Position numbers and translations under genes: made by a program
DNA from: Bifidobacterium polysaccharolyticum
GTDB lineage: Bacteria > Actinomycetota > Actinomycetes > Actinomycetales > Bifidobacteriaceae
DNA length: 64,000 nt
Assembly (NCBI RefSeq): GCF_016101585.1
Contig: NZ_JACFQG010000003.1
Location: forward strand, 1,826 to 65,825
Reading direction: 5' to 3'
In this document: piece by piece, positions 1-64,000 of the stretch
Numbering within the stretch: the stretch's first letter is position 1
How the letters are laid out: the number at the start of each line of letters is the position of its first letter
Notes under the pieces: model-generated
What the model saw: only the letters and a program-made list of their open reading frames with translations
Told to the model about the DNA's origin: nothing
Database searches by the model: none

Positions 1-1636
<1,636 letters not shown>

Positions 1637-1637
1637 C

Positions 1638-1656
1638 CCGCCCCCGCAAGGGGCGG
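1638..1656 (+). other. Hairpin in the 23S-5S spacer
   Basis: CCGCCCC and GGGGCGG form a perfect 7-bp stem with a 5-nt loop just after the 23S 3' end. It is probably an rRNA processing or spacer structure. The rest of the spacer to 1799 shows no tRNA. Confidence 0.45.
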
Positions 1657-1799
1657 CGGCATCAACCCGACTGCGAAGCCTGCCTGCGGCAATGAACACG
1701 AAACCACAGGCGATCGAACACACGAGACACGCGTCCACCATCCGGTCCCCAAGCCGCCAGGACACCCCGACCCCCCACGGGATCGGCAGAATTGAAGAT

Positions 1800-1917
1800 T
1801 CGCGGCGGTCATGGCCTGGGGGAGACGCCCGGTCCCATTCCGAACCCGGAAGCTAAGACCCAGCACGGCAATGGTACTGCACCCGGAAGAGTGTGGGAGA
1901 GTAGCACACCGCCGCCA
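1800..1917 (+). rRNA. 5S ribosomal RNA
   Basis: This is about 118 nt of typical 5S sequence. It contains the conserved cccattccgaacccggaag segment (about 1833-1852), and its 5' gcggcggt and 3' accgccgc ends pair as helix I. It follows the 23S gene by about 165 nt, as in a normal 16S-23S-5S operon. Ends are accurate to a few bases. Confidence 0.95.
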
Positions 1918-1928
1918 CAACACGAAAA

Positions 1929-1970
1929 AGTAAAGGCCTCTGATGACACGAATCACCAGAGGTCTTTACT
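1929..1970 (+). terminator. rRNA operon terminator
   Basis: AGTAAAGGCCTCTG and CAGAGGTCTTTACT form a 14-bp stem with one G-T pair and a loop of about 14 nt, directly after the 5S gene. It is the expected rrn terminator, although the T-run lies inside the stem rather than after it. Confidence 0.75.
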
Positions 1971-2114
1971 GTATACACGGCCATACACCCAATGCCGCTT
2001 CTGCAGATATTGCTCCAGTCTTGAGCTTTTATCGGCTCGGTTCTTGCTCCGTCCTACAAACAAGACACCGGCCCTTGTTAGAGTGAGAAGAACCTGACAA
2101 CAAAGGAGATGACA

Positions 2115-3053
2115 GTGAAGACAATCGAATTGGGTACCTCTGGTGTCGAATTCTCTAGCGTAGCCCTTGGGGCCATGAGGATTGACAACAAGACCAGGCA
2201 GGAGGCATCAGAGATTGTAAAGGCGGCACTGGATGCCGGCATAGATTACTTTGACACCGCAGACTGCTATCACGATGGTCTGTGCAGCACCATGCTGGGC
2301 CAGGCCTTGAAGGACTGCGGTGTGAAAAGGGAGGATGTTGGTATACAGACTAAATTCGGCATCTTCCGAGATAAGGAGAGTGGCAGGGTCACCCGTTATG
2401 ACTTTTCCAGGAAGCACCTGTTGGAGGCCATGGAGCAGGAGCTCGAGAACCTGCAGACTGACTACGTGGACTTCGTCCTTCTGCACCGGCCCGACACCCT
2501 GGTCGAGCTGGATCAGCTAGCCGAGGCCTTCAATGAGCTTCAATCTTCAGGCCGCGTTCGCCACTTCGGGGTCAGCAACGTCAATCCCATGCAGGTAGAG
2601 CTTCTTCAGAGTGCCCTGGATCAGAAACTTCAGGTGAACCAGTTGCAGTTCGGCCTTGGCCATACCGGTATGATTCGCCAGGAGATTCATGTGAATATGG
2701 CCGACGAGGCCAGTCTAGACCACGACGGAGGGATTTTGGCTTACTCCCGCCTCAAGTGCATGACTATTCAAGCATGGAGTCCTTTCCAGAGTGGGACCGG
2801 CGAGGGGGTCATCATTGACAACCCGAAGTTCCCTGAGCTCAACGACTGCCTTGCCAAGATCGCAGATGAACATGGGGTCAGTAAGAACGCCATTGCAGTC
2901 GCATGGATACTCCGTCATCCGGCCGGGATGCAGGTCATCATCGGATCCATGAACCCGTCCAGGATTGCTGAAATGGCCTCCGGGGCGGATGTAGAACTGT
3001 CTGCTGAGGAGTGGTATCAGCTCTATGTGAGCGCGGGCAACGATATCTTCTAA
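2115..3053 (+). CDS. Aldo/keto reductase family oxidoreductase
   Basis: NAD(P)H-dependent aldo/keto reductase of about 312 residues, presumably cytosolic. The N-terminal beta strand and LGAMRI segment, the catalytic Asp-Tyr pair region (DYFDTADCYHDG, in which Asp and Tyr are visible), a DFVLLHRPD strand and the C-terminal AWILRHPAG-IIGSMNPSRI cofactor-binding region follow the AKR barrel order. The closest match by eye is the bacterial YcsN/YdhF-like oxidoreductase subgroup. The Shine-Dalgarno aaaggag (2102-2108) touches the ATG at 2109, leaving no spacer, so the in-frame GTG at 2115, 6 nt after it, is preferred. It stands alone between the rRNA terminator and a decayed stretch. The substrate is unknown. 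Confidence 0.85.
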   Translation: MKTIELGTSGVEFSSVALGAMRIDNKTRQEASEIVKAALDAGIDYFDTADCYHDGLCSTMLGQALKDCGVKREDVGIQTKFGIFRDKESGRVTRYDFSRKHLLEAMEQELENLQTDYVDFVLLHRPDTLVELDQLAEAFNELQSSGRVRHFGVSNVNPMQVELLQSALDQKLQVNQLQFGLGHTGMIRQEIHVNMADEASLDHDGGILAYSRLKCMTIQAWSPFQSGTGEGVIIDNPKFPELNDCLAKIADEHGVSKNAIAVAWILRHPAGMQVIIGSMNPSRIAEMASGADVELSAEEWYQLYVSAGNDIF

Positions 3054-3230
3054 ATCCTGTGGTCTTCCGCGCTGTACTGTCACAGTGCCTGCCGGATCTT
3101 TGGAACAGACAATCGGGAATCGGTGGGGAAGACCGATATAACTGCTGGAAAGCAGTTATTCCCATAGTTGCAGGGTCAGTTGCTATGCGTTATTTTGTTC
3201 CCCACCGGTGCCCCCGGTAGCGCCAAAATC

Positions 3231-3342
3231 ACGTACCACGACCAGACAAAGGTTGCTAGGGCCGCGGAGCTATATCGAACGAGGGGCGAAGCGCTGGGTC
3301 TCTCGCTGTGGCTTCTGCTAAATCTGGCATCTGGCCAGTCAT
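3231..3342 (+). pseudogene. Possible IS3-type OrfA N-terminal remnant
   Basis: An open frame without a usable start reads like the first residues of an IS3-family OrfA (AKITYHDQTKVARAAELY), then stops at about 3342. Nothing matching an HTH end, OrfB or terminal repeats follows. The resemblance is by eye only and the piece is short, so it is offered as a decayed fragment. Confidence 0.3.
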
Positions 3343-3429
3343 GACCCAACCCTTTATGATCGCCTGCATGGGCATGATCACCGTGCTAAGCCGCGATCGG
3401 GGAAGAGGAGCTAAGCCACGCCATTGAAG

Positions 3430-3473
3430 AGGGGAAGTCCAGTGCATCGGGTCGGTTGTGCTGGACTTCCCCT
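3430..3473. terminator. Perfect 13-bp inverted repeat, terminator-like
   Basis: AGGGGAAGTCCAG (3430-3442) and CTGGACTTCCCCT (3461-3473) form a perfect stem with an 18-nt loop, followed by TTTATAATTT. It would act as an intrinsic terminator in either direction, but could also be a leftover mobile-element end. It lies in a gene-free stretch. Confidence 0.55.
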
Positions 3474-3591
3474 TTATAATTTCTATTTTCATATTCTTCT
3501 TACTATTCCCGTAGTGGCCTGTCTGTCAGCTTGGATCATCGATACCATTTCAAATTTCCCCTGCACCCGGCCTGTAACTTGTCAGGAAAGC

Positions 3592-4045
3592 CCTCTTCTA
3601 TCTTGTTGCCAATCCGCCTCTGGCACCCGACTTTGCAGGCCGACGGTCAACGGTCCAGGTGGAAGCCTTGCCTTCGATGGATAGGAGCATCGGCTCATGG
3701 GCCGACCCGGAATCCACAGCATGATCTGCGATGATGGCGCTATAGGTTCTGTGCGGGGTGTCTGTCTTCCCAATGTCTCTGTAGTAACGCTGGACTACCT
3801 CATCGAAATCGGCCAGGGCTCGCTCGGTTCGTTCGTCCTAGGTCTGCCTTCAGCGCTCAACTCAGGGTAGCGGTTCTCCGAATATCCGGGGCCGCATGCT
3901 GTGTCGTCTCTTCCAGCGCTTGGACATCATTGTCGCTCACTGGACGGCTTGGTGAAACGCCTGGTGGACCGTTTCCCATGAGCACTCGGATAATCTCGTT
4001 GGCCACCGGTTTGAACCGGTATTGTCAGAAGGTCCCCTCGTGTGA
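3592..4045 (-). pseudogene. Decayed coding remnants, family not recognised
   Basis: Reading the minus strand gives two stretches of protein-like sequence separated by stops and a frame change. One contains RFKPVANEIIRVLMGNG (about 4015 down to 3870). The other contains RALADFDEVVQRYYRDIGKT (about 3820 down to 3592). Neither has a good start or Shine-Dalgarno. The residue mix looks like a real protein gone to ruin, but I cannot name its family. The whole 3054-4187 interval otherwise shows no intact gene. Confidence 0.3.
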
Positions 4046-4187
4046 GAGTTACACCTGACATAGGCTTACTCTGTTGTTAGAGGGTGCGACACACAAACGA
4101 GCCAGCTCACATTATCGCTGACACGGCCTCGGCACCGATTCCGTTCTGCCCGGGGTTTCTCTACAACAGTCCCTGACTGATTCAACC

Positions 4188-4556
4188 CTAACGGCGTTGA
4201 TGACGGCGGTCCACGAATGCCTGGGACCCCCGGTCGATCACTCCCGAGACCAGGGTGGTGAGGGCGGCTGAAAGGACAGCGAAGGCCAGGCTGGCTATAG
4301 CCCCCTGCTGCTGCCCCTCTTCGGACTCGAGCCCCCCATTACGTCGAGTCTGTGCATTGTCCCAGAACGATTGGAATATCTTGCCGGCTAGGTAGCCGGC
4401 AAGGGATGGCAAGACCCACTTGATGACCTTGTCGGTGAGGGAGTCTGGGTCAGATTTAACTGAAGAAGTCATATCGCGTACCTTGTCGTCTATTGCGTGG
4501 AAACGTTCGACGATGGCATCAGCACCGTCCTTGGAAGGCCCAATCGCACTAGTCAT
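4188..4556 (-). CDS. DUF4235-like membrane-associated protein
   Basis: A protein of about 122 residues with an acidic, helical N-terminus (residues 1-40), then a glycine-rich segment (VIKWVLPSLAGYLAGKIFQSFW) and a second hydrophobic helix (IASLAFAVLSAALTTLVSGVI). This two-helix layout, with a W-x-L-P-x-x-A-G-Y-x-A-G-K start, resembles DUF4235 proteins of actinobacteria; function unknown. The start is placed at 4556 because GATAAT on the minus strand (4568-4563) lies 6 nt before this ATG with no Shine-Dalgarno, so the transcript is probably leaderless. Longer versions would begin upstream of that promoter. It is divergent from the phosphatase gene at 4667. Confidence 0.7.
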   Translation of the reverse strand: MTSAIGPSKDGADAIVERFHAIDDKVRDMTSSVKSDPDSLTDKVIKWVLPSLAGYLAGKIFQSFWDNAQTRRNGGLESEEGQQQGAIASLAFAVLSAALTTLVSGVIDRGSQAFVDRRHQRR

Positions 4557-4562
4557 GATGCC

Positions 4563-4568
4563 ATTATC
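4563..4568 (-). promoter_or_regulatory. -10 element for a leaderless DUF4235 transcript
   Basis: GATAAT on the minus strand ends 6 nt before the ATG at 4556, so transcription would begin at or next to the start codon. No clear -35 is visible. Confidence 0.5.
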
Positions 4569-4654
4569 CCACACTGCACCGCTTGTGCCTGATACTGGGG
4601 GCCGTCGTGGTCCATACGGATGGTGTTGCTTTTCGGTACCGCAGGGGGCGAAGG

Positions 4655-4660
4655 TAGAAT
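4655..4660 (+). promoter_or_regulatory. -10 element for a leaderless phosphatase transcript
   Basis: TAGAAT ends 6 nt before the ATG at 4667, and no Shine-Dalgarno lies between them. Confidence 0.5.
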
Positions 4661-4666
4661 AGATAC

Positions 4667-5368
4667 ATGACAGTTTCACAGCCAATCGCGAGTGAAGGAG
4701 CTCGCAGCAAAGGACGCGTCGTCTTGCTGCGCCATGGTCAGACTGCATGGAGTCTGTCGGGACAGCACACCGGAAAAACGGACATACCCCTCACGGGGGA
4801 GGGGCGGGATCAAGCCAGGAAGGCGGGGGAAAGGCTCAGACAGGCCTTCCCGGACGGGTTCGAACCGGAATACGTGTATGCATCACCGCTGAAGAGAGCC
4901 CAGGACACAGCCCGTTTGGCAGGTTTTGACAGAATGACCATATGCGATGACCTGGCTGAGTGGGACTACGGGCGGGCAGAAGGGCGGACCAGACAGGAGG
5001 TGTCGCGTCTGGCCGGTCGTGAGTGGAACCTGTGGCGCGACGGCACTCAGGCTCTGGGATCGGACATGGATGGGACCTGGCAGGACACCCTTCCGTCCGG
5101 AGAACATGTGACGGTCAGAAACGGACCGGGGGAGACTCTGAACCAGGTGGCCCTTCGGGCTGGGCGGCTGGTGGCCAGGCTGGAGCCTTTGGTCAATCAG
5201 GGGCGGCAAGTCCTTCTGGTGGCCCACGCCCATATTCTGCGGATTCTGACGACCCAGTGGTTGAGCCTGCAGGCAGATGATGCCTGCAAGTTCCGCCTGG
5301 ACACGGCCCACTACAGTGTCCTTTCCCAGTACAAGGGCAACAATGTGATAGAGACTTGGAACTGCTGA
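4667..5368 (+). CDS. Histidine phosphatase family protein (phosphoglycerate mutase-like)
   Basis: Cytosolic phosphatase of 233 residues in the branch-1 histidine phosphatase (PGAM) fold. The phosphohistidine loop LLRHGQT lies at about residues 20-26, the second core arginine in SPLKRAQDTA at about 72-81, the acidic EWDYG at about 98-102, and the second histidine in LLVAHAHILR near 183-192. This arrangement fits small-molecule phosphatases such as CobC/GpmB-like enzymes more than glycolytic mutases. The substrate cannot be told from sequence. It is divergent from the DUF4235 gene, and the first ATG sits 6 nt after a -10 box. Confidence 0.85.
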   Translation: MTVSQPIASEGARSKGRVVLLRHGQTAWSLSGQHTGKTDIPLTGEGRDQARKAGERLRQAFPDGFEPEYVYASPLKRAQDTARLAGFDRMTICDDLAEWDYGRAEGRTRQEVSRLAGREWNLWRDGTQALGSDMDGTWQDTLPSGEHVTVRNGPGETLNQVALRAGRLVARLEPLVNQGRQVLLVAHAHILRILTTQWLSLQADDACKFRLDTAHYSVLSQYKGNNVIETWNC

Positions 5369-6063
5369 AGATTCGGAGGGCCTTCCATCCTGGACCATAC
5401 CGTCATCTTCTGTCACAGGCACGTGTGCCTTCGGATTTGCCACTGCTAGATCCAGATGAGGGTCTTGACAGGTTTCCGCGCCATAGGTAACAGCTCCAAG
5501 GCAAAAAACACCAGGGCCGCCTCGGAGTTTGCCGCCTGCGGGGGGTACCAGTGCTCAGAGCCCATTACGAGGTGGGGGCATCGTCCTCACCGACCAGGAT
5601 CTAATGAAGGACTGCGGAGTCAGCGCAGATATGGTGGCGGTAGCTCAAAACGATGCGCTGGATGAACGCATCTGTTGACCGGATCAACTAGACAGGCACG
5701 GCTGGTTTTCATCGCTGGTTTTTGAGACTCTGTGCGGGCTTCGGCGAGGCTATCATGAGAGTCAAAGTCAATGCTGACAACGTTGCTGCAAGGACCGAGT
5801 ACTGGAATGACACTTATTAAAACTAAAAACCGACTGGCCCATGCCGTACAATCCGAACGGGGACGCAATCAGAGTTCACAGTGTTTTCGGCCCCATTCAT
5901 GCGAGCGCATGGGGGCGCGGTGATGGCGGCGGAGCCTGACCGCTTCTTGGCCGTTGCATCTCTGGCGTGCGGGAATGGCGAGCCGGAGTATCGCAGTGGC
6001 GGGGATCTTGCATCGGCGGGTGGCCGATGCCGACTATATTGAGGACGCGAAAGGGCGGACATT
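5369..6063. other. Gene-poor stretch with a possible coding remnant
   Basis: No intact gene, tRNA or repeat array is seen. One short frame on the plus strand (about 5570-5680) reads like protein (IVLTDQDLMKDCGVSADMV) and ends in a stop, but has no start or Shine-Dalgarno. It may be a decayed gene. TATATT at 6035-6040 could be a -10 for the next gene. Confidence 0.35.
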
Positions 6064-6834
6064 ATGCCACAGCGATTCACCACGGTCTTCTTCGACCTCT
6101 ATGGGACCCTTCTGGACATTAGGACCGACGAGGATGGACCTGAAGGATGGCAGTACCTCTGGGAGTATTTCCACTCCCGCTGTGACATCTGGCCTGATGC
6201 CACAGCTGTCAGGAGGGATTTCAAGCGGATTCAGGCCCCATTACAAGCTGAGGCGGATCGCCGTTACGAGGTCGGTGAGGTGGAGGTCCGTAAGGTCTTC
6301 GCCGCCCTCTTTGATCAGGCTGGTCTACCCCACGATTGGCGTGATGTAGACGACCTGGCCTGGTCCTTCAGAAAGGCCACCACCACCCTTCTCAGGCCAT
6401 ACCCGGGTGCTTTTGACCTCTTGGAGGCTCTGAAATCGGCGGGGCTGCGGGTCGTTCTAGTCAGCAATGCACAGGCCTCCTACACGGATCCCGAGTTGGA
6501 TTTGACCGGCCTGCGTCCGCACCTGGACCGGATCTTTATATCCAGCGACTGTGGGGTGAAGAAGCCCGATCCCGCCTTCTTCCGGATGGCCCTGGACGCA
6601 GAAGGGGCCGACCCGGACAGGACAGTCATGGTGGGCAACGACCGCGGTGCGGACATCATCGGAGGCAACCGCAGCGGTCTGACCACGGTCTATTTGGCCA
6701 CTGGTATATCGCCGGGTAGTGACGGCGGTTTCTCGCCCGAAGCGGACCTCTCCCTTGCTGGTGCGGACTATGACCAAGTCTTCGACTTGGCCACAGGGGG
6801 TCTCAATATCGGAGGGGACCGCAACCAGTCATAA
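6064..6834 (+). CDS. HAD-superfamily hydrolase
   Basis: A 256-residue haloacid-dehalogenase-type phosphatase. Motif I is FFDLYGTLLD (about residues 9-18, with Asp11 as nucleophile; the usual second Asp is Tyr). Motif II is LVSNAQ (about 137-142), motif III the Lys of GVKKPDPAFF (about 161-170), and motif IV VGNDRGADIIGG (about 187-198). A tyrosine instead of aspartate two residues after the nucleophile is common in dehalogenase/phosphonatase-like and FMN/pyridoxal phosphatase-like branches, so the exact chemistry is uncertain. The helical cap lies between motifs I and II (C1 type). It stands alone; AAGGG lies upstream of the ATG. Confidence 0.8.
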   Translation: MPQRFTTVFFDLYGTLLDIRTDEDGPEGWQYLWEYFHSRCDIWPDATAVRRDFKRIQAPLQAEADRRYEVGEVEVRKVFAALFDQAGLPHDWRDVDDLAWSFRKATTTLLRPYPGAFDLLEALKSAGLRVVLVSNAQASYTDPELDLTGLRPHLDRIFISSDCGVKKPDPAFFRMALDAEGADPDRTVMVGNDRGADIIGGNRSGLTTVYLATGISPGSDGGFSPEADLSLAGADYDQVFDLATGGLNIGGDRNQS

Positions 6835-6991
6835 GGAGGGGGCGATTGTAGGTTGTTCCTGGACTGCACGGATTCCGCGGATACGGGAGCATCCGACCCG
6901 CTGCCCGATCCCGAAGTGGGGAGGAGATGCAGCGGGCCGGGTTTGACCAGTACCTCCAGGAATGAGCAACCGGTTTGTGAGGGGTTTTGAT

Positions 6992-8593
6992 TTAAAGTGC
7001 CAGAACTGCGAAACTCTGTCCCCTCAGGGCCAGGGTGCCTTGGGAAAGATCGCTATTTACCATGACCAGGGGGTGTGGAATATGGTCGGTGGCACCGGCG
7101 CTGGCCAGACTCAGTGGGAGGTCCTCCTCCTTTCGGCTGGGATTGAGAGCCACCAGGAGGCGATCGTCGCCCTGGGTGCGGGTGTAAGCGAAGGAACGGC
7201 CATGCCTGGGGGCGTGGACCACGGCGAAGTCGGCGCCCGGTCTCAGGGACTGGTGCCCACTCCTCAAGGTGGTCATCTGCCTGATGAAGGTCAGGAGTGA
7301 TTCCGGGTCTCCATCCTGGTCGGCCACGTTCGGGGCGTCGGGACTCCCGTCCACGGGCAGATAGAGTTCGGTCGGGTCGGCCTTGGAGAACCCTCTGTTA
7401 GCCGAGCTGTCCCACTGCATGGGGGTGCGGGAACCTGTCCGGTGATAGCCGCCCTCCTTGGTGGGCAGGGTTTGGTAGCGCATTCCGATTTCGTCACCGT
7501 AGTAGATGAAAGGGACCCCTGGCATGGTCAGGAACATTCCATAAGCCACCTTGATTTCTTCGGGGGTCAGACGGGGCGCTAGGCGGGTGGTGTCGTGGTT
7601 GCAGGTAATGAAGCAGAAGCTTCCCAGATTTCGGCTACGCAGGTATTGGGGAAGGTAATCAGCCAGGAAGTCCGATATGCCGGTCTTGCTGTCTGCCTTG
7701 AAGTAGCTGGCATCGTCAGGCCCTTCCAGCTCGTCTTCAGTGTTGCGTGTCAGGAAGTTGTAACCGTTTGGTACGCCTGCCCACCGCCAATTCAGGTAGA
7801 AGTCCATGTCGAAGCCAGCCTCCAGGGACTGCCAGGGCTTGCCCCATTCAGAGACGAATGCTGCCTGGGGGAATTCCTTCCTGATCGGCTCGAAAAGGCG
7901 ATGCCAGGTGTCGATGGTGGCCGTCTTTTCCTTGTCGTCGTTCTTGACGAGAGAGTCGGCCATGTCCACTCTGAAGCCATCGCAACCCTGACTCAGCCAG
8001 AAGCGCATGACGTCGATCATGGCCTGACGGGTGGCAGTTGGACCCGGGTCGTCGGGTGACTGCTGCCAGGAGCGGTCCCTTGAAGCGAATCCATAGTTGA
8101 GGGCTGGTTGGCACTTGAAAAAGTTGAGGATGTAGGCGGCATCCCTGGGAGCCTCACCGCCTATGAAGGGCATGCCGGGGTAGCCCTCGAAGCTGCTGTC
8201 CGTCCAGATGTAGCGGTCGGAGTACACGTTGCGGGAGGCCCGCCCGCTGCTGGCGAACCAAGCGTGTTCTTCGCTGGTGTGCCCGGGAACCAGGTCCAAC
8301 AGGACATGGATTCCCCTTCGATGGGCCTGTCCGAAGAGGTCGACCAGGTCCCGGTTGGTCCCGTAGCGGGGGGCCACTTTGGTATAGTCCCTGACGTCGT
8401 AGCCTGCGTCCTTGAACGGGGAGTCAAAGCAGGGGTTGATCCACAGGGCGTTGCAACCCAAGGAGGAAATGTAGTCCAACTTGGCTGTTATGCCCGGTAT
8501 GTCACCGATGCCGTCACCGTTGCTGTCGTAGAAGCTTTGAGGATAGATTTCGTAGAAGACTGCTTCGTCCAGCCATGATGGTGTCTGGTGCAT
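6992..8593 (-). CDS. GH13 alpha-glucosidase (oligo-1,6-glucosidase-like)
   Basis: Cytosolic glycoside hydrolase of about 533 residues. The GH13 barrel motifs are in order: GCNALWINP (region I side), the His of DLVPGHTSEEHAWF, catalytic nucleophile Asp in DGFRVDMADS (about residue 206), acid/base Glu in FVSEWG (about 249), and transition-state stabiliser in CNHDTTR (about 333). A small C-terminal beta domain ends the protein. It likely splits alpha-linked oligosaccharides or disaccharides; the linkage is unclear. The first in-frame ATG codons overlap the -10 TATGAT on the minus strand near 8673-8668, so they cannot be used. The ATG at 8593 places the conserved SWLDEAVFYEIYPQ close to the N-terminus. 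It is divergent from a LacI regulator at 8974. Confidence 0.88.
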   Translation of the reverse strand: MHQTPSWLDEAVFYEIYPQSFYDSNGDGIGDIPGITAKLDYISSLGCNALWINPCFDSPFKDAGYDVRDYTKVAPRYGTNRDLVDLFGQAHRRGIHVLLDLVPGHTSEEHAWFASSGRASRNVYSDRYIWTDSSFEGYPGMPFIGGEAPRDAAYILNFFKCQPALNYGFASRDRSWQQSPDDPGPTATRQAMIDVMRFWLSQGCDGFRVDMADSLVKNDDKEKTATIDTWHRLFEPIRKEFPQAAFVSEWGKPWQSLEAGFDMDFYLNWRWAGVPNGYNFLTRNTEDELEGPDDASYFKADSKTGISDFLADYLPQYLRSRNLGSFCFITCNHDTTRLAPRLTPEEIKVAYGMFLTMPGVPFIYYGDEIGMRYQTLPTKEGGYHRTGSRTPMQWDSSANRGFSKADPTELYLPVDGSPDAPNVADQDGDPESLLTFIRQMTTLRSGHQSLRPGADFAVVHAPRHGRSFAYTRTQGDDRLLVALNPSRKEEDLPLSLASAGATDHIPHPLVMVNSDLSQGTLALRGQSFAVLAL

Positions 8594-8695
8594 ATATACT
8601 CGCTTTTTCCGTCTGACCTTCGTCGGTCTATCTGTATGGACGCTGACCATGGTAGAGATCGATGATGACAATGGATGCATCATAAAAAACTGGGG

Positions 8696-8708
8696 CGGTC
8701 GATGACCG
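8696..8708. promoter_or_regulatory. Inverted repeat in the GH13/LacI divergent region
   Basis: CGGTC-GAT-GACCG lies just upstream of the GH13 promoter (TATGAT on the minus strand). It may be a regulator binding site. The spacing of 3 does not match the classical LacI even-centred operator, so the call is weak. Confidence 0.3.
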
Positions 8709-8959
8709 AGGCTGGCGGAACAGCGCGCCGTTGGTAGTGGGGTTCGGGCTGATTATCTGGGACAGGGCCGCATCGAGCACCCACGGCGGGTCCCAGCCAA
8801 GACCGGCTTGGGCGAATGAAGGACCACAATACGGTAGAGACCGATACCCCCGGCTCTGCGTGCCATGTCATGTATCGTGGACCTCACCGCATACTTCTCG
8901 CTCACGCCTATCGGTTCGTTGCCGTCGCTTGCAATCAGTGGTAGGCAATGGTGCCCGTC

Positions 8960-8965
8960 TAGAAT
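8960..8965 (+). promoter_or_regulatory. -10 element for leaderless lacI transcript
   Basis: TAGAAT ends 8 nt before the ATG at 8974. The upstream ATG at 8968 is only 2 nt from the box and would not be transcribed. Confidence 0.5.
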
Positions 8966-8973
8966 GAATGGAC

Positions 8974-9999
8974 ATGGTCACTCTTCAGGATATTGCCCGA
9001 GCCGCCGGGGTCTCGGTCGCCACTGCCTCGTGGGCCATTAATGATGATCCCAAAGCCCGTATTCCCCAAGCCACCCGTGACAGGGTCCGCAGGGTGGCCT
9101 CCGAACTGGGTTACCGTCGCAACGCTCTGGCGCGTGGGCTTGCCAGGGGGCATTCCGATCTGATTGGTTTTATCAGCGACGGGGTCGCCACCTCACCATT
9201 CGCCGGTCAGGTGATTCGCGGTGCCCAGGATGAGGCATGGAGGCAGGGGAAGATTCTACTCGTCGTGGATACGGGCGGGGACAGGAAAATAGAGGAGAGG
9301 GCCTTCGAGTTTATGTTGGAACGCCGGGTGGAGGGGCTGGTCTATTCCAGCTGGGTCCACCGCCGGGTCGACGCTCCTGCGGGGCTGGCCGGTGTAAACG
9401 CAGTGCTAGTCAACTGTTACGACCGGCTGGGCCGTCTGCCAGCCGTGGTCCCGGATGAGGTCGGTGGAGGGCTCAGCGCCACCCGCCTACTGCTCCAGGC
9501 CGGCCACCGGCGGATCGCCTTCATCAACGCCAGCGCCCGGACCCCGGCCTCCGTGGGTCGGCTCAAGGGCTACCGGAAGGCGCTGTCCGAGGCCGGTGTG
9601 ACCTACGACCCCTCCCTGGTGATCCGCGAGAAGGAGGCAGACCAGGAGTCGGGCTACCGGGCCATGCGCGAGGTGATGGCTACCGGTGCCACGGCCGTCT
9701 TCTGCCACAACGACCGCACGGCCATGGGCTTCTATGATGCCCTACGTGAATGTGGGCAGCGGGTTCCCGATGATATATCCGTGGTCGGCTTCGACAATCA
9801 GGAGGTGATATCCGCCCACCTCCACCCGGCTCTGACTACCGTGGGCCTGCCCCAGTATGACCTGGGGAGATTGGGAATACGTGCGCTCATGGCAAGGGGG
9901 GACGATTTGACTAACCATCCGGCTGCTGGCTCTGGCGGCCTCGAGCCGCAACTGGTTCCTTGCCCTCTGGTCGTCAGGGATTCTATAGCCCGGATCTGA
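8974..9999 (+). CDS. LacI-family transcriptional regulator
   Basis: DNA-binding repressor of about 341 residues. The N-terminal HTH reads VTLQDIARAAGVSVATASWA (residues 2-21), with the hinge helix region YRRNALARGLARG near 50-62. A periplasmic-binding-protein-like sugar-sensing domain follows, including LIGFISDG, VFCHNDRTAMGFYDAL and DISVVGFDNQEV. The usual SRAL of the recognition helix is SWAI, which may shift operator choice. The start at 8974 is preferred over 8968 because it gives the family-typical M-V-T-L-Q-D beginning and sits correctly behind the -10 box. The next gene is the GH32-like enzyme, whose promoter carries a LacI-type palindrome, so it is the probable target. Confidence 0.88.
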   Translation: MVTLQDIARAAGVSVATASWAINDDPKARIPQATRDRVRRVASELGYRRNALARGLARGHSDLIGFISDGVATSPFAGQVIRGAQDEAWRQGKILLVVDTGGDRKIEERAFEFMLERRVEGLVYSSWVHRRVDAPAGLAGVNAVLVNCYDRLGRLPAVVPDEVGGGLSATRLLLQAGHRRIAFINASARTPASVGRLKGYRKALSEAGVTYDPSLVIREKEADQESGYRAMREVMATGATAVFCHNDRTAMGFYDALRECGQRVPDDISVVGFDNQEVISAHLHPALTTVGLPQYDLGRLGIRALMARGDDLTNHPAAGSGGLEPQLVPCPLVVRDSIARI

Positions 10000-10017
10000 T
10001 CCTCTGTTGCCTCCGCC

Positions 10018-10046
10018 CCGGGGGCAGAAACTGCCCGGTCTTCTCT
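10018..10046 (+). terminator. Terminator after lacI
   Basis: GGGCAG-AAA-CTGCCC hairpin with flanking CC/GG, followed by TCTTCTCT, 20 nt after the stop codon. Confidence 0.6.
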
Positions 10047-10120
10047 GTGGCTATCTCATGCCATTCGTTCCGCTTCTTGTGGAAACTCCTGTCCGACTGC
10101 TTGCCGGGTCGCCATCCCGT

Positions 10121-10148
10121 TTGACAGCGGCGTAGGCACTTTTATAAT
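10121..10148 (+). promoter_or_regulatory. Near-consensus promoter of the GH32-like gene
   Basis: TTGACA (10121-10126), 16-nt spacer, TATAAT (10143-10148). Both hexamers are perfect consensus, unusual in this window where -35 boxes are generally weak. That fits a strong promoter held down by a repressor. Confidence 0.8.
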
Positions 10149-10149
10149 G

Positions 10150-10171
10150 GTTGCTTAACCGCTTAAACAAC
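10150..10171. promoter_or_regulatory. LacI-type operator over the transcription start
   Basis: A 22-bp imperfect palindrome centred on CG, with core TTAACCGCTTAA and outer arms GTTG/CAAC, 18 of 22 positions symmetric. It begins 2 nt after the -10 box and covers the expected +1. The lacI gene immediately upstream is the likely source of the repressor. Confidence 0.75.
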
Positions 10172-10250
10172 TGGCGGGGATCCTGCCGAGGTCGTCGAGG
10201 AAGATGCGCGGCCCGGACGTATGGATCATCGGCGATATGAAAGGGTCAAC

Positions 10251-11639
10251 ATGAATAAGCTCTACTATCAATTCCCAGGCACCTGGTTTGGGGACTGCAT
10301 GCCCTATGGGAAAGGCGATGAGTTCTTCCTCTTCCATCAGCGCGACACCCGCGATCCGGCCCCATTCGGGCAACCCTTCGGATGGGACCTGGCCACCACC
10401 AGGGACTTCGTCCATTACCAGGACTGTGGCACCGCCATACCCAGGGGTGGTGACGGAGACCAGGACCAGTTCATTTTCGCAGGCAGCGTCTTCGAGGGGC
10501 CGGACGGCTACCACGCTTTCTACACGGGTTTCAACCGTGATTATCCGGCCGAGGGCAAGGCCTCTCAGGTCCTGATGCAGGCCGTCAGCCAGGATCTCCG
10601 CCATTGGAGGAAGTTGGACCAGGCCCCCTCCATCGCCCCCCAGCCCGGGTACGACCCCGACGACTGGCGAGACCCAATGGTGGTCAGGGACGAGCAGGCC
10701 GGTAACTACCTGCTCATCCTGGGAGCACGGAAGAAAGGGCCCAAGACCATGCAGACAGGCCGGACGGTCAAATTCATTTCCGACGACCTGGTTCACTGGG
10801 AGTTCGGCGGGGATTTCTGGGCCCCCGGTCTTTACACCATGCATGAGATGCCTGACCTATTCAGAATCGGGGACTGGTGGTACCACATCGTCACCGAATA
10901 CAGCGACCGACATGGGATGACCTACCGGATGTCGCACAGCCTGAAAGGCCCATGGACAGCCCCTGTGGATGACGCCTTCGACGGGAGCGGATACTATGCG
11001 GGTCGTACCTTCGAGCTGGGCGGTAGACGGGTTCTCTTCGGCTGGGTGGGGACCAAGGCAGGCGACGACGACAGGAACAACTATGAGTGGGGCGGGACCT
11101 TCGTTCCCCACGAGGTCTATCAGAGGGAGGATGGATCCCTGGGTGTGAGGCCGGTGGATACCCTCTGGGCCGCCTTCAACCCCCGCACCCCCATGGACGA
11201 TGTGGACATCCAGGCACCTCATGAGAGGAAGGAGGTGGTCATTGACCTCGACTGCCCCGACCTCTTCTCATTCGAAGCTGATGTCAGATTCACCCCGGGC
11301 ACCCGGTCCTTCGGTCTGCGCCTGCGGGAGGAGGCCGGGACCGGGCGGTCTTACCAGTATGACTTCCAAGTGGGGCAGGGACGTTACCTGTTCGAGGGGT
11401 CGCCCAATGACCCCTGGTTCACGGTCATGAACATAGGCCTTGAAAGGCCGATCCGTCTGGAGGCCGGACGCATCTACCACCTCCAGCTGGTGGTCGACGA
11501 TACCATAGCCACCCTCTATGTGGATGGAGTGGCCCTGAATGCCCGGATTTACCGGCCGGGGCAGGCCTTGGGCATCTATGTGACCGAGGGCGGTCTTCAA
11601 GTCACCGGGATGAGCCTGGCCAAGGGCCTGCAGAAGTAG
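10251..11639 (+). CDS. GH32-like glycosidase (five-bladed propeller plus C-terminal beta domain)
   Basis: Cytosolic enzyme of about 462 residues. The N-terminal propeller has FPGTWFGDCMPYG (about residues 8-20), where GH32 enzymes carry W-M-N-D-P-N-G; the Asp is kept but its flanks differ. WRDPMVV (about 142-148) supplies the RDP transition-state motif, and HEMPDLF (about 200-206) the acid/base Glu. A concanavalin-like C-terminal domain follows from about residue 325. Beta-fructosidase activity is the family default, yet the altered nucleophile loop makes the substrate uncertain. The ATG at 10251 has GAAAGGG 5 nt upstream; the earlier in-frame ATG at 10221 has none. It is probably induced by its sugar through the adjacent LacI repressor. 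Confidence 0.75.
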   Translation: MNKLYYQFPGTWFGDCMPYGKGDEFFLFHQRDTRDPAPFGQPFGWDLATTRDFVHYQDCGTAIPRGGDGDQDQFIFAGSVFEGPDGYHAFYTGFNRDYPAEGKASQVLMQAVSQDLRHWRKLDQAPSIAPQPGYDPDDWRDPMVVRDEQAGNYLLILGARKKGPKTMQTGRTVKFISDDLVHWEFGGDFWAPGLYTMHEMPDLFRIGDWWYHIVTEYSDRHGMTYRMSHSLKGPWTAPVDDAFDGSGYYAGRTFELGGRRVLFGWVGTKAGDDDRNNYEWGGTFVPHEVYQREDGSLGVRPVDTLWAAFNPRTPMDDVDIQAPHERKEVVIDLDCPDLFSFEADVRFTPGTRSFGLRLREEAGTGRSYQYDFQVGQGRYLFEGSPNDPWFTVMNIGLERPIRLEAGRIYHLQLVVDDTIATLYVDGVALNARIYRPGQALGIYVTEGGLQVTGMSLAKGLQK

Positions 11640-11720
11640 ATGTCTTCCTGTCGGCCTCTGGTCGTACAGATCCGGTTCGGGCATCCTCCTGATGAATTTG
11701 TGCCATGACGGGAATAATAT

Positions 11721-11749
11721 TTGCCTCGGGAAGTTGAGTGATGTAGGCT
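11721..11749 (+). promoter_or_regulatory. Probable dnaK operon promoter
   Basis: TTGCCT (11721-11726), 17-nt spacer, TAGGCT (11744-11749). The HAIR repeat overlaps the spacer and -10, as expected for HspR repression. TAATAT at 11715-11720 is another possible -10. Confidence 0.5.
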
Positions 11750-11753
11750 CAAG
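11733..11753. promoter_or_regulatory. HAIR operator (HspR binding site)
   Basis: GTTGAGT-N7-GCTCAAG matches the HAIR consensus CTTGAGT-N7-ACTCAAG at 12 of 14 arm positions with exact spacing. It stands about 140 nt before dnaK, and hspR is the fourth gene of the operon, giving autoregulation. Confidence 0.85.
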
Positions 11754-11893
11754 TTTCGGAGTGGTCATGATGGCTGCTTGCCCGGGCCGACGGGAGCCGG
11801 CCATCGGGACCACGAACGAAGCGCGAGCGGAGAACGTGAACGACGAGGTGCGGGGTCAGGCCCTACGCCCAATTTCATCAGGAGGTAACGAGT

Positions 11894-13792
11894 ATGGCAC
11901 GTGCAGTTGGCATCGATCTGGGAACCACCAATTCCTGCATTGCAACCCTGGAGGGCGGCGAGCCCACCGTAATCGTCAATGCTGAGGGCGCGCGGACCAC
12001 GCCGTCGGTGGTGGCATTCAGCAAGTCCGGCGAGATTCTGGTCGGCGAGGTGGCCAAGCGTCAGGCCGTCACTAATGTGGACCGGACCATCAGCTCGGTC
12101 AAGCGCCACATGGGCACCGACTGGTCCGTCGAGATCGACGGCAAGAAGTGGACCCCTCAGGAGATTTCGGCCCAGATCCTTATGAAGCTCAAGAGGGACG
12201 CCGAGTCCTACCTGGGCGAACCGGTCACTGACGCGGTCATCACCTGCCCTGCATACTTCAACGATGCCCAGCGTCAGGCCACCAAGGATGCCGGCAAGAT
12301 CGCCGGTCTGAACGTCCTGCGCATCATCAACGAGCCCACTGCCGCGGCTCTGGCCTACGGCTTGGAGAAGGGCAAGGAGGATGAGCGCATCCTGGTCTTC
12401 GATCTGGGCGGCGGCACCTTCGATGTCTCCCTGCTGGAGATCGGCAAGGATGACGACGGCTTCTCCACCATCCAGGTTCAGGCCACCAACGGCGACAACA
12501 AGCTGGGCGGCGACGACTGGGATCAGAAGATCATCGACTGGCTGGTCACTGAGGTCAAGAACAAGTACAACGTGGATCTGTCCAAGGACAAGATCGCCCT
12601 GCAGCGGCTCAAGGAGGCCGCCGAGCAGGCCAAGAAGGAGCTGAGCTCTTCCTCGTCCACCAGCATCTCCATGCAGTACCTGGCTATGACCCCCGACGGG
12701 ACCCCAGTCCACCTGGACGAGACCCTGACCCGCGCGCACTTCGAAGAGATGACCTCCGACCTGCTGGGCCGCTGCCGTACGCCGTTCAACAACGTGCTGC
12801 ACGATGCCGGCATTTCGGTTCAGGACATCGACCATGTGGTGCTGGTCGGCGGCTCCACCCGTATGCCTGCTGTCAAGGACCTAGTCAAGGAACTGACCGG
12901 CGGCAAGGAAGCCAACCAGACCGTCAACCCCGATGAGGTCGTGGCTGTCGGCGCTGCCGTGCAGTCCGGCGTCATCAAGGGCGACCGCAAGGACGTGCTG
13001 CTGATCGACGTGACCCCGCTTTCCTTGGGCATCGAGACCAAGGGCGGCATCATGACCAAGCTGATCGACCGTAACACCGCCATCCCCACCAAGCGGTCCG
13101 AGGTCTTCTCGACTGCTGAGGACAACCAGCCCTCCGTGCTGATCCAGGTCTATCAGGGTGAGCGTGAGTTCGCCCGTGACAACAAGCCTCTGGGGACCTT
13201 CGAGCTGACGGGCATCGCTCCGGCTCCGCGCGGCGTTCCTCAGATCGAGGTCACCTTCGACATCGATGCCAACGGTATCGTGCACGTCTCCGCCAAGGAC
13301 AAGGGCACCGGCAAAGAGCAGTCCATGACCATCACCGGTGGTTCCGCCCTGCCCAAGGACGAGATCGATCGCATGGTCAAGGAGGCCGAGGCCCACGAGG
13401 CCGAGGACAAGCAGCGTCGTGAGGATGCCGACACCCGCAATGCCGCCGAGTCCGCCGCCTACCAGACCGAAAAGCTGGTCAACGACAACAAGGACAAGAT
13501 CTCCGACGAGGTGGCCAAGGAGGTCACCGACAAGGTCAACGCTCTGAAAGAGGCTCTGAAGGGCGAGGACATGGACAAGATCAAGAACGCCCAGAGCGAG
13601 CTGATGACCTCTGCCCAGAAGATCGGTCAGGCCCTCTATGCCCAGCAGGGCTCCGCTGACGGTGCAGGCGCTCAGGGCGCTGCAGGTGCCTCCGGTGCCG
13701 CCTCGGGTGCAGGCTCCTCCTCGTCCGCTGATGACGACGTGGTGGATGCCGAGGTCGTGGACGACGACGATAAGAAGAAGGACGGCGAGTGA
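11894..13792 (+). CDS. dnaK: Molecular chaperone DnaK (Hsp70)
   Basis: Cytosolic ATP-dependent chaperone of 632 residues, the usual length. The N-terminal actin-like ATPase shows [10 protein letters not shown] (residues 6-15), [31 protein letters not shown] and [15 protein letters not shown]. The substrate-binding domain follows from about residue 360 ([17 protein letters not shown]). The helical lid ends in a Gly/Ala/Ser-rich linker and the acidic tail [14 protein letters not shown]. It is the first gene of dnaK-grpE-dnaJ-hspR, preceded by GGAGG 6 nt before the ATG. Expression is expected to rise on heat shock, when HspR releases the upstream HAIR site. Confidence 0.99.
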
Positions 13793-13793
13793 C

Positions 13794-14519
13794 ATGTCGG
13801 CCTTCGACAAGGATGATGCCGGGCCGCTGAAGGGCGACCCGGCCGCCGCCGGCGAACCGGACGGAAACGAGGCCAAGGCCTCTGACGCCGCCTCGACACC
13901 AGAGCAGGAAGCGGCTCGTGGACGTCACGCCGACAAGACCGCTGCGGACGAGGGCCAGGCGGCCAGCCAGTCCTCGTCGGATTCCTCCGCCAAGGACGCG
14001 TCGTCAGCAGATGCTCAGGCTGATGACAAGGCTGGGTCTGACTCGGCTAAGGAAGACGGTGCCGACAAGGGATCAGGGGGACTGACCCCTCTGGGCCAGG
14101 CCAAGAAGGAGGCCGCCGATTATCTGGAGGCCCTCCAGCGCGAGCGGGCCGAGTTCGTCAACTTCCGCAACCGTGCCAAGAAGGAGCAGGACATCTTCCG
14201 CCAGCACGGCATCGTGGATGTGCTGACCGCCCTTCTCCCGGCCCTTGATGACATTGACCGGATCAAGGAGCACGGGCAGATGGACGACTCCTTCCAGGCT
14301 GTGGCCAAGAAGATCGACAAGACCTTTGAGAAGTTCGGTGTCGAGAAGTTCGGTGAAAAAGGCGAGGACTTCGACCCCACCAAGCATGAGGCCATCCTGC
14401 ACAAGCCGGACCCCGATGCCAAGAAAGAGACCGTTGACACGGTGGTTGAGGCAGGCTATCGGATTGGCGACCGGGTGATCCGGGCCGCAAGGGTAGTGGT
14501 GACATCGCCCGGGCAGTAG
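13794..14519 (+). CDS. grpE: Nucleotide exchange factor GrpE
   Basis: ADP-ATP exchange factor for DnaK, about 241 residues. Residues 1-90 are a low-complexity acidic/Ala/Ser/Lys-rich extension. A long coiled-coil helix follows (EAADYLEALQRERAEFVNFRNRAKKE, about 104-129). The C-terminal beta domain carries FDPTKHEAI and the family signature ETVDTVVEAGYRIGDRVIRAARVVV. The start is the ATG at 13794, one base after the dnaK stop; GAAGGACGGCG inside the end of dnaK acts as the ribosome site. The tight spacing indicates translational coupling with dnaK. Confidence 0.97.
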   Translation: MSAFDKDDAGPLKGDPAAAGEPDGNEAKASDAASTPEQEAARGRHADKTAADEGQAASQSSSDSSAKDASSADAQADDKAGSDSAKEDGADKGSGGLTPLGQAKKEAADYLEALQRERAEFVNFRNRAKKEQDIFRQHGIVDVLTALLPALDDIDRIKEHGQMDDSFQAVAKKIDKTFEKFGVEKFGEKGEDFDPTKHEAILHKPDPDAKKETVDTVVEAGYRIGDRVIRAARVVVTSPGQ

Positions 14520-14667
14520 CAGGGACGGTGATTGCGGACCTTCCGCAGGCTGAATCGACGCCTTCGCATGCGGCGGCTGGGTGGGGTTATGATCCCGCCC
14601 GCCGCCGCACGCGAAAGGGCGGATTCCAATTCGATATATTCGTAGCTTATGAGGAAAGGAGACATGG

Positions 14668-15672
14668 ATGGCTGAGAATGAATGGCTGAGCAAGGACTAT
14701 TACAAGGTCCTTGGTGTCTCCAAGGACGCCAGCGAAGCGGAGATCACCAAGGCCTACCGCAAGCTTGCCCGCAAATACCATCCCGATCTCAATAAGACCA
14801 AGGAGGCCGAGGAGAAGTTCAAGGACATCTCCGAGGCCTACGACGTGCTCAGCAACAAGGAGCAGCGTCAGAAGTACGATGCCATCCGCCAGTTCGGCAT
14901 GGGGGGAGCCCGGTTCGCCGGGGGCTCCGGCCAGGGCGGCTTCAACACCGATGCATTCTCGGACATCTTCGGCTCCATGTTCGGCGGGGCCGGGGCGCCG
15001 GGAGGAACCCGCATCCGTTTCGGCGATGGTTCTGGGCAGCCCGACTTTGCTGACATCTTCTCCTCCTTCGGCGGGGGTGCCGGTGGTGGCGGTCGGACCG
15101 CTTACCAGGAGAGCAGGCTCAGGCCTGTCAAGGGAGAGGATCGCAACTCGAAAATTGGGCTGTCCTTCCGTCAGGCAGTCAAAGGGGCCACGGTCTCCCT
15201 GAGCGTGGGAGGCAAGCGCTTCAAGACGCATATCCCCGCCGGGGTGCGCAACGGCCAGCGGATCAGGCTGGCTGGCAAGGGTCGGCCTGGCAGGGACGGG
15301 GGCGCCAATGGCGACCTCTACCTGCAGATCAGCGTCCAGCCCAGCCAGCGGTTCACCATGAAGGACAGGGATTTGGTCATGATCCTGCCGGTGACGGTAG
15401 CTGAGGCGGCCCTGGGGGCCAAGGTCCAGGCCCGGGACATCGATGACCAGATCGTCACCTTCAAGATTCCGGCTGGCTCCTCCAGCGGCGACGAGATTCG
15501 CATCGCCGGCAAGGGGGTTCAGGACCGGCGTGGCAAGGGCGACCTGGTGGGGCGCCTTGAGATCCGCATGCCCGGTCGGCTCGGGATGGCCCAGAAGAAG
15601 GCCATGCGCGACTTTGCCAAGGCAAGCGGTGACTTCGACGAGCAGATTGCCGGGGAGCGCATGAAGATATGA
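14668..15672 (+). CDS. dnaJ: DnaJ chaperone lacking the zinc-finger domain
   Basis: Hsp40 co-chaperone of 334 residues. The J domain occupies about residues 8-75, with the essential HPD in [10 protein letters not shown] (about 34-43). A long Gly/Phe-rich region runs from about 76 to 150, and C-terminal substrate-binding domains I and II from about 155. The four CxxCxGxG zinc repeats of class A DnaJ are absent, so this is a class B (CbpA-like) protein standing in the dnaJ position of the operon; class A DnaJ may be encoded elsewhere. The ATG at 14668 is 8 nt after AGGAAAGGA. An out-of-frame ATG at 14664 starts a three-codon ORF overlapping it. A 148-nt gap from grpE holds TATATT near 14636-14641, a possible internal promoter. 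Confidence 0.92.
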
Positions 15673-15724
15673 CGATCCGGATGCCGGATCAAGTGGGAAC
15701 GAGCAGCGGAAAGGAGTGATGATC

Positions 15725-16255
15725 ATGGTCAGGGTGGATCCCGAGACCAGGCGGATTTATCTGGCCTGCGCTCGCGGTCTGGTGGCTGGGCACATCAGCC
15801 TGGATGCTGCTGACGATGCCGGTTTGGACATCGAGCTGCCGGTCTTCAGCGTTGGTCAGGTTGGGCAGTTGGCCAACATCCATCCGCAGACCCTGCGCCA
15901 ATATGACAGGCTGGGTCTGATTGTGCCGGAACGGACCGAGGGGGGCGCGCGCCGATACTCCCTGCGTGATCTGGATCGGCTTGGTCAGGCTCAGCATCTG
16001 AGCCAGGACGAGTCCATCAACCTGGCCGGGGTGACCAGGATTCTGGCCTTGGCCGAGGAGAATCGTCAGCTGAGACGCCAGCTGCGTCGCTCCCACCAGT
16101 CACAGGGATCCAGCATGTTTGCAGCCGCTGCCGACGGCCGGGTCGTCGAAGTCAGGCGTTCCAGCAGGGCCCGGCTCTGGCGGCAGGACACAACGCATGA
16201 CGAGGCCGACCCCACGGAGTCCAAATCGCTGATCGTCTGGAGCGTACGCTCCTGA
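15725..16255 (+). CDS. hspR: Heat-shock repressor HspR (MerR family)
   Basis: Repressor of the dnaK operon, about 176 residues. The MerR-type winged HTH reads FSVGQVGQLANIHPQTLRQYDRLGLI-P with the wing GARRYSLRDLDRL (about residues 41-90). A short coiled coil follows (LALAEENRQLRRQLRR, about 110-125). HspR binds HAIR sites with DnaK as co-repressor; the HAIR element is at 11733-11753. The ATG at 15725 is 8 nt after AAAGGAG, whereas the upstream GTG (15716) overlaps that site and the ATG at 15719 is too close. The N-terminal 40 residues before the HTH are longer than in some HspR proteins. Confidence 0.93.
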   Translation: MVRVDPETRRIYLACARGLVAGHISLDAADDAGLDIELPVFSVGQVGQLANIHPQTLRQYDRLGLIVPERTEGGARRYSLRDLDRLGQAQHLSQDESINLAGVTRILALAEENRQLRRQLRRSHQSQGSSMFAAAADGRVVEVRRSSRARLWRQDTTHDEADPTESKSLIVWSVRS

Positions 16256-16442
16256 GATGGGTGAGGGGCCTGTGCTATGGTGTACAGGTTGGCCGCTCGC
16301 CCAAGAGCTGCGGCTGATCGTCGCCTGAATGCTTTGAGTACGGGGAAACCGCTTGCGCGAAATTCGTCATTCTCTGCTTTGCACGCGGCCTGCGAACTGT
16401 CGACCGACAGTACCGTTTTCTTCCCTGTTGTGAAAGGTCATT

Positions 16443-18152
16443 GTGACTGCTTCATCCATGCCCGATTCCAATCCGTCCAATTCCGGCCAATCTGCCGTAG
16501 AACCTGTGACTTTCGATCAACTGGGGGTGCCTGAGCCCTTGGTCCGAGTCCTGCGCAAGGACGGCAAGACCAGCGCCTTCCCCATCCAACGGGACACCCT
16601 GCCTGATGCCCTGGCTGGTCGTGACATCCTGGGACGGGGGCGGACCGGTTCCGGCAAGACCCTGGCCTTCAGCATTCCTCTGGTGGCTCGACTGGCTGCT
16701 GGCGAGGGAGGACGGGCCCGCCATGGTCGCGGGGGCGCCGCCGGATCCGGCAGTCTGCCCCGCCCGCGTGGTCTTGTCTTGGCTCCCACCCGCGAGCTGG
16801 CCAATCAGATCGACGAGGTTCTCAACCCCCTGGCCCAGGCCTACGGCATGCGGACCTGCACAATCTACGGAGGTGTTGGCCAGGGCCGTCAGGTCGATGC
16901 CCTTCGGCGCGGGGCCATGATTGTGGTGGCCTGCCCGGGTCGCTTGGAGGATTTGCTCCGCCAGCGCAAGCTCAGTCTGGAGGACGTGGAGATTGCCGTG
17001 CTGGACGAGGCTGACGAGATGGCCGACATGGGCTTCTTGCCCGCTGTGGAGCGGATTCTGGCCCAGGTTCGTCCGGGCGGTCAGCGCATGCTCTTCTCGG
17101 CCACCCTGGATCATGGTGTGGATGCCGTGGTCAAGCGTTTCCTCAAGGATCCCAAGATTCACGAGGTGGATTCGGCCACCCAGCATGTGGATCTGATGAC
17201 CCACCACATCTTCGAGACGACCCAGGCCGCCAAGCACGACCTGGTCCGCACGCTTGCCGCAGGGCAGGGCAAGAGGATCCTATTCACCAGGACCAAGTTC
17301 CAAGCCAAGAAGCTGGCTAAGAATCTGATTGACAACGGCATCCCTGCCGTCCAGTTGCACGGCAACCTCTCCCAGGGGCAGAGGGATCGGAACCTCAAGG
17401 CTTTCTCGGAAGGTCTGGTCCGGGTCATGGTGGCCACCGATGTGGCGGCCAGGGGTATGGATGTCAGTGGGGTGGATTTGGTGGTTCAGGTTGACCCCCC
17501 GGCCGACTACAAGTCTTTCCTCCACCGTTCCGGGCGCACGGCAAGGGCTGGCCACTCCGGCGACGTGGTGACGGTCGTCCTGCCTGATCAGCGGCGAGAC
17601 ACACGACGGATGCTGCGTATGGCCCATATAGATGCCAAGCCGGTCGGGGTCACGGCCAACTCCCAGGAGGTGGGTGATCTTGTGGGACCTCACGCCCCCC
17701 TGGTTGAGGGCTGGTCCTTGGAGGCCGCCATGGCTGGAAGCCGAGGATCACAGGACGGCAAGCAGACCGGTTCTCGTGGCCGTCGATCCGGTGGGCCCGC
17801 CCGCGGGAGACGGGGATACAAGCGGTTCGACAGGCGGCCGAGGGGTTCTGGCCGGGGATCTGATGGTGATGGGAGGAATCCCCACCGCAAGTGGGCTGAT
17901 GGGCTAGATGAGGATCGACCCTTCGACGGGCGTAGGCGGCACAGCCATGCCGACCCCAATCATGCCGTCCAAGCCGGTGGTCACCGAGGCAGAGGCAATC
18001 GTGGCCGTGCAGGCGGAGCTCGTGGGCGGGGTCGCCACGATGGCGGTCGTTTCGACGACGGGGGTCGCACTTACCGCAGCGGTGATCACAGGTACGGCGG
18101 AGGCAGGCGGAGGCGGGATAATAATCCCTTCCGCCAGGTTAAGTCACGCTGA
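16443..18152 (+). CDS. DEAD-box ATP-dependent RNA helicase
   Basis: RNA helicase of 569 residues. Motifs in order: Q-motif region FDQLGVPEPLV...AFPIQ (about 20-50), Walker A GRTGSGKT (about 67-74), PTREL (about 115-119), VLDEADEMADMGF (about 186-198), SATL, then in domain 2 ATDVAARGMDV and HRSGRTARAG. From about residue 430 the tail is Arg/Gly/Asp-rich and basic (RGRRGYKRFDRRPRG), typical of RNA-binding extensions in CsdA/RhlE-like helicases. The GTG at 16443 is 5 nt after AAAGG; the next in-frame ATG is five codons downstream. It follows hspR by 187 nt and probably has its own promoter. Confidence 0.93.
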   Translation: MTASSMPDSNPSNSGQSAVEPVTFDQLGVPEPLVRVLRKDGKTSAFPIQRDTLPDALAGRDILGRGRTGSGKTLAFSIPLVARLAAGEGGRARHGRGGAAGSGSLPRPRGLVLAPTRELANQIDEVLNPLAQAYGMRTCTIYGGVGQGRQVDALRRGAMIVVACPGRLEDLLRQRKLSLEDVEIAVLDEADEMADMGFLPAVERILAQVRPGGQRMLFSATLDHGVDAVVKRFLKDPKIHEVDSATQHVDLMTHHIFETTQAAKHDLVRTLAAGQGKRILFTRTKFQAKKLAKNLIDNGIPAVQLHGNLSQGQRDRNLKAFSEGLVRVMVATDVAARGMDVSGVDLVVQVDPPADYKSFLHRSGRTARAGHSGDVVTVVLPDQRRDTRRMLRMAHIDAKPVGVTANSQEVGDLVGPHAPLVEGWSLEAAMAGSRGSQDGKQTGSRGRRSGGPARGRRGYKRFDRRPRGSGRGSDGDGRNPHRKWADGLDEDRPFDGRRRHSHADPNHAVQAGGHRGRGNRGRAGGARGRGRHDGGRFDDGGRTYRSGDHRYGGGRRRRDNNPFRQVKSR

Positions 18153-18209
18153 TTGCTCCCGCTGAGAGGATATACCAGTCGAATTCACTGACCGGTCAGA
18201 CCGCATGGG

Positions 18210-19322
18210 TCAGATCATGGTCCCCTCGCAGCTCTCCCGGAGTTGGACCTTCACGGGGAGCTCAGTGGAAATAGGCGGATCCTCCGGCGAGCCCAGGCGC
18301 CTGACCAGGGTGGAGACGGCGGCCCGGCCCAGATCGACCATTGGCTGGCGGACCGTGGTCAGGCGAGGCTGGGAGACGGCGGCCTCCTTGATTCCGTCGA
18401 ATCCGGTGACGATGACCTGGTCGGGTACGCTTATACCCGCATCTGACAGGGCTCTCAGGACCCCAAGCGCCATCTGGTCGTTGGCACACACCAGAGCTTG
18501 GGGGAGCGTACCCTGCCTGGCCAGGCTGGTGGCAATCTGGTAGGCGACAGATTGGGAGAATTGTCCCCTGTAGATTGGTGAGGCCGAGGGTTCCAGCCCC
18601 TCTGACCTTAGACCCTCACAGAACCCTTCGTATCGTTTTCCATTGTCTGGAGAATCATCCGTCCCCGCTATGTAAGCCATTCGTCGTACCTGGTGTTTCT
18701 CGAAAAGGTGCCTGACCAGGGTGTACATGCCTTTGCGGTTGCTCACGCGGACCAGGTCGAATTCGCTTTCCTGGCTGACCGGGGCATTGGCGATCATGAC
18801 CACGGGCAGACGTTTGCACAGGAAGGCCAGGACGCTGTCAGGCACGGACCTTGCCAGGACAATCAGGCCGTCCACCTTTTCCGACATGCTGTTGATCAGC
18901 TGTGGGATGTCGCCGTCTTTCCCCTTCAAGCCGATGCTGACCATGAGGCTGAGGCCCTGCCGCCAGGATTCCAGCTCGCACCCCCTCAAGACCTCGTCGA
19001 AGTAGAGGGAATCCGAATTGTTCTCCTGGGTGTGGGGTGGGTCGACGACTATGTCGGCGGCATCCTCAGTGACCAGTTCGAAGTCGCTGATCTGATCCAG
19101 TTGGTCGATGTTGGGCAGGAAGAGGCCTATGGTATTGGTCCGCCGGGCGGCTAGGCTCCGTGCGCTACCGCTTGGCAGGTAGCCCAGGAGGTTTATGGCC
19201 TTGAGTACGGTCTGTCTGGTCTCGGGCCTTACCTTCTCCGGAGTGCGTAGGACCCTGGAGACGGTGGCTATGGATACGTCGGCCTCGCGGGCGACATCGT
19301 AGACGGTCGGTTTCCTTGCCAT
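18210..19322 (-). CDS. LacI-family transcriptional regulator
   Basis: Repressor of about 370 residues. HTH PTVYDVAREADVSIATVSRVL (residues 5-25) and hinge LPSGSARSLAARRTN (about 52-66) precede the sugar-binding domain with TIGLFLPNIDQ, VDGLIVLARSVPD, ALVCANDQMALGVLRAL and DQVIVTGFDGIKEA. An insertion of about 25 residues (EDAADIVVDPPHTQENNSDS) early in the sensor domain is longer than usual. The ATG at 19322 has GAGGGAAA upstream. It is divergent from the Opp-type importer, and two LacI-type palindromes lie between them, so it probably controls the importer-GH94 operon and itself. Confidence 0.9.
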   Translation of the reverse strand: MARKPTVYDVAREADVSIATVSRVLRTPEKVRPETRQTVLKAINLLGYLPSGSARSLAARRTNTIGLFLPNIDQLDQISDFELVTEDAADIVVDPPHTQENNSDSLYFDEVLRGCELESWRQGLSLMVSIGLKGKDGDIPQLINSMSEKVDGLIVLARSVPDSVLAFLCKRLPVVMIANAPVSQESEFDLVRVSNRKGMYTLVRHLFEKHQVRRMAYIAGTDDSPDNGKRYEGFCEGLRSEGLEPSASPIYRGQFSQSVAYQIATSLARQGTLPQALVCANDQMALGVLRALSDAGISVPDQVIVTGFDGIKEAAVSQPRLTTVRQPMVDLGRAAVSTLVRRLGSPEDPPISTELPVKVQLRESCEGTMI

Positions 19323-19387
19323 CCGCTTTCCCTCTTTCATACATCGCATACAGCATATCATTGAAACGTGTAATTGACCGTGGAATT

Positions 19388-19401
19388 TGATAGCGCTAAC
19401 A
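19388..19401. promoter_or_regulatory. LacI-type operator 1
   Basis: TGATAGCGCTAACA differs at one position from the perfect palindrome TGTTAGCGCTAACA, a classical GC-centred LacI-family operator. It lies between the divergent lacI gene and the importer operon, nearer lacI. Confidence 0.75.
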
Positions 19402-19485
19402 TTTTCTTTTTATCTGGCAATATGAATGACTTTATTAAGTAATCTAAGGAAAGCATACGCTAAAAATCCCATGACAAAAGCAGAT

Positions 19486-19514
19486 TTGCGCATTCAAATG
19501 TAAGCGCATACACT
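19486..19514 (+). promoter_or_regulatory. Promoter of the importer/GH94 operon
   Basis: TTGCGC (19486-19491), 17-nt spacer, TACACT (19509-19514). The start would be near 19521, giving a leader of about 135 nt. Confidence 0.55.
19499..19512. promoter_or_regulatory. LacI-type operator 2, overlapping the -10
   Basis: TGTAAGCGCATACA shares the GC-centred core and outer TGT/ACA arms with operator 1. It covers the spacer and most of the -10 box, a position suited to repression. Confidence 0.7.
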
Positions 19515-19655
19515 AGAAAGTGCGATGGTCGATCCGGTCCGGTCACAGGAAGCCGTGCAGATCCGGGAGCCCACTTGTGCATATACGCGCCGACTGGACT
19601 CCGATAGTAGAGGACGGATTTGGCCCGTGAATGTCAATGCGGACAAAGGAGACAT

Positions 19656-21302
19656 ATGAGACGGAAAACAGTGGCGGTGAGGATCCTCGCAACACTGGTT
19701 GCGGGGGCCACCCTCTTGGGACTGGGGGCGTGCGGGAGTAAGTCCGGAGAAACGCAGCAGGCTGCCGCAGGCAATCAGATCCTCTTCGGCGGTGACAGTG
19801 GCAGTCCAACTTTCACCCGTAATTTCAACCCATTTTCAACCAGCAAGAGGATAGGCATCAACTTCATCTACGAACCCCTCGAGGTGGTTAACAGCCTCGA
19901 TGGGACCTCAACCCCCTTCCTGGCCAGCGGGCACAAGATCGTGGACCCCAAGACGGTCGAGTTCCAGATTCGTGACGGGGTCAAGTGGAGCGACGGCAAG
20001 CCATTCTCGGCGCAGGACGTGGTCTTCACCTTCAACCTGGTCAAGAAGGATGCAGCCATGGACTCCCTGGGGGTCTGGCAGCACATCTCCTCCCTTGAGG
20101 CCTCAGGCTCCAAAGTGACCTTCCACTTCAAGGACAACGACGTGCCTGCGGTGTCGATCGTCAGCCAGCAGAACATCGTCCCGGAGCACATCTGGAAGGA
20201 TGTGAAGGACCCCCTCAAGTGGACCAATGAGAACCCCGTCGGGACTGGCCCGTATAAGTTGGGCACCTTCAAGCCCAACCAATACACCCTGGCGAAGAAC
20301 AAGGACTACTGGCAGGCCGAGAAGGTTGCGGCCGACACTATCGTCCTGCCCGCCTCCAACAAGCAGTTGGACCTGGTCAACAAGAAGTATGACTGGGCCT
20401 ACTCCTTCATCAACAACGTGGACAAGACCTGGGTGGGCGCTGACAAGCAGCACAACCACTACTGGTTCCCCCCGGGTGGCACAGTCTCCCTTTACCCGAA
20501 CCTGACCAAGGCCCCCTTCAGCGACGTGAACTTCCGCAAGGGCCTCAGCTATGCCCTTGACCGCGACAAGATCGCAAAGGATGCCGAGGAGGGCTATGTG
20601 GACGGTGCCACCCAGACCGGCCTCATCCTGCCCAACCATGACAAGTGGGTCAACGATTCCATTCCCAACAAGGGAAAGGTCTCCCAGGACGATGCGCAGT
20701 CCCTGGAGTACTTCGCCAAGGCTGGCTACAAGAAGCAGGGTGACCAGTTGGTGGACTCCAACGGCAAGCAACTCGAGGTCAACATCACCGTGCCCAGCGG
20801 CTACACCGACTGGCTGCGCGGCGTGCAGACCATGCAGGGCCAGCTGACCAAGCTGGGTATAGCCGTCAAGCTCACCCAGCCCCAGCCTGCCGCATACACA
20901 CAGGCGCAGAATAATGGTGACTATGACCTCCTGATCTCCTCCTTCGGAGGTACCGGTAGCGTCTTCCAGGACTACAACGGCCTGCTCAACAGTGAGTTCG
21001 CGGTTCCTGTGGGTCAGTCGGCCAACGCCAACTTCGAGCGCTACAAGAACCCCAAGGCTGATGAACTCCTGGCCCAGCTTAAGCAGGCGGCCGATGAGAA
21101 GTCCCAGAAGGCCATAGTCGACCAGCTCCAGCAGATCGTCTACGACGATGTGCCCGTGATTGGGCTCTTCTACGGCGGTCTCTGGGGCCTGTTCAGCACA
21201 CGGAACTATACGGGCTGGCCCAGTGAGGACGACCCCTACACCGCACCCAGCACCTGGACCCAGTCGGTTCTCATGGTGGTAACCCATATCAAGAAGGCCT
21301 GA
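19656..21302 (+). CDS. ABC importer substrate-binding lipoprotein, Opp/Dpp type (family 5)
   Basis: Surface lipoprotein of about 548 residues. The signal peptide has RRK, a hydrophobic core and the lipobox LGLGAC, with the lipid-modified Cys at about residue 27. The mature part shows the family-5 pattern: DPKTVEFQIRDGVKWSDGKPFSAQDVVFTF and FRKGLSYALDRDKIA. Members bind peptides, but several carry beta-linked oligosaccharides; the GH94 enzyme in the same operon favours a glucan ligand here. The ATG at 19656 is 6 nt after AAAGGAG; the longer reading has no lipoprotein signal at its start. It is first in an operon of six genes reaching 29677. Confidence 0.9.
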   Translation: MRRKTVAVRILATLVAGATLLGLGACGSKSGETQQAAAGNQILFGGDSGSPTFTRNFNPFSTSKRIGINFIYEPLEVVNSLDGTSTPFLASGHKIVDPKTVEFQIRDGVKWSDGKPFSAQDVVFTFNLVKKDAAMDSLGVWQHISSLEASGSKVTFHFKDNDVPAVSIVSQQNIVPEHIWKDVKDPLKWTNENPVGTGPYKLGTFKPNQYTLAKNKDYWQAEKVAADTIVLPASNKQLDLVNKKYDWAYSFINNVDKTWVGADKQHNHYWFPPGGTVSLYPNLTKAPFSDVNFRKGLSYALDRDKIAKDAEEGYVDGATQTGLILPNHDKWVNDSIPNKGKVSQDDAQSLEYFAKAGYKKQGDQLVDSNGKQLEVNITVPSGYTDWLRGVQTMQGQLTKLGIAVKLTQPQPAAYTQAQNNGDYDLLISSFGGTGSVFQDYNGLLNSEFAVPVGQSANANFERYKNPKADELLAQLKQAADEKSQKAIVDQLQQIVYDDVPVIGLFYGGLWGLFSTRNYTGWPSEDDPYTAPSTWTQSVLMVVTHIKKA

Positions 21303-21332
21303 GAGGCCGGGCCCATCAGGGCAGAGGGGAGC

Positions 21333-21379
21333 GGACTGGTTCGGTGGCGGTCCTGCCGGGCCGTCGGGTCGGCCAGTCC
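21333..21379 (+). other. Intercistronic stem-loop after the binding-protein gene
   Basis: GGACTGG and CCAGTCC form a 7-bp stem around a GC-rich loop in the 131-nt gap before the first permease. Such hairpins often stabilise the binding-protein message or thin out downstream transcription. Confidence 0.4.
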
Positions 21380-21433
21380 CTCCCAGCCTGCTACTGGGCC
21401 GCCCCCCGCCCCTGACGGATGAAAGGTCGTCAC

Positions 21434-22414
21434 GTGCGATATTTTTTCGGGAAAATTGGTCTATTCTTCGTTACCCTCTGGGCGGCCATAACCGTCAACT
21501 TCATACTGCCCAGGATGATGCCTGGATCACCTGCCGACGCGGCCATAGCCAAATTGTCCCAGAACGGGCCGGTCACTCCTGAGGTCAGGGCTTCCATAGA
21601 AGCCCAGCTGGGCATGCCCCAGGGCAACCTGTTCAGCCAATACTGGCAGTATCTGGGGGATGTGGTCCACCTGAACTTCGGCGTCTCGTACAGCAACTTC
21701 CCGCAGAACGTATCGGATCTGGTGGGGGCAGCCCTCCCTTGGACCCTGACACTGGTGGGACTGGTCACAATCATCTCCTTCATCATCGGGACTGCACTCG
21801 GGGCTCTCATGGCCTGGAGGCGGGGGACCGCCGTAGACGTGACTGGTACGATCTCCAGCTCCTTCCTATCGGCCTTCCCATCCTTCTGGCTGGCCCTCAT
21901 GCTCCTCTTCTTCCTCGGTTACAAGGCCGGCATCTTCCCGACCTCCGGCGCCTACTCGTCCACCGCGATACCCAACTTCTCGATGGACTTCATATCTGAT
22001 GCCGTGGAGCACTCCATACTGCCGGCCCTGACCATCCTGCTGACCTCCCTGGGCAGCTATGTGATGGGCATGCGCAACACCATGATCAACACATTGGGTG
22101 ATGACTACGTCACCTTCGCCGAGGCCAACGGCCTGCGCCAACGGACGGTCATGCTCAAGTACGCGGCCAGGAATGCCCTCCTTCCCAACCTGACCTCCTT
22201 CGGCCTGGTACTGGGCGGCGTGGTCGGCGGTTCCCTCCTGGTCGAGCAGGTCTTCAATTACCCGGGGGTCGGTCTCCTTCTCTATCAGGCCGTGACCAAC
22301 CAGGACTACCCCCTGATGCAGGCCATCTTCCTGATGATCACCATCAGCGTGCTGGTGGCCAACTTCATCGTGGACATTCTTTACGGGGTCCTTGACCCGA
22401 GGACGAGGAGGTGA
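21434..22414 (+). CDS. ABC importer permease, DppB type
   Basis: Inner-membrane permease of about 326 residues with six predicted helices: YFFGKIGLFFVTLWAAITVNFI at the N-terminus, LTLVGLVTIISFIIGTALGALMAW, SSFLSAFPSFWLALMLLFFLG and three more toward the C-terminus. The EAA loop region reads FAEANGLRQRTVMLKYAARNALLPN (about residues 230-255). The GTG at 21434 is chosen because AAAGG lies 6 nt upstream and the N-terminus then starts like other DppB proteins; the ATG at 21419 has no ribosome site. It pairs with the next permease. Confidence 0.9.
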   Translation: MRYFFGKIGLFFVTLWAAITVNFILPRMMPGSPADAAIAKLSQNGPVTPEVRASIEAQLGMPQGNLFSQYWQYLGDVVHLNFGVSYSNFPQNVSDLVGAALPWTLTLVGLVTIISFIIGTALGALMAWRRGTAVDVTGTISSSFLSAFPSFWLALMLLFFLGYKAGIFPTSGAYSSTAIPNFSMDFISDAVEHSILPALTILLTSLGSYVMGMRNTMINTLGDDYVTFAEANGLRQRTVMLKYAARNALLPNLTSFGLVLGGVVGGSLLVEQVFNYPGVGLLLYQAVTNQDYPLMQAIFLMITISVLVANFIVDILYGVLDPRTRR

Positions 22415-22419
22415 GGACG

Positions 22420-23388
22420 ATGACGAACAGCATCGTCAGCACAGGGATGCAGACTTCCGCCCAGGGGGACGGGGATGACCCTCAAGGGCCGCAGGCCCGT
22501 ACTGCCAGGGGCCAGAATCCTGTCCTTCGGGCCCTGGAGGTGATAGGCAAGGGGCTCAAGACGGTCTGGGAGGTGCCCAAGGCCAGGTTCGGTCTGGTCC
22601 TGTTGGCCCTGATCGTCCTTTCGGCCCTGTTTGCCCCTTGGCTCAGCCCCTATGATCCAAAGGCGGGCGATTTCGAGGCCAGCATCGGACCCAGTGCCCA
22701 GCACTGGCTGGGTACCACCAGTAACGGGCAGGACGTCCTTTCCCAGCTCCTGTGGGGCGGAAGGGTCTCCGTCATGGTGGCCATGGTCTCCGGCCTCCTA
22801 TCCACCTGCATAGCCGTGTTGGTGGGCCTGAGCTGGGGCTACATCCGCTCCTTCGCCGGGGAGTTCGTCGGTTTCATCGTCAACCTCTTCCTGGTCATTC
22901 CCTCCCTCCCCCTGATGATCATCATTGCCGCCTACCTCCAGAACGGAGGCATGAGCGTGATCATATTGGTTATCGTCCTTACCGGGTGGGCCTGGGGGTC
23001 CCGGGTCCTGCGCTCGCAGACCCAGTCCCTGCGTTCCAGGGACTTCGTCACTGCAGCAGCCTTCAGCGGGGACAGTTCTTGGCGGATTATCTTCCATGAG
23101 ATCTTTCCCAATATGCTCTCCCTGATTATCAACAACTTCTTCGGTGCGGCCACCTCCGGCGCCCTGTCGGAAGCAGGCCTGGAATTCCTGGGCCTGGGCG
23201 ACTCAACCACGGTCAGCTGGGGCACCATGCTCTACTGGGCCCAGAACAACAATGTGATTCTGACCGGCCAGTGGGCACTCCTGCTGGCGCCCGGTCTCAT
23301 GGTCGCCCTCCTGGCGGTCTCCATGACCTTCATCAACTTCGGTGTGGACCGCCTGAGCAACCCCCGTCTGCGTGAAGGGAAGGCATGA
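22420..23388 (+). CDS. ABC importer permease, DppC type
   Basis: Second permease, about 322 residues, with a hydrophilic N-terminal stretch of about 45 residues, then the helix RFGLVLLALIVLSALFAPWLSPYDP typical of DppC/OppC. LGTTSNGQDVLSQLLWGGRVS, a family hallmark, follows at about residues 92-112. The EAA loop is DFVTAAAFSGDSSWRIIFHEIFPNM (about 209-233). The ATG at 22420 lies 8 nt after GGAGG; a GTG at 22411 overlapping the previous stop is possible. Its end overlaps the ATPase gene start by 4 nt. Confidence 0.9.
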   Translation: MTNSIVSTGMQTSAQGDGDDPQGPQARTARGQNPVLRALEVIGKGLKTVWEVPKARFGLVLLALIVLSALFAPWLSPYDPKAGDFEASIGPSAQHWLGTTSNGQDVLSQLLWGGRVSVMVAMVSGLLSTCIAVLVGLSWGYIRSFAGEFVGFIVNLFLVIPSLPLMIIIAAYLQNGGMSVIILVIVLTGWAWGSRVLRSQTQSLRSRDFVTAAAFSGDSSWRIIFHEIFPNMLSLIINNFFGAATSGALSEAGLEFLGLGDSTTVSWGTMLYWAQNNNVILTGQWALLLAPGLMVALLAVSMTFINFGVDRLSNPRLREGKA

Positions 23389-25055
23389 TGGAACTGCTAC
23401 GTGTCGAGAACCTGTCCGTCGAATATGACAGCCCCGACCAGGAACCGGTCAAGGCAGTCGAGGATGTGAGTTTTTCGCTGGATCAGGGTGAATTCGTGGG
23501 CTTGGTCGGGGAGTCGGGGTCGGGCAAGTCCACCCTGGGCTTCGCCATCACACGACTCTCCAAGCCGCCGGCCCGGATCAGCAAGGGGCGTGTGCTTTTT
23601 GGTGGCAAGGACATTACCACCCTCAGCCAGGAGGAGCTTCGCAGGCAGCGGTGCGGCGGATTCGCCATGGTCCTTCAGTCGGGCATGAACGCCTTGAACC
23701 CAGTGCGGACCGTCCGCAAGCACTTCGTGGACATCTACAAGGCCCACGGGAACGTGGAGAAGAAGGATTACGAGACCCATTCCAGGCAGCTGGTAGAGAA
23801 GGTAGGTCTGCAGGACTCCGTTCTCAACGCCTACCCGGGCGAACTGTCGGGCGGTATGAGGCAAAGGGTCTCCATATCCCTGGCCCTGGCCCTGGAGCCC
23901 AAGCTCATGGTCTTTGACGAGCCGACGACCGCTCTAGACGTTCTGGTCCAACACGAGGTGATGGGAACCATCCGAGAGCTGCAGAAGCAGGAGGGCTTCA
24001 CCGCCATCCTGATCAGCCATGACCTCGGTGTGGTCCTCGAGTCCACCCAGAGGGTCCTGGTCATGCACAACGGGCGGATCGTGGAGGATGCACCCAGCGA
24101 GCGGATCCTGACCGATCCCCAGGACGACTACACCAAGATGCTCCTCAGCCATTATGGAGACCCCAGAGCCGAACACGTTTCAGTGCCCGGTTTGAAGCCG
24201 CGCGATGAGGCCGCCGCCTCCGGCTCGGTTGGCGGAACCCCTCCACAGGCCGATGATGAGGAAGACATGACGGTCACGGTGACCGGCGTCTCCAAAATCT
24301 ATCCCGCCCGCAAGCGGGGTGAGAATTCAGTGACCGCCGTCAACAATGTCTCCTTCACTCTGTCCCCGGGTCAGTCCTTGGCCCTGGTGGGGGCTTCCGG
24401 ATCCGGCAAGTCCACGATAGCTAAAATGCTCACTGGTGTGGAAAGGCCAACCTCAGGCAACATCACCCTGGGCGGCAGGCGTGTGGATCAGATGAAGCGG
24501 CGCAAGGATCTGAGGTCACTGCGTTCCGACATCCAGATGATCTTCCAGGACCCCTATTCGGCCCTCAACCCCCTCCACACGGTGGAGTACACGCTGACCA
24601 GGCCCATCCTCAATTACACGAACCTGAGGGGTGACGATGCCCGCAGGCGGATGTTGGAACTCCTGGACACGGTGGGCTTGACCCCTGTGGAACAGTATGC
24701 CGCCAAACTTCCCCATCAGTTATCGGGAGGGCAGCGTCAGAGGGTGGTCATAGCACGTGCGCTGGCCAGCAACCCCCACGTCCTGGTGGCCGATGAACCG
24801 GTCTCCATGCTGGACATGACCCTGAGAGCCGGAATCCTGGCCCTCCTCGACGACCTGAGGGTCCGGTTGAATGTGAGCATGCTCTACATTACCCACGACC
24901 TCCTGTCGGCCCGACTGATCACCGATTCGATCATGGTCCTCAATAAGGGCACGGTGGTGGAGCGGGGGCAGACGGCCCAGGTCCTCCAACATCCAGAGAA
25001 CGATTACACGATTAAGCTGCTCGACTCCATCCCCAGCCTGCGCACGCAGGCCTGA
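23385..25055 (+). CDS. Fused two-domain ABC ATPase of the Opp-type importer
   Basis: Cytosolic ATPase of 556 residues carrying both nucleotide-binding domains in one chain (DppD-DppF fusion). Domain 1: Walker A VGESGSGKST (about 40-49), signature LSGGMRQRV (about 155-163), Walker B LMVFDEPTTALD. Domain 2: Walker A VGASGSGKST (about 332-341), signature LSGGQRQRV (about 447-455), Walker B VLVADEPVSMLD. An acidic linker (about 265-300) joins them. With its own ATPase this importer is self-contained, unlike the two others in the window. The start ATGA overlaps the permease stop; a second ATG follows at once. Confidence 0.93.
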   Translation: MMELLRVENLSVEYDSPDQEPVKAVEDVSFSLDQGEFVGLVGESGSGKSTLGFAITRLSKPPARISKGRVLFGGKDITTLSQEELRRQRCGGFAMVLQSGMNALNPVRTVRKHFVDIYKAHGNVEKKDYETHSRQLVEKVGLQDSVLNAYPGELSGGMRQRVSISLALALEPKLMVFDEPTTALDVLVQHEVMGTIRELQKQEGFTAILISHDLGVVLESTQRVLVMHNGRIVEDAPSERILTDPQDDYTKMLLSHYGDPRAEHVSVPGLKPRDEAAASGSVGGTPPQADDEEDMTVTVTGVSKIYPARKRGENSVTAVNNVSFTLSPGQSLALVGASGSGKSTIAKMLTGVERPTSGNITLGGRRVDQMKRRKDLRSLRSDIQMIFQDPYSALNPLHTVEYTLTRPILNYTNLRGDDARRRMLELLDTVGLTPVEQYAAKLPHQLSGGQRQRVVIARALASNPHVLVADEPVSMLDMTLRAGILALLDDLRVRLNVSMLYITHDLLSARLITDSIMVLNKGTVVERGQTAQVLQHPENDYTIKLLDSIPSLRTQA

Positions 25056-25079
25056 AGGCAGAAAGCTACAGGAGAGACA

Positions 25080-25973
25080 ATGATATCCCACCATGCCGTG
25101 GACAGGGGTGTGCCCTTTGGGGAACTACCCCTGCCGGAAAACATTGAACCCATGGTCATACATGCCCCCGTGGGCGACCTGACCGCCCTTCATGCCCCCA
25201 AGGGGGTAAGAGGAGCGCGTGGAGTGGCCATGATGATTCCCGGCTTCACCGGTTCCAAGGAAGACTTCTACCAGATCAGCTCCATCTTGGGAGGGGACGG
25301 TTGGGATGTCTGGTCCTACTCGCAGAGGGGGCAGGCAGACTCGGTAGCTCCTCGTGGTAAGACTGCCTACGACAGGCGGGCCACGGCCGGTGACGCCGTG
25401 GATGTTGCCCGTATTCTGATCAAGCACACCGGGGCTAAACGGATCCACCTCCTGGGGCACAGCTTCGGTGGGGTGGTTGCCCAGGCGGCCCTTCTGGCCG
25501 AACCTGACCTCTTTGCCAGCATCACCCTCATGTCGTCCGGCCCCCACGGTTGGCCGGGCCGGAAGGCGGACCTGCGTCAGCGGCTCCTGGATCACCCTGG
25601 CGGGGACCTGTGGAGGCTGGACAATCCGGACAGGGCCAGCCTGCCGGACGAGGAGCTGAATCCGCAAGACAGATTCCAGCGCCTTCGGGCAGAGCGGACC
25701 AGCCGGGACCAGCTCATCGGAGCCATAGACCAGCTGGCCGACCTGCATGACAGGACCGAGCAGCTGGCTGCCACCGGCCTGCCCATGATGGTTTTTCATG
25801 GCGAGCACGACGACTTCGCCTGGCCCCAGGACTGGCAGGCAAGGATGGCCCGCCTACTGGGCGCCCGCTATGAGGTGGTTGCGGATGCGGGTCACTGTCC
25901 CAACATCGATAGGCCTGAGGAGACGGCGGCCCTCCTGGACGACTTCTGGGCTTCTGCGCAGGATAAACGGTGA
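25080..25973 (+). CDS. Alpha/beta hydrolase
   Basis: Serine hydrolase of 297 residues. The oxyanion region MIPGFTGSKEDF is at about 52-63, the nucleophile elbow GHSFGG at about 126-131, the acid Asp in FHGEHDDFAW near 240-249, and the His in ADAGHCPNID near 266-275. No signal peptide, so cytosolic. GGAGAG precedes the ATG. Its place between the importer and the GH94 gene suggests it strips an ester group (for example acetyl or succinyl) from imported oligosaccharides, but this is inference from position. A role unrelated to sugar cannot be excluded. Confidence 0.8.
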   Translation: MISHHAVDRGVPFGELPLPENIEPMVIHAPVGDLTALHAPKGVRGARGVAMMIPGFTGSKEDFYQISSILGGDGWDVWSYSQRGQADSVAPRGKTAYDRRATAGDAVDVARILIKHTGAKRIHLLGHSFGGVVAQAALLAEPDLFASITLMSSGPHGWPGRKADLRQRLLDHPGGDLWRLDNPDRASLPDEELNPQDRFQRLRAERTSRDQLIGAIDQLADLHDRTEQLAATGLPMMVFHGEHDDFAWPQDWQARMARLLGARYEVVADAGHCPNIDRPEETAALLDDFWASAQDKR

Positions 25974-28900
25974 ATTTCAGCAGGAACAGCCTATTAGCAA
26001 CGAAAGCGGAGAAGATGAACACAGGCACTCCACGCAGCAAGTCTCCCGATCAAGGCGCAGGTGACGGTGAAGGAGACGGGGGCCGGATGCGGCGGCCCAA
26101 AGGCATGACCGTCGAGAGGGGGGATTTCTCGGCTTCGTTCAACTTTAACGGGGATCTGACACTGATCAATGCAGGAGGCATCCAGGTCAATCAGTTCAGG
26201 CCCTGCCTACATGACTGTCCCCTGGCCGGTCTCTGGCTCCGCCGCCATCGGGAGGGGCGGATCAACTCCATCCAACTGACCGGATCAGGTTCCCGGGCCT
26301 CCTTCGCTCCGGCAGCCGACAGCCCCGTCTGGGAGGGGAGGGACCTGGGTGTCCGCTGGCGGGTTCGACTTGTTCCAAAAGTCATATCTCCTGCGCTTTC
26401 CCGCGCTCTTACATCTGGTTACGAAAGCGGCGGGCCTGGTAGGGGAGCGTCATGGACCTGGGAGGTGTCGGTCACGATTGACCAGGGTAACTCAACTGGC
26501 GGCAGTAAGAGACAGAAATGGGATGACGTCATCTTGCCCGACGATCTGTGGGACCTGGTTTCCGCCCAGGATCTGGCCCTGGTGGAGCCAGCCATGGCTG
26601 CCGGTGCCGAGTCCTACATCTCCCAGTACATTGCTTACCATGTGCAGGACGTCCCCAATTTAGGCAGTGTCCTGTCAGCCCGGCAGACGATGGGTTGTGC
26701 ACCTCGGCTTCCTTTGTACGTTACGGGAATCTCACAGGGATGCAGGGCATTCATGACCGACGGTTATGACTTTTACGGGCTTGGTGCCCGCCTGGACGGT
26801 CAACCTGCGGCGCTTGGTGATGCCGACTGGGGCCGGGGAGGTATAGATCAGTATGAGTTCGCCATGGCCTGCCTCCTCTCCACTAGGGCGCCGTTGACCC
26901 AAGGGGGTCTTACCTGGCAGGTGTGGAACACTGCACTGTCCGATTACAGGGGTGACCTAGGGGAGGCCTGTGCCGCCTGCGCAGAGGCCTCTGAAGAAAG
27001 TCGGAGTGGGGCAGACGAGACCGAGGCGGATGGCGGACCATCCGCCGGATCCTCTGACACCTCACCTGTCTGTCCCGCTGCCACACGGGCTGAGCCAGCA
27101 ACCTCACTCCTGATCTCTTCTGCACTGTTGAATGGCGACCTCCTGCCTGAGGATGAGTTCAGCCAGCTGGGTAGAGGGCCCGTCCGCCAGCCAGAGGCGG
27201 ACCAGACGGGCCATCTGCTCTCTTACTTCGGAGATGATGCCCGCCATGTGGTAAGCGCTCGCAAGGAACTGGAGGTGGCCCGCTCCCACGGGCAGATTCT
27301 CCTGTCCGGCAACCCGGATACCGACCCGTCACGGCCCACCATGGCAGCCACCACCTACGCCGGAGGTGTCTTCGCCTCACAGGTGGTCATGGGCAACACC
27401 AATATGAACCAGCTGATTTCAGTCCAGAAGACCGGTCTGGGCCTCCTGCGCTCGCGAGGAGTCCGCATCCTGGTCCGGGTGGACGGGGCCTGGCGCCTCT
27501 TGGGGGTTCCTTCGGCCTACATCATGGATCTGGGCGGATCCCGTTGGGTCTATCGTCTGGGTGATCGGACCCTGACGGTGTCCACCATCGCCCACCTGGA
27601 CAGGGCCGCCATCGACATCCATCTGGAGGCCGATGGTCCCATCCGGGCCCTGTTGACGATCAGCCTGGAAGATCCGTCCACCTGGCTTCGGGCATTCGCT
27701 CCTGCCGATATAACCCAAGGGATGGGGGAGTCCATTTCCTTTACCCCTGCACCGGGTAGCCCGGCGGCTGAACGTTGCCCGGGACTGAAATATGTAGTCT
27801 CATCGCCTGACGCAAGGGCCGGGGATGACGGCCCCCTTTTCGATCCAGGCGCAGGGGCCCATACCACCGATCCGGCCATGGCCACATTCCTGTCGGACGG
27901 GGGCCGTGCCCTGTCCGTCACCATCGCCGGATCCATGGATGGCGGTGCAAGCGAGAAAAGCACGCCCGATGCGGCCCCCGCCTCCTCCGAAAGGGAGCTC
28001 CTCCATGCCCATTACCTGGCCATAACCTCCTTCATGCAAGGTCTGCATGTGGCAGGGGAGGGGAGATTCGCCGAATTTAATGATCTTCTGCCCTGGCTGG
28101 TGCAGAACGCCCTGGTTCATTTTCTATCGCCCCACGGGCTGGAACAGTACGGGGGCGCCGCCTGGGGTACACGGGACGTCTGCCAGGGGCCCCTGGAACT
28201 GGCACTGACCTTCGGCCATACTGACCTGGCCCGGACCATCCTCCTCAAGGTCTTCGCCCACCAGAACCCCGACGGCTCCCTGCCGCAGTGGTTTATGTTC
28301 GACCAGTATGCGGACCTCTACCAGCACGATTCCCACGGGGACATCCCAGTCTGGCCCCTGCTGGCGCTGGCTGAGTACGTCGAAGCAGGCGGTAGGTTGG
28401 ACATCCTGGATGAGCCCGTGGCTTTTTGGCGAGATGATGTCGCTCGCCCCTCCTCTGGCCTGCCCATGGTATCCGACCACCTGGCTCGGACGCTGGACTA
28501 TATCCAGTCGCATAGAGTCCCGGACACCGACCTCTTCTGCTATGGCGAGGGGGACTGGGACGACACCCTTCAGCCGGCCCAGGAGTCTATGAAGAGACAG
28601 ATGGCCTCCACATGGACCATCGCCCTCCTCTACCAGGCTTGCTGCGGATTGCAACCGCTCCTGGAGGCTGCCGGCCGGACCGAACTGGCCTCCCGCTTTG
28701 CCGGTGAGGCCGGCAGAATTAAGGCCGACTTCGCCGATAACTTTATCTTCCAAGGAGTCTTGGCCGGATACGTCAACTTCGTTGATGGCCAACCCCGCCC
28801 GGTCATACACCCCTCGGATAACAGGACAGGCGTACGGTACAGGTTGATTCCCATGACTCGCTCCATCATCGCCGGCCTGCTCACACCTGACCAGGAGGCG

Positions 28901-29677
28901 GACCATGAGAAAATCATCGAAGACAATCTTCATTATCCGGACGGAGTGAGGCTCATGGACCGCCCGGCCTCCTTCCATGATGGAGTGACCAAGGTCTTCA
29001 AGAGGGCCGAACAGGCCGCCAACGTGGGCCGGGAGATTGGTCTGATGTATACGCACGCCCATGTGCGTTATACGGAGGCCCTGGGCTTGCTGGGCAGGAC
29101 CCGCCTGGGTCAGGAACTCCTAAGAATCAGCCCGGTCGGCCAGTTCCGCCGCCTGACAACCAGCGAGCCCAGGCAGCGCAACTGCTACTTCGCCTCGTCG
29201 GACGCCGACTTCCCCGACAGATACACGGCCGCCTCACAATGGTCGAGGCTCAAGGAGGGGGCCAAGGACCCCGTAGGCGTGAGGGGAGGGTGGAGGATCT
29301 ATTCCTCCGGCCCCGGCATCTACTGCCGACAAGTGGTCCAGCACCTCTTCGGCCTCCAGCTGCACGATGGGCGGGTTGTTTTCGACCCGGTCCTGTCCCA
29401 GGAAGATGACGGATTGGAGGTGACCATGACCCTATTCGGCCAGCCGCGTACATTCCGCTACTATGTGGCTGGTGGGTCGGCCACTGGACCAGGAGACAGA
29501 GACTCAAAGGGTGCAGGTTCGGATCGTCTATGGGTTGAGGCCGATGGACGCAGGCTTGAGGGCCGAATTCTGGATTTGCCTTACCGCAAGGGCGGGTTGG
29601 AAGTGACGCAGGACCAGTTGGCTGGTGCTGCCCATATCAACATCTTCCTCAGAGTCGATGGACAGACTGTACAGTAA
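25970..29677 (+). CDS. Large GH94 family protein, 1,2-beta-oligoglucan phosphorylase-like
   Basis: A 1235-residue cytosolic enzyme. The C-terminal half holds the GH94 (alpha/alpha)6 barrel: YGGAAWGTRDVCQGPLELAL (about 724-743), PDGSLPQWFMFDQY, and GEGDWDDTLQPA (about 856-867), whose DWDD corresponds to the DWND of cellobiose phosphorylases with the catalytic acid Asp. The WGTRDVCQGP form and the length fit 1,2-beta-oligoglucan (sophorooligosaccharide) phosphorylases from memory of that group. The N-terminal half is a beta-sandwich-rich region with low-similarity insertions (about 330-380, acidic/Ser-rich). Phosphorolysis would yield glucose 1-phosphate. The GTG at 25970 overlaps the previous stop; an ATG at 26015 is the alternative start. 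It is last in the operon. Confidence 0.78.
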   Translation: MNFSRNSLLATKAEKMNTGTPRSKSPDQGAGDGEGDGGRMRRPKGMTVERGDFSASFNFNGDLTLINAGGIQVNQFRPCLHDCPLAGLWLRRHREGRINSIQLTGSGSRASFAPAADSPVWEGRDLGVRWRVRLVPKVISPALSRALTSGYESGGPGRGASWTWEVSVTIDQGNSTGGSKRQKWDDVILPDDLWDLVSAQDLALVEPAMAAGAESYISQYIAYHVQDVPNLGSVLSARQTMGCAPRLPLYVTGISQGCRAFMTDGYDFYGLGARLDGQPAALGDADWGRGGIDQYEFAMACLLSTRAPLTQGGLTWQVWNTALSDYRGDLGEACAACAEASEESRSGADETEADGGPSAGSSDTSPVCPAATRAEPATSLLISSALLNGDLLPEDEFSQLGRGPVRQPEADQTGHLLSYFGDDARHVVSARKELEVARSHGQILLSGNPDTDPSRPTMAATTYAGGVFASQVVMGNTNMNQLISVQKTGLGLLRSRGVRILVRVDGAWRLLGVPSAYIMDLGGSRWVYRLGDRTLTVSTIAHLDRAAIDIHLEADGPIRALLTISLEDPSTWLRAFAPADITQGMGESISFTPAPGSPAAERCPGLKYVVSSPDARAGDDGPLFDPGAGAHTTDPAMATFLSDGGRALSVTIAGSMDGGASEKSTPDAAPASSERELLHAHYLAITSFMQGLHVAGEGRFAEFNDLLPWLVQNALVHFLSPHGLEQYGGAAWGTRDVCQGPLELALTFGHTDLARTILLKVFAHQNPDGSLPQWFMFDQYADLYQHDSHGDIPVWPLLALAEYVEAGGRLDILDEPVAFWRDDVARPSSGLPMVSDHLARTLDYIQSHRVPDTDLFCYGEGDWDDTLQPAQESMKRQMASTWTIALLYQACCGLQPLLEAAGRTELASRFAGEAGRIKADFADNFIFQGVLAGYVNFVDGQPRPVIHPSDNRTGVRYRLIPMTRSIIAGLLTPDQEADHEKIIEDNLHYPDGVRLMDRPASFHDGVTKVFKRAEQAANVGREIGLMYTHAHVRYTEALGLLGRTRLGQELLRISPVGQFRRLTTSEPRQRNCYFASSDADFPDRYTAASQWSRLKEGAKDPVGVRGGWRIYSSGPGIYCRQVVQHLFGLQLHDGRVVFDPVLSQEDDGLEVTMTLFGQPRTFRYYVAGGSATGPGDRDSKGAGSDRLWVEADGRRLEGRILDLPYRKGGLEVTQDQLAGAAHINIFLRVDGQTVQ

Positions 29678-29859
29678 GTGCCGACACCCATGTCTGTAAC
29701 TGTCCACCGGCCCATGTTGACAAGGGAGGTAGCTGGGTGGCCAAGGTTCCGCAACAGGTCATCTGGCGTCCTTTCTTGTCTACGCGGACAGAATGGGTGT
29801 TACGCGCAGAGCAAGAGTCCACGATGTGGCGTAGGAAGCCAGCGTCTCTATCGCCACGA

Positions 29860-30728
29860 TGTCTTGCATCTACTGCCGATCGAGTCACGTAAGGGAATTC
29901 ACGCGTTTGAAAGGGTTAGAAGTTTCCCAGCGGTTGAATGACATTCCGGGTGTAAGTGCGCGCAGCCTGGCTAGTGGAGGACCGACGTCCTGGGCATCTA
30001 TTCAAGCGGACCTTTCTGCGTGTATAGGCCTGGCGATGCCGGCAATGCAAGTCCGGGCTGTGAGAAAGGCGGGGATGATATCGATATCTGCTCCCAGACT
30101 TTGTATTCCAATGAGATTCTGCGGGGGCCCAACAGGTCTGCTGGGATATGCGTCAGGCTGTGCTCTGCGATAGTTCGATAGTCGATAATAAAACACGATC
30201 GATTCTTGATATGGCTGGCCGCATCGATGGTCTGGTACTGTTCGCGTGGGCCGGTGTTACCTCCACTTCATAGGAGCTTCGCATTATGATGCAGACAGCT
30301 ATGCAGATCCGGAGTTCCCAGGGTTCCCCTTGTTGTACGTCACTGAGAGTAACCACAAGTGATTCGGTGAGTTGGTCGATCATCTTATTTCCGTTCATGA
30401 CGCTCATCGGGTTGAGTTTGTGGGTTCCCTGATTAACCCCGTTATTTCGGAACCGTTCCATGTGGTCCAGGAACGCCTTGCTCGACTGGGCAAGTCTGTT
30501 CCGTCAACTCCAATTAATGAAGGCTGTAGTGGTGATCATCCCTTCCGGGTAAACAAAACAATGCTGTTGGTTTGTGATGTACCGGATGCAATCATCTGCG
30601 GGATTGACACAACAGCTCTGACCTTGTTTCATTTTCTCAGAGGATTAGGTGCGTGCGTCCTGGATGGTGTAATTGTTACCGGTTCTGACGGTATATACTG
30701 GCTGGCCGATTCTCCTAACCATTTGTGA
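29860..30728 (+). pseudogene. Broken LacI-family regulator gene
   Basis: Pieces of a LacI-type repressor are readable in order but in different frames: RLNDIPGVSARS (possible hinge/HTH end, about 29925-29965), RIDGLVLFAWAG (about 30215-30255), FPLLYVTESN then a stop (about 30325-30360), HDAHRVEFVGSLI, PDAIICGIDTTAL and DGVIVTGSDGIYW (to 30728). At least one frameshift and one in-frame stop split the sensor domain. It sits where a local regulator of the 31-35 kb importer would be expected. Confidence 0.65.
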
Positions 30729-30916
30729 CCGCGGTCTAGTTGCCGATGCGGGACATCGGCTGCCTGCCCGCTCGGGAACACGCAAAGCGAAGTAGAAAGC
30801 CATGGATTGAAGCCATGTCAATCTTGGTTCCTGAAAAGCTAGTTATTTGAGGGAGTTGTGGTTGTGCTCCTTCTGTGATGCACATATCTAACTGCCGTTA
30901 GGCTCCCGCGAGTGAT

Positions 30917-30945
30917 TTGACTGGGCAAATCCGGTCGCATAGATT
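30917..30945 (+). promoter_or_regulatory. Promoter of the 31-kb sugar importer
   Basis: TTGACT (30917-30922), 17-nt spacer, TAGATT (30940-30945), about 55 nt before the start codon. Confidence 0.65.
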
Positions 30946-30973
30946 AGCTATGTAATCTAAGCCCTTAGATTAC
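30940..30973. repeat. Three alternating TTAGATTA-type half sites
   Basis: TAGATTA (30940-30946), GTAATCTAA (30952-30960) and TTAGATTAC (30965-30973) alternate in orientation. The last two form a perfect 9-bp inverted repeat with a 4-nt centre, and the first two a perfect 7-bp one. They overlap the -10 and the start site, so they probably form a regulator binding site. Confidence 0.65.
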
Positions 30974-30999
30974 CGTAAATCACTTCAAGGAGGAACGTG

Positions 31000-32302
31000 A
31001 TGAGAAGAAGTGCGTCAAGCGCAAGGGCTTTGGCAGGGATCGTCATCAGCATTGCTACTGTCTTTGGATTCGCCGGTTGCGGAAGGACGAATAATGAAAC
31101 AACTGCGGGGGGGGGGTGGTGATTCTTCCATAGCCCTTGACAACAAGCCGGCAACTGGTGAGTTGAATTTATGGGGTATTGGCAACGAGGGTGAGAAGTT
31201 GCCTGAATTGATCCGGGATTTTGAAAAGGAAAATCCGGATGTCCATGTCAAGGTGACCTCCATTCCATGGACTTCCGCACATGATAAATTTCAAACTGCC
31301 ATCGCTGCGGGTACGGGTCCTGACTTGGCGCAGCTGGGGAGCACCTGGATGGCTGATTTCGCCAACGGGCTAGCTACGGTTCCCAAGAATCTGGACATGA
31401 GTGACCTGGCCAAGGGTGCTGTGGAATCCGGTAAGGTCGCAAAGCGTCAGGTCGGTGTTCCTTGGTATGTAGAAACGCGCGTTATTTATTATCGAACTGA
31501 CATCGCAAAAAAGGCAGGGTGGGATCATGCACCCGGCAATTGGGATGAACTACGCGCGATGGCCAAGGACATGCAGAAACAAGAGGGCGTCAAATATGGA
31601 ATCTGGCTGGTTCCCACCGGCCAGGACAGTTTCCTCGCAAGCCTTCCATTCGCTTTCTCCCAGGGTGCTGAACTGACTAATGCCGATGGCAGCAAATGGA
31701 CGATTGATACACCGGAGATGAAGAAGGCCATTACATACACTAGCAACTTCTTCAAAGACAAGATTGCAAATGTAAACGCAGATGTCAGCCCAGGGGCTGA
31801 CATGGCTGCATTCGCGGCAGGTACCACTCCGATGAAGCTTGACGGTCCTACCAGTATAGGACAGATTGAACAAATCGGTGGTCCTGATATGAAATCCAAG
31901 TTCACCACTGCTCCTCTTCCGAAAGGAGAGAAGGGGAACATCTCATTCTCGGGCGGATGTGGAATGATCGTCTTCAAGACCTCGAAGAACAAGGAAGCTG
32001 CCTGGAAGTTGATTCGTTGGCTGAGCAAGCCAGAAGTGCAGGCGAAGTGGTACAAAATCTCAACCGACCTGCCGGCTTCCCAGAAGGCGTGGGATGACCC
32101 AGTTCTCAAGAATGACGACAAACTGGCCGCCTTCTCCACACAGTTGAAGAGCATGAAAGCCACACCTTCGGTAACCACATGGCAACAGGTAGGCTCTGCC
32201 GGAGACAAAATCATCGAACAGATCAACAGGGGAGCCGTGAGCGTGGACGAAGGCCTGTCCAAGCTTCAGTCTGCAGCTGATGCGGCTGGGATGGGTAAGT
32301 AA
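31000..32302 (+). pseudogene. Sugar ABC importer binding lipoprotein (family 1), out of frame at poly-G
   Basis: The ATG at 31000, 6 nt after AAGGAGG, opens a clear lipoprotein signal (hydrophobic core, lipobox GFAGC with Cys at residue 27). That frame ends at a TGA just after ten consecutive G (31107-31116). The mature family-1 solute-binding protein continues in the next frame to 32302 (LNLWGIGNEGEKLPELI, TGPDLAQLGSTWMADFA, KLIRWLSKPEVQAKWY). Nine G would restore one frame. So this is an inactivated gene, a phase-variable gene or a homopolymer sequencing error. It is the binding protein for the two following permeases; the ligand is unknown. Confidence 0.8.
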
Positions 32303-32305
32303 GCT

Positions 32306-33226
32306 ATGAAGCTCTTCCGTAGCTCATCCGATGTCGGCGGTGCTTCCGCCCTCATGCGTCGCCGGCGGACCCTGGTGGCCTGGGGGTTTGCCCTCCCATT
32401 CACATTGGTCTTCTGCATTTTTATGCTTCTGCCTCTCCTCTCATCTCTGTTCATGTCCTTCACCGACATGACCTCCAGGGATCTGAGGACGCCGTTCAAT
32501 GTGAACTTCATGGGGCTGTCACAGTATGTGGCCCTCTTCAGGGATCCGCAGTTCCTGCGATCTCTGAAGATCACCGGTATCTTTGTCCTGGTGGGTCTTC
32601 CCCTGACCATGGCCCTGGCCCTCTGTTTTGCCGTGGCCCTCAATAAGGGTTCCCAGCACCTGAACGCCTTCTTCCGGGCCCTCTACTATGCACCGGTGGT
32701 GGCCAGCGTGGTTGCCGTATCCGTGGTGTGGCGCTACATCCTTCAGAGGGACGGCTTGCTCAACTCAGCACTGGCCCTTATCGGGGTGCAGGGTCCGGAC
32801 TGGCTCCACGACACCAGATACGCCCTACCGGCCCTGATCGTCATGACTACCTGGCGGAACATGGGCACCCTAATGATCATCTTTCTGGCTGGATTGCAGA
32901 CCGTGCCAGAGGACGTCAAGGAAGCTGCGGCCATTGATGGGGCCTCTCGGAGGAGGATTTTCTGGAGCATTACCCTCCCCCTGCTCAAGCCCACCCTCCT
33001 GCTGGGGGCGGTTCTCCTCTCGGTCACCTACCTCCAGTTCTTCGAGGAATCTTTCGTGATGACCCAGGGGGGACCGTTGAATTCCACCCTCTCGGCCTCC
33101 TACTACGTCTACCAGAAGTTCAGTTTCGGTCAGTATGGGATTTCATCGGCGGCCAGCTATGTCCTCTTCGTGATAATCGCCTTGGTCAGCGCCCTGCAAT
33201 TCAAGGTGTTGAGGTCCGATGACTGA
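32306..33226 (+). CDS. Sugar ABC importer permease, MalF/UgpA type (CUT1)
   Basis: Inner-membrane permease of 306 residues with six predicted helices; the first is LVAWGFALPFTLVFCIFMLLP (about 22-42). The EAA loop reads EDVKEAAAIDGASRRRIFW-ITLPLLKP (about 205-232), with the family Gly in place. It starts 3 nt after the binding-protein stop, so translation is probably coupled. No ATPase gene follows, implying a shared MsmK/MalK-type ATPase encoded elsewhere. Confidence 0.9.
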   Translation: MKLFRSSSDVGGASALMRRRRTLVAWGFALPFTLVFCIFMLLPLLSSLFMSFTDMTSRDLRTPFNVNFMGLSQYVALFRDPQFLRSLKITGIFVLVGLPLTMALALCFAVALNKGSQHLNAFFRALYYAPVVASVVAVSVVWRYILQRDGLLNSALALIGVQGPDWLHDTRYALPALIVMTTWRNMGTLMIIFLAGLQTVPEDVKEAAAIDGASRRRIFWSITLPLLKPTLLLGAVLLSVTYLQFFEESFVMTQGGPLNSTLSASYYVYQKFSFGQYGISSAASYVLFVIIALVSALQFKVLRSDD

Positions 33227-33242
33227 GGAAGGGGAGAGAGCA

Positions 33243-34178
33243 ATGAAAGCACATATGGGAGTGAGAAGCACCGGCTTCCGCTCTTCTTCCACTGCCGGTG
33301 CCCTTGATGCCCGCAGGGTCCCATCTCCACTTAGGGAGAACACGCCTACACCCTGGCAGAGGTTCATGAGGGGGAGGGGCCTGTCTTATATGGTTCTAGC
33401 AGTGGTGGGCGGTTTCTGGGTCTTCCCATTCATCTGGATGGCGCTGGGCTCGCTAAAGACCCAGCGTGAGATTTTGGTTTCACCGCCCACCTTCCTCCCC
33501 GAGAATCCGACCGCGGCCAACTACACCAAGTGGTTCAGCGAACTCCATTTCGGTACCTTCTTTGCCAACAGCCTCATCGTGGCCGTGGTGACCGTGCTGG
33601 GGAACGTGGTCTTCTGCTCCATGGTTGGGTATGCCCTAGCCAAGATCGACTTCGCCGGCAAGAAGATCCTCTTTGGGGCTGTCATGGTCACCCTGATGGT
33701 CCCCAGTGTCTCCACCTTCGTCCCCCTCTTCGTAATCATCGCCAACATGGGGTTGTCTAACTCCTACCTGGCCCTGATCCTCCCCTTCCTGACCCAGCCC
33801 ATCGGGGTCTTCCTCATGCGGCAGTTTATCTCGGGTATCCCGGACGCCCTCCTGGAGGCCGCGCGGGTGGATGGGGCCGGCGAGCTGAGGATATTCTGGT
33901 CCATCGTCCTCCCCCAGTGCGGGCCACCACTGGCCACCCTGAGCATCCTTACCTTCCTGTCTTCCTGGAACAACTTCCTGTGGCCGCTTGTCGCCATGCA
34001 GACGGAAGATAAGTACACGCTCCCGGTGGCTCTTTCGCTCTATTCAACCGGTCAGAACGCCACGAATTATGGTGTCCTCCTGGCAGGGGCCGTGCTGGTC
34101 ATCACTCCCATACTTTTGCTCTTTGTTTTTCTGCAGAGGTACTTCATACAGGGAGTGGCCATGACCGGCATCAAGTGA
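33243..34178 (+). CDS. Sugar ABC importer permease, MalG/UgpE type (CUT1)
   Basis: Second permease, about 311 residues. Typical MalG features: a first helix YMVLAVVGGFWVFPFIWMALGSLK, the NSLIVAVVTVLGNVVFCSMVGYALAK stretch, and the EAA loop DALLEAARVDGAGELRIFWSIVLPQCGPPLA (split in the middle of the protein). SWNNFLWPLV and a C-terminal FLQRYFIQGVAMTGIK complete the match. The ATG at 33243 has GGGGAG 6 nt upstream. An in-frame ATG at 33219 overlapping the upstream stop is the alternative. Confidence 0.88.
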   Translation: MKAHMGVRSTGFRSSSTAGALDARRVPSPLRENTPTPWQRFMRGRGLSYMVLAVVGGFWVFPFIWMALGSLKTQREILVSPPTFLPENPTAANYTKWFSELHFGTFFANSLIVAVVTVLGNVVFCSMVGYALAKIDFAGKKILFGAVMVTLMVPSVSTFVPLFVIIANMGLSNSYLALILPFLTQPIGVFLMRQFISGIPDALLEAARVDGAGELRIFWSIVLPQCGPPLATLSILTFLSSWNNFLWPLVAMQTEDKYTLPVALSLYSTGQNATNYGVLLAGAVLVITPILLLFVFLQRYFIQGVAMTGIK

Positions 34179-34293
34179 AGGCAGCGGGTGAGGGGACGAC
34201 CGGCACCCTCGTCTGGAAGATGCAGGCAGGCCGGTTCAATGGGCGACCCTGGGAGGGGCCGCCCACCCAATCCAACAAGGAAGGTACATTCAC

Positions 34294-35475
34294 ATGCCAA
34301 CGCCTACATACACCTTTCCACAGGATTTCCTCTGGGGAGCGGCCACGGCTGCCCACCAGATAGAGGGCAACAATGTCAATGCCGACTGGTGGGTGCGTGA
34401 GCACCGGCCGGACAGCGACCTTAGCGAGCCTTCGGGGGACGCTGACGACAGCTACAACCGTTACGCGGAAGACATATCCCTCCTGGCCGGCAGCGGGTTG
34501 AACACATATCGCTTCTCAGTGGAGTGGGCCAGGGTGGAGCCTGAGGAGGGATTCTTCTCCCAGGCCCAGCTCCTACACTACCGGGCCATGATCGAAGCCT
34601 GCCTCCAGGCCGGGGTGACCCCCATGGTCACCCTGAACCACATGACCCTTCCCCGCTGGCTGGCCAGGCGAGGGGGCTGGCGCGATCCTGCCTCCACAGA
34701 CCTCTTCGGCCGATACGTGGAGCATCTCATCCCCATTCTGGAAGGGGTCACCTGGGTCTGCACGATCAATGAGCCCAATATGGTGGCTCTGACCCAAGGG
34801 GGGCAGGAGGGCAGCGACATGGCTGCTGCTTCTCTGCCCACCCCCGACCCGGTCATCTCAGAATCATTGGTCAAGGCCCACAGGAAGGCTCGGGAAGTCC
34901 TTTCCCGCCGACCGGGAATCAAGTCCGGTTGGACCATTGCCTGTCAGGATTTCCAGGCCTTGCCGGGCTGTGAGCAAGACATGGAGGAGTACCGCTACCC
35001 CCGTGAAGACTTTTTCACCCAGGCTGCACGAGGTGACGACTTCATAGGGGTGCAGGCTTACCTACGCACCTTCATCGGCCACGACGGTCCCCGGCCGGTC
35101 CCGGAGGATGCGGAGAAGACCCTGACCGGCTGGGAGTATTACCCTGCCGCCCTGGGGGAGGCCGTGCGCCACACTTGGCAGACCGCCGAGCACACCCCCA
35201 TCGTGGTCACCGAGAATGGAATTGCCACAGCCGATGACAGTCGGAGGATCGACTACACCTTCGACGCCTTGGCCGGCCTTCATCAGGCTATGGATGAAGG
35301 CGTGCATGTGGAGGGCTACCTCCACTGGTCCCTCCTGGACAACTACGAGTGGGGATCCTACGAGCCTACTTTCGGTTTGGTATCCGTGGACCACGAGACT
35401 TTCGAGCGTCACCCCAAGCCATCCTTGGCCTGGCTGGGTCAGGTGGCCCGTTCCGGCCTTCTTGCCCATCCCTAA
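34294..35475 (+). CDS. GH1 beta-glycosidase (short form)
   Basis: Cytosolic GH1 enzyme of 393 residues, shorter than the usual 440-480. N-terminal signature FPQDFLWGAATAAHQIEG (about 8-25); acid/base Glu in CTINEPN (about 157); nucleophile Glu in VVTENGIA (about 304); C-terminal HWSLLDNYEWGSYEPTFGLV. Loops between strands are trimmed, notably before the nucleophile. It follows the CUT1 permeases by 115 nt and AAGGTACATTCAC precedes its ATG. It probably hydrolyses the beta-linked sugar brought in by that importer. Whether the ligand is a glucoside, galactoside or fucoside cannot be told. Confidence 0.88.
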   Translation: MPTPTYTFPQDFLWGAATAAHQIEGNNVNADWWVREHRPDSDLSEPSGDADDSYNRYAEDISLLAGSGLNTYRFSVEWARVEPEEGFFSQAQLLHYRAMIEACLQAGVTPMVTLNHMTLPRWLARRGGWRDPASTDLFGRYVEHLIPILEGVTWVCTINEPNMVALTQGGQEGSDMAAASLPTPDPVISESLVKAHRKAREVLSRRPGIKSGWTIACQDFQALPGCEQDMEEYRYPREDFFTQAARGDDFIGVQAYLRTFIGHDGPRPVPEDAEKTLTGWEYYPAALGEAVRHTWQTAEHTPIVVTENGIATADDSRRIDYTFDALAGLHQAMDEGVHVEGYLHWSLLDNYEWGSYEPTFGLVSVDHETFERHPKPSLAWLGQVARSGLLAHP

Positions 35476-35500
35476 GGCTAATACAGACACGAGCACGAAC

Positions 35501-35541
35501 GTCCGGCCCCGAACCGACTTCATATTAGTCCGGGGCCGGAC
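35501..35541 (+). terminator. Terminator-like hairpin after the GH1 gene
   Basis: GTCCGGCCCCG and CGGGGCCGGAC form a perfect 11-bp stem with a 19-nt loop, 25 nt after the stop. It lacks a clear T-run. Confidence 0.65.
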
Positions 35542-35699
35542 GCTACCACATACCTCGCTGCGCTTACTGGCTGGTCGGGCGCGATGCCCTTGCCTGCACG
35601 GATCCAGATCAAGAAGTCACGGTGGATACAAATCGAGAGATTCAGCCGATGAGCCAGCTGACGGGCGAAGCATGCATGCACGGAATTACTGCTGAAAAG

Positions 35700-35772
35700 T
35701 GGAGCTGAGGGTAGTCGAAACCCCGACCTCTTCGATGCGAACGAAGCGCTCTACCAACTGAGCTACAGCCCC
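35700..35772 (-). tRNA. tRNA-Ala (anticodon CGC)
   Basis: On the minus strand GGGGCTG pairs with CAGCTCC (one G-T) as acceptor stem. The D arm is GCTC-AGTTGGTA-GAGC. The anticodon stem CTTCG/CGAAG encloses loop TTCGCAT, so the anticodon is CGC. The T arm is GGGGT-TTCGACT-ACCCT, with discriminator A. The 3' CCA is not encoded. It is isolated, between the two glycan regions, and could serve as an integration target, though no direct repeat of its 3' end was found nearby. Confidence 0.95.
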
Positions 35773-35912
35773 ATTCGTTGCCCGACCGTAGCCGAACAAC
35801 AGACTGTACTGTATCGCAGGGTGGGCACAAACGCAATTTGGACGGTCTGTGCCATGACTCCGTGTTACGACCCATGGTTCGGTTTTTGCAGATGCCGGAT
35901 GGGTTGTCATAT

Positions 35913-36614
35913 TCAGTCGCTGAGGTTCTCGTCCTGGTCAGCGGCTACCTGAGCGGATTCGGCCCTTTTGCCCCTGCCTGCTCTGGCCTTGATCAGGCCG
36001 ATAACGGTCGGCATGACGGATATGAGCAGAATAAGGATGATGACCAGTTCGAAATGCTCCTGGACGGCCGGGATACCGCCGAAGAAGTAACCCAGGAGGG
36101 TGAAGAGGGTGGACCAGACCAGACCCCCCAGAACACTGAAGGGTGTGAACCGGGTCCACTTCATCCCCGAGATCCCCGAGATGAAAGGCATGAAGGTCCT
36201 GATGAAGGGGAAGAAGCGGCCTAGGAAAACAGCCAAGGGGCCCCACTTGTCTATCATTCCCTCTGTTTTGGCCAGCCGCTCTGGGGTCAAGGCCTTCACC
36301 CTGCCTGACCTGATGATGGCCCGTCCGAAAAAGTGCCCTATGAAGTAGTTGCTCTGGTCGCCGAGGATCGGAGCCAGGCAGACGACCGGCAGGAGGATGT
36401 CCAATGCCATCCCGCTGGTGGGGTCGTGTGCGAAGACGCCGGCCGCGAATAAGAGGGAGTCACCGGGCAGAAAGGGCATGAAGACCACGCCCGTCTCGAT
36501 GAAGATGATCAGGAAGATGAATGCATATGTGGGCACCAGTCCCATGGCAATCCACCCCGCGATAGCGCTACGCGGATCTTTGAGTAGGTTGATGAGCCAG
36601 TGTATGAATCCCAT
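35913..36614 (-). CDS. DedA family membrane protein
   Basis: Integral membrane protein of 233 residues in the DedA/SNARE-associated family. Visible features: an N-terminal re-entrant region (YAFIFLIIFIETGVVFMPFLPGDSLLFAAG, about 31-60), the Glu of FIETG and the PGD motif. GDQSNYFIGHFFGRAI follows at about 85-100, then FLGRFFPFIRTFMPFISGISGM (about 130-151, with the conserved R-F-x-P-x-x-R-T-x-x-P), and two C-terminal helices before a basic/acidic tail. Members transport or flip lipids (undecaprenyl phosphate or phosphatidylethanolamine) or support proton-motive force. It stands alone and is divergent from the importer at 37131. Confidence 0.92.
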   Translation of the reverse strand: MGFIHWLINLLKDPRSAIAGWIAMGLVPTYAFIFLIIFIETGVVFMPFLPGDSLLFAAGVFAHDPTSGMALDILLPVVCLAPILGDQSNYFIGHFFGRAIIRSGRVKALTPERLAKTEGMIDKWGPLAVFLGRFFPFIRTFMPFISGISGMKWTRFTPFSVLGGLVWSTLFTLLGYFFGGIPAVQEHFELVIILILLISVMPTVIGLIKARAGRGKRAESAQVAADQDENLSD

Positions 36615-36994
36615 TTGTCAAAGACCGTCCTGTTATGTTGAAACATGAACAGTTTCAAACTGTAACAAGTCTGGTTCACGGCAGGTTGGCCTTCACCAGA
36701 CCCTTGCGAGGAAGACACAACCGCCAGCCTCCGGCACAGGTCCTGTGCGAGGGAGGTAAATTGTTCCTATGGTGACTTAATTCGAAGGGTAACGGCTGGT
36801 GTCCATGGTCAAAGCCGTTATCAATGACTCCAGTCCAGCCAGTCGTCAGGTCCGCCTGACGTGCAGGTGGAAGGCGGTGGCCTGTCATGGGCTCCCGAGG
36901 CCTATCTGCGGATGCCGTACCTGACGGACTCTCTGATAGGGATAGCAAGAGGCGTTTCCTATTTGCGATTATTGGGAGTCCCCTGCTAGTCTAA

Positions 36995-37024
36995 TTGACA
37001 TAAGAGGAATTGTTAATTTAATAT
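36995..37024 (+). promoter_or_regulatory. Promoter of the 37-52 kb operon
   Basis: TTGACA (36995-37000), 18-nt spacer, TAATAT (37019-37024). The -35 is perfect consensus and the region is locally AT-rich. Confidence 0.7.
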
Positions 37025-37036
37025 CCTATTTATAGG

Positions 37037-37055
37037 GCTTTGGTAAAACCAAAGC
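37037..37055. promoter_or_regulatory. Perfect inverted repeat downstream of the promoter
   Basis: GCTTTGGT-AAA-ACCAAAGC, 8-bp arms around 3 nt, starting 12 nt after the -10. It could be a repressor site or a leader hairpin; the odd centre differs from the LacI-type sites elsewhere in the window. Confidence 0.55.
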
Positions 37056-37130
37056 GAAAATACATGGCTGTATTCCATTTGACCATGTACCGCATTCGAA
37101 GAAGCGAAGTGGCTGACCGAAGGAGGAAGG

Positions 37131-38168
37131 GTGCAGGTTAATCATCAAGATGCGAACGTCGTTTTGGACCGGGCCGTCGGGTCTCCCGCGTCCGAAGCGA
37201 CGCTGTCTCATAGTGCGCGAGCGTCCGCGCCGAAAAGGAAAAGACGGTTTCCAGGGAAGGTAGAATCCTCCAAGCGCCACGGTTTCAATCTTTGGCTCCT
37301 CATCGTTCCCCTTCTTATTTTCGTAGTTCTCTTCAGTTATCTCCCTCTGTTCGGGTGGGTTTACGCCTTCTTCGACTACCAGCCCCCTATCCCTCTGTCG
37401 AAGAGCAAATTCGTGGGCCTCCAGTGGTTCGAGATGATGATTCAGAACCCCGCTCAGCTCCGCGCGGTCTGGCAAGTGCTCATCAACACTTTCGGCATTA
37501 GCGGCCTGGGCATTCTGACCAGCATGTTCCCCCTCTTCTTCGCCATCGCTCTCAACGAGATTAGATCCCGTTGGTTCAAGAACGTCGTCCAGACATTGAC
37601 CACCCTGCCCAACTTCATCAGCTGGGTCCTGGTCTACGCCGTGGCATTCGCCATGTTCTCCTCCTCCGGAATGGTCAACGAGACCCTGATGGACCTCCAT
37701 CTGATCACAGACCCCATCAAGTTCCTCGATTCCGACTCGCACACCTGGCTGAAGATGATGGCCTGGGGCTTGTGGAAGGGACTGGGCTGGGGGTCGATCA
37801 TGTACCTGGCGGGCATCGCCGGCATTGATCCGGAGCTTTATGAGGCCGCTGAGGTGGATGGGGCCAACCGATTCCAGCAGATCATCCATGTGACGATTCC
37901 GCAGTTGATGCCCACCTACTTCGTGCTCCTGCTCCTGTCAGTCTCCAACTTCCTGAACAACGGGATGGATCAGTACTTTGTCTTCCAGAACGCCTTCAAC
38001 CTCAAGCACATCCAGGTGCTTGACCTCTACGTCTACAACGTGGGCATGGGTCAGAACAGCCTCTCTCTTGCGACGGCCATATCCATGCTGAAATCCCTGG
38101 TCAGTGTGGTCCTTTTGTTCCTGGTCAATTGGGCCTCCAAGCGGACCCGTGGCGAGTCAATCATCTGA
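37131..38168 (+). CDS. ABC importer permease, LplB type
   Basis: Inner-membrane permease of 345 residues of the LplB/YteP group used for complex plant-wall oligosaccharides. A basic N-terminal region (about 1-48) precedes helix NLWLLIVPLLIFVVLFSYLPLFG and the family's YAFFDYQPP...FVGLQWFEMM segment. The EAA loop is DPELYEAAEVDGANRFQQIIHVTIPQL (about 235-261). The GTG at 37131 follows AAGGAGG by 4-5 nt. It heads a plus-strand run reaching 52649. No ATPase is encoded with it. Confidence 0.9.
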   Translation: MQVNHQDANVVLDRAVGSPASEATLSHSARASAPKRKRRFPGKVESSKRHGFNLWLLIVPLLIFVVLFSYLPLFGWVYAFFDYQPPIPLSKSKFVGLQWFEMMIQNPAQLRAVWQVLINTFGISGLGILTSMFPLFFAIALNEIRSRWFKNVVQTLTTLPNFISWVLVYAVAFAMFSSSGMVNETLMDLHLITDPIKFLDSDSHTWLKMMAWGLWKGLGWGSIMYLAGIAGIDPELYEAAEVDGANRFQQIIHVTIPQLMPTYFVLLLLSVSNFLNNGMDQYFVFQNAFNLKHIQVLDLYVYNVGMGQNSLSLATAISMLKSLVSVVLLFLVNWASKRTRGESII

Positions 38169-38187
38169 GCATGGGGGGAAAACAATC

Positions 38188-39129
38188 ATGAGCGACAGCA
38201 TGGCAATCGAATCGAAGGGCGTTTCTCCCCTCCTGCAGCGGACCAAGGGCGAGAAGGTGTTCAATGTCTTCAACATCGTCTTCTTCATCCTCTTCGCCTT
38301 TATCTGTACATATCCTTTCTACTATCTGATCATCAACAGCATCTCCGACAACACCCTGAGTGCTGCCGGCAAGATCACCATTCTGCCCAAGGGAATCCAC
38401 TGGAGCAACTATGTGGAGGTCTTCAAGCTGGAGGGCCTGGGCACAGCAGCCATGGTCTCCCTGGGACGTACCGTGATCGGCGCTGCCCTGACCGTACTGG
38501 CCAGCGCCTTCCTGGGCTTCCTCTTCACCCAGGAGGGAATGTGGCATCGCAAGCTCTGGTACCGCTTCATCATCGTGACCATGTACTTCAATGCTGGTCT
38601 GATCCCCATGTTCATCACGATGAAGAACCTGGGTCTGACCAATAACTTCTGGGTGTACATTCTGCCGGCCATCGTGCAGCCCTTCAATATTATTCTGGTG
38701 AAGACCTACATCGAGTCCATCCCCAAGTCTCTCCAGGAGGCGGCCGAGGTGGACGGCGCCGGCACACTGACGGTCTTCTTCAAGATCGTCCTGCCCATGT
38801 GCACGCCAATCTTGGCCACGGTGGCCATCTTCTCGGCCGTGGGGCAGTGGAACTCCTTCCAGGACACCTTGATCTACATGACTGATTCAAAGCTCTACTC
38901 TCTGCAGTATCTGCTCTATCAGTACATCAACCAGGCAAGCTCCTTGGCCAGTGCAGTCAAGGCCAGCGCGGGCGGCGCCCTGAATATGGCGGCCCTGGCC
39001 ACCCAGCAGACCCCGACCTCAATTCGCATGACTGTTGCCGTGATCGTGGTGCTGCCCATCCTCTTTATCTACCCGCTCTTCCAGCGCTACTTCGTCAAGG
39101 GCATGATGCTCGGCGCCGTCAAGGGCTGA
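38188..39129 (+). CDS. ABC importer permease, YtcP/MalG type
   Basis: Partner permease, about 313 residues. The first helix VFNIVFFILFAFICTYPFYYLIINSISD, the AASAFLGFLFTQ-like stretch, the EAA loop KSLQEAAEVDGAGTLTVFFKIVLPMCTPILA (mid-protein) and the end FQRYFVKGMMLGAVKG are typical of YtcP/YteP-paired permeases. The ATG at 38188 is 19 nt after the LplB stop, with GGGGGAA upstream. Confidence 0.9.
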   Translation: MSDSMAIESKGVSPLLQRTKGEKVFNVFNIVFFILFAFICTYPFYYLIINSISDNTLSAAGKITILPKGIHWSNYVEVFKLEGLGTAAMVSLGRTVIGAALTVLASAFLGFLFTQEGMWHRKLWYRFIIVTMYFNAGLIPMFITMKNLGLTNNFWVYILPAIVQPFNIILVKTYIESIPKSLQEAAEVDGAGTLTVFFKIVLPMCTPILATVAIFSAVGQWNSFQDTLIYMTDSKLYSLQYLLYQYINQASSLASAVKASAGGALNMAALATQQTPTSIRMTVAVIVVLPILFIYPLFQRYFVKGMMLGAVKG

Positions 39130-39150
39130 TCGAGAGGAGGTGCAACCTAG

Positions 39151-39180
39151 CCGCCGTGCGGGCCTGATCCCACGCGGCGG
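39151..39180 (+). other. Strong intercistronic hairpin
   Basis: CCGCCGTG and CACGCGGCGG pair with a 2-nt bulge in the gap between the permease and binding-protein genes. It may set the ratio of membrane to binding components by protecting or ending transcripts. Confidence 0.45.
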
Positions 39181-39221
39181 CCAGGAAGCGTTCATGTCGA
39201 TTCATCAAGGAGGACAAATCG

Positions 39222-39395
39222 ATGGGAGATGCAAGGCCGGTAGTGGCCCCGCCGGTCCGAAGGAGATCAACCACGGGGTTGACCATCACCGCTCACGGAG
39301 TCGTCGGCGGTGGGCAGGGGCCTGAGGGCCGGGAGCATGGACCGAGGAGGACCACGCAGGCCGTTGAGACAATCGTAAGAGACAAAGGGATGTAA
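39222..39395 (+). CDS. Possible 57-residue small ORF
   Basis: ATG at 39222 sits 8 nt after a full AAGGAGG (39208-39214) and is open for 57 codons, Arg/Gly/Thr-rich, with no recognised domain. The good ribosome site is its only support; the composition is not clearly protein-like. It lies in the 364-nt gap before the first binding-protein gene. It could be a leader peptide, a remnant or chance. Confidence 0.25.
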   Translation: MGDARPVVAPPVRRRSTTGLTITAHGVVGGGQGPEGREHGPRRTTQAVETIVRDKGM

Positions 39396-39493
39396 GCGGA
39401 AGTCAGAACCCTCCTGATGACCTGCAGCCCGCCGACTTGCCGAAGGTGACAGGACGGGCCCAGGAGCCGGACGGTGTCTGGAAAGGGGAAACA

Positions 39494-41242
39494 ATGCAAG
39501 CCAAGAAGCTGACGGCGGTGGCTGCCGCTGTCATAACCGTGTCCATGGCCCTGGCGGGCTGTGGCGGCGGAGACAATTCCGCCAACGAGAAGGACGACGG
39601 GTCGCTCATGCAGGTGGATGTCTTCGATGGTCTGGCCAACTACCAGGGCATCCAGAAGGGCTGGTTCGCCAAGATGGTCAAGGACAAGTTCAACCTCAAG
39701 TTGAACATCGTGGCCCCCAATGTGGCGGGCGGGGGTAGCACCCTCTTCGACACCCGTTCAGCAGCCGGGAACCTGGGTGACATCATTATCACCGGCTCCG
39801 GCTCCGGCCAGGCGGCCAAGCTGGTCAAGTCCCACCTGATCGAGGACATGACGCCGTACATGAAGAATGCGAAGAACATCAAGAAGTACAAGTCCGCCAC
39901 CGACGCCCTCAACAAGGTGGCCGGGCAGACAAGCGGGGTCTGGGGGGTGCCCGGGTCGGTCACTTCTCTGCCTCCCACGGAGCCCTCCGAGGGGCTGGAG
40001 CCCACCTTCGGCCCCTACGTGCGGTGGGACATCTACAAGGAGGTAGGCTATCCCAGGATCGCCAACATGGATGACCTGGTCAATGTCCTCAAGCAGATGC
40101 AGGACAAGGCCCGGGCCGATACCGGCGACAAGAGCATCTACGCCATGTCCCTCTTCAAGGACTGGGACGGCAACATGATGAACAACGCCAAGCAGCCCAC
40201 CTGCTACTACGGTTATGACGAGATGGGCTTCGTTCTGGCCAAGGCCGATGGCTCTGACTACCAGTCGGTCACACAGAAGGGCGGGATGTACGAGAAGGCC
40301 CTCCAGTTCTTCAATAAGGCATCACAGGCTGGCCTGGTCGACCCCGAGTCGACCACCCAGAACTACGACACCATGTACGCCAAGTACCAGCAGGGCAAGA
40401 TCCTCTTCTCCTTCTGGCCATGGCTGGGGCAGGCCGCCTACAACACCACGGACAACAAAGCACAGGGCAAAGGCTTCATGATCGCCCCGCTGGAGGACAT
40501 GAAGATCTTCTCCTATGGCGCCACGCCTGATGGGGGCAGCACCTTCATCGCTCTGGGTTCCAAGGCCAAGAACAAGCAACGCTTGGTCAACTTCATCGAC
40601 TGGCTTTACTCGCCTGAGGGGGTCTACGCCTCCGGTGCCCAAACCGGCGGATCCGCTGGTCCTAAGAACCTGAACTGGACGGTCAAGGACGGCAAGCCGG
40701 TTCTGACCGATTTCGGCGAGAAGGTCCTCTTCGGCAACGGTGCCAACGTGCCGGCGGATTGGGGTGGCGGCACTTATAAGGACGGGGTTTCGGCCTTGAA
40801 CTACCCGACTGTGATCGTCCAGGACAAGGATCCCTCCACGGGCTACCCCTACAACGCCAGTATGTGGCCTTCGCAGCTGGCCAAAAACACGGACCCGCTG
40901 AGCACTGACTGGTCCGCCCACATGGGCGGGGCCAAGACTACCATGGAATATTTGAAGAAGAACGACAAGATCATGGTGGCCCCCGGTTCCAGCTACGTGA
41001 CCCCGGACGAGTCCTCCCAGATCAAGACCCTCCGCGGCCAGGTGAAGACCGAGATCGTCAACGCCTCCTGGAAGGCCTCTTTCGCCAAGGATGACAACGA
41101 GTTCAATGCCCTCCTCGATGAGATGCGCTCCAAGGTTGACGGGATGGGCTACAAGCAGGTTCTCGATGTGGACATGAAGGACGCCAAGGACCAGAATACG
41201 GCCCGGGTAAACATCAAGAAGCAATTCGAAGACAAGAAGTGA
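39494..41242 (+). CDS. ABC importer binding lipoprotein 1 (LplA-like)
   Basis: Surface lipoprotein of about 582 residues. The signal peptide MQAKKLTAVAAAVITVSM leads to lipobox MALAGC (Cys at about 19-20) and a Gly-rich, acidic linker. The mature domain shows YQGIQKGWFAKMVKDKF, LFDTRSAAGNLGDIIITG and KARADTGDKSIYAMSLFKDWDGNMMNNA. It belongs to the large LplA-type family-1 proteins that pair with LplB/YtcP permeases. AAAGGGG lies 5-6 nt before the ATG. It is closely similar, along its whole length, to the next gene. Main differences lie in the ligand-facing middle (SVTSLPPTEPSEGLEPTFG versus the other copy) and near residue 390. Confidence 0.9.
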   Translation: MQAKKLTAVAAAVITVSMALAGCGGGDNSANEKDDGSLMQVDVFDGLANYQGIQKGWFAKMVKDKFNLKLNIVAPNVAGGGSTLFDTRSAAGNLGDIIITGSGSGQAAKLVKSHLIEDMTPYMKNAKNIKKYKSATDALNKVAGQTSGVWGVPGSVTSLPPTEPSEGLEPTFGPYVRWDIYKEVGYPRIANMDDLVNVLKQMQDKARADTGDKSIYAMSLFKDWDGNMMNNAKQPTCYYGYDEMGFVLAKADGSDYQSVTQKGGMYEKALQFFNKASQAGLVDPESTTQNYDTMYAKYQQGKILFSFWPWLGQAAYNTTDNKAQGKGFMIAPLEDMKIFSYGATPDGGSTFIALGSKAKNKQRLVNFIDWLYSPEGVYASGAQTGGSAGPKNLNWTVKDGKPVLTDFGEKVLFGNGANVPADWGGGTYKDGVSALNYPTVIVQDKDPSTGYPYNASMWPSQLAKNTDPLSTDWSAHMGGAKTTMEYLKKNDKIMVAPGSSYVTPDESSQIKTLRGQVKTEIVNASWKASFAKDDNEFNALLDEMRSKVDGMGYKQVLDVDMKDAKDQNTARVNIKKQFEDKK

Positions 41243-41401
41243 AGCATAGTATGAGCGTCCGGCCCCCGTCGGGAGCCCCGGGGGGTTCGGGCCTCACATG
41301 AAGACTTGACCACCTTGCTGGGCCTGTGTCGAGCGACCGGCACGAGCCGACCAAGGGAGTCTGAAAATCAGACTATTGCAGAGAAAGGTAACAAGGAAAC
41401 C

Positions 41402-43153
41402 ATGAAGAAGAGCAAACTCGCAGTGGTGATGGCAGCGGTGCTGTCAGCCTCGCTGGCCTTGGCCGGCTGTGGCGGCGGAGGAGACAACTCGGCCAACGAG
41501 AAGGATGACGGCTCCTTGATGAAGGTGGACGTCTATGACGACCTGGCCAACTACCAGGGCATCCAGAAGGGCTGGTTCGCCAAGTTGATCAAGGACAAGT
41601 TCAACCTCAAGTTGAACATGATCTCGCCCAATGTGGCCGGCGGTGGCAGCACTCTCTTCGATACCCGTTCGGCAGCCGGGAACCTGGGCGATCTGGTCAT
41701 CACCGGAGCTGGCAACGGCAGACTGACCAAGTTGATCAAGGCCCACCTGATCGATGACATGACACCGTACCTGAAGAATGCCAAGAACATTAAGAAGTAC
41801 AAGTCCGCCACCGATGCCCTCAACAAACTGGCTGGGCAGAGCAGCGGGGTCTGGGGGGTGCCGCAGAGCGTCTCCACCAAGAGCCCGACCGACCCCTCCG
41901 AAGGTAACGAGCCTGTTTTCGGCCCTTACATCCGCTGGGACTACTACCGTGAGATTGGCTACCCCAAGTTCAACAACCTGGATGACTTCCTGCAGGTTCT
42001 CAAGCAGATGCAGGACAAGGCCCGGGCAGATACCGGCGACAAGAATGTCTATGCCTTCTCCCTCTTCAAGGACTGGGACGGCAACATGATGAACAACGCC
42101 AAGCAGCCCACAACCTACTTCGGCTACGACGAGATGGGCTTCGTTCTGGCCAAGGCCGATGGTTCTGACTACCAGTCGGTCACCCAGAAGGGCGGGATGT
42201 ACGAGAAGGCCCTCCAGTTCTTCAACAAGGCCAACCAGATGGGCTTGGTCGACCCCGAGTCCTCCACCCAGAACTACGACACCATGTCGAACAAGTACAA
42301 GCAGGGTAAGATCCTCTTCTCCTTCTGGAGCTATCTTGGTCCTGCCGCTTACAACACCACGGAAAATAAGGCCCAAGGCAAGGGCTATATGCTGGCCCCC
42401 ATGGGTGACATGAAGATCTTCTCCTACGGAGCCACCCCCAATGGCGGCGCCGCCATTATCGCTGTCGGGTCCAAGGCCAAGAACAAGCAACGCTTGGTGA
42501 ACTTCATCGACTGGCTCTATTCCAAAGAGGGCGTCTATGCCATGGCCGGCAATGTCAAGGGTATGAACTTCGACATCAAGGACGGCAAGCCCGAGCTGAC
42601 CGACTTCGGCAAGAAGCTTCAGAGCGACAAGTCCTCCAAGGTCCCCGCCCAGTTCGGCGGCGGCTCTTACGCCGACGGTGTATCTGCCCTGAACTTCACC
42701 ACTGAGCTGGCCACTGACATCGATCCTGATACCAAGGAGCCCTACGACTCCAGCATGTGGAAGTCCACCATTGACCAGTTCAGCAACTCGGCCCTGGACA
42801 AGGATTGGTCCGAGCACATGGACGGGGCCAAGACCTCCATGCAGTATCTGGAGAAGGCGAACAAGCTCATGATCGCCCCCGGCTCCAGCTTCATCCAGCC
42901 CGATGAGTCCTCCCAGATCTCTACCCTGCGTGGTCAGGTGAAGACCGAGATCGTCAACACCTCCTGGAAGGCAGTCTTCGCCAAGGATGACAACGAGTTC
43001 AACAGCCTAATGGACGAGATGCGTTCCAAGGTCGACGGACTGGGCTTCAAGCAGGTACTGGATGTGGACATGAAGAATGCCAAGGACCAGAACACGGCCC
43101 GTGTCAACATCAAGAAGCAGTTCGCCAATCGCGAGAAGTCGGAAAGCAACTGA
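41402..43153 (+). CDS. ABC importer binding lipoprotein 2 (LplA-like), tandem paralogue
   Basis: Lipoprotein of about 583 residues. Signal MKKSKLAVVMAAVLSASLAL, lipobox LALAGC (Cys at about 23), then the same NSANEKDDGSLMKVDVYDDL start of the mature part as the preceding gene. Long blocks are identical to it, for example NVAGGGSTLFDTRSAAGNLG and AKADGSDYQSVTQKGGMYEK, so the pair arose by duplication. AAGGAAACC precedes the ATG at 41402. Two binding proteins for one permease pair would widen the ligand range, for instance differently decorated oligosaccharides. That role is inference. Confidence 0.9.
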   Translation: MKKSKLAVVMAAVLSASLALAGCGGGGDNSANEKDDGSLMKVDVYDDLANYQGIQKGWFAKLIKDKFNLKLNMISPNVAGGGSTLFDTRSAAGNLGDLVITGAGNGRLTKLIKAHLIDDMTPYLKNAKNIKKYKSATDALNKLAGQSSGVWGVPQSVSTKSPTDPSEGNEPVFGPYIRWDYYREIGYPKFNNLDDFLQVLKQMQDKARADTGDKNVYAFSLFKDWDGNMMNNAKQPTTYFGYDEMGFVLAKADGSDYQSVTQKGGMYEKALQFFNKANQMGLVDPESSTQNYDTMSNKYKQGKILFSFWSYLGPAAYNTTENKAQGKGYMLAPMGDMKIFSYGATPNGGAAIIAVGSKAKNKQRLVNFIDWLYSKEGVYAMAGNVKGMNFDIKDGKPELTDFGKKLQSDKSSKVPAQFGGGSYADGVSALNFTTELATDIDPDTKEPYDSSMWKSTIDQFSNSALDKDWSEHMDGAKTSMQYLEKANKLMIAPGSSFIQPDESSQISTLRGQVKTEIVNTSWKAVFAKDDNEFNSLMDEMRSKVDGLGFKQVLDVDMKNAKDQNTARVNIKKQFANREKSESN

Positions 43154-43163
43154 TTCCGCGCCG

Positions 43164-43204
43164 GACGGTGAGGCAGGGGAGCTCTGGTGACCCTGCCCGC
43201 CGTC
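43164..43204 (+). terminator. Terminator-like or processing hairpin after binding protein 2
   Basis: GACGG...GGCAGGG pairs with CCCTGCC...CCGTC around a 12-nt loop, with a small internal loop. No T-run, so partial termination or message protection is likely. Confidence 0.5.
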
Positions 43205-43394
43205 AGGCATGTACCGGTGGGGAGCGTTAGTCGGGCGGGTGGTCAGCCACCCTCTGCCGCGCTCCCCTTGCCATGCCGGTGTCACAGTGGATGGTTCTAC
43301 AGTCACCGGTGATGAAGCAGCATCGGTCCCAATCAGGGGCCGTGCTGCGAATGACAGAAAAAGACAGAGAAGGAAAACGAGGTGCGAGAGCTGC

Positions 43395-44072
43395 ATGCTC
43401 CCATTTGAAAAAAATTCAAGGATTGTCTTCTGTGGAGACTCGGTCACTGATGTCAACCGTGATTACAAGGCCGTTCCAGCCGGCTGGGGCTCCTTCGGCG
43501 ACGGCTATGTCAACCTGGTCCACGCCCTTCTTACCGCAGTCTATCCTGATCGGGAACTCATGATCATGAACGAGGGAGTCAGCGGAGACGACATCAAGTT
43601 GATGGCAGCCCGGTGGGACAGGGATGTGCTCGATATGAAGCCCGACTACGTCTCCGTTATGATAGGAATCAATGATGTCTGGCGTCACTTCGACGGTCCC
43701 TTCCGCCAGGCGGACCTGGTCTCTTTGGATGAATTCGAACAGACCTACGAGGATCTGATGGGCAGGACCGAACCTCGTGTCAAGGGCCTGATTGTCATGA
43801 GTCCCTTCATGATGGAGCCCAACAGGGATGATCCGATGAGGGCCATGGTCGACCGTTATGCCGAGGTGGCAAGGCAGGTGGCGGACCGGCATGGAGCCAC
43901 CTACGTGGATGTCCAGGCCGCCATGGACCACTTCCTCGAGAAACAGAGCAGCTACATACTCAGCATGGACCGTTGCCACCCTGGGGTTGAGGGGCATATG
44001 CTGGTGGCTAGGACCTGGCTCCAAGCCGTCGGCTTTGATTGGGAAAGGACCACATTCGATGATGAAAAGTGA
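43395..44072 (+). CDS. SGNH/GDSL-type esterase
   Basis: Cytosolic esterase of about 225 residues. Block I is IVFCGDSVTD (about 9-18, catalytic Ser in GDS), block III GINDVW (about 91-96, with the conserved Gly-x-Asn-Asp), and block V DRCHPGVEGH (about 194-203, catalytic Asp and His). No signal peptide is seen. Homologues include acetylxylan-type deacetylases, so removal of acetyl groups from imported glycans is a fitting role here. The ATG at 43395 starts just before block I; the longer open frame upstream looks non-coding. Its end overlaps the GH29 gene by 14 nt. Confidence 0.85.
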   Translation: MLPFEKNSRIVFCGDSVTDVNRDYKAVPAGWGSFGDGYVNLVHALLTAVYPDRELMIMNEGVSGDDIKLMAARWDRDVLDMKPDYVSVMIGINDVWRHFDGPFRQADLVSLDEFEQTYEDLMGRTEPRVKGLIVMSPFMMEPNRDDPMRAMVDRYAEVARQVADRHGATYVDVQAAMDHFLEKQSSYILSMDRCHPGVEGHMLVARTWLQAVGFDWERTTFDDEK

Positions 44073-45582
44073 ACAGGAGCCCCGTCCCCTGCGAGAAGAC
44101 GTAGTCGGGGCCGACAATCTTTCGCGGGTGGATGACGAGATCAGCCGTGGCGCCTTCAAGGCCGATTGGGCCTCCCTGTGCGCCATGGAGCCCCCCACCT
44201 GGTTCGCCGATGCCAAGTTCGGCATCTTCACCCACTGGGGCCTATACAGCGTGCCCGCCTACAATAACGAGTGGTACTCGCGCAACATGTACATCAAGGG
44301 GTGCCCGGAGTTCGACCACCACGTGAAGACCTATGGACCCCAGAAGGAGTTCGGCTACAAGGACTTCATCCCCATGTTCAAGGCGGAGCGTTTCGACCCC
44401 GACCAGTGGCTGGACCTCTTCCGCCGGGCTGGCGCTCGCTACTACATGCCCGTGGCCGAGCACCACGACGGATTCCAGATGTACCGCAGCGAACTGTCGG
44501 AATGGAACGCCTTCGACAAGGGGCCCCACCGCGACCTGATAGGTGAGCTGCGGCGGGCCACTCTGGATCAGGGCCTTCACTTCGCCCTGTCCGACCACCG
44601 GGCTGAGCACTGGTGGTTCATGGGCCACGGGCAGGAGTTCGACAGCGACGTGCATCAGCCTATGAAGAGGGGCGACTTCTACTGGCCTGCCATGCCCGAG
44701 CCTGACAACCAGGACCTCTTCAGCAAGCCCTATCCCACCAAGGAGTACCTGGACGATTGGCTCCTTCGGGTCTGCGAGGTGATCGACGCCTATCGGCCCG
44801 AACTCCTCTATTTTGACTGGTGGGTCCAGCATGAGGCGTTCAAGCCTTATTTGCAGCGCCTTGCCGCTTACTACTACGACCGGTCCGTGGAGTGGGGGGC
44901 CCCGACCGCCATCTGTTACAAGATGGACGGCATGGCCTGGGGTTCGGGCATCGTAGACGTGGAGCGCGGCGGCTTCGCCAACCCCACCCCCTTCGTCTGG
45001 CAGACGGACACTGCCATCGCCCGCAACTCCTGGTGCCACACGACCACCCTGGATCACAAGTCGGTGGCTGAAATTCTGGCCGCCCTCCTCGACGCGGTCA
45101 GCAAGAACGGCAATCTCATGCTCAACATTGGTCCTTGCGCCGACGGATCCATCGACCCCGAGGAGGAGGAGATGTTGGAATCCATCGGTCGTTGGATGGA
45201 TGTGAACGGGGAAGGAATCTATGGATCCCGCCCCTGGTGGATCGCTCAGGAGGGCCCCACCCACCCGGCAGAGGGGTCCTTCGCGGACCAGACCGAGGCC
45301 GTCTTCACCTCCGAGGATTTCCGGTTCACCTCAGCATCAGGCGCTATCTACGCCTACCAGCTCAAGCCGTCCGCTGATGGGCGGGCCCTGATTAAGGCCT
45401 TCGCCCCACGCGGCAAGGAGGGGTCGGTCTTTCAGGGGATTGTCCGCCAGGTCAGCCAGTTGGGTGCAGGACCAGTTAACTACCAGCTGACGGACCAGGG
45501 ACTGGAGGTTCGGGGCCTCAAAGACCCGGTCGGGGCCACAGCCACCGGCCTGCCTCTGGGCATCCGGATCGACGTGGAGTGA
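44059..45582 (+). CDS. GH29 alpha-L-fucosidase
   Basis: Cytosolic fucosidase of about 507 residues. N-terminal catalytic barrel: KFGIFTHWGLYSVPAYNNEWY (split here as KFGIFTHWG and YSVPAYNNEWYSRNMY, about 54-78), EHHDGFQMY (about 134-142), and the nucleophile Asp in ELLYFDWW (about 248). NGNLMLNIGPCADGSI near 350 is a GH29 hallmark, followed by a C-terminal beta domain. The acid/base is variable in this family and not assigned. AAAGGA lies 9 nt before the ATG, which overlaps the esterase gene. Together with GH31 and GH42 it fits removal of fucose from fucosylated xyloglucan side chains. Confidence 0.9.
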   Translation: MMKSEQEPRPLREDVVGADNLSRVDDEISRGAFKADWASLCAMEPPTWFADAKFGIFTHWGLYSVPAYNNEWYSRNMYIKGCPEFDHHVKTYGPQKEFGYKDFIPMFKAERFDPDQWLDLFRRAGARYYMPVAEHHDGFQMYRSELSEWNAFDKGPHRDLIGELRRATLDQGLHFALSDHRAEHWWFMGHGQEFDSDVHQPMKRGDFYWPAMPEPDNQDLFSKPYPTKEYLDDWLLRVCEVIDAYRPELLYFDWWVQHEAFKPYLQRLAAYYYDRSVEWGAPTAICYKMDGMAWGSGIVDVERGGFANPTPFVWQTDTAIARNSWCHTTTLDHKSVAEILAALLDAVSKNGNLMLNIGPCADGSIDPEEEEMLESIGRWMDVNGEGIYGSRPWWIAQEGPTHPAEGSFADQTEAVFTSEDFRFTSASGAIYAYQLKPSADGRALIKAFAPRGKEGSVFQGIVRQVSQLGAGPVNYQLTDQGLEVRGLKDPVGATATGLPLGIRIDVE

Positions 45583-45658
45583 GATCCGCGTCCTGCAGGA
45601 TTTCTGTCACCGGATCTAGGACATAGTGGCCGACAATAACAAGGAAAGATAGGAAAAC

Positions 45659-47686
45659 ATGAAGTTTCTCAACGGAGAGTGGCTGGTGCGAGACGGTTTC
45701 GACGTCAAATATGCGGCCAACATCTACAGCGCGGACGTCGAAGAGAAGAGGCTGACCCTCTACGCCCCCTTCCAGGTGATCAGGAATCCCGGCATGACCC
45801 TGGACGGAGGGTTGCTCACCATCGAGGTGACATCCCCCCGTCCCGACATCATCACCACCCGGATCATCAACTACAGGCAGGACCACAGCCATGACCCCCG
45901 GTTCACACTTAACCGGACCGATCCCCCGGTGAAGATTGAGGAGAGTGAGAAGGGATGGACCTTCACCAGTGGCAGGCTGGCCCTGAAGATCGCCAAGGGT
46001 GACGCCATCGATTTCGAGTATGAGTATGAGGGCCGTCCGCTGACCAAATCGGCGTGGAGGGGCAAGGCCCTGGTGACCGATGACGATGGCAGGCCACACG
46101 TGGTTGAGTCCCTCGACCTGGGCGTGGGAGAGAAGATCTACGGCCTGGGCGAGCGTTTCACCAACTTCGTCAAGAACGGGCAGACGGTCACCATCTGGAA
46201 TCAGGATGGTGGTACAGGCACGGCCCAGGCCTACAAGAACGTCCCCTTCTACATGAGCAACCGGGGGTATGGGGTCTTCGTGGATTCCACTGATAAGGTG
46301 GAGTTCGAGATCGGTTCCGATGAGGTCTCCAAGGTCCAGTTCTCCGTCCCCGGCCAGGAGCTGACATACTCGGTGATCGGCGGCCAGGACCTCAAAGGGG
46401 TGCTGAACACCTACACCGATCTGACCGGCAAGCCCCCTCTGGTCCCCGACTGGAGCTTCGGTTTGTGGCTGTCGACCTCCTTCACCACCGACTATGACGA
46501 GAAAACCGTCAACGAGTTTGTCGACGGGATGGCGGAGCGGGACATTCCCCTGTCGGTCTTCCACTTCGACTGCCGCTGGATGGACGACCTGGAATGGTGC
46601 AATTTCGAGTGGAAACACTCCGCCTTCCCAGACCCCGAAGGGATGCTGGCCCGCCTCCACCAGAAGGGTCTCAAGGTCTGTGCCTGGATCAATCCCTACA
46701 TCGCCCAGAAGTCCAAGCTCTTCAAGGAAGGGGCCGAGAAGGGGTACTTCATCAAGCGCACTGACGGCCAGGTCTGGCAGTGGGACAAGTGGCAGGCGGG
46801 CATGGCCATCGTCGACTTCACCAACCCCGAAGCAACGGCCTGGTACCAGAGCAAGCTCAGGCACCTGCTGGATCAGGGTGTGGACTGCTTCAAGACCGAC
46901 TTCGGCGAGCGCATCCCCACTGAGGGCGTCGTCTATTACGACGGTTCCGACCCGGTCAAGATGCACAACTACTACACCCTCCTATATAACAAGGCCGTCT
47001 ATGACCTCCTGGTCGAGGTGAAGGGGGCCGACCAGGCCATTCTCTTCGCCCGCTCCGCGACGGTGGGTGGTCAGTGCTACCCGGTCCACTGGGGTGGGGA
47101 TTGCACCTCCAACTACCCCTCCATGGCCGAAAGCCTGAGGGCCGGCCTCTCTTTCGGCATGAGCGGATTCGGTTACTGGAGCCACGACATCGCCGGCTTC
47201 GAGGACCAGCCCACCCCCGACATCTACAAGCGCTGGACCCAGTTCGGCCTCCTTTCCTCGCACTCCCGCTACCATGGGTCCACCGCATATAAGGTTCCCT
47301 GGCTTTATGGAGATGAGGCCGTCGAAGTCACCCGTGAGTTCGCCAAGCTCAAGCAGCGTCTTGTGCCCTATCTGATCAAAATGTCGCATGAGACCCATGA
47401 GACGGGCCTGCCCATGATGAGGGCCATGGTCCTGGAATTCCCCAGCGACCCGACTTGCGAGGACATCGACACCCAGTACATGCTGGGTGACGACATCCTG
47501 GTGGCCCCAATCTTCAACGAGGACGGGACCGCCCGCTTCTATGTGCCAGATGAGGGCACGGGCCGACCCTGGGCCAACATGCTGACCGGGAAGACCTATG
47601 AGCCTGGACGCTGGTACCAGGAGACCTACGACTACCACACCCTGCCGGTCCTGGTCAGGCCCGGCACCGATCCTCTCCACGTGTGA
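45659..47686 (+). CDS. GH31 alpha-xylosidase (YicI-like), C-terminally shortened
   Basis: Cytosolic enzyme of 675 residues. The nucleophile motif CFKTDFGERIP (Asp at about 413) and acid/base region VHWGGDC (Asp at about 478) line up closely with YicI-type alpha-xylosidases (Asp416 and Asp482 in E. coli YicI, 772 residues). The KTDFGE form marks xylosidases rather than alpha-glucosidases. The N-terminal beta-sandwich and barrel are complete, but the protein stops at YHTLPVLVRPGTDPLHV, where YicI goes on for about 95 more residues of C-terminal beta domain. Neither other frame restores it. The truncation looks genuine and recent or tolerated. It would release xylose from xyloglucan oligosaccharides. 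Confidence 0.9.
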   Translation: MKFLNGEWLVRDGFDVKYAANIYSADVEEKRLTLYAPFQVIRNPGMTLDGGLLTIEVTSPRPDIITTRIINYRQDHSHDPRFTLNRTDPPVKIEESEKGWTFTSGRLALKIAKGDAIDFEYEYEGRPLTKSAWRGKALVTDDDGRPHVVESLDLGVGEKIYGLGERFTNFVKNGQTVTIWNQDGGTGTAQAYKNVPFYMSNRGYGVFVDSTDKVEFEIGSDEVSKVQFSVPGQELTYSVIGGQDLKGVLNTYTDLTGKPPLVPDWSFGLWLSTSFTTDYDEKTVNEFVDGMAERDIPLSVFHFDCRWMDDLEWCNFEWKHSAFPDPEGMLARLHQKGLKVCAWINPYIAQKSKLFKEGAEKGYFIKRTDGQVWQWDKWQAGMAIVDFTNPEATAWYQSKLRHLLDQGVDCFKTDFGERIPTEGVVYYDGSDPVKMHNYYTLLYNKAVYDLLVEVKGADQAILFARSATVGGQCYPVHWGGDCTSNYPSMAESLRAGLSFGMSGFGYWSHDIAGFEDQPTPDIYKRWTQFGLLSSHSRYHGSTAYKVPWLYGDEAVEVTREFAKLKQRLVPYLIKMSHETHETGLPMMRAMVLEFPSDPTCEDIDTQYMLGDDILVAPIFNEDGTARFYVPDEGTGRPWANMLTGKTYEPGRWYQETYDYHTLPVLVRPGTDPLHV

Positions 47687-47720
47687 GCCAGATCCTAGTG
47701 CTACGTGCTACATGCGAGAC

Positions 47721-47742
47721 CGGGTGCCGCTTTCGGCATCCG
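47721..47742 (+). terminator. Hairpin 1 after the GH31 gene
   Basis: CGGGTGCCG-CTTT-CGGCATCCG, 9-bp stem with one G-T pair and a 4-nt loop, 35 nt after the stop. Confidence 0.5.
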
Positions 47743-47760
47743 GCCCCTGTGCCCGGTGCG

Positions 47761-47792
47761 GTCCTCCCCGGACCAGTAGGTCAGGGGAGGAC
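47761..47792 (+). terminator. Hairpin 2 after the GH31 gene
   Basis: GTCCTCCCC and GGGGAGGAC form a perfect 9-bp stem with a 14-nt loop. With hairpin 1 it divides the locus into an upstream transport/GH29/GH31 part and a downstream GH5/GH43/GH42 part. Confidence 0.55.
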
Positions 47793-47923
47793 CTGGATTG
47801 CATAAATGAAAACGCTAATGGATGCATGTGCTCGTAGGCTTCCCCTCCGATTGGAGATCCTGCCGTCAGGGCGGTGCATCCCTTATCGATACAGCCTTAT
47901 CGGCAGAAAGAAGTGGATGGTTC

Positions 47924-49003
47924 ATGACGACCGCCCTTGAATTCGTCAGACAGTTGGGCCTGGGTTGGAACCTGGGCAACACCTTCGATGCTTTTCCCCT
48001 CCAAGGAGAGCATGAGAAGGCCGTGAAAGAGGGTCGGACCTGGACCCCGGAGGATCAGGAGAAGCTCTGGTTCAACCAGCCCTTCACCCCTGAGTGCGCC
48101 CGCCTGGTCAAGCAGGCCGGGTTCGACACCATCCGCATCCCGGTGACCTGGGTGGAGTGGATTGACGGGGAGGGCCACGTGGACTCCATCTGGATGAACG
48201 CGGTCCGCCGGGCCGTCGACTGGAGCTTGGATGCCGGGCTCAAGGTGATAGTCAATGTCCATCACGATGGTGGTGAGGGTGATCTCCCTTGGATTCGTAA
48301 AGCGGACAAGGATCCGGATGGAGTCTGCAGTCGGTTCGCCGGCCTCTGGCGTGAGATCGCCGACACCTTCAAGGATTACGGGCAGGACCTCATTCTGGAG
48401 GGTGGCAACGAGATTGGCTTCGATGGCATGGACCGGGACCAGGCCTATGCACTCTTGGAAAGGCTCAACCAGATTTTCGTTGACACGGTCAGGGCCAGTG
48501 GATCGCACAACGCCGACCGCTTCCTGCTGATTCCCGGTTACAACACCGACACGGCCATGACCTGTGACTCCCGTTACCACCTGCCTAAAGATAGCGTAGC
48601 GGACCGGCTGATCGTATCCATCCACTATTACTCCCCGGCCGACTTCGCCCTGGCAACACACGACACCACTTGGTGCAAACCCAGGCAGGAGTGGGGCAGT
48701 GAGGCGGACGTCAAGGCAATGGAGGCCGACTTCGCCGCCCAGCGCCGTCGCTTTGTCGATACCGGCATCCCCGTGATCATCGGAGAGTACGGTCTGCTGA
48801 CCGAGGCCGTGGACGGGAAGGACCATGCCAGTAACCTCAAGTGGATATCGACCGCTCTAAACTGCTGCCGCGAGAACGGATCCTGCCCGATCCTCTGGGA
48901 TACCTCCACCAAGGAGATGTGTTTCCTGGACCGGACCACTGGCCGCTTCTTCGACCCCGACATGGCCTCCTTATTCGCCCAGGCCAGGGCGGACCGCCAG
49001 TAG
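47924..49003 (+). CDS. GH5 endo-beta-glucanase (intracellular)
   Basis: GH5 enzyme of about 359 residues. LGLGWNLGNTFDAF (about 10-23), the Arg of TIRIPVTWVEW (about 71-81), NVHHDGG (about 107-113), acid/base Glu in EGGNEIGF (about 158-165), HYYSPADFAL, and nucleophile Glu in VIIGEYGLL (about 283-291). This pattern matches cellulase-type subfamilies, including members active on xyloglucan. No signal peptide, so it would act on imported oligosaccharides rather than polymer. The ATG at 47924 is chosen because LGLGWNLGN then sits at the usual N-terminal place; its ribosome site is weak. It is 12 nt ahead of the GH43 gene. Confidence 0.88.
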   Translation: MTTALEFVRQLGLGWNLGNTFDAFPLQGEHEKAVKEGRTWTPEDQEKLWFNQPFTPECARLVKQAGFDTIRIPVTWVEWIDGEGHVDSIWMNAVRRAVDWSLDAGLKVIVNVHHDGGEGDLPWIRKADKDPDGVCSRFAGLWREIADTFKDYGQDLILEGGNEIGFDGMDRDQAYALLERLNQIFVDTVRASGSHNADRFLLIPGYNTDTAMTCDSRYHLPKDSVADRLIVSIHYYSPADFALATHDTTWCKPRQEWGSEADVKAMEADFAAQRRRFVDTGIPVIIGEYGLLTEAVDGKDHASNLKWISTALNCCRENGSCPILWDTSTKEMCFLDRTTGRFFDPDMASLFAQARADRQ

Positions 49004-49015
49004 GGAGGTGCCGCG

Positions 49016-50518
49016 ATGACCCTGTTCAACTGCAAACCCGCCCGCCGGATCGCCTCAGGATTCCACCCGGATCCGACCATCTGCCGTGCCCCCTCGGGCC
49101 GCTACTTCCTGGCCAACAGCTCTTTCGAGTATTTCCCGGGCCTTCCCATATACGAGAGTGGCGACGGGAAGCATTGGGCCCTGGTAGGGAACGCCATGGA
49201 CCGCCCCTCCCAGTTCCCCTGCGAGGGCATGGGCAACAGCGGGGGCATCTATGCTCCGACCCTGCGCTGGCATGATGGCCTGTTCTACCTGATCGTCACC
49301 AACGTCAACAAGGGGACCATGATCATGACCACGCCGGACCCCCACCAGGGATGGTCCGATCCTCTGTGGATCAAGGGGTGGCCCGGTATTGACCCCACCC
49401 TTCTCTTCGATGACGATGGAACCGTCTACATCTGCGGCAATGAAAGCGACCAGGTTGACCAGGAAGGTCATAGGGAGGTCCCCGGTATCTACCTGTCCCG
49501 TCTGGATGTGGGCACGGGAACCGTCCTGTCTAAGAGGGAGAGAATCTGCGGAGGGACCACCGGGGCAAATCCTGAGGGGCCCCACATGTACAAGCGGGAT
49601 GGCCTCTACTATCTGATGTGGGCGGAGGGGGGCACCGAGGCTGGTCACATGGAGAACATGGCCCGTTCCGCCTCGCCCACAGGCCCCTACGAGATGTGTC
49701 CGGGCAACCCCCTGATCACCAACCGGAGCACCCACCTGACCCTTCAGGCCATCGGCCACTGCGACTGCGCCGGATTCGATGAGGACCGCACCCTGATGGT
49801 CTTCCACGGAACCCGGAACAACCATGAGTATCCCGCCCAGGGTTGGCTGGGCAGGGAGTCCTATGCGGTCTGGTTCGCATGGAAGGATGGATGGCCCACC
49901 CTGGCCGACCAGTCCTACGATGTCCCCCTTCTGGGCAAGGGGGAGGCCCTTGAGGATCAGGTTGACTGGATCACCCCCTCCCTGGACAGGGCAGGTCGTT
50001 TTAGCGTGGCGGATTCGGGCGACCCAACGGCGACCCGCATACTTGTGGAGGCCGCAGGCCATGACTTCGGCCTGGACGACGGGGCGCCCATGATCGGGAC
50101 CCGGCAGACCGACTTCCGCTGTACCTTCGAGGCCACCCTCCCCGAGCCGGACCAGTTGGCTGATGGCCAGGCCGGATTGGCCGTCTACGCCAATGCCGGC
50201 CATTACATGGATCTGTCGGTGGAACCTGCGCGCAATGGTCTGGTGCATGTCCAGGTCCAGGTACACAACGCCGGCCTGGTCAGCCTGGTGGGGTCCGCAG
50301 AACTGCCGGCCGGGGCGCCCATAGGCCTTGAGGTCAGGGGGGACGAGATGGGCTACGCTTTTCGCGCTTCGGGGCGGGACGGGGATCACAATCTGGGTCA
50401 TGCACCGGGCAAGGTCCTCAGCTTCACCAACGCCGGCGGCTTCACCGGAATACTTCTGGGGGTCTACGCCCATGGATCCGGACGGGTCACCTTCGATCCG
50501 GTGGCCTATCGGGTCTGA
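49016..50518 (+). CDS. GH43 beta-xylosidase / alpha-L-arabinofuranosidase
   Basis: Cytosolic GH43 protein of 500 residues. Five-bladed propeller with base Asp in GFHPDPTICR (about 15-24), the pKa-modulating Asp in PGIDPTLLF (about 122-130), and acid Glu in PEGPHMYKR (about 185-193). A C-terminal beta-sandwich runs from about residue 310, as in GH43 subfamilies 11/12. GGGAGG lies 7 nt before the ATG and the gap from GH5 is 12 nt, so the two are co-transcribed. It could remove arabinosyl or xylosyl decorations; sequence alone does not choose between them. Confidence 0.9.
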   Translation: MTLFNCKPARRIASGFHPDPTICRAPSGRYFLANSSFEYFPGLPIYESGDGKHWALVGNAMDRPSQFPCEGMGNSGGIYAPTLRWHDGLFYLIVTNVNKGTMIMTTPDPHQGWSDPLWIKGWPGIDPTLLFDDDGTVYICGNESDQVDQEGHREVPGIYLSRLDVGTGTVLSKRERICGGTTGANPEGPHMYKRDGLYYLMWAEGGTEAGHMENMARSASPTGPYEMCPGNPLITNRSTHLTLQAIGHCDCAGFDEDRTLMVFHGTRNNHEYPAQGWLGRESYAVWFAWKDGWPTLADQSYDVPLLGKGEALEDQVDWITPSLDRAGRFSVADSGDPTATRILVEAAGHDFGLDDGAPMIGTRQTDFRCTFEATLPEPDQLADGQAGLAVYANAGHYMDLSVEPARNGLVHVQVQVHNAGLVSLVGSAELPAGAPIGLEVRGDEMGYAFRASGRDGDHNLGHAPGKVLSFTNAGGFTGILLGVYAHGSGRVTFDPVAYRV

Positions 50519-50609
50519 GCAATCCCCATACATTCGCAAAAATCAACAAGAGAAGTCGCCCGCTATGGAGCCATTTGGTGCCTGTCGGACGACCTGAAGG
50601 AGATTGATC

Positions 50610-52649
50610 ATGAAACCCACATTCAGCAGCTTCCTGTTCGGGGGCGATTGGAATCCGGAACAGTGGCCGGAGGACACTTGGGAACAGGACATCGAAAAGC
50701 TCGAGGACGCCCACATCAACGAGGCCACCATCAACGTCTTCTCCTGGGCCCTTCTGCAACCTTCGGAAGACGGATATGACTTCTCCATGCTGGATAAGAT
50801 TGTGGCCCTCCTGGTCAAGCACCGGTTCAACATCGTCATGGCTACGGGGACGGCGGCCCTGCCTGCCTGGATGGTCAGGACCCACCCAGAGGTGATTCGG
50901 ACCGACCAGGAGGGCAGGCATCGCGTTTTCGGTGGCCGACATAACTTCTGCCCCACCAGTGAATACTTCCGACAGGCATCCGGGGCTCTGGCAGACCACC
51001 TGGCCGAACGCTACGCCGCCACCCCGGGCCTGGTGGCCTGGCATGTGGGCAACGAGTACGGCGGTGGCGGCGGCCTGTGTTACTGCGAGGGCTGTGCCCG
51101 GGCCTTCCGTGTCTGGCTGAAGGAGAAGTACGGCACGGTCCAGGCCCTCAACCAGGCCTGGTGCACCAACTTCTGGAGCCACACCATCTACGACTGGGAT
51201 GACGTGGTTCCACCCGTGACCTACGGCGACGGGATCGGTGAGAACAAGTGTGTGATCTCCGGGTTGCAGATGGATTACCGCCGCTTCCAGGAGCAGGCAC
51301 AACTGGCCTGCTTCACCAATGAGCGCGATGCCATCCGCCGTCACGACGGTTCCACGCCGATCACCACCAACCTGATGGGGACCTTCAAGGACCTGGACTA
51401 CTTCGAGTGGGCCCAGCAGATGGACTTGGTCAGCTGGGACAACTATCCGGGCATGGACACCCCACCCAGTTTCACCGCAATGTCCCACGACCTTATGCGG
51501 GGGGTGGGCGGCGGCCGACCCTTCATGCTGATGGAGCAGACGCCCAACCAGCAGAACTGGTTCCCCTTCTGCAAGGTCAAGCGGCCCGGCGAGGTCCGCA
51601 AACTCAGTTGGGAGGCCGTGGCCCATGGGGCCGACACGGTGCAGTTCTTCCAGATGAAACAGTCCCGGGGTGGCTGCGAGCGCTTCCACGGGGCTGTCAT
51701 AGACCACAGCGGCAGTGAGGAATCCCGGGTCTTCAAGGAGACCGCTGCCCTGGGGGCCGAGCTGGATCGGGTGGGGGCCCGTCTCATGGGTAGCCGAGTG
51801 GTGGCCAGGGTGGCCATGATGTTCGACTGGCAGAGCTACTGGTCCCTGGAAGGTTGCATAGGACCCACGGCAGGCTTCTCCTACCCCCAGGAGGTCCACC
51901 GCTTCTACCGCCCCCTTTACCGCCGCAACCTGGCTGTGGATTTCATCTCCAGCACGTCCCCGGTCGAGACACTGAAGAAGTATGACCTGATCCTGGCCCC
52001 GGCTCTGATTTCGCTATTGCCCGGTGTGGCAGACCACCTGGAGTCCTATGTGTCCGACGGTGGCACCTTCGTCACCGGTTATATGGCTGGTATCCACGAT
52101 GAACGCGACCTGGTGGTTCCAGGCGGGTATCCGGGTGTTCTGAAGGGGCTGACCGGGGTCTGGGTCGAGGAGATCGATGCCCTGGCGCCTGACGAAACCA
52201 TACCGGTGGAGGGCCTGGCAACTGCTGACGGCCAGCCTGCCGGTCAGATCGTGGCCAGCCTGATTCATTGCGAGGGAGCCAAACCCCTTGCCACCTACGG
52301 GGGCGGCGACTTCTACGCCGGCAGCCCGGCCCTGACGGTGAACGATTTCGGCAGGGGGAGGGCCTACTTCGTTGGCACTCCTTTGGACGAGGCCGGCATG
52401 GATGCCTTCATGGATCCCATCATTGACAGCCTGGGGCTCCCCGCGGTCGATACTCCCAAGGACGTCAGCCTTTCCATTCGCCAATCGGATGACGGGACAC
52501 GGTATGCCATTGTGATCAACTCGGCCCACTCGCCAGTCACCACCGACCTTCCCCTCCTGAGGGGCGGTGAGGAACTCTTGGGCGGTGGCCGAGTGTCTGG
52601 CCCATTGGACCTGCCTCCCTACGGGGTGGCTCTGGTCGCGCTGGCCTGA
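50610..52649 (+). CDS. GH42 beta-galactosidase
   Basis: Cytosolic GH42 enzyme of about 679 residues, the normal size. GGDWNPEQWPEDTW at the N-terminus, acid/base Glu in WHVGNEYG (about 141-148), the Cys cluster CYCEGCARAF just after it, and nucleophile Glu in FMLMEQTPNQQNW (about 303-315). Trimerisation (beta-galactosidase A4-like) and C-terminal domains follow. GAAGGAG lies 7 nt before the ATG at 50610. It is last in the plus-strand run, which fits removal of galactose from xyloglucan side chains, although many bifidobacterial GH42 enzymes act on milk or galactan oligosaccharides. Confidence 0.93.
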   Translation: MKPTFSSFLFGGDWNPEQWPEDTWEQDIEKLEDAHINEATINVFSWALLQPSEDGYDFSMLDKIVALLVKHRFNIVMATGTAALPAWMVRTHPEVIRTDQEGRHRVFGGRHNFCPTSEYFRQASGALADHLAERYAATPGLVAWHVGNEYGGGGGLCYCEGCARAFRVWLKEKYGTVQALNQAWCTNFWSHTIYDWDDVVPPVTYGDGIGENKCVISGLQMDYRRFQEQAQLACFTNERDAIRRHDGSTPITTNLMGTFKDLDYFEWAQQMDLVSWDNYPGMDTPPSFTAMSHDLMRGVGGGRPFMLMEQTPNQQNWFPFCKVKRPGEVRKLSWEAVAHGADTVQFFQMKQSRGGCERFHGAVIDHSGSEESRVFKETAALGAELDRVGARLMGSRVVARVAMMFDWQSYWSLEGCIGPTAGFSYPQEVHRFYRPLYRRNLAVDFISSTSPVETLKKYDLILAPALISLLPGVADHLESYVSDGGTFVTGYMAGIHDERDLVVPGGYPGVLKGLTGVWVEEIDALAPDETIPVEGLATADGQPAGQIVASLIHCEGAKPLATYGGGDFYAGSPALTVNDFGRGRAYFVGTPLDEAGMDAFMDPIIDSLGLPAVDTPKDVSLSIRQSDDGTRYAIVINSAHSPVTTDLPLLRGGEELLGGGRVSGPLDLPPYGVALVALA

Positions 52650-52719
52650 CTTGTCAACGGTGAACCTGAGTATCCGGGTTCTGTTATGGCTGGCATCAAG
52701 GAGTTCTGAACTACGATAG

Positions 52720-53559
52720 TCAGACGGCCGGCTCCCCCTGCCCCCTGAAGGTCCGCTTGATCCAGGCGGCCGCGAGACGTGGCCAGATCTGTACGCAGGG
52801 TTCGATTCCATTGGTTCCCTGCCAGGCGGTCTCTTCGGTCCCCAGGCCCAGACCGTGACCTCCGTGGGGGAAGAGGTGGGCTTCCACGCTGACGCCAGCC
52901 TGCTTGCACGCTTCTACTAGCATGAGGGTGTTCTCCGGAGGGACCAGGCCATCCTCCATGGTGTGCCAGACGAATACGGGCGGGGTCTTGCTGTCTATGT
53001 GCTTCTCGATGGAAACCGCCTCTAGGGCCTCAGGGTCCTCCTTCTTGTCGCCCAAGAGGTGGTCGATGCTCCCTCGGTGGGCGAGGGGGCCGGAGGTGAT
53101 GACCGGATAGCCCAGCATAAGACCGTCGGGGCGGACGGCGTCGGGGTCGTAGCCGTGGGGCCTGAGGTCCTGGTCTCCGGCGGTCGTGGCCAGGTTGGCT
53201 GCCAGGTGGCCGCCGGCTGAGAAGCCCATGATGCTGATGGCCTTGGGGTCCACGTGCCACTGCTCGGCATGCTCACGGATGCGCTTCATGGCTTCAGCCG
53301 CTTCGACCAGGGCTGTCGGGTACACGGAGGGCCAGCAGGAATAGCGCAGGACGAAGGCATTGCAGCCAGCCGCCAGGAACTGTACGGCGATGGGCTCGGC
53401 CTCCCTGTCCGAGGTCATCTCATAGCCGCCCCCGGGGATGACCAGGACCGATGGGCGGACCCGGTCCGGCACTACCTCCTCGCTGTTGTCCAGGCTGTAG
53501 CCGACGAACTTGGCCCGGCTGCCGTCAATCCCCTCAATCTCCTGCTCGAAATACTGCAT
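52720..53559 (-). CDS. Alpha/beta hydrolase, xylan/acetyl esterase-like
   Basis: Cytosolic esterase of 279 residues in the BD-FAE / endo-xylanase B-like family. Oxyanion loop VIPGGGYEMTSDRE (about 40-53), nucleophile Ser in IMGFSAGGHLAANLA (about 109-123), acid Asp in WHTMEDGLVPPENTL (about 205-219), and His in PHGGHGLGLG (about 239-248). Such enzymes remove acetyl groups from plant-wall sugars. It lies 76 nt downstream of the cellobiose phosphorylase gene on the same strand, so the two form an operon, converging on GH42. It is a second candidate deacetylase in the locus beside the SGNH enzyme. Confidence 0.85.
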   Translation of the reverse strand: MQYFEQEIEGIDGSRAKFVGYSLDNSEEVVPDRVRPSVLVIPGGGYEMTSDREAEPIAVQFLAAGCNAFVLRYSCWPSVYPTALVEAAEAMKRIREHAEQWHVDPKAISIMGFSAGGHLAANLATTAGDQDLRPHGYDPDAVRPDGLMLGYPVITSGPLAHRGSIDHLLGDKKEDPEALEAVSIEKHIDSKTPPVFVWHTMEDGLVPPENTLMLVEACKQAGVSVEAHLFPHGGHGLGLGTEETAWQGTNGIEPCVQIWPRLAAAWIKRTFRGQGEPAV

Positions 53560-53635
53560 CTGCTCTCATCCTCTTTGATACTTAGGGCCCGCAGGCCGTG
53601 ATTCATTGTAAATCACCAGGTGGCTCGGCGGTCCT

Positions 53636-56137
53636 TTAGAAGGTCACGGTCACGTCTACGGGATTTTCGCTGGTCTGGGGTGGTACTATCCCGCCACTCA
53701 GTTCGTGGCCGTCCAGGCTGACCGAACGCCTTCCAGTCCGCTTCATGGAAATCCGATAGGTGACCCCCCTCCAGGCCCTGCCGATGGTCAATTCGTTGAA
53801 TTCGGTGGGCAGGTGGGGTTCGATAGCCAGCCCGTCCAAGGTGGGCCTGACCCCCAGCAGGTACTGGGAGACATCCACGAAGGACCAGGCGGCCGTGCCT
53901 GTCAGCCAGGAGTTCTTTCCCTCGCCGGGGGTGGGGGACTCGGGACCGGCCATCATCTGGCAGTAGACGTAGGGTTCCACCTTGCGGATGTCGGACTTCT
54001 CCTCGAGGTAGGCCGGGCAGGTACGCCTGTAGACTGCAAAGGCCTCCTCGTCATCGCCGACCATGGCGTTGGCTATGGAGATCCAGGGGTTGACGTGGCA
54101 GAAGATACCGCCATTCTCTTTGTAACCCTTTGGATAGGAGGAGATTTCGCCCAGTTCGATCCGGTAGGTGGAATAGGCGGGGGCCAGGATGGCGGTACCC
54201 CAGGAGGAGGTCAGCCTCTCCTTGACCGAGGTCAAAGCCTGTCGGGCCTTGCCGTCACCAAGACCAATACCGGCCATCACGCACATCCCCTGAGGTTCGA
54301 TGTAGATCTGCCCCTCAGTGTCAGTGTGGGAACCGACAGGACGGGAGTAAGCATCGTAGGCCCTGAGGAACCACCGGCCGTCCCAGCCGGCACCCTCCAC
54401 GGCATGGGTCATCTTCTCGATGGCCTGGCGGATCGTGGCAGTCTCCTGGGCCACAGCCTCCCTGCCCATCCCGCAATCCGTTCCGTAATGGTCGAGGATG
54501 TCGGCGTAGTGGCCGGCGTAGAGGACGAACATGCCTCCGATCAGAACCGACTCAGCCACGCCTGTGTCATTGTTCTCGACGGTCTGGAAACTCTCTCCCG
54601 GCGTATCGGAGAAGCAGTTGAGGTCAAGGCAGTCATTCCAATCGGCCCGTCCGATCAGGGGGAGCTTATGCGGACCCAGGTGGTTCATTGTGAACCCGAC
54701 CGATCTGCGTAGGTGCTCCAGGAGGGGCTCTTCGGTCTTTTCCACATTGTTGAAGGGGACGGGCTCCTCCAGGATGGAGGAATCCCCGGTCTCGGCCAGG
54801 TAGGCGTAGGTACCGGCCACCAGCCAGAGAGGGTCATCGTTGAAGCCGCCGCCAATGTCGGCGTTCCCTCTCTTGGTCAGGGGCTGGTACTGATGCCAGG
54901 CCGACCCATCCTCCAGCTGGGTTGAGGCGATGTCGATGATGCGCTGACGGGCGCGGCCGGGGATCAGGTGGACGAAGCCCAGGAGATCCTGGTTGGAGTC
55001 GCGGAAGCCCATTCCCCTCCCCGTGCCCGACTCGAAATAGGATGCCGAACGCGAAAGGTTGAAGGTGACCATGCACTGGTACTGATGCCAGATGTTGACC
55101 ATCCGGTCCAGGCGAGGATCGCCGCTGTCCACGGTGAACCGACCCAGAAGGTCGGCCCAATAGGCCTTGAGGTCGGCGAAAGCCTGGTCGACCTGGTCGT
55201 CCCTTCTGAATCGGTCGAAGAGGGCGTGTGCGGGTTTCTTGTTGATGATTCCCACCTTGGCAGGGTCATCCGGGTCCTCCCACTTGTCTTCCTTGGGCAA
55301 CTGGACATAGCCCAGGATGAATACCAGGCTCTCCTCCTGGCCGGGGTCCAGGGATAGCCTGACCCTGTTGGCGGCTATGGGGAACCAACCGTGCGCAACA
55401 GAGTTGTGGGCTCTGCCTTCGGTGATGGCCTGGGGAGTGTCCCAGCCGTTGAACCGACCCAGGAATTCGTCTCTGCTGGTGTCGAACCCGCAGGTATGTC
55501 GGTTGACGCTGAAGAAGGCGTAATGGTTCCGGCGTTCCTTGTACTCGGTCTTGTGGTAGAGAAGGGTGGCTTCTGGTCCCTGCTCGACCTCCACTTCGCC
55601 TGTAGACAGGTTGCGCTGGAAGTTGCTGGAGTCGTCCACGGCGTTCCACAGGCACCACTCCACGCAGCCGGTCACATCCAGGAGGACGGGAGAGTCGGTG
55701 GTGTTCCTGATTCTCAGACGGTTGATTTCGGCATCGGCATCCACGGGAACGAAGGCGGTCATGACCGTGTCGATCCCCTTGTAGGAGGATTCGAAGACGG
55801 TATATCCGGTCCCCTGGCGGCAGCTGTACCGGTCAAGGGGGGTCCTGGAGGGCAGGAAGGTGGGGGACCAGGTGGCTAGGGGGGCGGACTCTGGGTTGTC
55901 CCGATTCATGAGGCTCAGGTAGTAGTTGCGGCTGCCATTGTCGGCAGGTATCCCGTTGTAGCGGTAGCGGGTTATCCTCTGGAGCTTGGCGTCTTTATAA
56001 AAAGAGTAACCGCCGCCTGTGTTGGAGATGAGGGAGAAGAAGTCCTGGTTGCCCAGATAGTTGATCCAGGGCAGCGGGGTGGCGGGTGTGTCGATGACAT
56101 ACTCCCTGGCTGCGTCGTCAAAATGACCGTATTGCAT
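53636..56137 (-). CDS. GH94 cellobiose phosphorylase
   Basis: Cytosolic phosphorylase of 833 residues, the family length. NQDFFSLISNTGGGYSFYKD (about 30-49), CVEWCLWNAVDD, the SGTGRGMGFRDSNQDLLGF block (about 367-385), and the catalytic acid Asp in GRADWNDCLDLNCFSD (about 497-512) match cellobiose phosphorylase closely. Substrate His/Thr and phosphate-binding segments KGYKENGGIFCH follow. It converts cellobiose and phosphate to glucose 1-phosphate and glucose, saving ATP on the backbone of an imported glucan. GGAGAAC precedes the ATG. It is transcribed away from the TetR regulator across a 408-nt region. Confidence 0.95.
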   Translation of the reverse strand: MQYGHFDDAAREYVIDTPATPLPWINYLGNQDFFSLISNTGGGYSFYKDAKLQRITRYRYNGIPADNGSRNYYLSLMNRDNPESAPLATWSPTFLPSRTPLDRYSCRQGTGYTVFESSYKGIDTVMTAFVPVDADAEINRLRIRNTTDSPVLLDVTGCVEWCLWNAVDDSSNFQRNLSTGEVEVEQGPEATLLYHKTEYKERRNHYAFFSVNRHTCGFDTSRDEFLGRFNGWDTPQAITEGRAHNSVAHGWFPIAANRVRLSLDPGQEESLVFILGYVQLPKEDKWEDPDDPAKVGIINKKPAHALFDRFRRDDQVDQAFADLKAYWADLLGRFTVDSGDPRLDRMVNIWHQYQCMVTFNLSRSASYFESGTGRGMGFRDSNQDLLGFVHLIPGRARQRIIDIASTQLEDGSAWHQYQPLTKRGNADIGGGFNDDPLWLVAGTYAYLAETGDSSILEEPVPFNNVEKTEEPLLEHLRRSVGFTMNHLGPHKLPLIGRADWNDCLDLNCFSDTPGESFQTVENNDTGVAESVLIGGMFVLYAGHYADILDHYGTDCGMGREAVAQETATIRQAIEKMTHAVEGAGWDGRWFLRAYDAYSRPVGSHTDTEGQIYIEPQGMCVMAGIGLGDGKARQALTSVKERLTSSWGTAILAPAYSTYRIELGEISSYPKGYKENGGIFCHVNPWISIANAMVGDDEEAFAVYRRTCPAYLEEKSDIRKVEPYVYCQMMAGPESPTPGEGKNSWLTGTAAWSFVDVSQYLLGVRPTLDGLAIEPHLPTEFNELTIGRAWRGVTYRISMKRTGRRSVSLDGHELSGGIVPPQTSENPVDVTVTF

Positions 56138-56334
56138 GTTCTCCCTATCCTCGATGCAACCTTGGCTCAGCCCCTTGGGTTTGGGCCGGTTGGGCAGGCC
56201 GCAGGCAGCCCTTCCGGTCTGTACCAGGGGTCACGACATCCTGAAGGCAACAGCGTTCGATTGGAATAGCTGCCGGAATCGTACCCCACTCCGGGAAGGA
56301 CCGCTAGGCTGGCGACCCGCGTTTGTATTATCGT

Positions 56335-56363
56335 TTGACTAAGATGATAGCATTCATTAATAA
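56335..56363 (+). promoter_or_regulatory. Promoter of the tetR-type gene
   Basis: TTGACT (56335-56340), 17-nt spacer, TAATAA (56358-56363). It would give a leader of about 175 nt. Confidence 0.5.
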
Positions 56364-56471
56364 ACCCATAGATAAGCGTGTGTGGATTTCCTTTAATGGT
56401 TGAAATCATGCGGCGACTAACAGTTCGGAACCCCAAGGGTCGGGAATGTTGGAGGCGCTTGCAGTTATGAT

Positions 56472-56519
56472 GGGGACCCACGAGGGCGGGCTGCAACCGC
56501 AGGGACGGGGTCCCCGCCC
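56472..56519 (+). promoter_or_regulatory. Mutually exclusive hairpins in the tetR leader
   Basis: GGGGACCC (56472-56479) can pair with GGGTCCCC (56508-56515), or GGGCGGG (56484-56490) with CCCGCCC (56513-56519). The two share bases 56513-56515, so only one can form. The region ends 14 nt before the Shine-Dalgarno. Confidence 0.4.
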
Positions 56520-56545
56520 GCAAGGTGCCTGTGTAAAGGAGGTTC

Positions 56546-57367
56546 ATGACCGGCGTAGAGGATTGGAACCAGTACCGGGCCGGCAAGAGGGTCACCGGAT
56601 CCGGCCCAACGGTCGGATCCACTTTCTCGGAGAACCCTCGTGCTCGTCAGGTGTTTACCGGCAAGGCCTTCACCCGGCGCAAGCGGATGACCGCCGATGA
56701 ACGCAGGGACCAGATTGTGAAGGCTGCCGTCAAGGTGATTGCCGTCAAAGGCTTTTGGGGGATGTCCCTGCAGGACGTGGCCGATCAGGTAGGCATCACA
56801 GAGGCCGCTCTCTACCATTACATCAACTCCAAGAACGACCTGTTCAGCATGGTCATGGAGCAGGCCTATGACTCTCCTGAAGCCGACGAATTCATCTACA
56901 AGACCTGTACGGGGACGGATGCGGACGGACACAGCCTCCTCTTCTTCCCCCGATTCTGCGCCAACAACGTTATTTTCAATGCTCGCAGGCCGGAGATGGT
57001 CAAGCTCTTCTCCATCCTGAACGGTGAGGCTCTCAGCCCTTCACACCCAGCTCACCGCTATTTCATAGGCCGCAACCAGAAGTTCTGGCAGACCATCAAG
57101 TCACTGAACTGGTGCCTGCCCAGAGGGTACGACCTGGACCGTTTCCACCACATGTGGATGCTGTGCATGTCGGCCATGGATGGCCTGCAATACCGCTGGC
57201 TGGCGGACGGGTCAGCCGACCTGGTGGCCGAGTGGCTCGCCTTCTCCGACGAGCTCTTCCCCCAGGAGAAATGGCATGGGTTCATGGACCCCAGTGACAT
57301 CGACCCGGATTCTGAAGAATGCCTGGCTTCCTACGGCCTTATCACGGGTGGGGGGCAGACAGCTTAG
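56546..57367 (+). CDS. TetR/AcrR-family transcriptional regulator
   Basis: Regulator of 273 residues. The HTH lies at about 52-98 (RRDQIVKAAVKVIAVKGFWG, LQDVADQVGITEAALYHYINSKNDL). A 50-residue basic/polar N-terminal extension precedes it, longer than usual, but the start is fixed by AAAGGAGG 5 nt before the ATG. The C-terminal ligand domain is helical with many aromatic residues (FIGRNQKFWQTIKSLNWCLPRGYDLDRFHHMWMLCM). It lies between the GH94 gene and the GH1 gene, so it probably controls one or both in response to a sugar. TetR-type regulation of glycan genes is less common than LacI-type. Confidence 0.88.
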   Translation: MTGVEDWNQYRAGKRVTGSGPTVGSTFSENPRARQVFTGKAFTRRKRMTADERRDQIVKAAVKVIAVKGFWGMSLQDVADQVGITEAALYHYINSKNDLFSMVMEQAYDSPEADEFIYKTCTGTDADGHSLLFFPRFCANNVIFNARRPEMVKLFSILNGEALSPSHPAHRYFIGRNQKFWQTIKSLNWCLPRGYDLDRFHHMWMLCMSAMDGLQYRWLADGSADLVAEWLAFSDELFPQEKWHGFMDPSDIDPDSEECLASYGLITGGGQTA

Positions 57368-57458
57368 GAACGGCAGCTTCGTTCAGACGGCGTCTGCAGT
57401 GGGACGGCGGCCGCCAAGGGTATCCGTCGGCTGAAGGACAGCAAATGATTGCAAGCGG

Positions 57459-57472
57459 GTAAAGCGCTATGG
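57459..57472. promoter_or_regulatory. GC-centred palindrome before the GH1 gene
   Basis: GTAAAGCGCTATGG contains the AAGCGCT core shared with LacI-type operators at 19388 and 19499. It lies 30 nt before the chosen GH1 start and overlaps an upstream ATG. Confidence 0.45.
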
Positions 57473-57501
57473 ATATGAAAGAAACGAAAGAGAGGATTGG
57501 C

Positions 57502-58941
57502 ATGGGCCAAGAGAGCAAGTTCATCTTCCCGTCCGATTTCACTTGGGGAACGGCCACGGCCGCCTTCCAGGTGGAAGGGGCGGCACATGAGGACGGCAGG
57601 ACGGATTCCATCTGGGACACATATTGCGCCCGACCGGGCGTAGTCGTCGACGGATCCAACGGTGATGTGGCCTGCGATCAGTATCACCGCTACCCGGAAG
57701 ACATAGCCCTGATGAAGCAGATGGGTGTCGGCGCCTACCGCATGTCCATATCCTGGTCCCGTATTTTTCCTACAGCCGGCGGTCCGGTGAACCGAGCCGG
57801 GCTGGACCACTACCTGAAGGTCCTTGATATGCTGCGTGACAATGGAATCAGGCCCGTCGTCACCCTATACCACTGGGACCTTCCCCAGTACCTACAGGAT
57901 GCCGGAGGTTGGCCCAGCAGGGACACAGCTCTCCGTTTTGGCGACTACGCCTCCGCCCTGGCCGCTTCCTTCGGCGATCGGGTGGACACCTGGACCACCC
58001 TGAACGAGCCTTGGTGCGCGGCTTACCTGGGTTATGGGAACGGGGCCCATGCCCCCGGGATCAAGGACTACGACCAGGCCTTGGCCGCCGTCCACCATCT
58101 GAACCTGGCCCATGGACTGGCCTGCCAGGCCATCAGGGCCCAGGTTGGGCAGGATGCCCGACTCTCGGTCACCCTCAACCTTCAGGTGACCCGGGCGGCC
58201 TCGGACAGCCCGGAGGACCTCGCCGCCAAGAAGAGGGCCGACCTCTTCGCCAACGAGGTCTTCCTGGCCCCCATGCTGGAGGGGGCTTATCCGGAAGGCG
58301 TCAGTCAGGCGGCGAGGGGGGACACCGACTGGCGCTTCGTGCAGGACGGTGACCTGGAAACCATCCACCAGCCCCTTGACGTCCTGGGATTGAACTACTA
58401 CGCCACCACCTATGTAAAGGCCAGGAGGGCTGATGACGAATCCGCCGATGCCTCGGTCGGTCCCGAGGGCAAGCTGGTCGATCGCCATGCCAACGCTATG
58501 CCGGCCCAGGATAGCGTGGAGGGGCAGGCCCCGCAGGGAGAGCTGACGGGAATGGGCTGGAACCAGGAACCCCAGGGTCTGACCGATGTGCTGGTGGAGA
58601 TGGGCCGACGTTTCCCCGACATGGAACTCATGGTGACCGAGAACGGCTCCGCCTGGGATGACCAGGTCAGTCAGGATCCGGACGCGCCCGGCGGGAAGAT
58701 CGTCCACGACCCCAAGCGGGTGGCCTATCTGGAAGAGCATGTCAAGGCTGTGGCCAAGGCCATTCAGGCCGGGTGTCGGGTGACCGGCTACTTTGCCTGG
58801 TCCCTGCTGGACAACTTTGAGTGGGCCCTGGGCTACACCAAGCGCTTTGGGTTGATCAGGGTCGACTATGACACCCAGGAGCGGATCTGGAAGGATTCCG
58901 GTCTGCGTTACGCGCAAATCATCCGTGATCGCGCAGTCTGA
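57502..58941 (+). CDS. GH1 beta-glucosidase
   Basis: Cytosolic beta-glucosidase of about 479 residues. N-terminal signature FPSDFTWGTATAAFQVEGA (about 8-26), LYHWDLPQYLQ (about 120-130), acid/base Glu in TTLNEPWCAA (about 162-171), LNYYATTYVKA, and nucleophile Glu in MVTENGSAWDD (about 375-385). YFAWSLLDNFEWALGYTKRFGL closes the barrel. GAGAGGA lies 5-6 nt before the ATG at 57502; the upstream in-frame ATG at 57469 has no ribosome site and overlaps a palindrome. It likely finishes cleavage of cello-oligosaccharides released in the locus. Confidence 0.92.
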   Translation: MGQESKFIFPSDFTWGTATAAFQVEGAAHEDGRTDSIWDTYCARPGVVVDGSNGDVACDQYHRYPEDIALMKQMGVGAYRMSISWSRIFPTAGGPVNRAGLDHYLKVLDMLRDNGIRPVVTLYHWDLPQYLQDAGGWPSRDTALRFGDYASALAASFGDRVDTWTTLNEPWCAAYLGYGNGAHAPGIKDYDQALAAVHHLNLAHGLACQAIRAQVGQDARLSVTLNLQVTRAASDSPEDLAAKKRADLFANEVFLAPMLEGAYPEGVSQAARGDTDWRFVQDGDLETIHQPLDVLGLNYYATTYVKARRADDESADASVGPEGKLVDRHANAMPAQDSVEGQAPQGELTGMGWNQEPQGLTDVLVEMGRRFPDMELMVTENGSAWDDQVSQDPDAPGGKIVHDPKRVAYLEEHVKAVAKAIQAGCRVTGYFAWSLLDNFEWALGYTKRFGLIRVDYDTQERIWKDSGLRYAQIIRDRAV

Positions 58942-58976
58942 GCAAGACGGCATACAAGGCATACAAAGGTTACTGC

Positions 58977-59014
58977 AAGGCGGTTGGGCATCGCTGTCCG
59001 ACCGCCTTCTTTGT
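58977..59014 (+). terminator. Rho-independent terminator after the GH1 gene
   Basis: AAGGCGGTTGG and CCGACCGCCTT form an 11-bp stem (one G-T) with a 10-nt loop, followed by CTTTGTCTT. It is placed tail to tail between GH1 and the mannosyltransferase and may serve both. Confidence 0.85.
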
Positions 59015-59015
59015 C

Positions 59016-60761
59016 TTAGATCCAGCTGGACAGCCACATGTGCATGCGCCAGAAGTCATAGGGGATGGGCATGGCGGTCCACAGCGGGTAGAAGAAGACT
59101 GAGGTCAGGCCCAGCAGGGTCAGGCCCATGATCATGGTCTGCCGGTAGAGGACGATGTCCGAGTTCTGCCGCAGCCAGTTGACCACGTAGCAGATGGCCA
59201 GGATCATCCAGGGCAGGATGACGATGGAATAGAAAGTGAAGGTGGTCCGGTTCATGTATTGGATCCAGGGTAGCCAGCCGGCCAGCATGCCTGCCAGGAC
59301 CCCCCAGATCCGCCAATCTCCGTGCTTGATCACGACGGCGATGACGATGGCTAGGATCATGCAGATGCTGCCCAGCCACCAGGTCAGAGGATTGCCCAAG
59401 GATGTGACTGCGGCTACGCAGGGAGAGTCCTTGGCCAGTCCGCACAGGCCGGGGAAACCCGTGAGCTTCTGCCAGTAGAAACTGGTGGGCCTGACCTGCA
59501 AGGGCCAAGTCAGGGGGTTGGCCATGTATGGGTGGCGGGTATGCAGGGTGGTGTGGAAGCGCCACATCTGCCGGTGGTATTCAGCCAGGGACCGCAGCCC
59601 TTCCGGCAGCCAGGTCAGGCCTTGGCCAGGGTGCTGGGCCGCCCAATTGTGCATGAAGGAATCGTCGTGCAGGAACCATCCCGTCCAGGAGGCCAAATAG
59701 GTGCCCGCCCAGATGGGGATCATAAGCAAGGCCGCTGGCAGCCCGTCCCTGAACACGGCGCTCTGCAGCCAGGATCCATACCCTGCTTGATGACGCTCCC
59801 AGCCATCCCAGAGCACCGAGATCAGGGCGAAGACAGCGAAGAAGTAGGCGCCCGACCACTTGGTCCCCGTGGCTAGGCCCAGTAGCAGGGCGGCTCCGGT
59901 CCGCCACCAGGACCAGGCGATGAAGGGGCCGGTGGTGGCCACGGGCAGTTCGACACGGCTTTTCTGCCCTGGCTGTCCCTGTGACTGAATGACCTTCACC
60001 CGGTAGTGCAGACGGAAATCAGCCCGGTCCTTGGCCCAGGATTGTCGTAGTCTGGCCCTGGCCCAGTCCCGATGGCCCATCAGACACAGCCAGGCTCCCA
60101 GAACGAAGATCATGACGAAGTTGTCCAGCAGGCCGGTGCGGCTCATGACGATGCCCAGACCGTCTATGGCCATGAGGAAGCCGGCCGTCAGGGCGATGGG
60201 CAGGTTGTGGAAGAGGCGCAGAGCTACACGGCAGAGCAGCAGGATGGCGATGGTGCCGGCCAGAGCGGTGGCCACTCGCCAGGCGAAGGGATTGCCTGCT
60301 CCGCCGAACAGTTTGAGACCCAAGGCGATGCACCACTTGCCTACCGGCGGGTGAACCACGTATTCGGCCTGGGGCAACCAGTCGCTTGTCTGCCCCTGGG
60401 CGAAGATCTGGTCGATGGGTAGGTTCAGCGGGCCGGCTTTTTTGGGCCAGTTGCGTGGCTCGCCGGTCATCAGCATGGTCCAGGCGTCTTTGACGTAATA
60501 TGTCTCGTCGAAGACGATGGCCCGGGGGCTGCCCAGCCGCACAAACCGCAAGAGCCCGCCTAAAAGAGCCATGAGTATGCAGGCCAACCAGCCGCTCTGC
60601 CGATGGGAGGGCCTGTGGATCCGGTTGACCCGACCCTTGGTGTGCTGACCCATGGGCGTGCTGAAGATAGATAGCATGACAGGGCGACCAGACCGGTGGG
60701 CGGCGTGCCTGCCGTGTCTGGAGGAGCGATGCTGCGAAGAAAGCCCTGCCAAAGATGTCAT
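59016..60761 (-). CDS. Dolichyl-phosphate-mannose-protein mannosyltransferase family (GT39)
   Basis: Integral membrane glycosyltransferase of about 581 residues that transfers mannose from a polyprenyl phosphate to secreted proteins. The catalytic acidic pair is in IVFDETYYVKDAWTM (loop 1, about 85-100), followed by VVHPPVGKW. About 10 hydrophobic helices follow, including SVFFYPLWTAMPIPY near the C-terminus. The gene is the neighbour of rsmI in actinobacteria, as here. Start: ATG at 60761 lies 7 nt after TAATCT with no ribosome site (leaderless). An ATG at 60653 would remove 36 residues of uncertain value. The 60800 start would overlap the rsmI promoter. Confidence 0.88.
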   Translation of the reverse strand: MTSLAGLSSQHRSSRHGRHAAHRSGRPVMLSIFSTPMGQHTKGRVNRIHRPSHRQSGWLACILMALLGGLLRFVRLGSPRAIVFDETYYVKDAWTMLMTGEPRNWPKKAGPLNLPIDQIFAQGQTSDWLPQAEYVVHPPVGKWCIALGLKLFGGAGNPFAWRVATALAGTIAILLLCRVALRLFHNLPIALTAGFLMAIDGLGIVMSRTGLLDNFVMIFVLGAWLCLMGHRDWARARLRQSWAKDRADFRLHYRVKVIQSQGQPGQKSRVELPVATTGPFIAWSWWRTGAALLLGLATGTKWSGAYFFAVFALISVLWDGWERHQAGYGSWLQSAVFRDGLPAALLMIPIWAGTYLASWTGWFLHDDSFMHNWAAQHPGQGLTWLPEGLRSLAEYHRQMWRFHTTLHTRHPYMANPLTWPLQVRPTSFYWQKLTGFPGLCGLAKDSPCVAAVTSLGNPLTWWLGSICMILAIVIAVVIKHGDWRIWGVLAGMLAGWLPWIQYMNRTTFTFYSIVILPWMILAICYVVNWLRQNSDIVLYRQTMIMGLTLLGLTSVFFYPLWTAMPIPYDFWRMHMWLSSWI

Positions 60762-60768
60762 CACCCCT

Positions 60769-60774
60769 AGATTA
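60769..60774 (-). promoter_or_regulatory. -10 element, leaderless mannosyltransferase transcript
   Basis: TAATCT on the minus strand ends 7 nt before the ATG at 60761. It lies only 3 nt from the opposite-facing rsmI -10, so the two genes share a very compact divergent promoter. Confidence 0.5.
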
Positions 60775-60777
60775 GGC

Positions 60778-60783
60778 CATACT
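60778..60783 (+). promoter_or_regulatory. -10 element, leaderless rsmI transcript
   Basis: CATACT ends 6 nt before the ATG at 60790; no Shine-Dalgarno is present. Confidence 0.45.
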
Positions 60784-60789
60784 AAAGGC

Positions 60790-61752
60790 ATGAGCAGCAC
60801 GAATGGCCGGAGCGATGGACATATGCAGGGCAGAGAAAGTCATGAGAAGCCGATTCCACCTAGTGTTTCACGTGGAACGGTAGTGTTGGCGGCCACGCCT
60901 ATTGGCAATGTCTCCGATGCCTCGAAACGTTTGGTGGAGCTCCTGCAGTCGGCGGACCTGGTTGCTGCGGAAGACACGCGGCGGCTCTACGACTTAGCCA
61001 ACCGATTGGGCGTGCGTGTAGGCGGCAGGGTTATGGCCTATCACGATCATAATGAGCGACGGATGGCCGATCCCATTTTGGATCAGGTTCGTGACGGAGC
61101 CTGCGTGCTGGTGGTCTCGGATGCGGGTATGCCCACCATCAACGATCCGGGCATGGCCATCGTAAAGCGGGCCATCGAACGAGGCATACCGGTCACCTGC
61201 GCTCCCGGCCCCAGTGCTGTGCTGGACGCTCTGGCTCTCTCCGGTCTGCCGACTGACCGCTTCTGTTACGAAGGGTTTCTTCCCCGCCGACATCAGGAGC
61301 GGTTGCGGCATCTGCGCACTCTGCGCAGCGAGGAGCGGACCATGGTCTTCTACGAGACACCCCACCGCATTGATCAGGCTATGCAGGACCTTCAGAAGGT
61401 CTTCGGCTCCGACCGGCTCATGGCCCTCTGCAGGGAGCTGACCAAGGATCATGAGCAGATCCGGCGAGGTACCGTTGGCGACATTGTGCGCTCCCTCCAG
61501 GAGGATCCCCCAAGGGGGGAGATGGTCCTGGTCGTGGCTGGTGCTTCTGCTTTGGAGGCCAGGCGCAACGACCCTGAGGCCATGGATGATCGGCAGTTGG
61601 CAGACCTGGCACGCGAACTGGCCAGATCCGAGGGCCTACGGCTCAAGGAGGCTATCGCCCGGGTGGCTGCCGAGCATCCCTTGGCCGATGGCAGCCTGCC
61701 TAATCGCAAGCGGATCTATGCCTTGGCCGTTGAAGAGGATAAGGAGGACTGA
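60790..61752 (+). CDS. rsmI: 16S rRNA (cytidine(1402)-2'-O)-methyltransferase RsmI
   Basis: Methyltransferase of about 320 residues modifying C1402 in the ribosomal decoding centre, using SAM. Family signatures: VVLAATPIGNVSDAS (about 31-45), VAAEDTRR (about 58-65), YHDHNE (about 83-88), VVSDAGMPTINDPG (about 108-121), CAPGPSAVLDALALSGL (about 137-153) and FYETPHR (about 193-199). A 30-residue polar N-terminal extension precedes the core. It overlaps the convergent gene at its tail by 37 nt. A parS-like palindrome lies inside codons at 60865-60878. Confidence 0.95.
   Translation: MSSTNGRSDGHMQGRESHEKPIPPSVSRGTVVLAATPIGNVSDASKRLVELLQSADLVAAEDTRRLYDLANRLGVRVGGRVMAYHDHNERRMADPILDQVRDGACVLVVSDAGMPTINDPGMAIVKRAIERGIPVTCAPGPSAVLDALALSGLPTDRFCYEGFLPRRHQERLRHLRTLRSEERTMVFYETPHRIDQAMQDLQKVFGSDRLMALCRELTKDHEQIRRGTVGDIVRSLQEDPPRGEMVLVVAGASALEARRNDPEAMDDRQLADLARELARSEGLRLKEAIARVAAEHPLADGSLPNRKRIYALAVEEDKED
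60865..60878. promoter_or_regulatory. parS-like centromere site (candidate)
   Basis: GTTTCACGTGGAAC differs at one position from the actinobacterial/Bacillus parS core GTTTCACGTGAAAC bound by ParB. It lies inside the 5' part of rsmI. No other copy was noticed in the window. Confidence 0.45.
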
Positions 61753-62177
61753 TTCCCGTCCCCTTCATCCAGCAGCACCTCGAGTGCTCTGCGCACACCG
61801 GGCCCACCCAGCTGTGAGACGGTTTCCAGCAGTGCCGGCGAAGCGGCGGGATTGGCCACCAGCCACCGGCGCAGCCGGGGCTCTTCTCGGGCGATGGTCC
61901 AGAGGATGCTCGGGTCGGTCTCGGGGTCTGTGGCCATCAGTGCCGTTGGCACCAAGGGAGGCTCTGGCGGTGGGGCCCGCCCCTCGGCCATTGGTTCGAG
62001 GCTATTGGGTTCGTCTTGACTCCAATCGTCTTCCGTTGAGGGGTGCGACCGGCTGCTGATGGCAGTCATGAGCCGGGTCATGCGTTCAGTAGCGGAAGAT
62101 TCACGACAGTGTCTGATCCTATCCAGGTGCCGATGATGGCCATGACTACGTCGGCCGTCCCTCATCGCCTTATTCAT
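61716..62177 (-). CDS. Variant leucine-rich-repeat-like protein
   Basis: Protein of about 153 residues. The N-terminal half is polar and low in complexity. The C-terminal part DPSILWTIAREEPRLRRWLVANPAASPALLETVSQLGGPGVRRALEVLLD looks like the helical variant leucine-rich repeats seen in actinobacterial hypothetical proteins (split here: DPSILWTIAREEPRLRR and ANPAASPALLETVSQLGG). Function unknown. The ATG at 62177 overlaps the TGA of the upstream gene (ATGA), so the pair is translationally coupled. Its 3' end overlaps rsmI by 37 nt. Confidence 0.65.
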   Translation of the reverse strand: MNKAMRDGRRSHGHHRHLDRIRHCRESSATERMTRLMTAISSRSHPSTEDDWSQDEPNSLEPMAEGRAPPPEPPLVPTALMATDPETDPSILWTIAREEPRLRRWLVANPAASPALLETVSQLGGPGVRRALEVLLDEGDGNQSSLSSSTAKA

Positions 62178-62941
62178 AGGATCGCCTTGAGCCGTCTTAT
62201 GGTATCCAGTCCTTGAGCGTGGCCAGGCCATCGGGGGTTGGAGGACAGAAGCGCCTCGCAGGATCCGCAGCTGACATGATACCGCTCCATGAGCTCATGG
62301 AGAACCGCCATGATGTCCTCACCGTTGCATTGGCCCGTGGGCTCGCAGGCCAAATCACAGGCCGTCCAGAGCGGCGAAGTCACCCAGAGCCGCCCAAGCT
62401 TCATCAGATAACGGGCATCCAGCTGTCGCTGATGGGGGCGAAGGGGCCTGCCGTAAACCGGCGTGCGGAAGTGGGAGTTGGAGATGATGTCCAGAGCATC
62501 GGGGAAATGGCCGTTGATCCATACCCAGAGCGCCAGTCCGCCGCATGCTGCTGCACCGTAAGGGACCATGGACATGACGATCGAGGCGCGACCGTAGAGT
62601 CCCTCCGCCTGTTCGTTCAGGTAGCAACAGGATCGGTCCAGGCAGGTCACGATTCCCTCGTTCACCAGCAGGCTGAGGCTGAGCGGACCTGGCAGATCTC
62701 CGATCTGAATCAGACTGGGCAGCGGTTTGGGCTCAGGAACCGGGGTTCCGAATTCGGTCGTAGGCGGACGGCCACGGGTGCGCGTTGGGCCTGTTCCGTA
62801 TCGTGGCCCGAAACACTGCTGAGCGGTGTCGACGAGCGGTGCCCGGCCTGGCGGCTTGGTTGTAGCTCTAAGGGTGCGGCTGGCGCCAAGGGTAGTGGCA
62901 GGCGCCCACGTCGCTCCCCCGAGGACGTGTTCTCGATTCAT
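62174..62941 (-). CDS. Hypothetical protein upstream of the LRR-like gene
   Basis: A 255-residue protein of no family I recognise. It begins with a Thr/Pro/Arg-rich stretch of about 90 residues. A moderately hydrophobic segment follows (VMSMVPYGAAACGGLALWVW, about 140-160), which may be a single membrane pass or a buried core. Cysteine pairs lie late in the chain (CDLACEPTGQC and CGSCEALL). TACAGT on the minus strand ends 6 nt before the ATG at 62941 with no ribosome site, so the transcript is probably leaderless. It is coupled to the next gene by an ATGA overlap and divergent from metG. Confidence 0.6.
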   Translation of the reverse strand: MNREHVLGGATWAPATTLGASRTLRATTKPPGRAPLVDTAQQCFGPRYGTGPTRTRGRPPTTEFGTPVPEPKPLPSLIQIGDLPGPLSLSLLVNEGIVTCLDRSCCYLNEQAEGLYGRASIVMSMVPYGAAACGGLALWVWINGHFPDALDIISNSHFRTPVYGRPLRPHQRQLDARYLMKLGRLWVTSPLWTACDLACEPTGQCNGEDIMAVLHELMERYHVSCGSCEALLSSNPRWPGHAQGLDTIRRLKAIL

Positions 62942-63064
62942 GGTTCGACTGTAAAGGGCCGTATCCGGGCTTGCCTGAAGGAGGCCTAAATTTGTGAACT
63001 TGTGGATAATCTGCTTGACAGCCGGCAGTCTTGTGGATGAGGCGGGGGATTGTAGGCCTAAGCC

Positions 63065-63070
63065 GATAAT
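63065..63070 (+). promoter_or_regulatory. -10 element for metG
   Basis: GATAAT ends 9 nt before the metG ATG; no Shine-Dalgarno intervenes, so the transcript is leaderless or has a leader of 1-3 nt. Confidence 0.45.
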
Positions 63071-63079
63071 CTTGCTGGT

Positions 63080-64000
63080 ATGAGTCATATCCTTGTTTCC
63101 GTCGCCTGGCCCTATGCAAATGGGCCCCGTCACATCGGCCACGTCGCTGGGTTCGGCGTCCCTTCGGATGTCTATGCACGCTACGAACGCATGAAGGGCA
63201 ATGATGTCCTTATGGTTTCGGGGACCGACGAGCACGGCACTCCCATCCTGGTGGAGGCTGATGCTGAAGGAGTAGGTCCCCAAGAGATTGCCGATCGCTA
63301 CAACCGGGTCATCGTCAAGGACCTGTGCGATCTGGGACTCAGCTATGACCTCTTCACCAGGACCACGACCGGCAATCACGAGAAGGTGGTGCAGGAGCTT
63401 TTCCGTCAGTGCCGGGCCAATGGCTACATCTATGAGGGTCAACAGAAGGTGGCTATCTCGCCTTCCACCGGACGAACCCTGCCGGACCGCTATATTGAGG
63501 GGACCTGCCCCATCTGTGGTGCCGATGGCGCTCGCGGCGACCAGTGCGACAACTGCGGCAACGAGCTGGATCCGGACGAGCTGATCAACCCTGTGTCCAA
63601 GATCAATGGGGAGACGCCCCGGTTTGAGGAGTCCAAGCACTTCTTCTTGGATCTTCCCGCCCTGGCCGAGGCCAATCTGGCCTGGTTGAAGACCCGCAAG
63701 GGCTGGCGCAGCAACGTACTCAACTTCTCCCTGGGGCTCTTCAAGGAGGTCAAGCCACGGGCCATCACCCGCGACATCGACTGGGGCATTCCCGTGCCTG
63801 TGGACGGGTGGGTCGACGACCCCAACAAGAAACTCTACGTCTGGTTCGACGCCGTCATCGGCTACCTGTCGGCATCCATCGAATGGGCCCGCCGTCAGGG
63901 CGACCCCGAGGCATGGCGCAAGTGGTGGAATGATCCCAAGGCCCTGGGCTACTACTTCATGGGCAAGGACAACATCACCTTCCACTCGCAGATCTGGCCC
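63080..64000 (+). CDS. metG: Methionyl-tRNA synthetase (5' part, runs off window)
   Basis: Class I aminoacyl-tRNA synthetase that charges tRNA-Met; 307 codons are in the window and the rest lies beyond 64000. The N-terminal strand [18 protein letters not shown] (about 6-23) includes the HIGH motif. GTDEHGTPI (about 52-60) binds substrate. The zinc-knuckle pairs are CPICG and CDNCG (about 143-159), typical of the two-knuckle form. [15 protein letters not shown] (about 256-270) and the beginning of the [13 protein letters not shown] region follow. The KMSKS loop is outside the window. The ATG at 63080 is preferred, with the -10 box just upstream. Confidence 0.97.

Follow-up and report, generated by a model that had tools for sequence, protein, structure and literature searches.

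The 64,000-nucleotide window (the whole stretch analysed) from Bifidobacterium polysaccharolyticum carries a block of transporter, glycoside hydrolase, phosphorylase, esterase and regulator genes (Table 1). All genes named in a sequence-only reading of this DNA were confirmed as long open reading frames with profile scores well beyond chance. Two of its labels did not carry over: the permeases stand as BPD_transp_1 proteins but not as LplB/YtcP, for which family models gave only sub-cut-off sugar-permease matches, and both binders (SBP1 and SBP2; 582 and 583 aa) have lipoboxes but no Pfam family at E 1e-3 that would make them LplA-like. The TetR-family regulator gene was absent from that reading. 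As had been proposed, the enzymes lack evident secretion signals: a hydropathy scan (no dedicated predictor) found no signal-peptide-like hydrophobic stretch near their starts, those of the GH42 beta-galactosidase and GH1 beta-glucosidase included. No ATPase was found among the genes of the block; the genome has one MalK-type OB domain, on contig C7, and a xylose isomerase.

Table 1. Features of the locus and its upstream flank (window coordinates)
Feature	Position	Strand	Remarks
Remnant of secreted endoglucanase	35553–35612	−	Its final 46 bp come from the 3′ end of relatives' GH5-X2-CBM46 coding sequence
Deletion junction, tRNA side	35613–35649		blastn break points
tRNA gene next to deletion	35700–35772	−	Rfam RF00005, 64.9 bits
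ABC permease 1, as assembled	37131–38168	+	BPD_transp_1, 74 bits; probably a chimera
Exact 81-bp repeat	37984–38064	none	Also on contig C11
ABC permease 2	38188–39129	+	BPD_transp_1, 47 bits
SBP1, lipoprotein substrate-binding protein	39494–41242	+	Lipobox LAGC
SBP2, lipoprotein substrate-binding protein	41402–43153	+	Lipobox LAGC; 74% identity to SBP1
SGNH acetylesterase-like enzyme	43395–44072	+	Lipase_GDSL_2, 91 bits
GH29 alpha-L-fucosidase/alpha-L-galactosidase candidate	44062–45582	+	Alpha_L_fucos, 316 bits
GH31 alpha-xylosidase, YicI type	45659–47686	+	GH31 profile, 333 bits
GH5, GH5_4-like endo-beta-1,4-glucanase/xyloglucanase	47822–49003	+	GH5, 148 bits; no signal peptide seen
GH43 alpha-L-arabinofuranosidase/beta-xylosidase candidate	49016–50518	+	GH43, 227 bits, with GH43_C2
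GH42 beta-galactosidase	50610–52649	+	Glyco_hydro_42, 469 bits
Alpha/beta-hydrolase esterase	52720–53559	−	BD-FAE, 75 bits (BD-FAE/Abhydrolase_3)
GH94 cellobiose phosphorylase	53636–56137	−	GH94, 473 bits
Candidate operator	56353–56376	none	14/18 consensus positions; GH94-tetR gap
TetR-family regulator	56546–57367	+	TetR_N, 41 bits
GH1 beta-glucosidase	57469–58941	+	Glyco_hydro_1, 515 bits

Enzyme specificities were assessed against NCBIfam and PDB sequences. The GH31 enzyme classifies as a YicI-type alpha-xylosidase, exceeding the equivalog cut-off by a wide margin (NF007940, 1150.6 bits; cut-off, 606) and matching YicI structures at 820 to 823 bits; the KTDFGERIP motif picked out earlier aligns with the corresponding stretch of Escherichia coli YicI. 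By its scores, GH94 is nearer to cellobiose phosphorylases (965 to 1028 bits, the top entry being a chain labelled lactose-phosphorylase) than to chitobiose (368 bits) or cellodextrin (at most 61 bits) phosphorylases. Best PDB matches were 4oap, an acetyl xylan esterase, for the SGNH enzyme (213 bits), 3tts for GH42 (715 bits) and 1gnx for GH1 (522 bits). Relatives of GH5 were 6xrk (254 bits), 3zmr from Bacteroides ovatus (165 bits), the xyloglucanase 2jep (156 bits) and 6xsu ("GH5-4"); the top ones include GH5_4 enzymes, the assignment being by PDB relatives and not by a CAZy subfamily model, and several appear among the GH5_4-related structures in PMC4817029. GH43 was closest to the beta-xylosidase 5z5d (325 bits), followed by BoGH43B (245 bits) and BoGH43A (239 bits) from the Bacteroides ovatus xyloglucan locus, the latter of which strips arabinofuranose and beta-xylose alike from xyloglucan oligosaccharides (PMC10952531). 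For GH29, the best PDB match was an exo-alpha-L-galactosidase (7ljj, 417 bits), with alpha-L-fucosidase as the next family at 207 bits; the enzyme may therefore take alpha-L-galactose as substrate beside or in place of alpha-L-fucose. In the PDB, phmmer matched SBP1 only weakly (E 2e-4), to sugar-binding proteins of smaller size (423 aa).

The start of the transporter operon appears to be misassembled. Permease 1 matches the first-copy permease of G008 at 92%, and the permease preceding permease 2 in four relatives at 75 to 77%. The assembly has probably collapsed at the 81-bp repeat within this gene, leaving a chimera whose 5′ part would come from the first transporter copy. An identical repeat lies at either end of another contig of this genome, C11 (7,206 bp), which carries a second transporter; C11 terminates in YesL-perm1, and the same pair precedes permease 2 in four bee relatives as well as in 25 of 33 other genomes. 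In the one-contig genome G008, the C11 segment stands in line at this place. These three observations argue against the order VTT-perm1-perm2 being real, with the strain having recombined between the repeats and C11 lying elsewhere or being extrachromosomal; the assembler did join directly through the repeat, and recombination between its copies would yield identical sequence, but we regard this explanation as unlikely. Collapse of the assembly would also explain why the window's permease upstream region aligned poorly with that of bee strains. Contig C11 likely holds the true promoter of the main operon, and the window as assembled would conceal a second transporter.

Upstream of the permeases, a gene has been lost. 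All four relatives with the locus encode a secreted GH5-X2-CBM46 endoglucanase, nearly the whole of which is deleted here. In blastn against G012 (locus L078), the match stops at window position 35612 (L078, 6193) and restarts at 35650 (L078, 8230), with 2,036 bp missing; break points were identical against G010 and G016. The genome has one GH5 gene, which is not secreted, and GH9, GH16 and GH12 had no match in it (nor did GH44, for which the control was likewise silent). The locus had earlier been called complete, a description undone by this deletion and by the GH9, GH16 and GH12 results; in the GH5, GH9, GH16 and GH12 searches, the strain had no secreted endo-xyloglucanase of its own. The relatives' enzyme could free oligosaccharides outside the cell and, since its gene was lost here, this strain probably feeds on fragments cut by other organisms.

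An inverted repeat, CTTATTTAT-N6-ATAAATAAG, was found family-wide in intergenic regions of the cluster and is a candidate operator for the TetR (BgrT-like) protein. Matches at 16 or more of 18 positions numbered 50 in 21 of 33 loci, with none inside matched genes and none in ten shuffles, a control that exaggerates independence because common ancestry alone gives related intergenic regions motifs in common. The window's site at 56353 has counterparts in the GH94-tetR gap of G010, G016 and G012. In a control set of 328,075 bp, not wholly cluster-free, matches at 14 or more positions lay in the GH94-tetR gap at window 56353, L099 4067 and L100 8876, with further matches in L083 at 8045 (17/18; GH94-tetR gap of another genome) and 15024 (16/18; near a weak GH3-like match). 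Enterococcus loci had 14/18 matches only, four in three of four loci, two of these within or at the end of a permease gene. Through this motif, TetR would probably repress both the GH94/tetR pair and the operon of the transporter; the latter step depends on the collapse reading, because the window has no good operator upstream of the permease (best score, −1.3) and the good site lies at 6217 on C11. The locus has the layout of a BgrT-type regulon in that its TetR gene neighbours glycosidase genes and a palindrome, the candidate operator, stands in the promoters that would be regulated. Another palindrome, CTTTGGTAAAACCAAAG at 37038–37054, was rejected as an operator: its one perfect copy recurred in none of 85 loci, and with three mismatches allowed it had 2 matches against a shuffle mean of 1.76.

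The locus had also been thought unusual for Bifidobacterium, which does not hold: relatives of SBP1 occur in 38 of the 189 Bifidobacteriaceae genomes searched, the neighbourhood is conserved, and XG-1 islands have been published (PMC8406136). In 33 other genomes, with flanks inspected out to 20 kb, the binder was accompanied by GH29 (32/33), GH31 (31/33), permease 2 (29/33), permease 1 and GH3 (28/33 each), GH42 (26/33), esterase (23/33), GH43 (22/33), TetR (21/33), SGNH (16/33), GH94 (10/33, a count partly lowered by the 20-kb limit) and GH5 (5/33). The GH3 beta-glucosidase is absent from the bee-clade pieces inspected, so GH1 must take its place there. Enterococcus loci, from a different phylum, have perm1-perm2-SBP-SGNH-GH29 in common, with GH31 close by (gene labels being tblastn matches). 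The GH31 tree grouped the five bee rows (support, 99/100); with its deeper Bifidobacteriaceae/Enterococcus/other splits weak or open and one outgroup row on a very long branch, it neither supports nor contradicts transfer between phyla.

Taken together, this is very probably a system for xyloglucan-oligosaccharide import and cytoplasmic depolymerisation; the enzyme set fits the earlier proposal that oligosaccharides are imported whole and dismantled intracellularly. The substrate and order of reactions that we infer are as follows. Lipoprotein binders would pass branched oligosaccharides (XXXG-type, with galactose, fucose/L-galactose, arabinose/beta-xylose and acetyl groups) to a CUT1-type ABC importer energised by an ATPase encoded outside the locus. 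Inside, acetyl groups would be taken off by the two esterases and the fucosyl (or L-galactosyl) cap by GH29; galactose would be released by GH42, arabinofuranose or beta-xylose by GH43, and non-reducing-end alpha-xylose by GH31; GH1 would remove the glucose thus exposed, GH5 would cut long chains shorter, and GH94 would phosphorolyse the last cellobiose to glucose-1-phosphate and glucose. Arabidopsis thaliana pollen-tube xyloglucan, chiefly XXFG and XLFG, is fucosylated and O-acetylated (PMC4844286), which fits the fucosidase and esterases, given the pollen-feeding host. Against this reading we counted the alpha-L-galactosidase and plain beta-xylosidase as closest solved relatives of GH29 and GH43, the weak match of SBP1 to smaller proteins, the lack of GH3 in the bee-clade pieces, the poor operator score ahead of the window's permease, and the weak growth of B. 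callitrichos on cranberry xyloglucans (OD 0.16; PMC6096940), a growth result from another species.

A role mainly on cellodextrins and on unbranched or mixed-linkage beta-glucan, in which the alpha-xylosidase and the side-chain enzymes would be accessory, is improbable. GH5_4-like enzymes are broad in substrate, the secreted BlCel5B type reaching 34 U/mg on beta-glucan versus 15.7 U/mg on xyloglucan (PMC4817029). GH94 and GH1 would suit cellodextrins, but the binder's steadiest partners include GH31, GH29 and GH42, while GH94 and GH5 are among its rarest. Fucosylated host or microbial glycans are a far more remote prospect: GH29 and GH42 are also found in host-glycan pathways, but the alpha-xylosidase, GH5 endoglucanase and cellobiose phosphorylase would have no role there, and the scan of the locus genes turned up no hexosaminidase.

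The closest experimental model for xyloglucan-oligosaccharide import is Ruminiclostridium cellulolyticum (Xyl31A, Glu3A, Gal42A and an ABC importer; PMC4780118), which, as predicted here, imports large xyloglucan oligosaccharides, uses cytoplasmic GH31 and GH42, and ends with cellobiose for a (there presumed) phosphorylase. It has GH3 where this locus has GH1, and a two-component system where this locus has TetR; GH29, GH43, GH5 and two esterases are additional here, and the cellulosome is absent. Anaerocellum bescii Athe_2052-2054/2057 (PMC12710961) has, as is predicted here, a CUT1 importer with a large binder for XXXG, an adjoining GH31 and a shared ATPase elsewhere; its binder has 551 aa and the cluster G fold, and those described here are slightly longer. 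The Bacteroides ovatus XyGUL (PMC4967831, PMC10952531) has the GH5, GH31 and GH43 activities predicted here, and its enzymes are among the PDB relatives of GH43 and GH5; it is periplasmic with Gram-negative uptake, and its GH31 is not a close relative of the YicI type found here. Marmoset XG-1 islands (MARM_A1, B. myosotis, B. hapali; PMC8406136), with beta-glucosidases, alpha-xylosidases and alpha-fucosidases, are probably of the same family of loci, as likened by description. In BgrT TetR-family regulons of bifidobacteria (PMC4746261), TetR adjoins glucosidase, galactosidase and phosphorylase genes with 18- to 22-nt palindromic sites, a likeness of gene context and palindromic motif; the portion of that text searched makes no mention of xyloglucan, alpha-xylosides or GH31. 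Our literature search found no paper joining xyloglucan, asteroides and bee, the relevant passage of PMC10198554 (xyloglucan, honey bee, bifidobacterium) being a diet recipe. The locus is ordinary in kind; the candidate regulon and the enzyme loss are new here.

We suggest, tentatively and with less than even confidence, that the lineage recently turned scavenger, deleting the secreted enzyme while it kept the importer and even expanded it to two permease pairs and four binders, and so forms a natural cheater/producer pair within a bee-gut guild sharing an inherited xyloglucan regulon. If true, strains that are close relatives would diverge in a public-goods trait. Cross-feeding on plant cell-wall fragments can be tested directly by comparing near-isogenic relatives that have or lack the secreted enzyme; the candidate operator is testable as well. 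Xyloglucan-oligosaccharide use would then be no rarity, as had been supposed, but an old and conserved trait of the Bifidobacteriaceae, probably under TetR control, pollen-fed bee symbionts included.

Open reading frames and Pfam and NCBIfam matches confirmed the genes named in the sequence-only reading, which had proposed a complete intracellular locus for xyloglucan oligosaccharides: 14 transporter and glycan-enzyme genes, with every enzyme assigned without doubt at the family level. From SGNH through GH42, most of the plus-strand genes are tightly spaced (SGNH overlaps GH29 by 11 bp; 12 bp separate GH5 from GH43), and a hydropathy scan saw a signal-peptide-like start on none of the locus enzymes, as had been claimed. 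By GH31, the closest named genomes (99%) are Bifidobacterium choladohabitans, B. mellis, and strain 7101, so the window would belong to the honey-bee clade; these species are described as A. mellifera isolates (PMC9429759).

Positions of the features discussed
Feature	Sequence	Position	Strand
Start inside 23S rRNA gene, then 5S, near contig start	window	1-1917	
Possible beta-1,2-glucan oligosaccharide locus	window	18210-29677	
Second small ABC/GH1 cluster	window	31010-35475	
Predicted xyloglucan-oligosaccharide locus	window	37131-58941	
Permeases, two lipoproteins, then SGNH, GH29, GH31, GH5, GH43, GH42	window		plus
Esterase and GH94, after GH42	window		minus
TetR regulator, then GH1, after GH94	window		plus
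81-bp repeat of C11 ends	window	37984-38064	
Predicted operator, GH94-tetR gap	window	56353	
Predicted operator, before true perm1	C11	6217	
Stretch missing from window	L078 (G012)	6194-8229	
Decayed SBP1 relative	G001:C1	28910-29944	
Third binder, strain 7101	L047	18147-19892	
MFS-GH78-GH1-GH31-GH3 cassette, G008	L076	3313-14320	
MFS-GH78-GH1-GH31-GH3 cassette, B. asteroides ESL0199	L041	4279-15208	

GH31 is the strongest anchor of the predicted specificity, scoring 1150.6 bits against the NCBI alpha-xylosidase equivalog (NCBIfam) and 820 to 823 bits against YicI structures (PDB sequence comparison); among seven GH31 matches in the genome it is by far the best for its own YicI-type query. GH94 scored about 1000 bits to cellobiose phosphorylases; chitobiose phosphorylases reached 368 bits and cellodextrin phosphorylases 61. 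Solved relatives of the GH5 include xyloglucanases and "GH5-4" enzymes, and GH43 has a beta-xylosidase as its first solved relative, followed by BoGH43B and BoGH43A, the last of which strips arabinofuranose and beta-xylose alike from xyloglucan oligosaccharides (PMC10952531). For GH29 the closest match is an exo-alpha-L-galactosidase, which scored double what the nearest plain fucosidases did; L-galactose replaces fucose in xyloglucan J side chains (PMC4844278). Acetyl xylan esterases are the nearest relatives of the SGNH enzyme. By sequence, the enzyme set supports xyloglucan oligosaccharides as the substrate class. Bees feed on pollen. Fucosylated, acetylated XXFG and XLFG abound in the pollen-tube xyloglucan of A. 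thaliana (PMC4844286), and the enzyme set would match such a diet; a literature search turned up nothing on the use of xyloglucan by bifidobacteria of bees.

The locus probably works by import, decoration stripping, trimming, and phosphorolysis. Lipoprotein binders (SBP1 and SBP2) would hand oligosaccharides over to the importer, GH5 would cut long chains, esterases, GH29, GH42, and GH43 would strip decorations, GH31 and GH1 would act in turn from the non-reducing end, and cellobiose phosphorolysis by GH94 would save energy. The same scheme was demonstrated in R. cellulolyticum (PMC4780118), although side-chain enzymes are more numerous in the window's locus. An A. bescii XXXG binder (Kd, 14 nM) is encoded beside a GH31 gene (PMC12710961). 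For the downstream step, the window's genome encodes a xylose isomerase; a single ATPase carrying an OB domain of MalK type is encoded as well. Elsewhere in the window, the possible beta-1,2-glucan locus encodes a protein of 1235 aa in which SOGP domains (1,2-beta-oligoglucan phosphorylase type) were matched; adjoining genes encode a LacI regulator and an ABC system of the oligopeptide type, made up of SBP_bac_5, ORFs of permease size, and a double ATPase.

A separate contig of the genome (C11, 7,206 bp) encodes perm2', two further binders (54 to 55% to SBP1), YesL (minus strand), and a perm1 truncated at the contig end; its first 81 bp equal its last 81 bp and recur in the window. The C11 perm1 is 96% to the perm1 preceding perm2 in four relatives; the window perm1 is 92% to the first-copy permease of the bee relative G008 and only 75 to 77% to that perm1 of the four relatives. 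G008 carries the C11 segment in line on one contig. The simplest reading of these sequences would be VTT-perm1'-[C11]-perm2-SBP1, i.e., two transporters and four binders, with the window's assembly probably collapsed at the repeat. In strain 7101, GH42 and the esterase flank a third binder, 60% to SBP1.

The supposed rarity in Bifidobacterium did not hold, given the spread of the binder: SBP1 matched in 58 of 189 Bifidobacteriaceae genomes at E 1e-3 and, among the matches listed, in 38 at E 1e-150 or better; the neighborhood is conserved, and XG-1 islands of marmoset bifidobacteria were previously described (PMC8406136). Flanks reaching at most 20 kb from the best SBP1 match were surveyed in 33 of these 38 genomes, the other five being that of the window and those of four bee relatives (identity cutoffs of 35 to 50%, set gene by gene). 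Counts, which are lower bounds since contig ends shorten some pieces, were GH29, 32; GH31, 31; perm2, 29; perm1, 28; GH3, 28; GH42, 26; YesL-like membrane gene, 25; esterase, 23; GH43, 22; TetR, 21; SGNH, 16; GH94, 10; secreted-type GH5, 5; window-type GH5, 5; and GH1, 1. The common order is YesL(-) perm1 perm2 SBP (SGNH) GH29 GH3 GH31 (GH5) (GH43) GH42. Neither the window nor ten bee-clade pieces yielded the GH3 that typifies the family locus; there GH1 stands in for it. The protein mannosyltransferase gene (PMT) neighboring the window's locus also flanks 5/33 loci and, in B. asteroides ESL0199, a different GH31 cassette, which suggests that this position is old. In G008 and ESL0199, an MFS-GH78-GH1-GH31-GH3 cassette adjoins the same VTT gene, its GH31 (77% to the window's) being a second alpha-xylosidase-like type. 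Within the window's GTDB genus, 6/27 genomes have a close binder (G000, G008, G010, G012, G016, and G011); G001, where an SBP1 relative lies in pieces with stop codons, has by this evidence lost the locus.

Completeness was likewise refuted, on the side of the extracellular step. Each of the four bee relatives that have the locus (G008, G010, G012, and G016) has two GH5 genes, and the window's genome has one; these five alone among the 27 have a strong GH5, with two weak matches in a sixth (G002). The second GH5 of G012 (629 aa; Sec-type start, MKRFRLF...APAASA-DT; CBM_X2 and CBM46), encoded between GH1 and a tRNA, is closest to 5e09, 5xrc, and 4v2x (PDB), a tri-modular GH5_4 type acting on beta-glucan and xyloglucan (PMC4817029). 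The window aligns with G012 on both flanks but lacks 2,036 bp, including the start of this gene, of which only 46 bp remain, with identical break points against G010 and G016; G008 is arranged otherwise. Because a piece of coding sequence remains, the absence is a loss in the window's genome, not a gain in the relatives. A related secreted-type GH5 lies inside the locus in five more distant genomes, including B. tsurumiense (G239; L038). Both GH5 types stand side by side in the loci of G173 and G160 (L113 and L108); bee relatives have both, but apart. GH9, GH16, and GH12 had no match in the window's genome, nor did GH44, for which the search's control was also silent. The second small ABC/GH1 cluster, just upstream of the locus, ends at the scar of this deletion.

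A TATTTA-N8-TAAATA palindrome occurs in 21/32 regions upstream of perm1 (the best palindrome in 20 shuffles reached 2); the consensus of the candidate operator is CTTATTTAT-N6-ATAAATAAG. Scanning 631,596 bp identified 50 sites with at least 16 of 18 matches in 21/33 loci, none inside a matched gene, against zero in ten shuffles, a lenient control because sequences related by descent share motifs; 12 loci had no site at this threshold. The sites lie in the YesL/perm1 gap (24), elsewhere before perm1 (2), before GH31 (14, outside the motif-discovery set), before TetR, GH94, EST (the esterase), GH1, or GH42 (7), or without a near gene (3). Of the sites in the window's genome, the best (15 of 18) is on C11 and another (14 of 18) in the window; the motif scan found no good site upstream of the window's own perm1. 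Five loci (L121-L124 and L132) have half-sites TGTTTA.../...CAACA or similar, with both arms changed, which would fit a joint change of site and regulator. The obvious candidate to bind the predicted operator is the TetR protein; this would agree with the BgrT regulators, which are predicted to control glucoside genes in bifidobacteria (PMC4746261, where xyloglucan, xyloside, and GH31 terms are absent from the text as searched). While the kind of system is already known, this genome would add the clean loss of its extracellular step and a candidate regulon that is open to testing.
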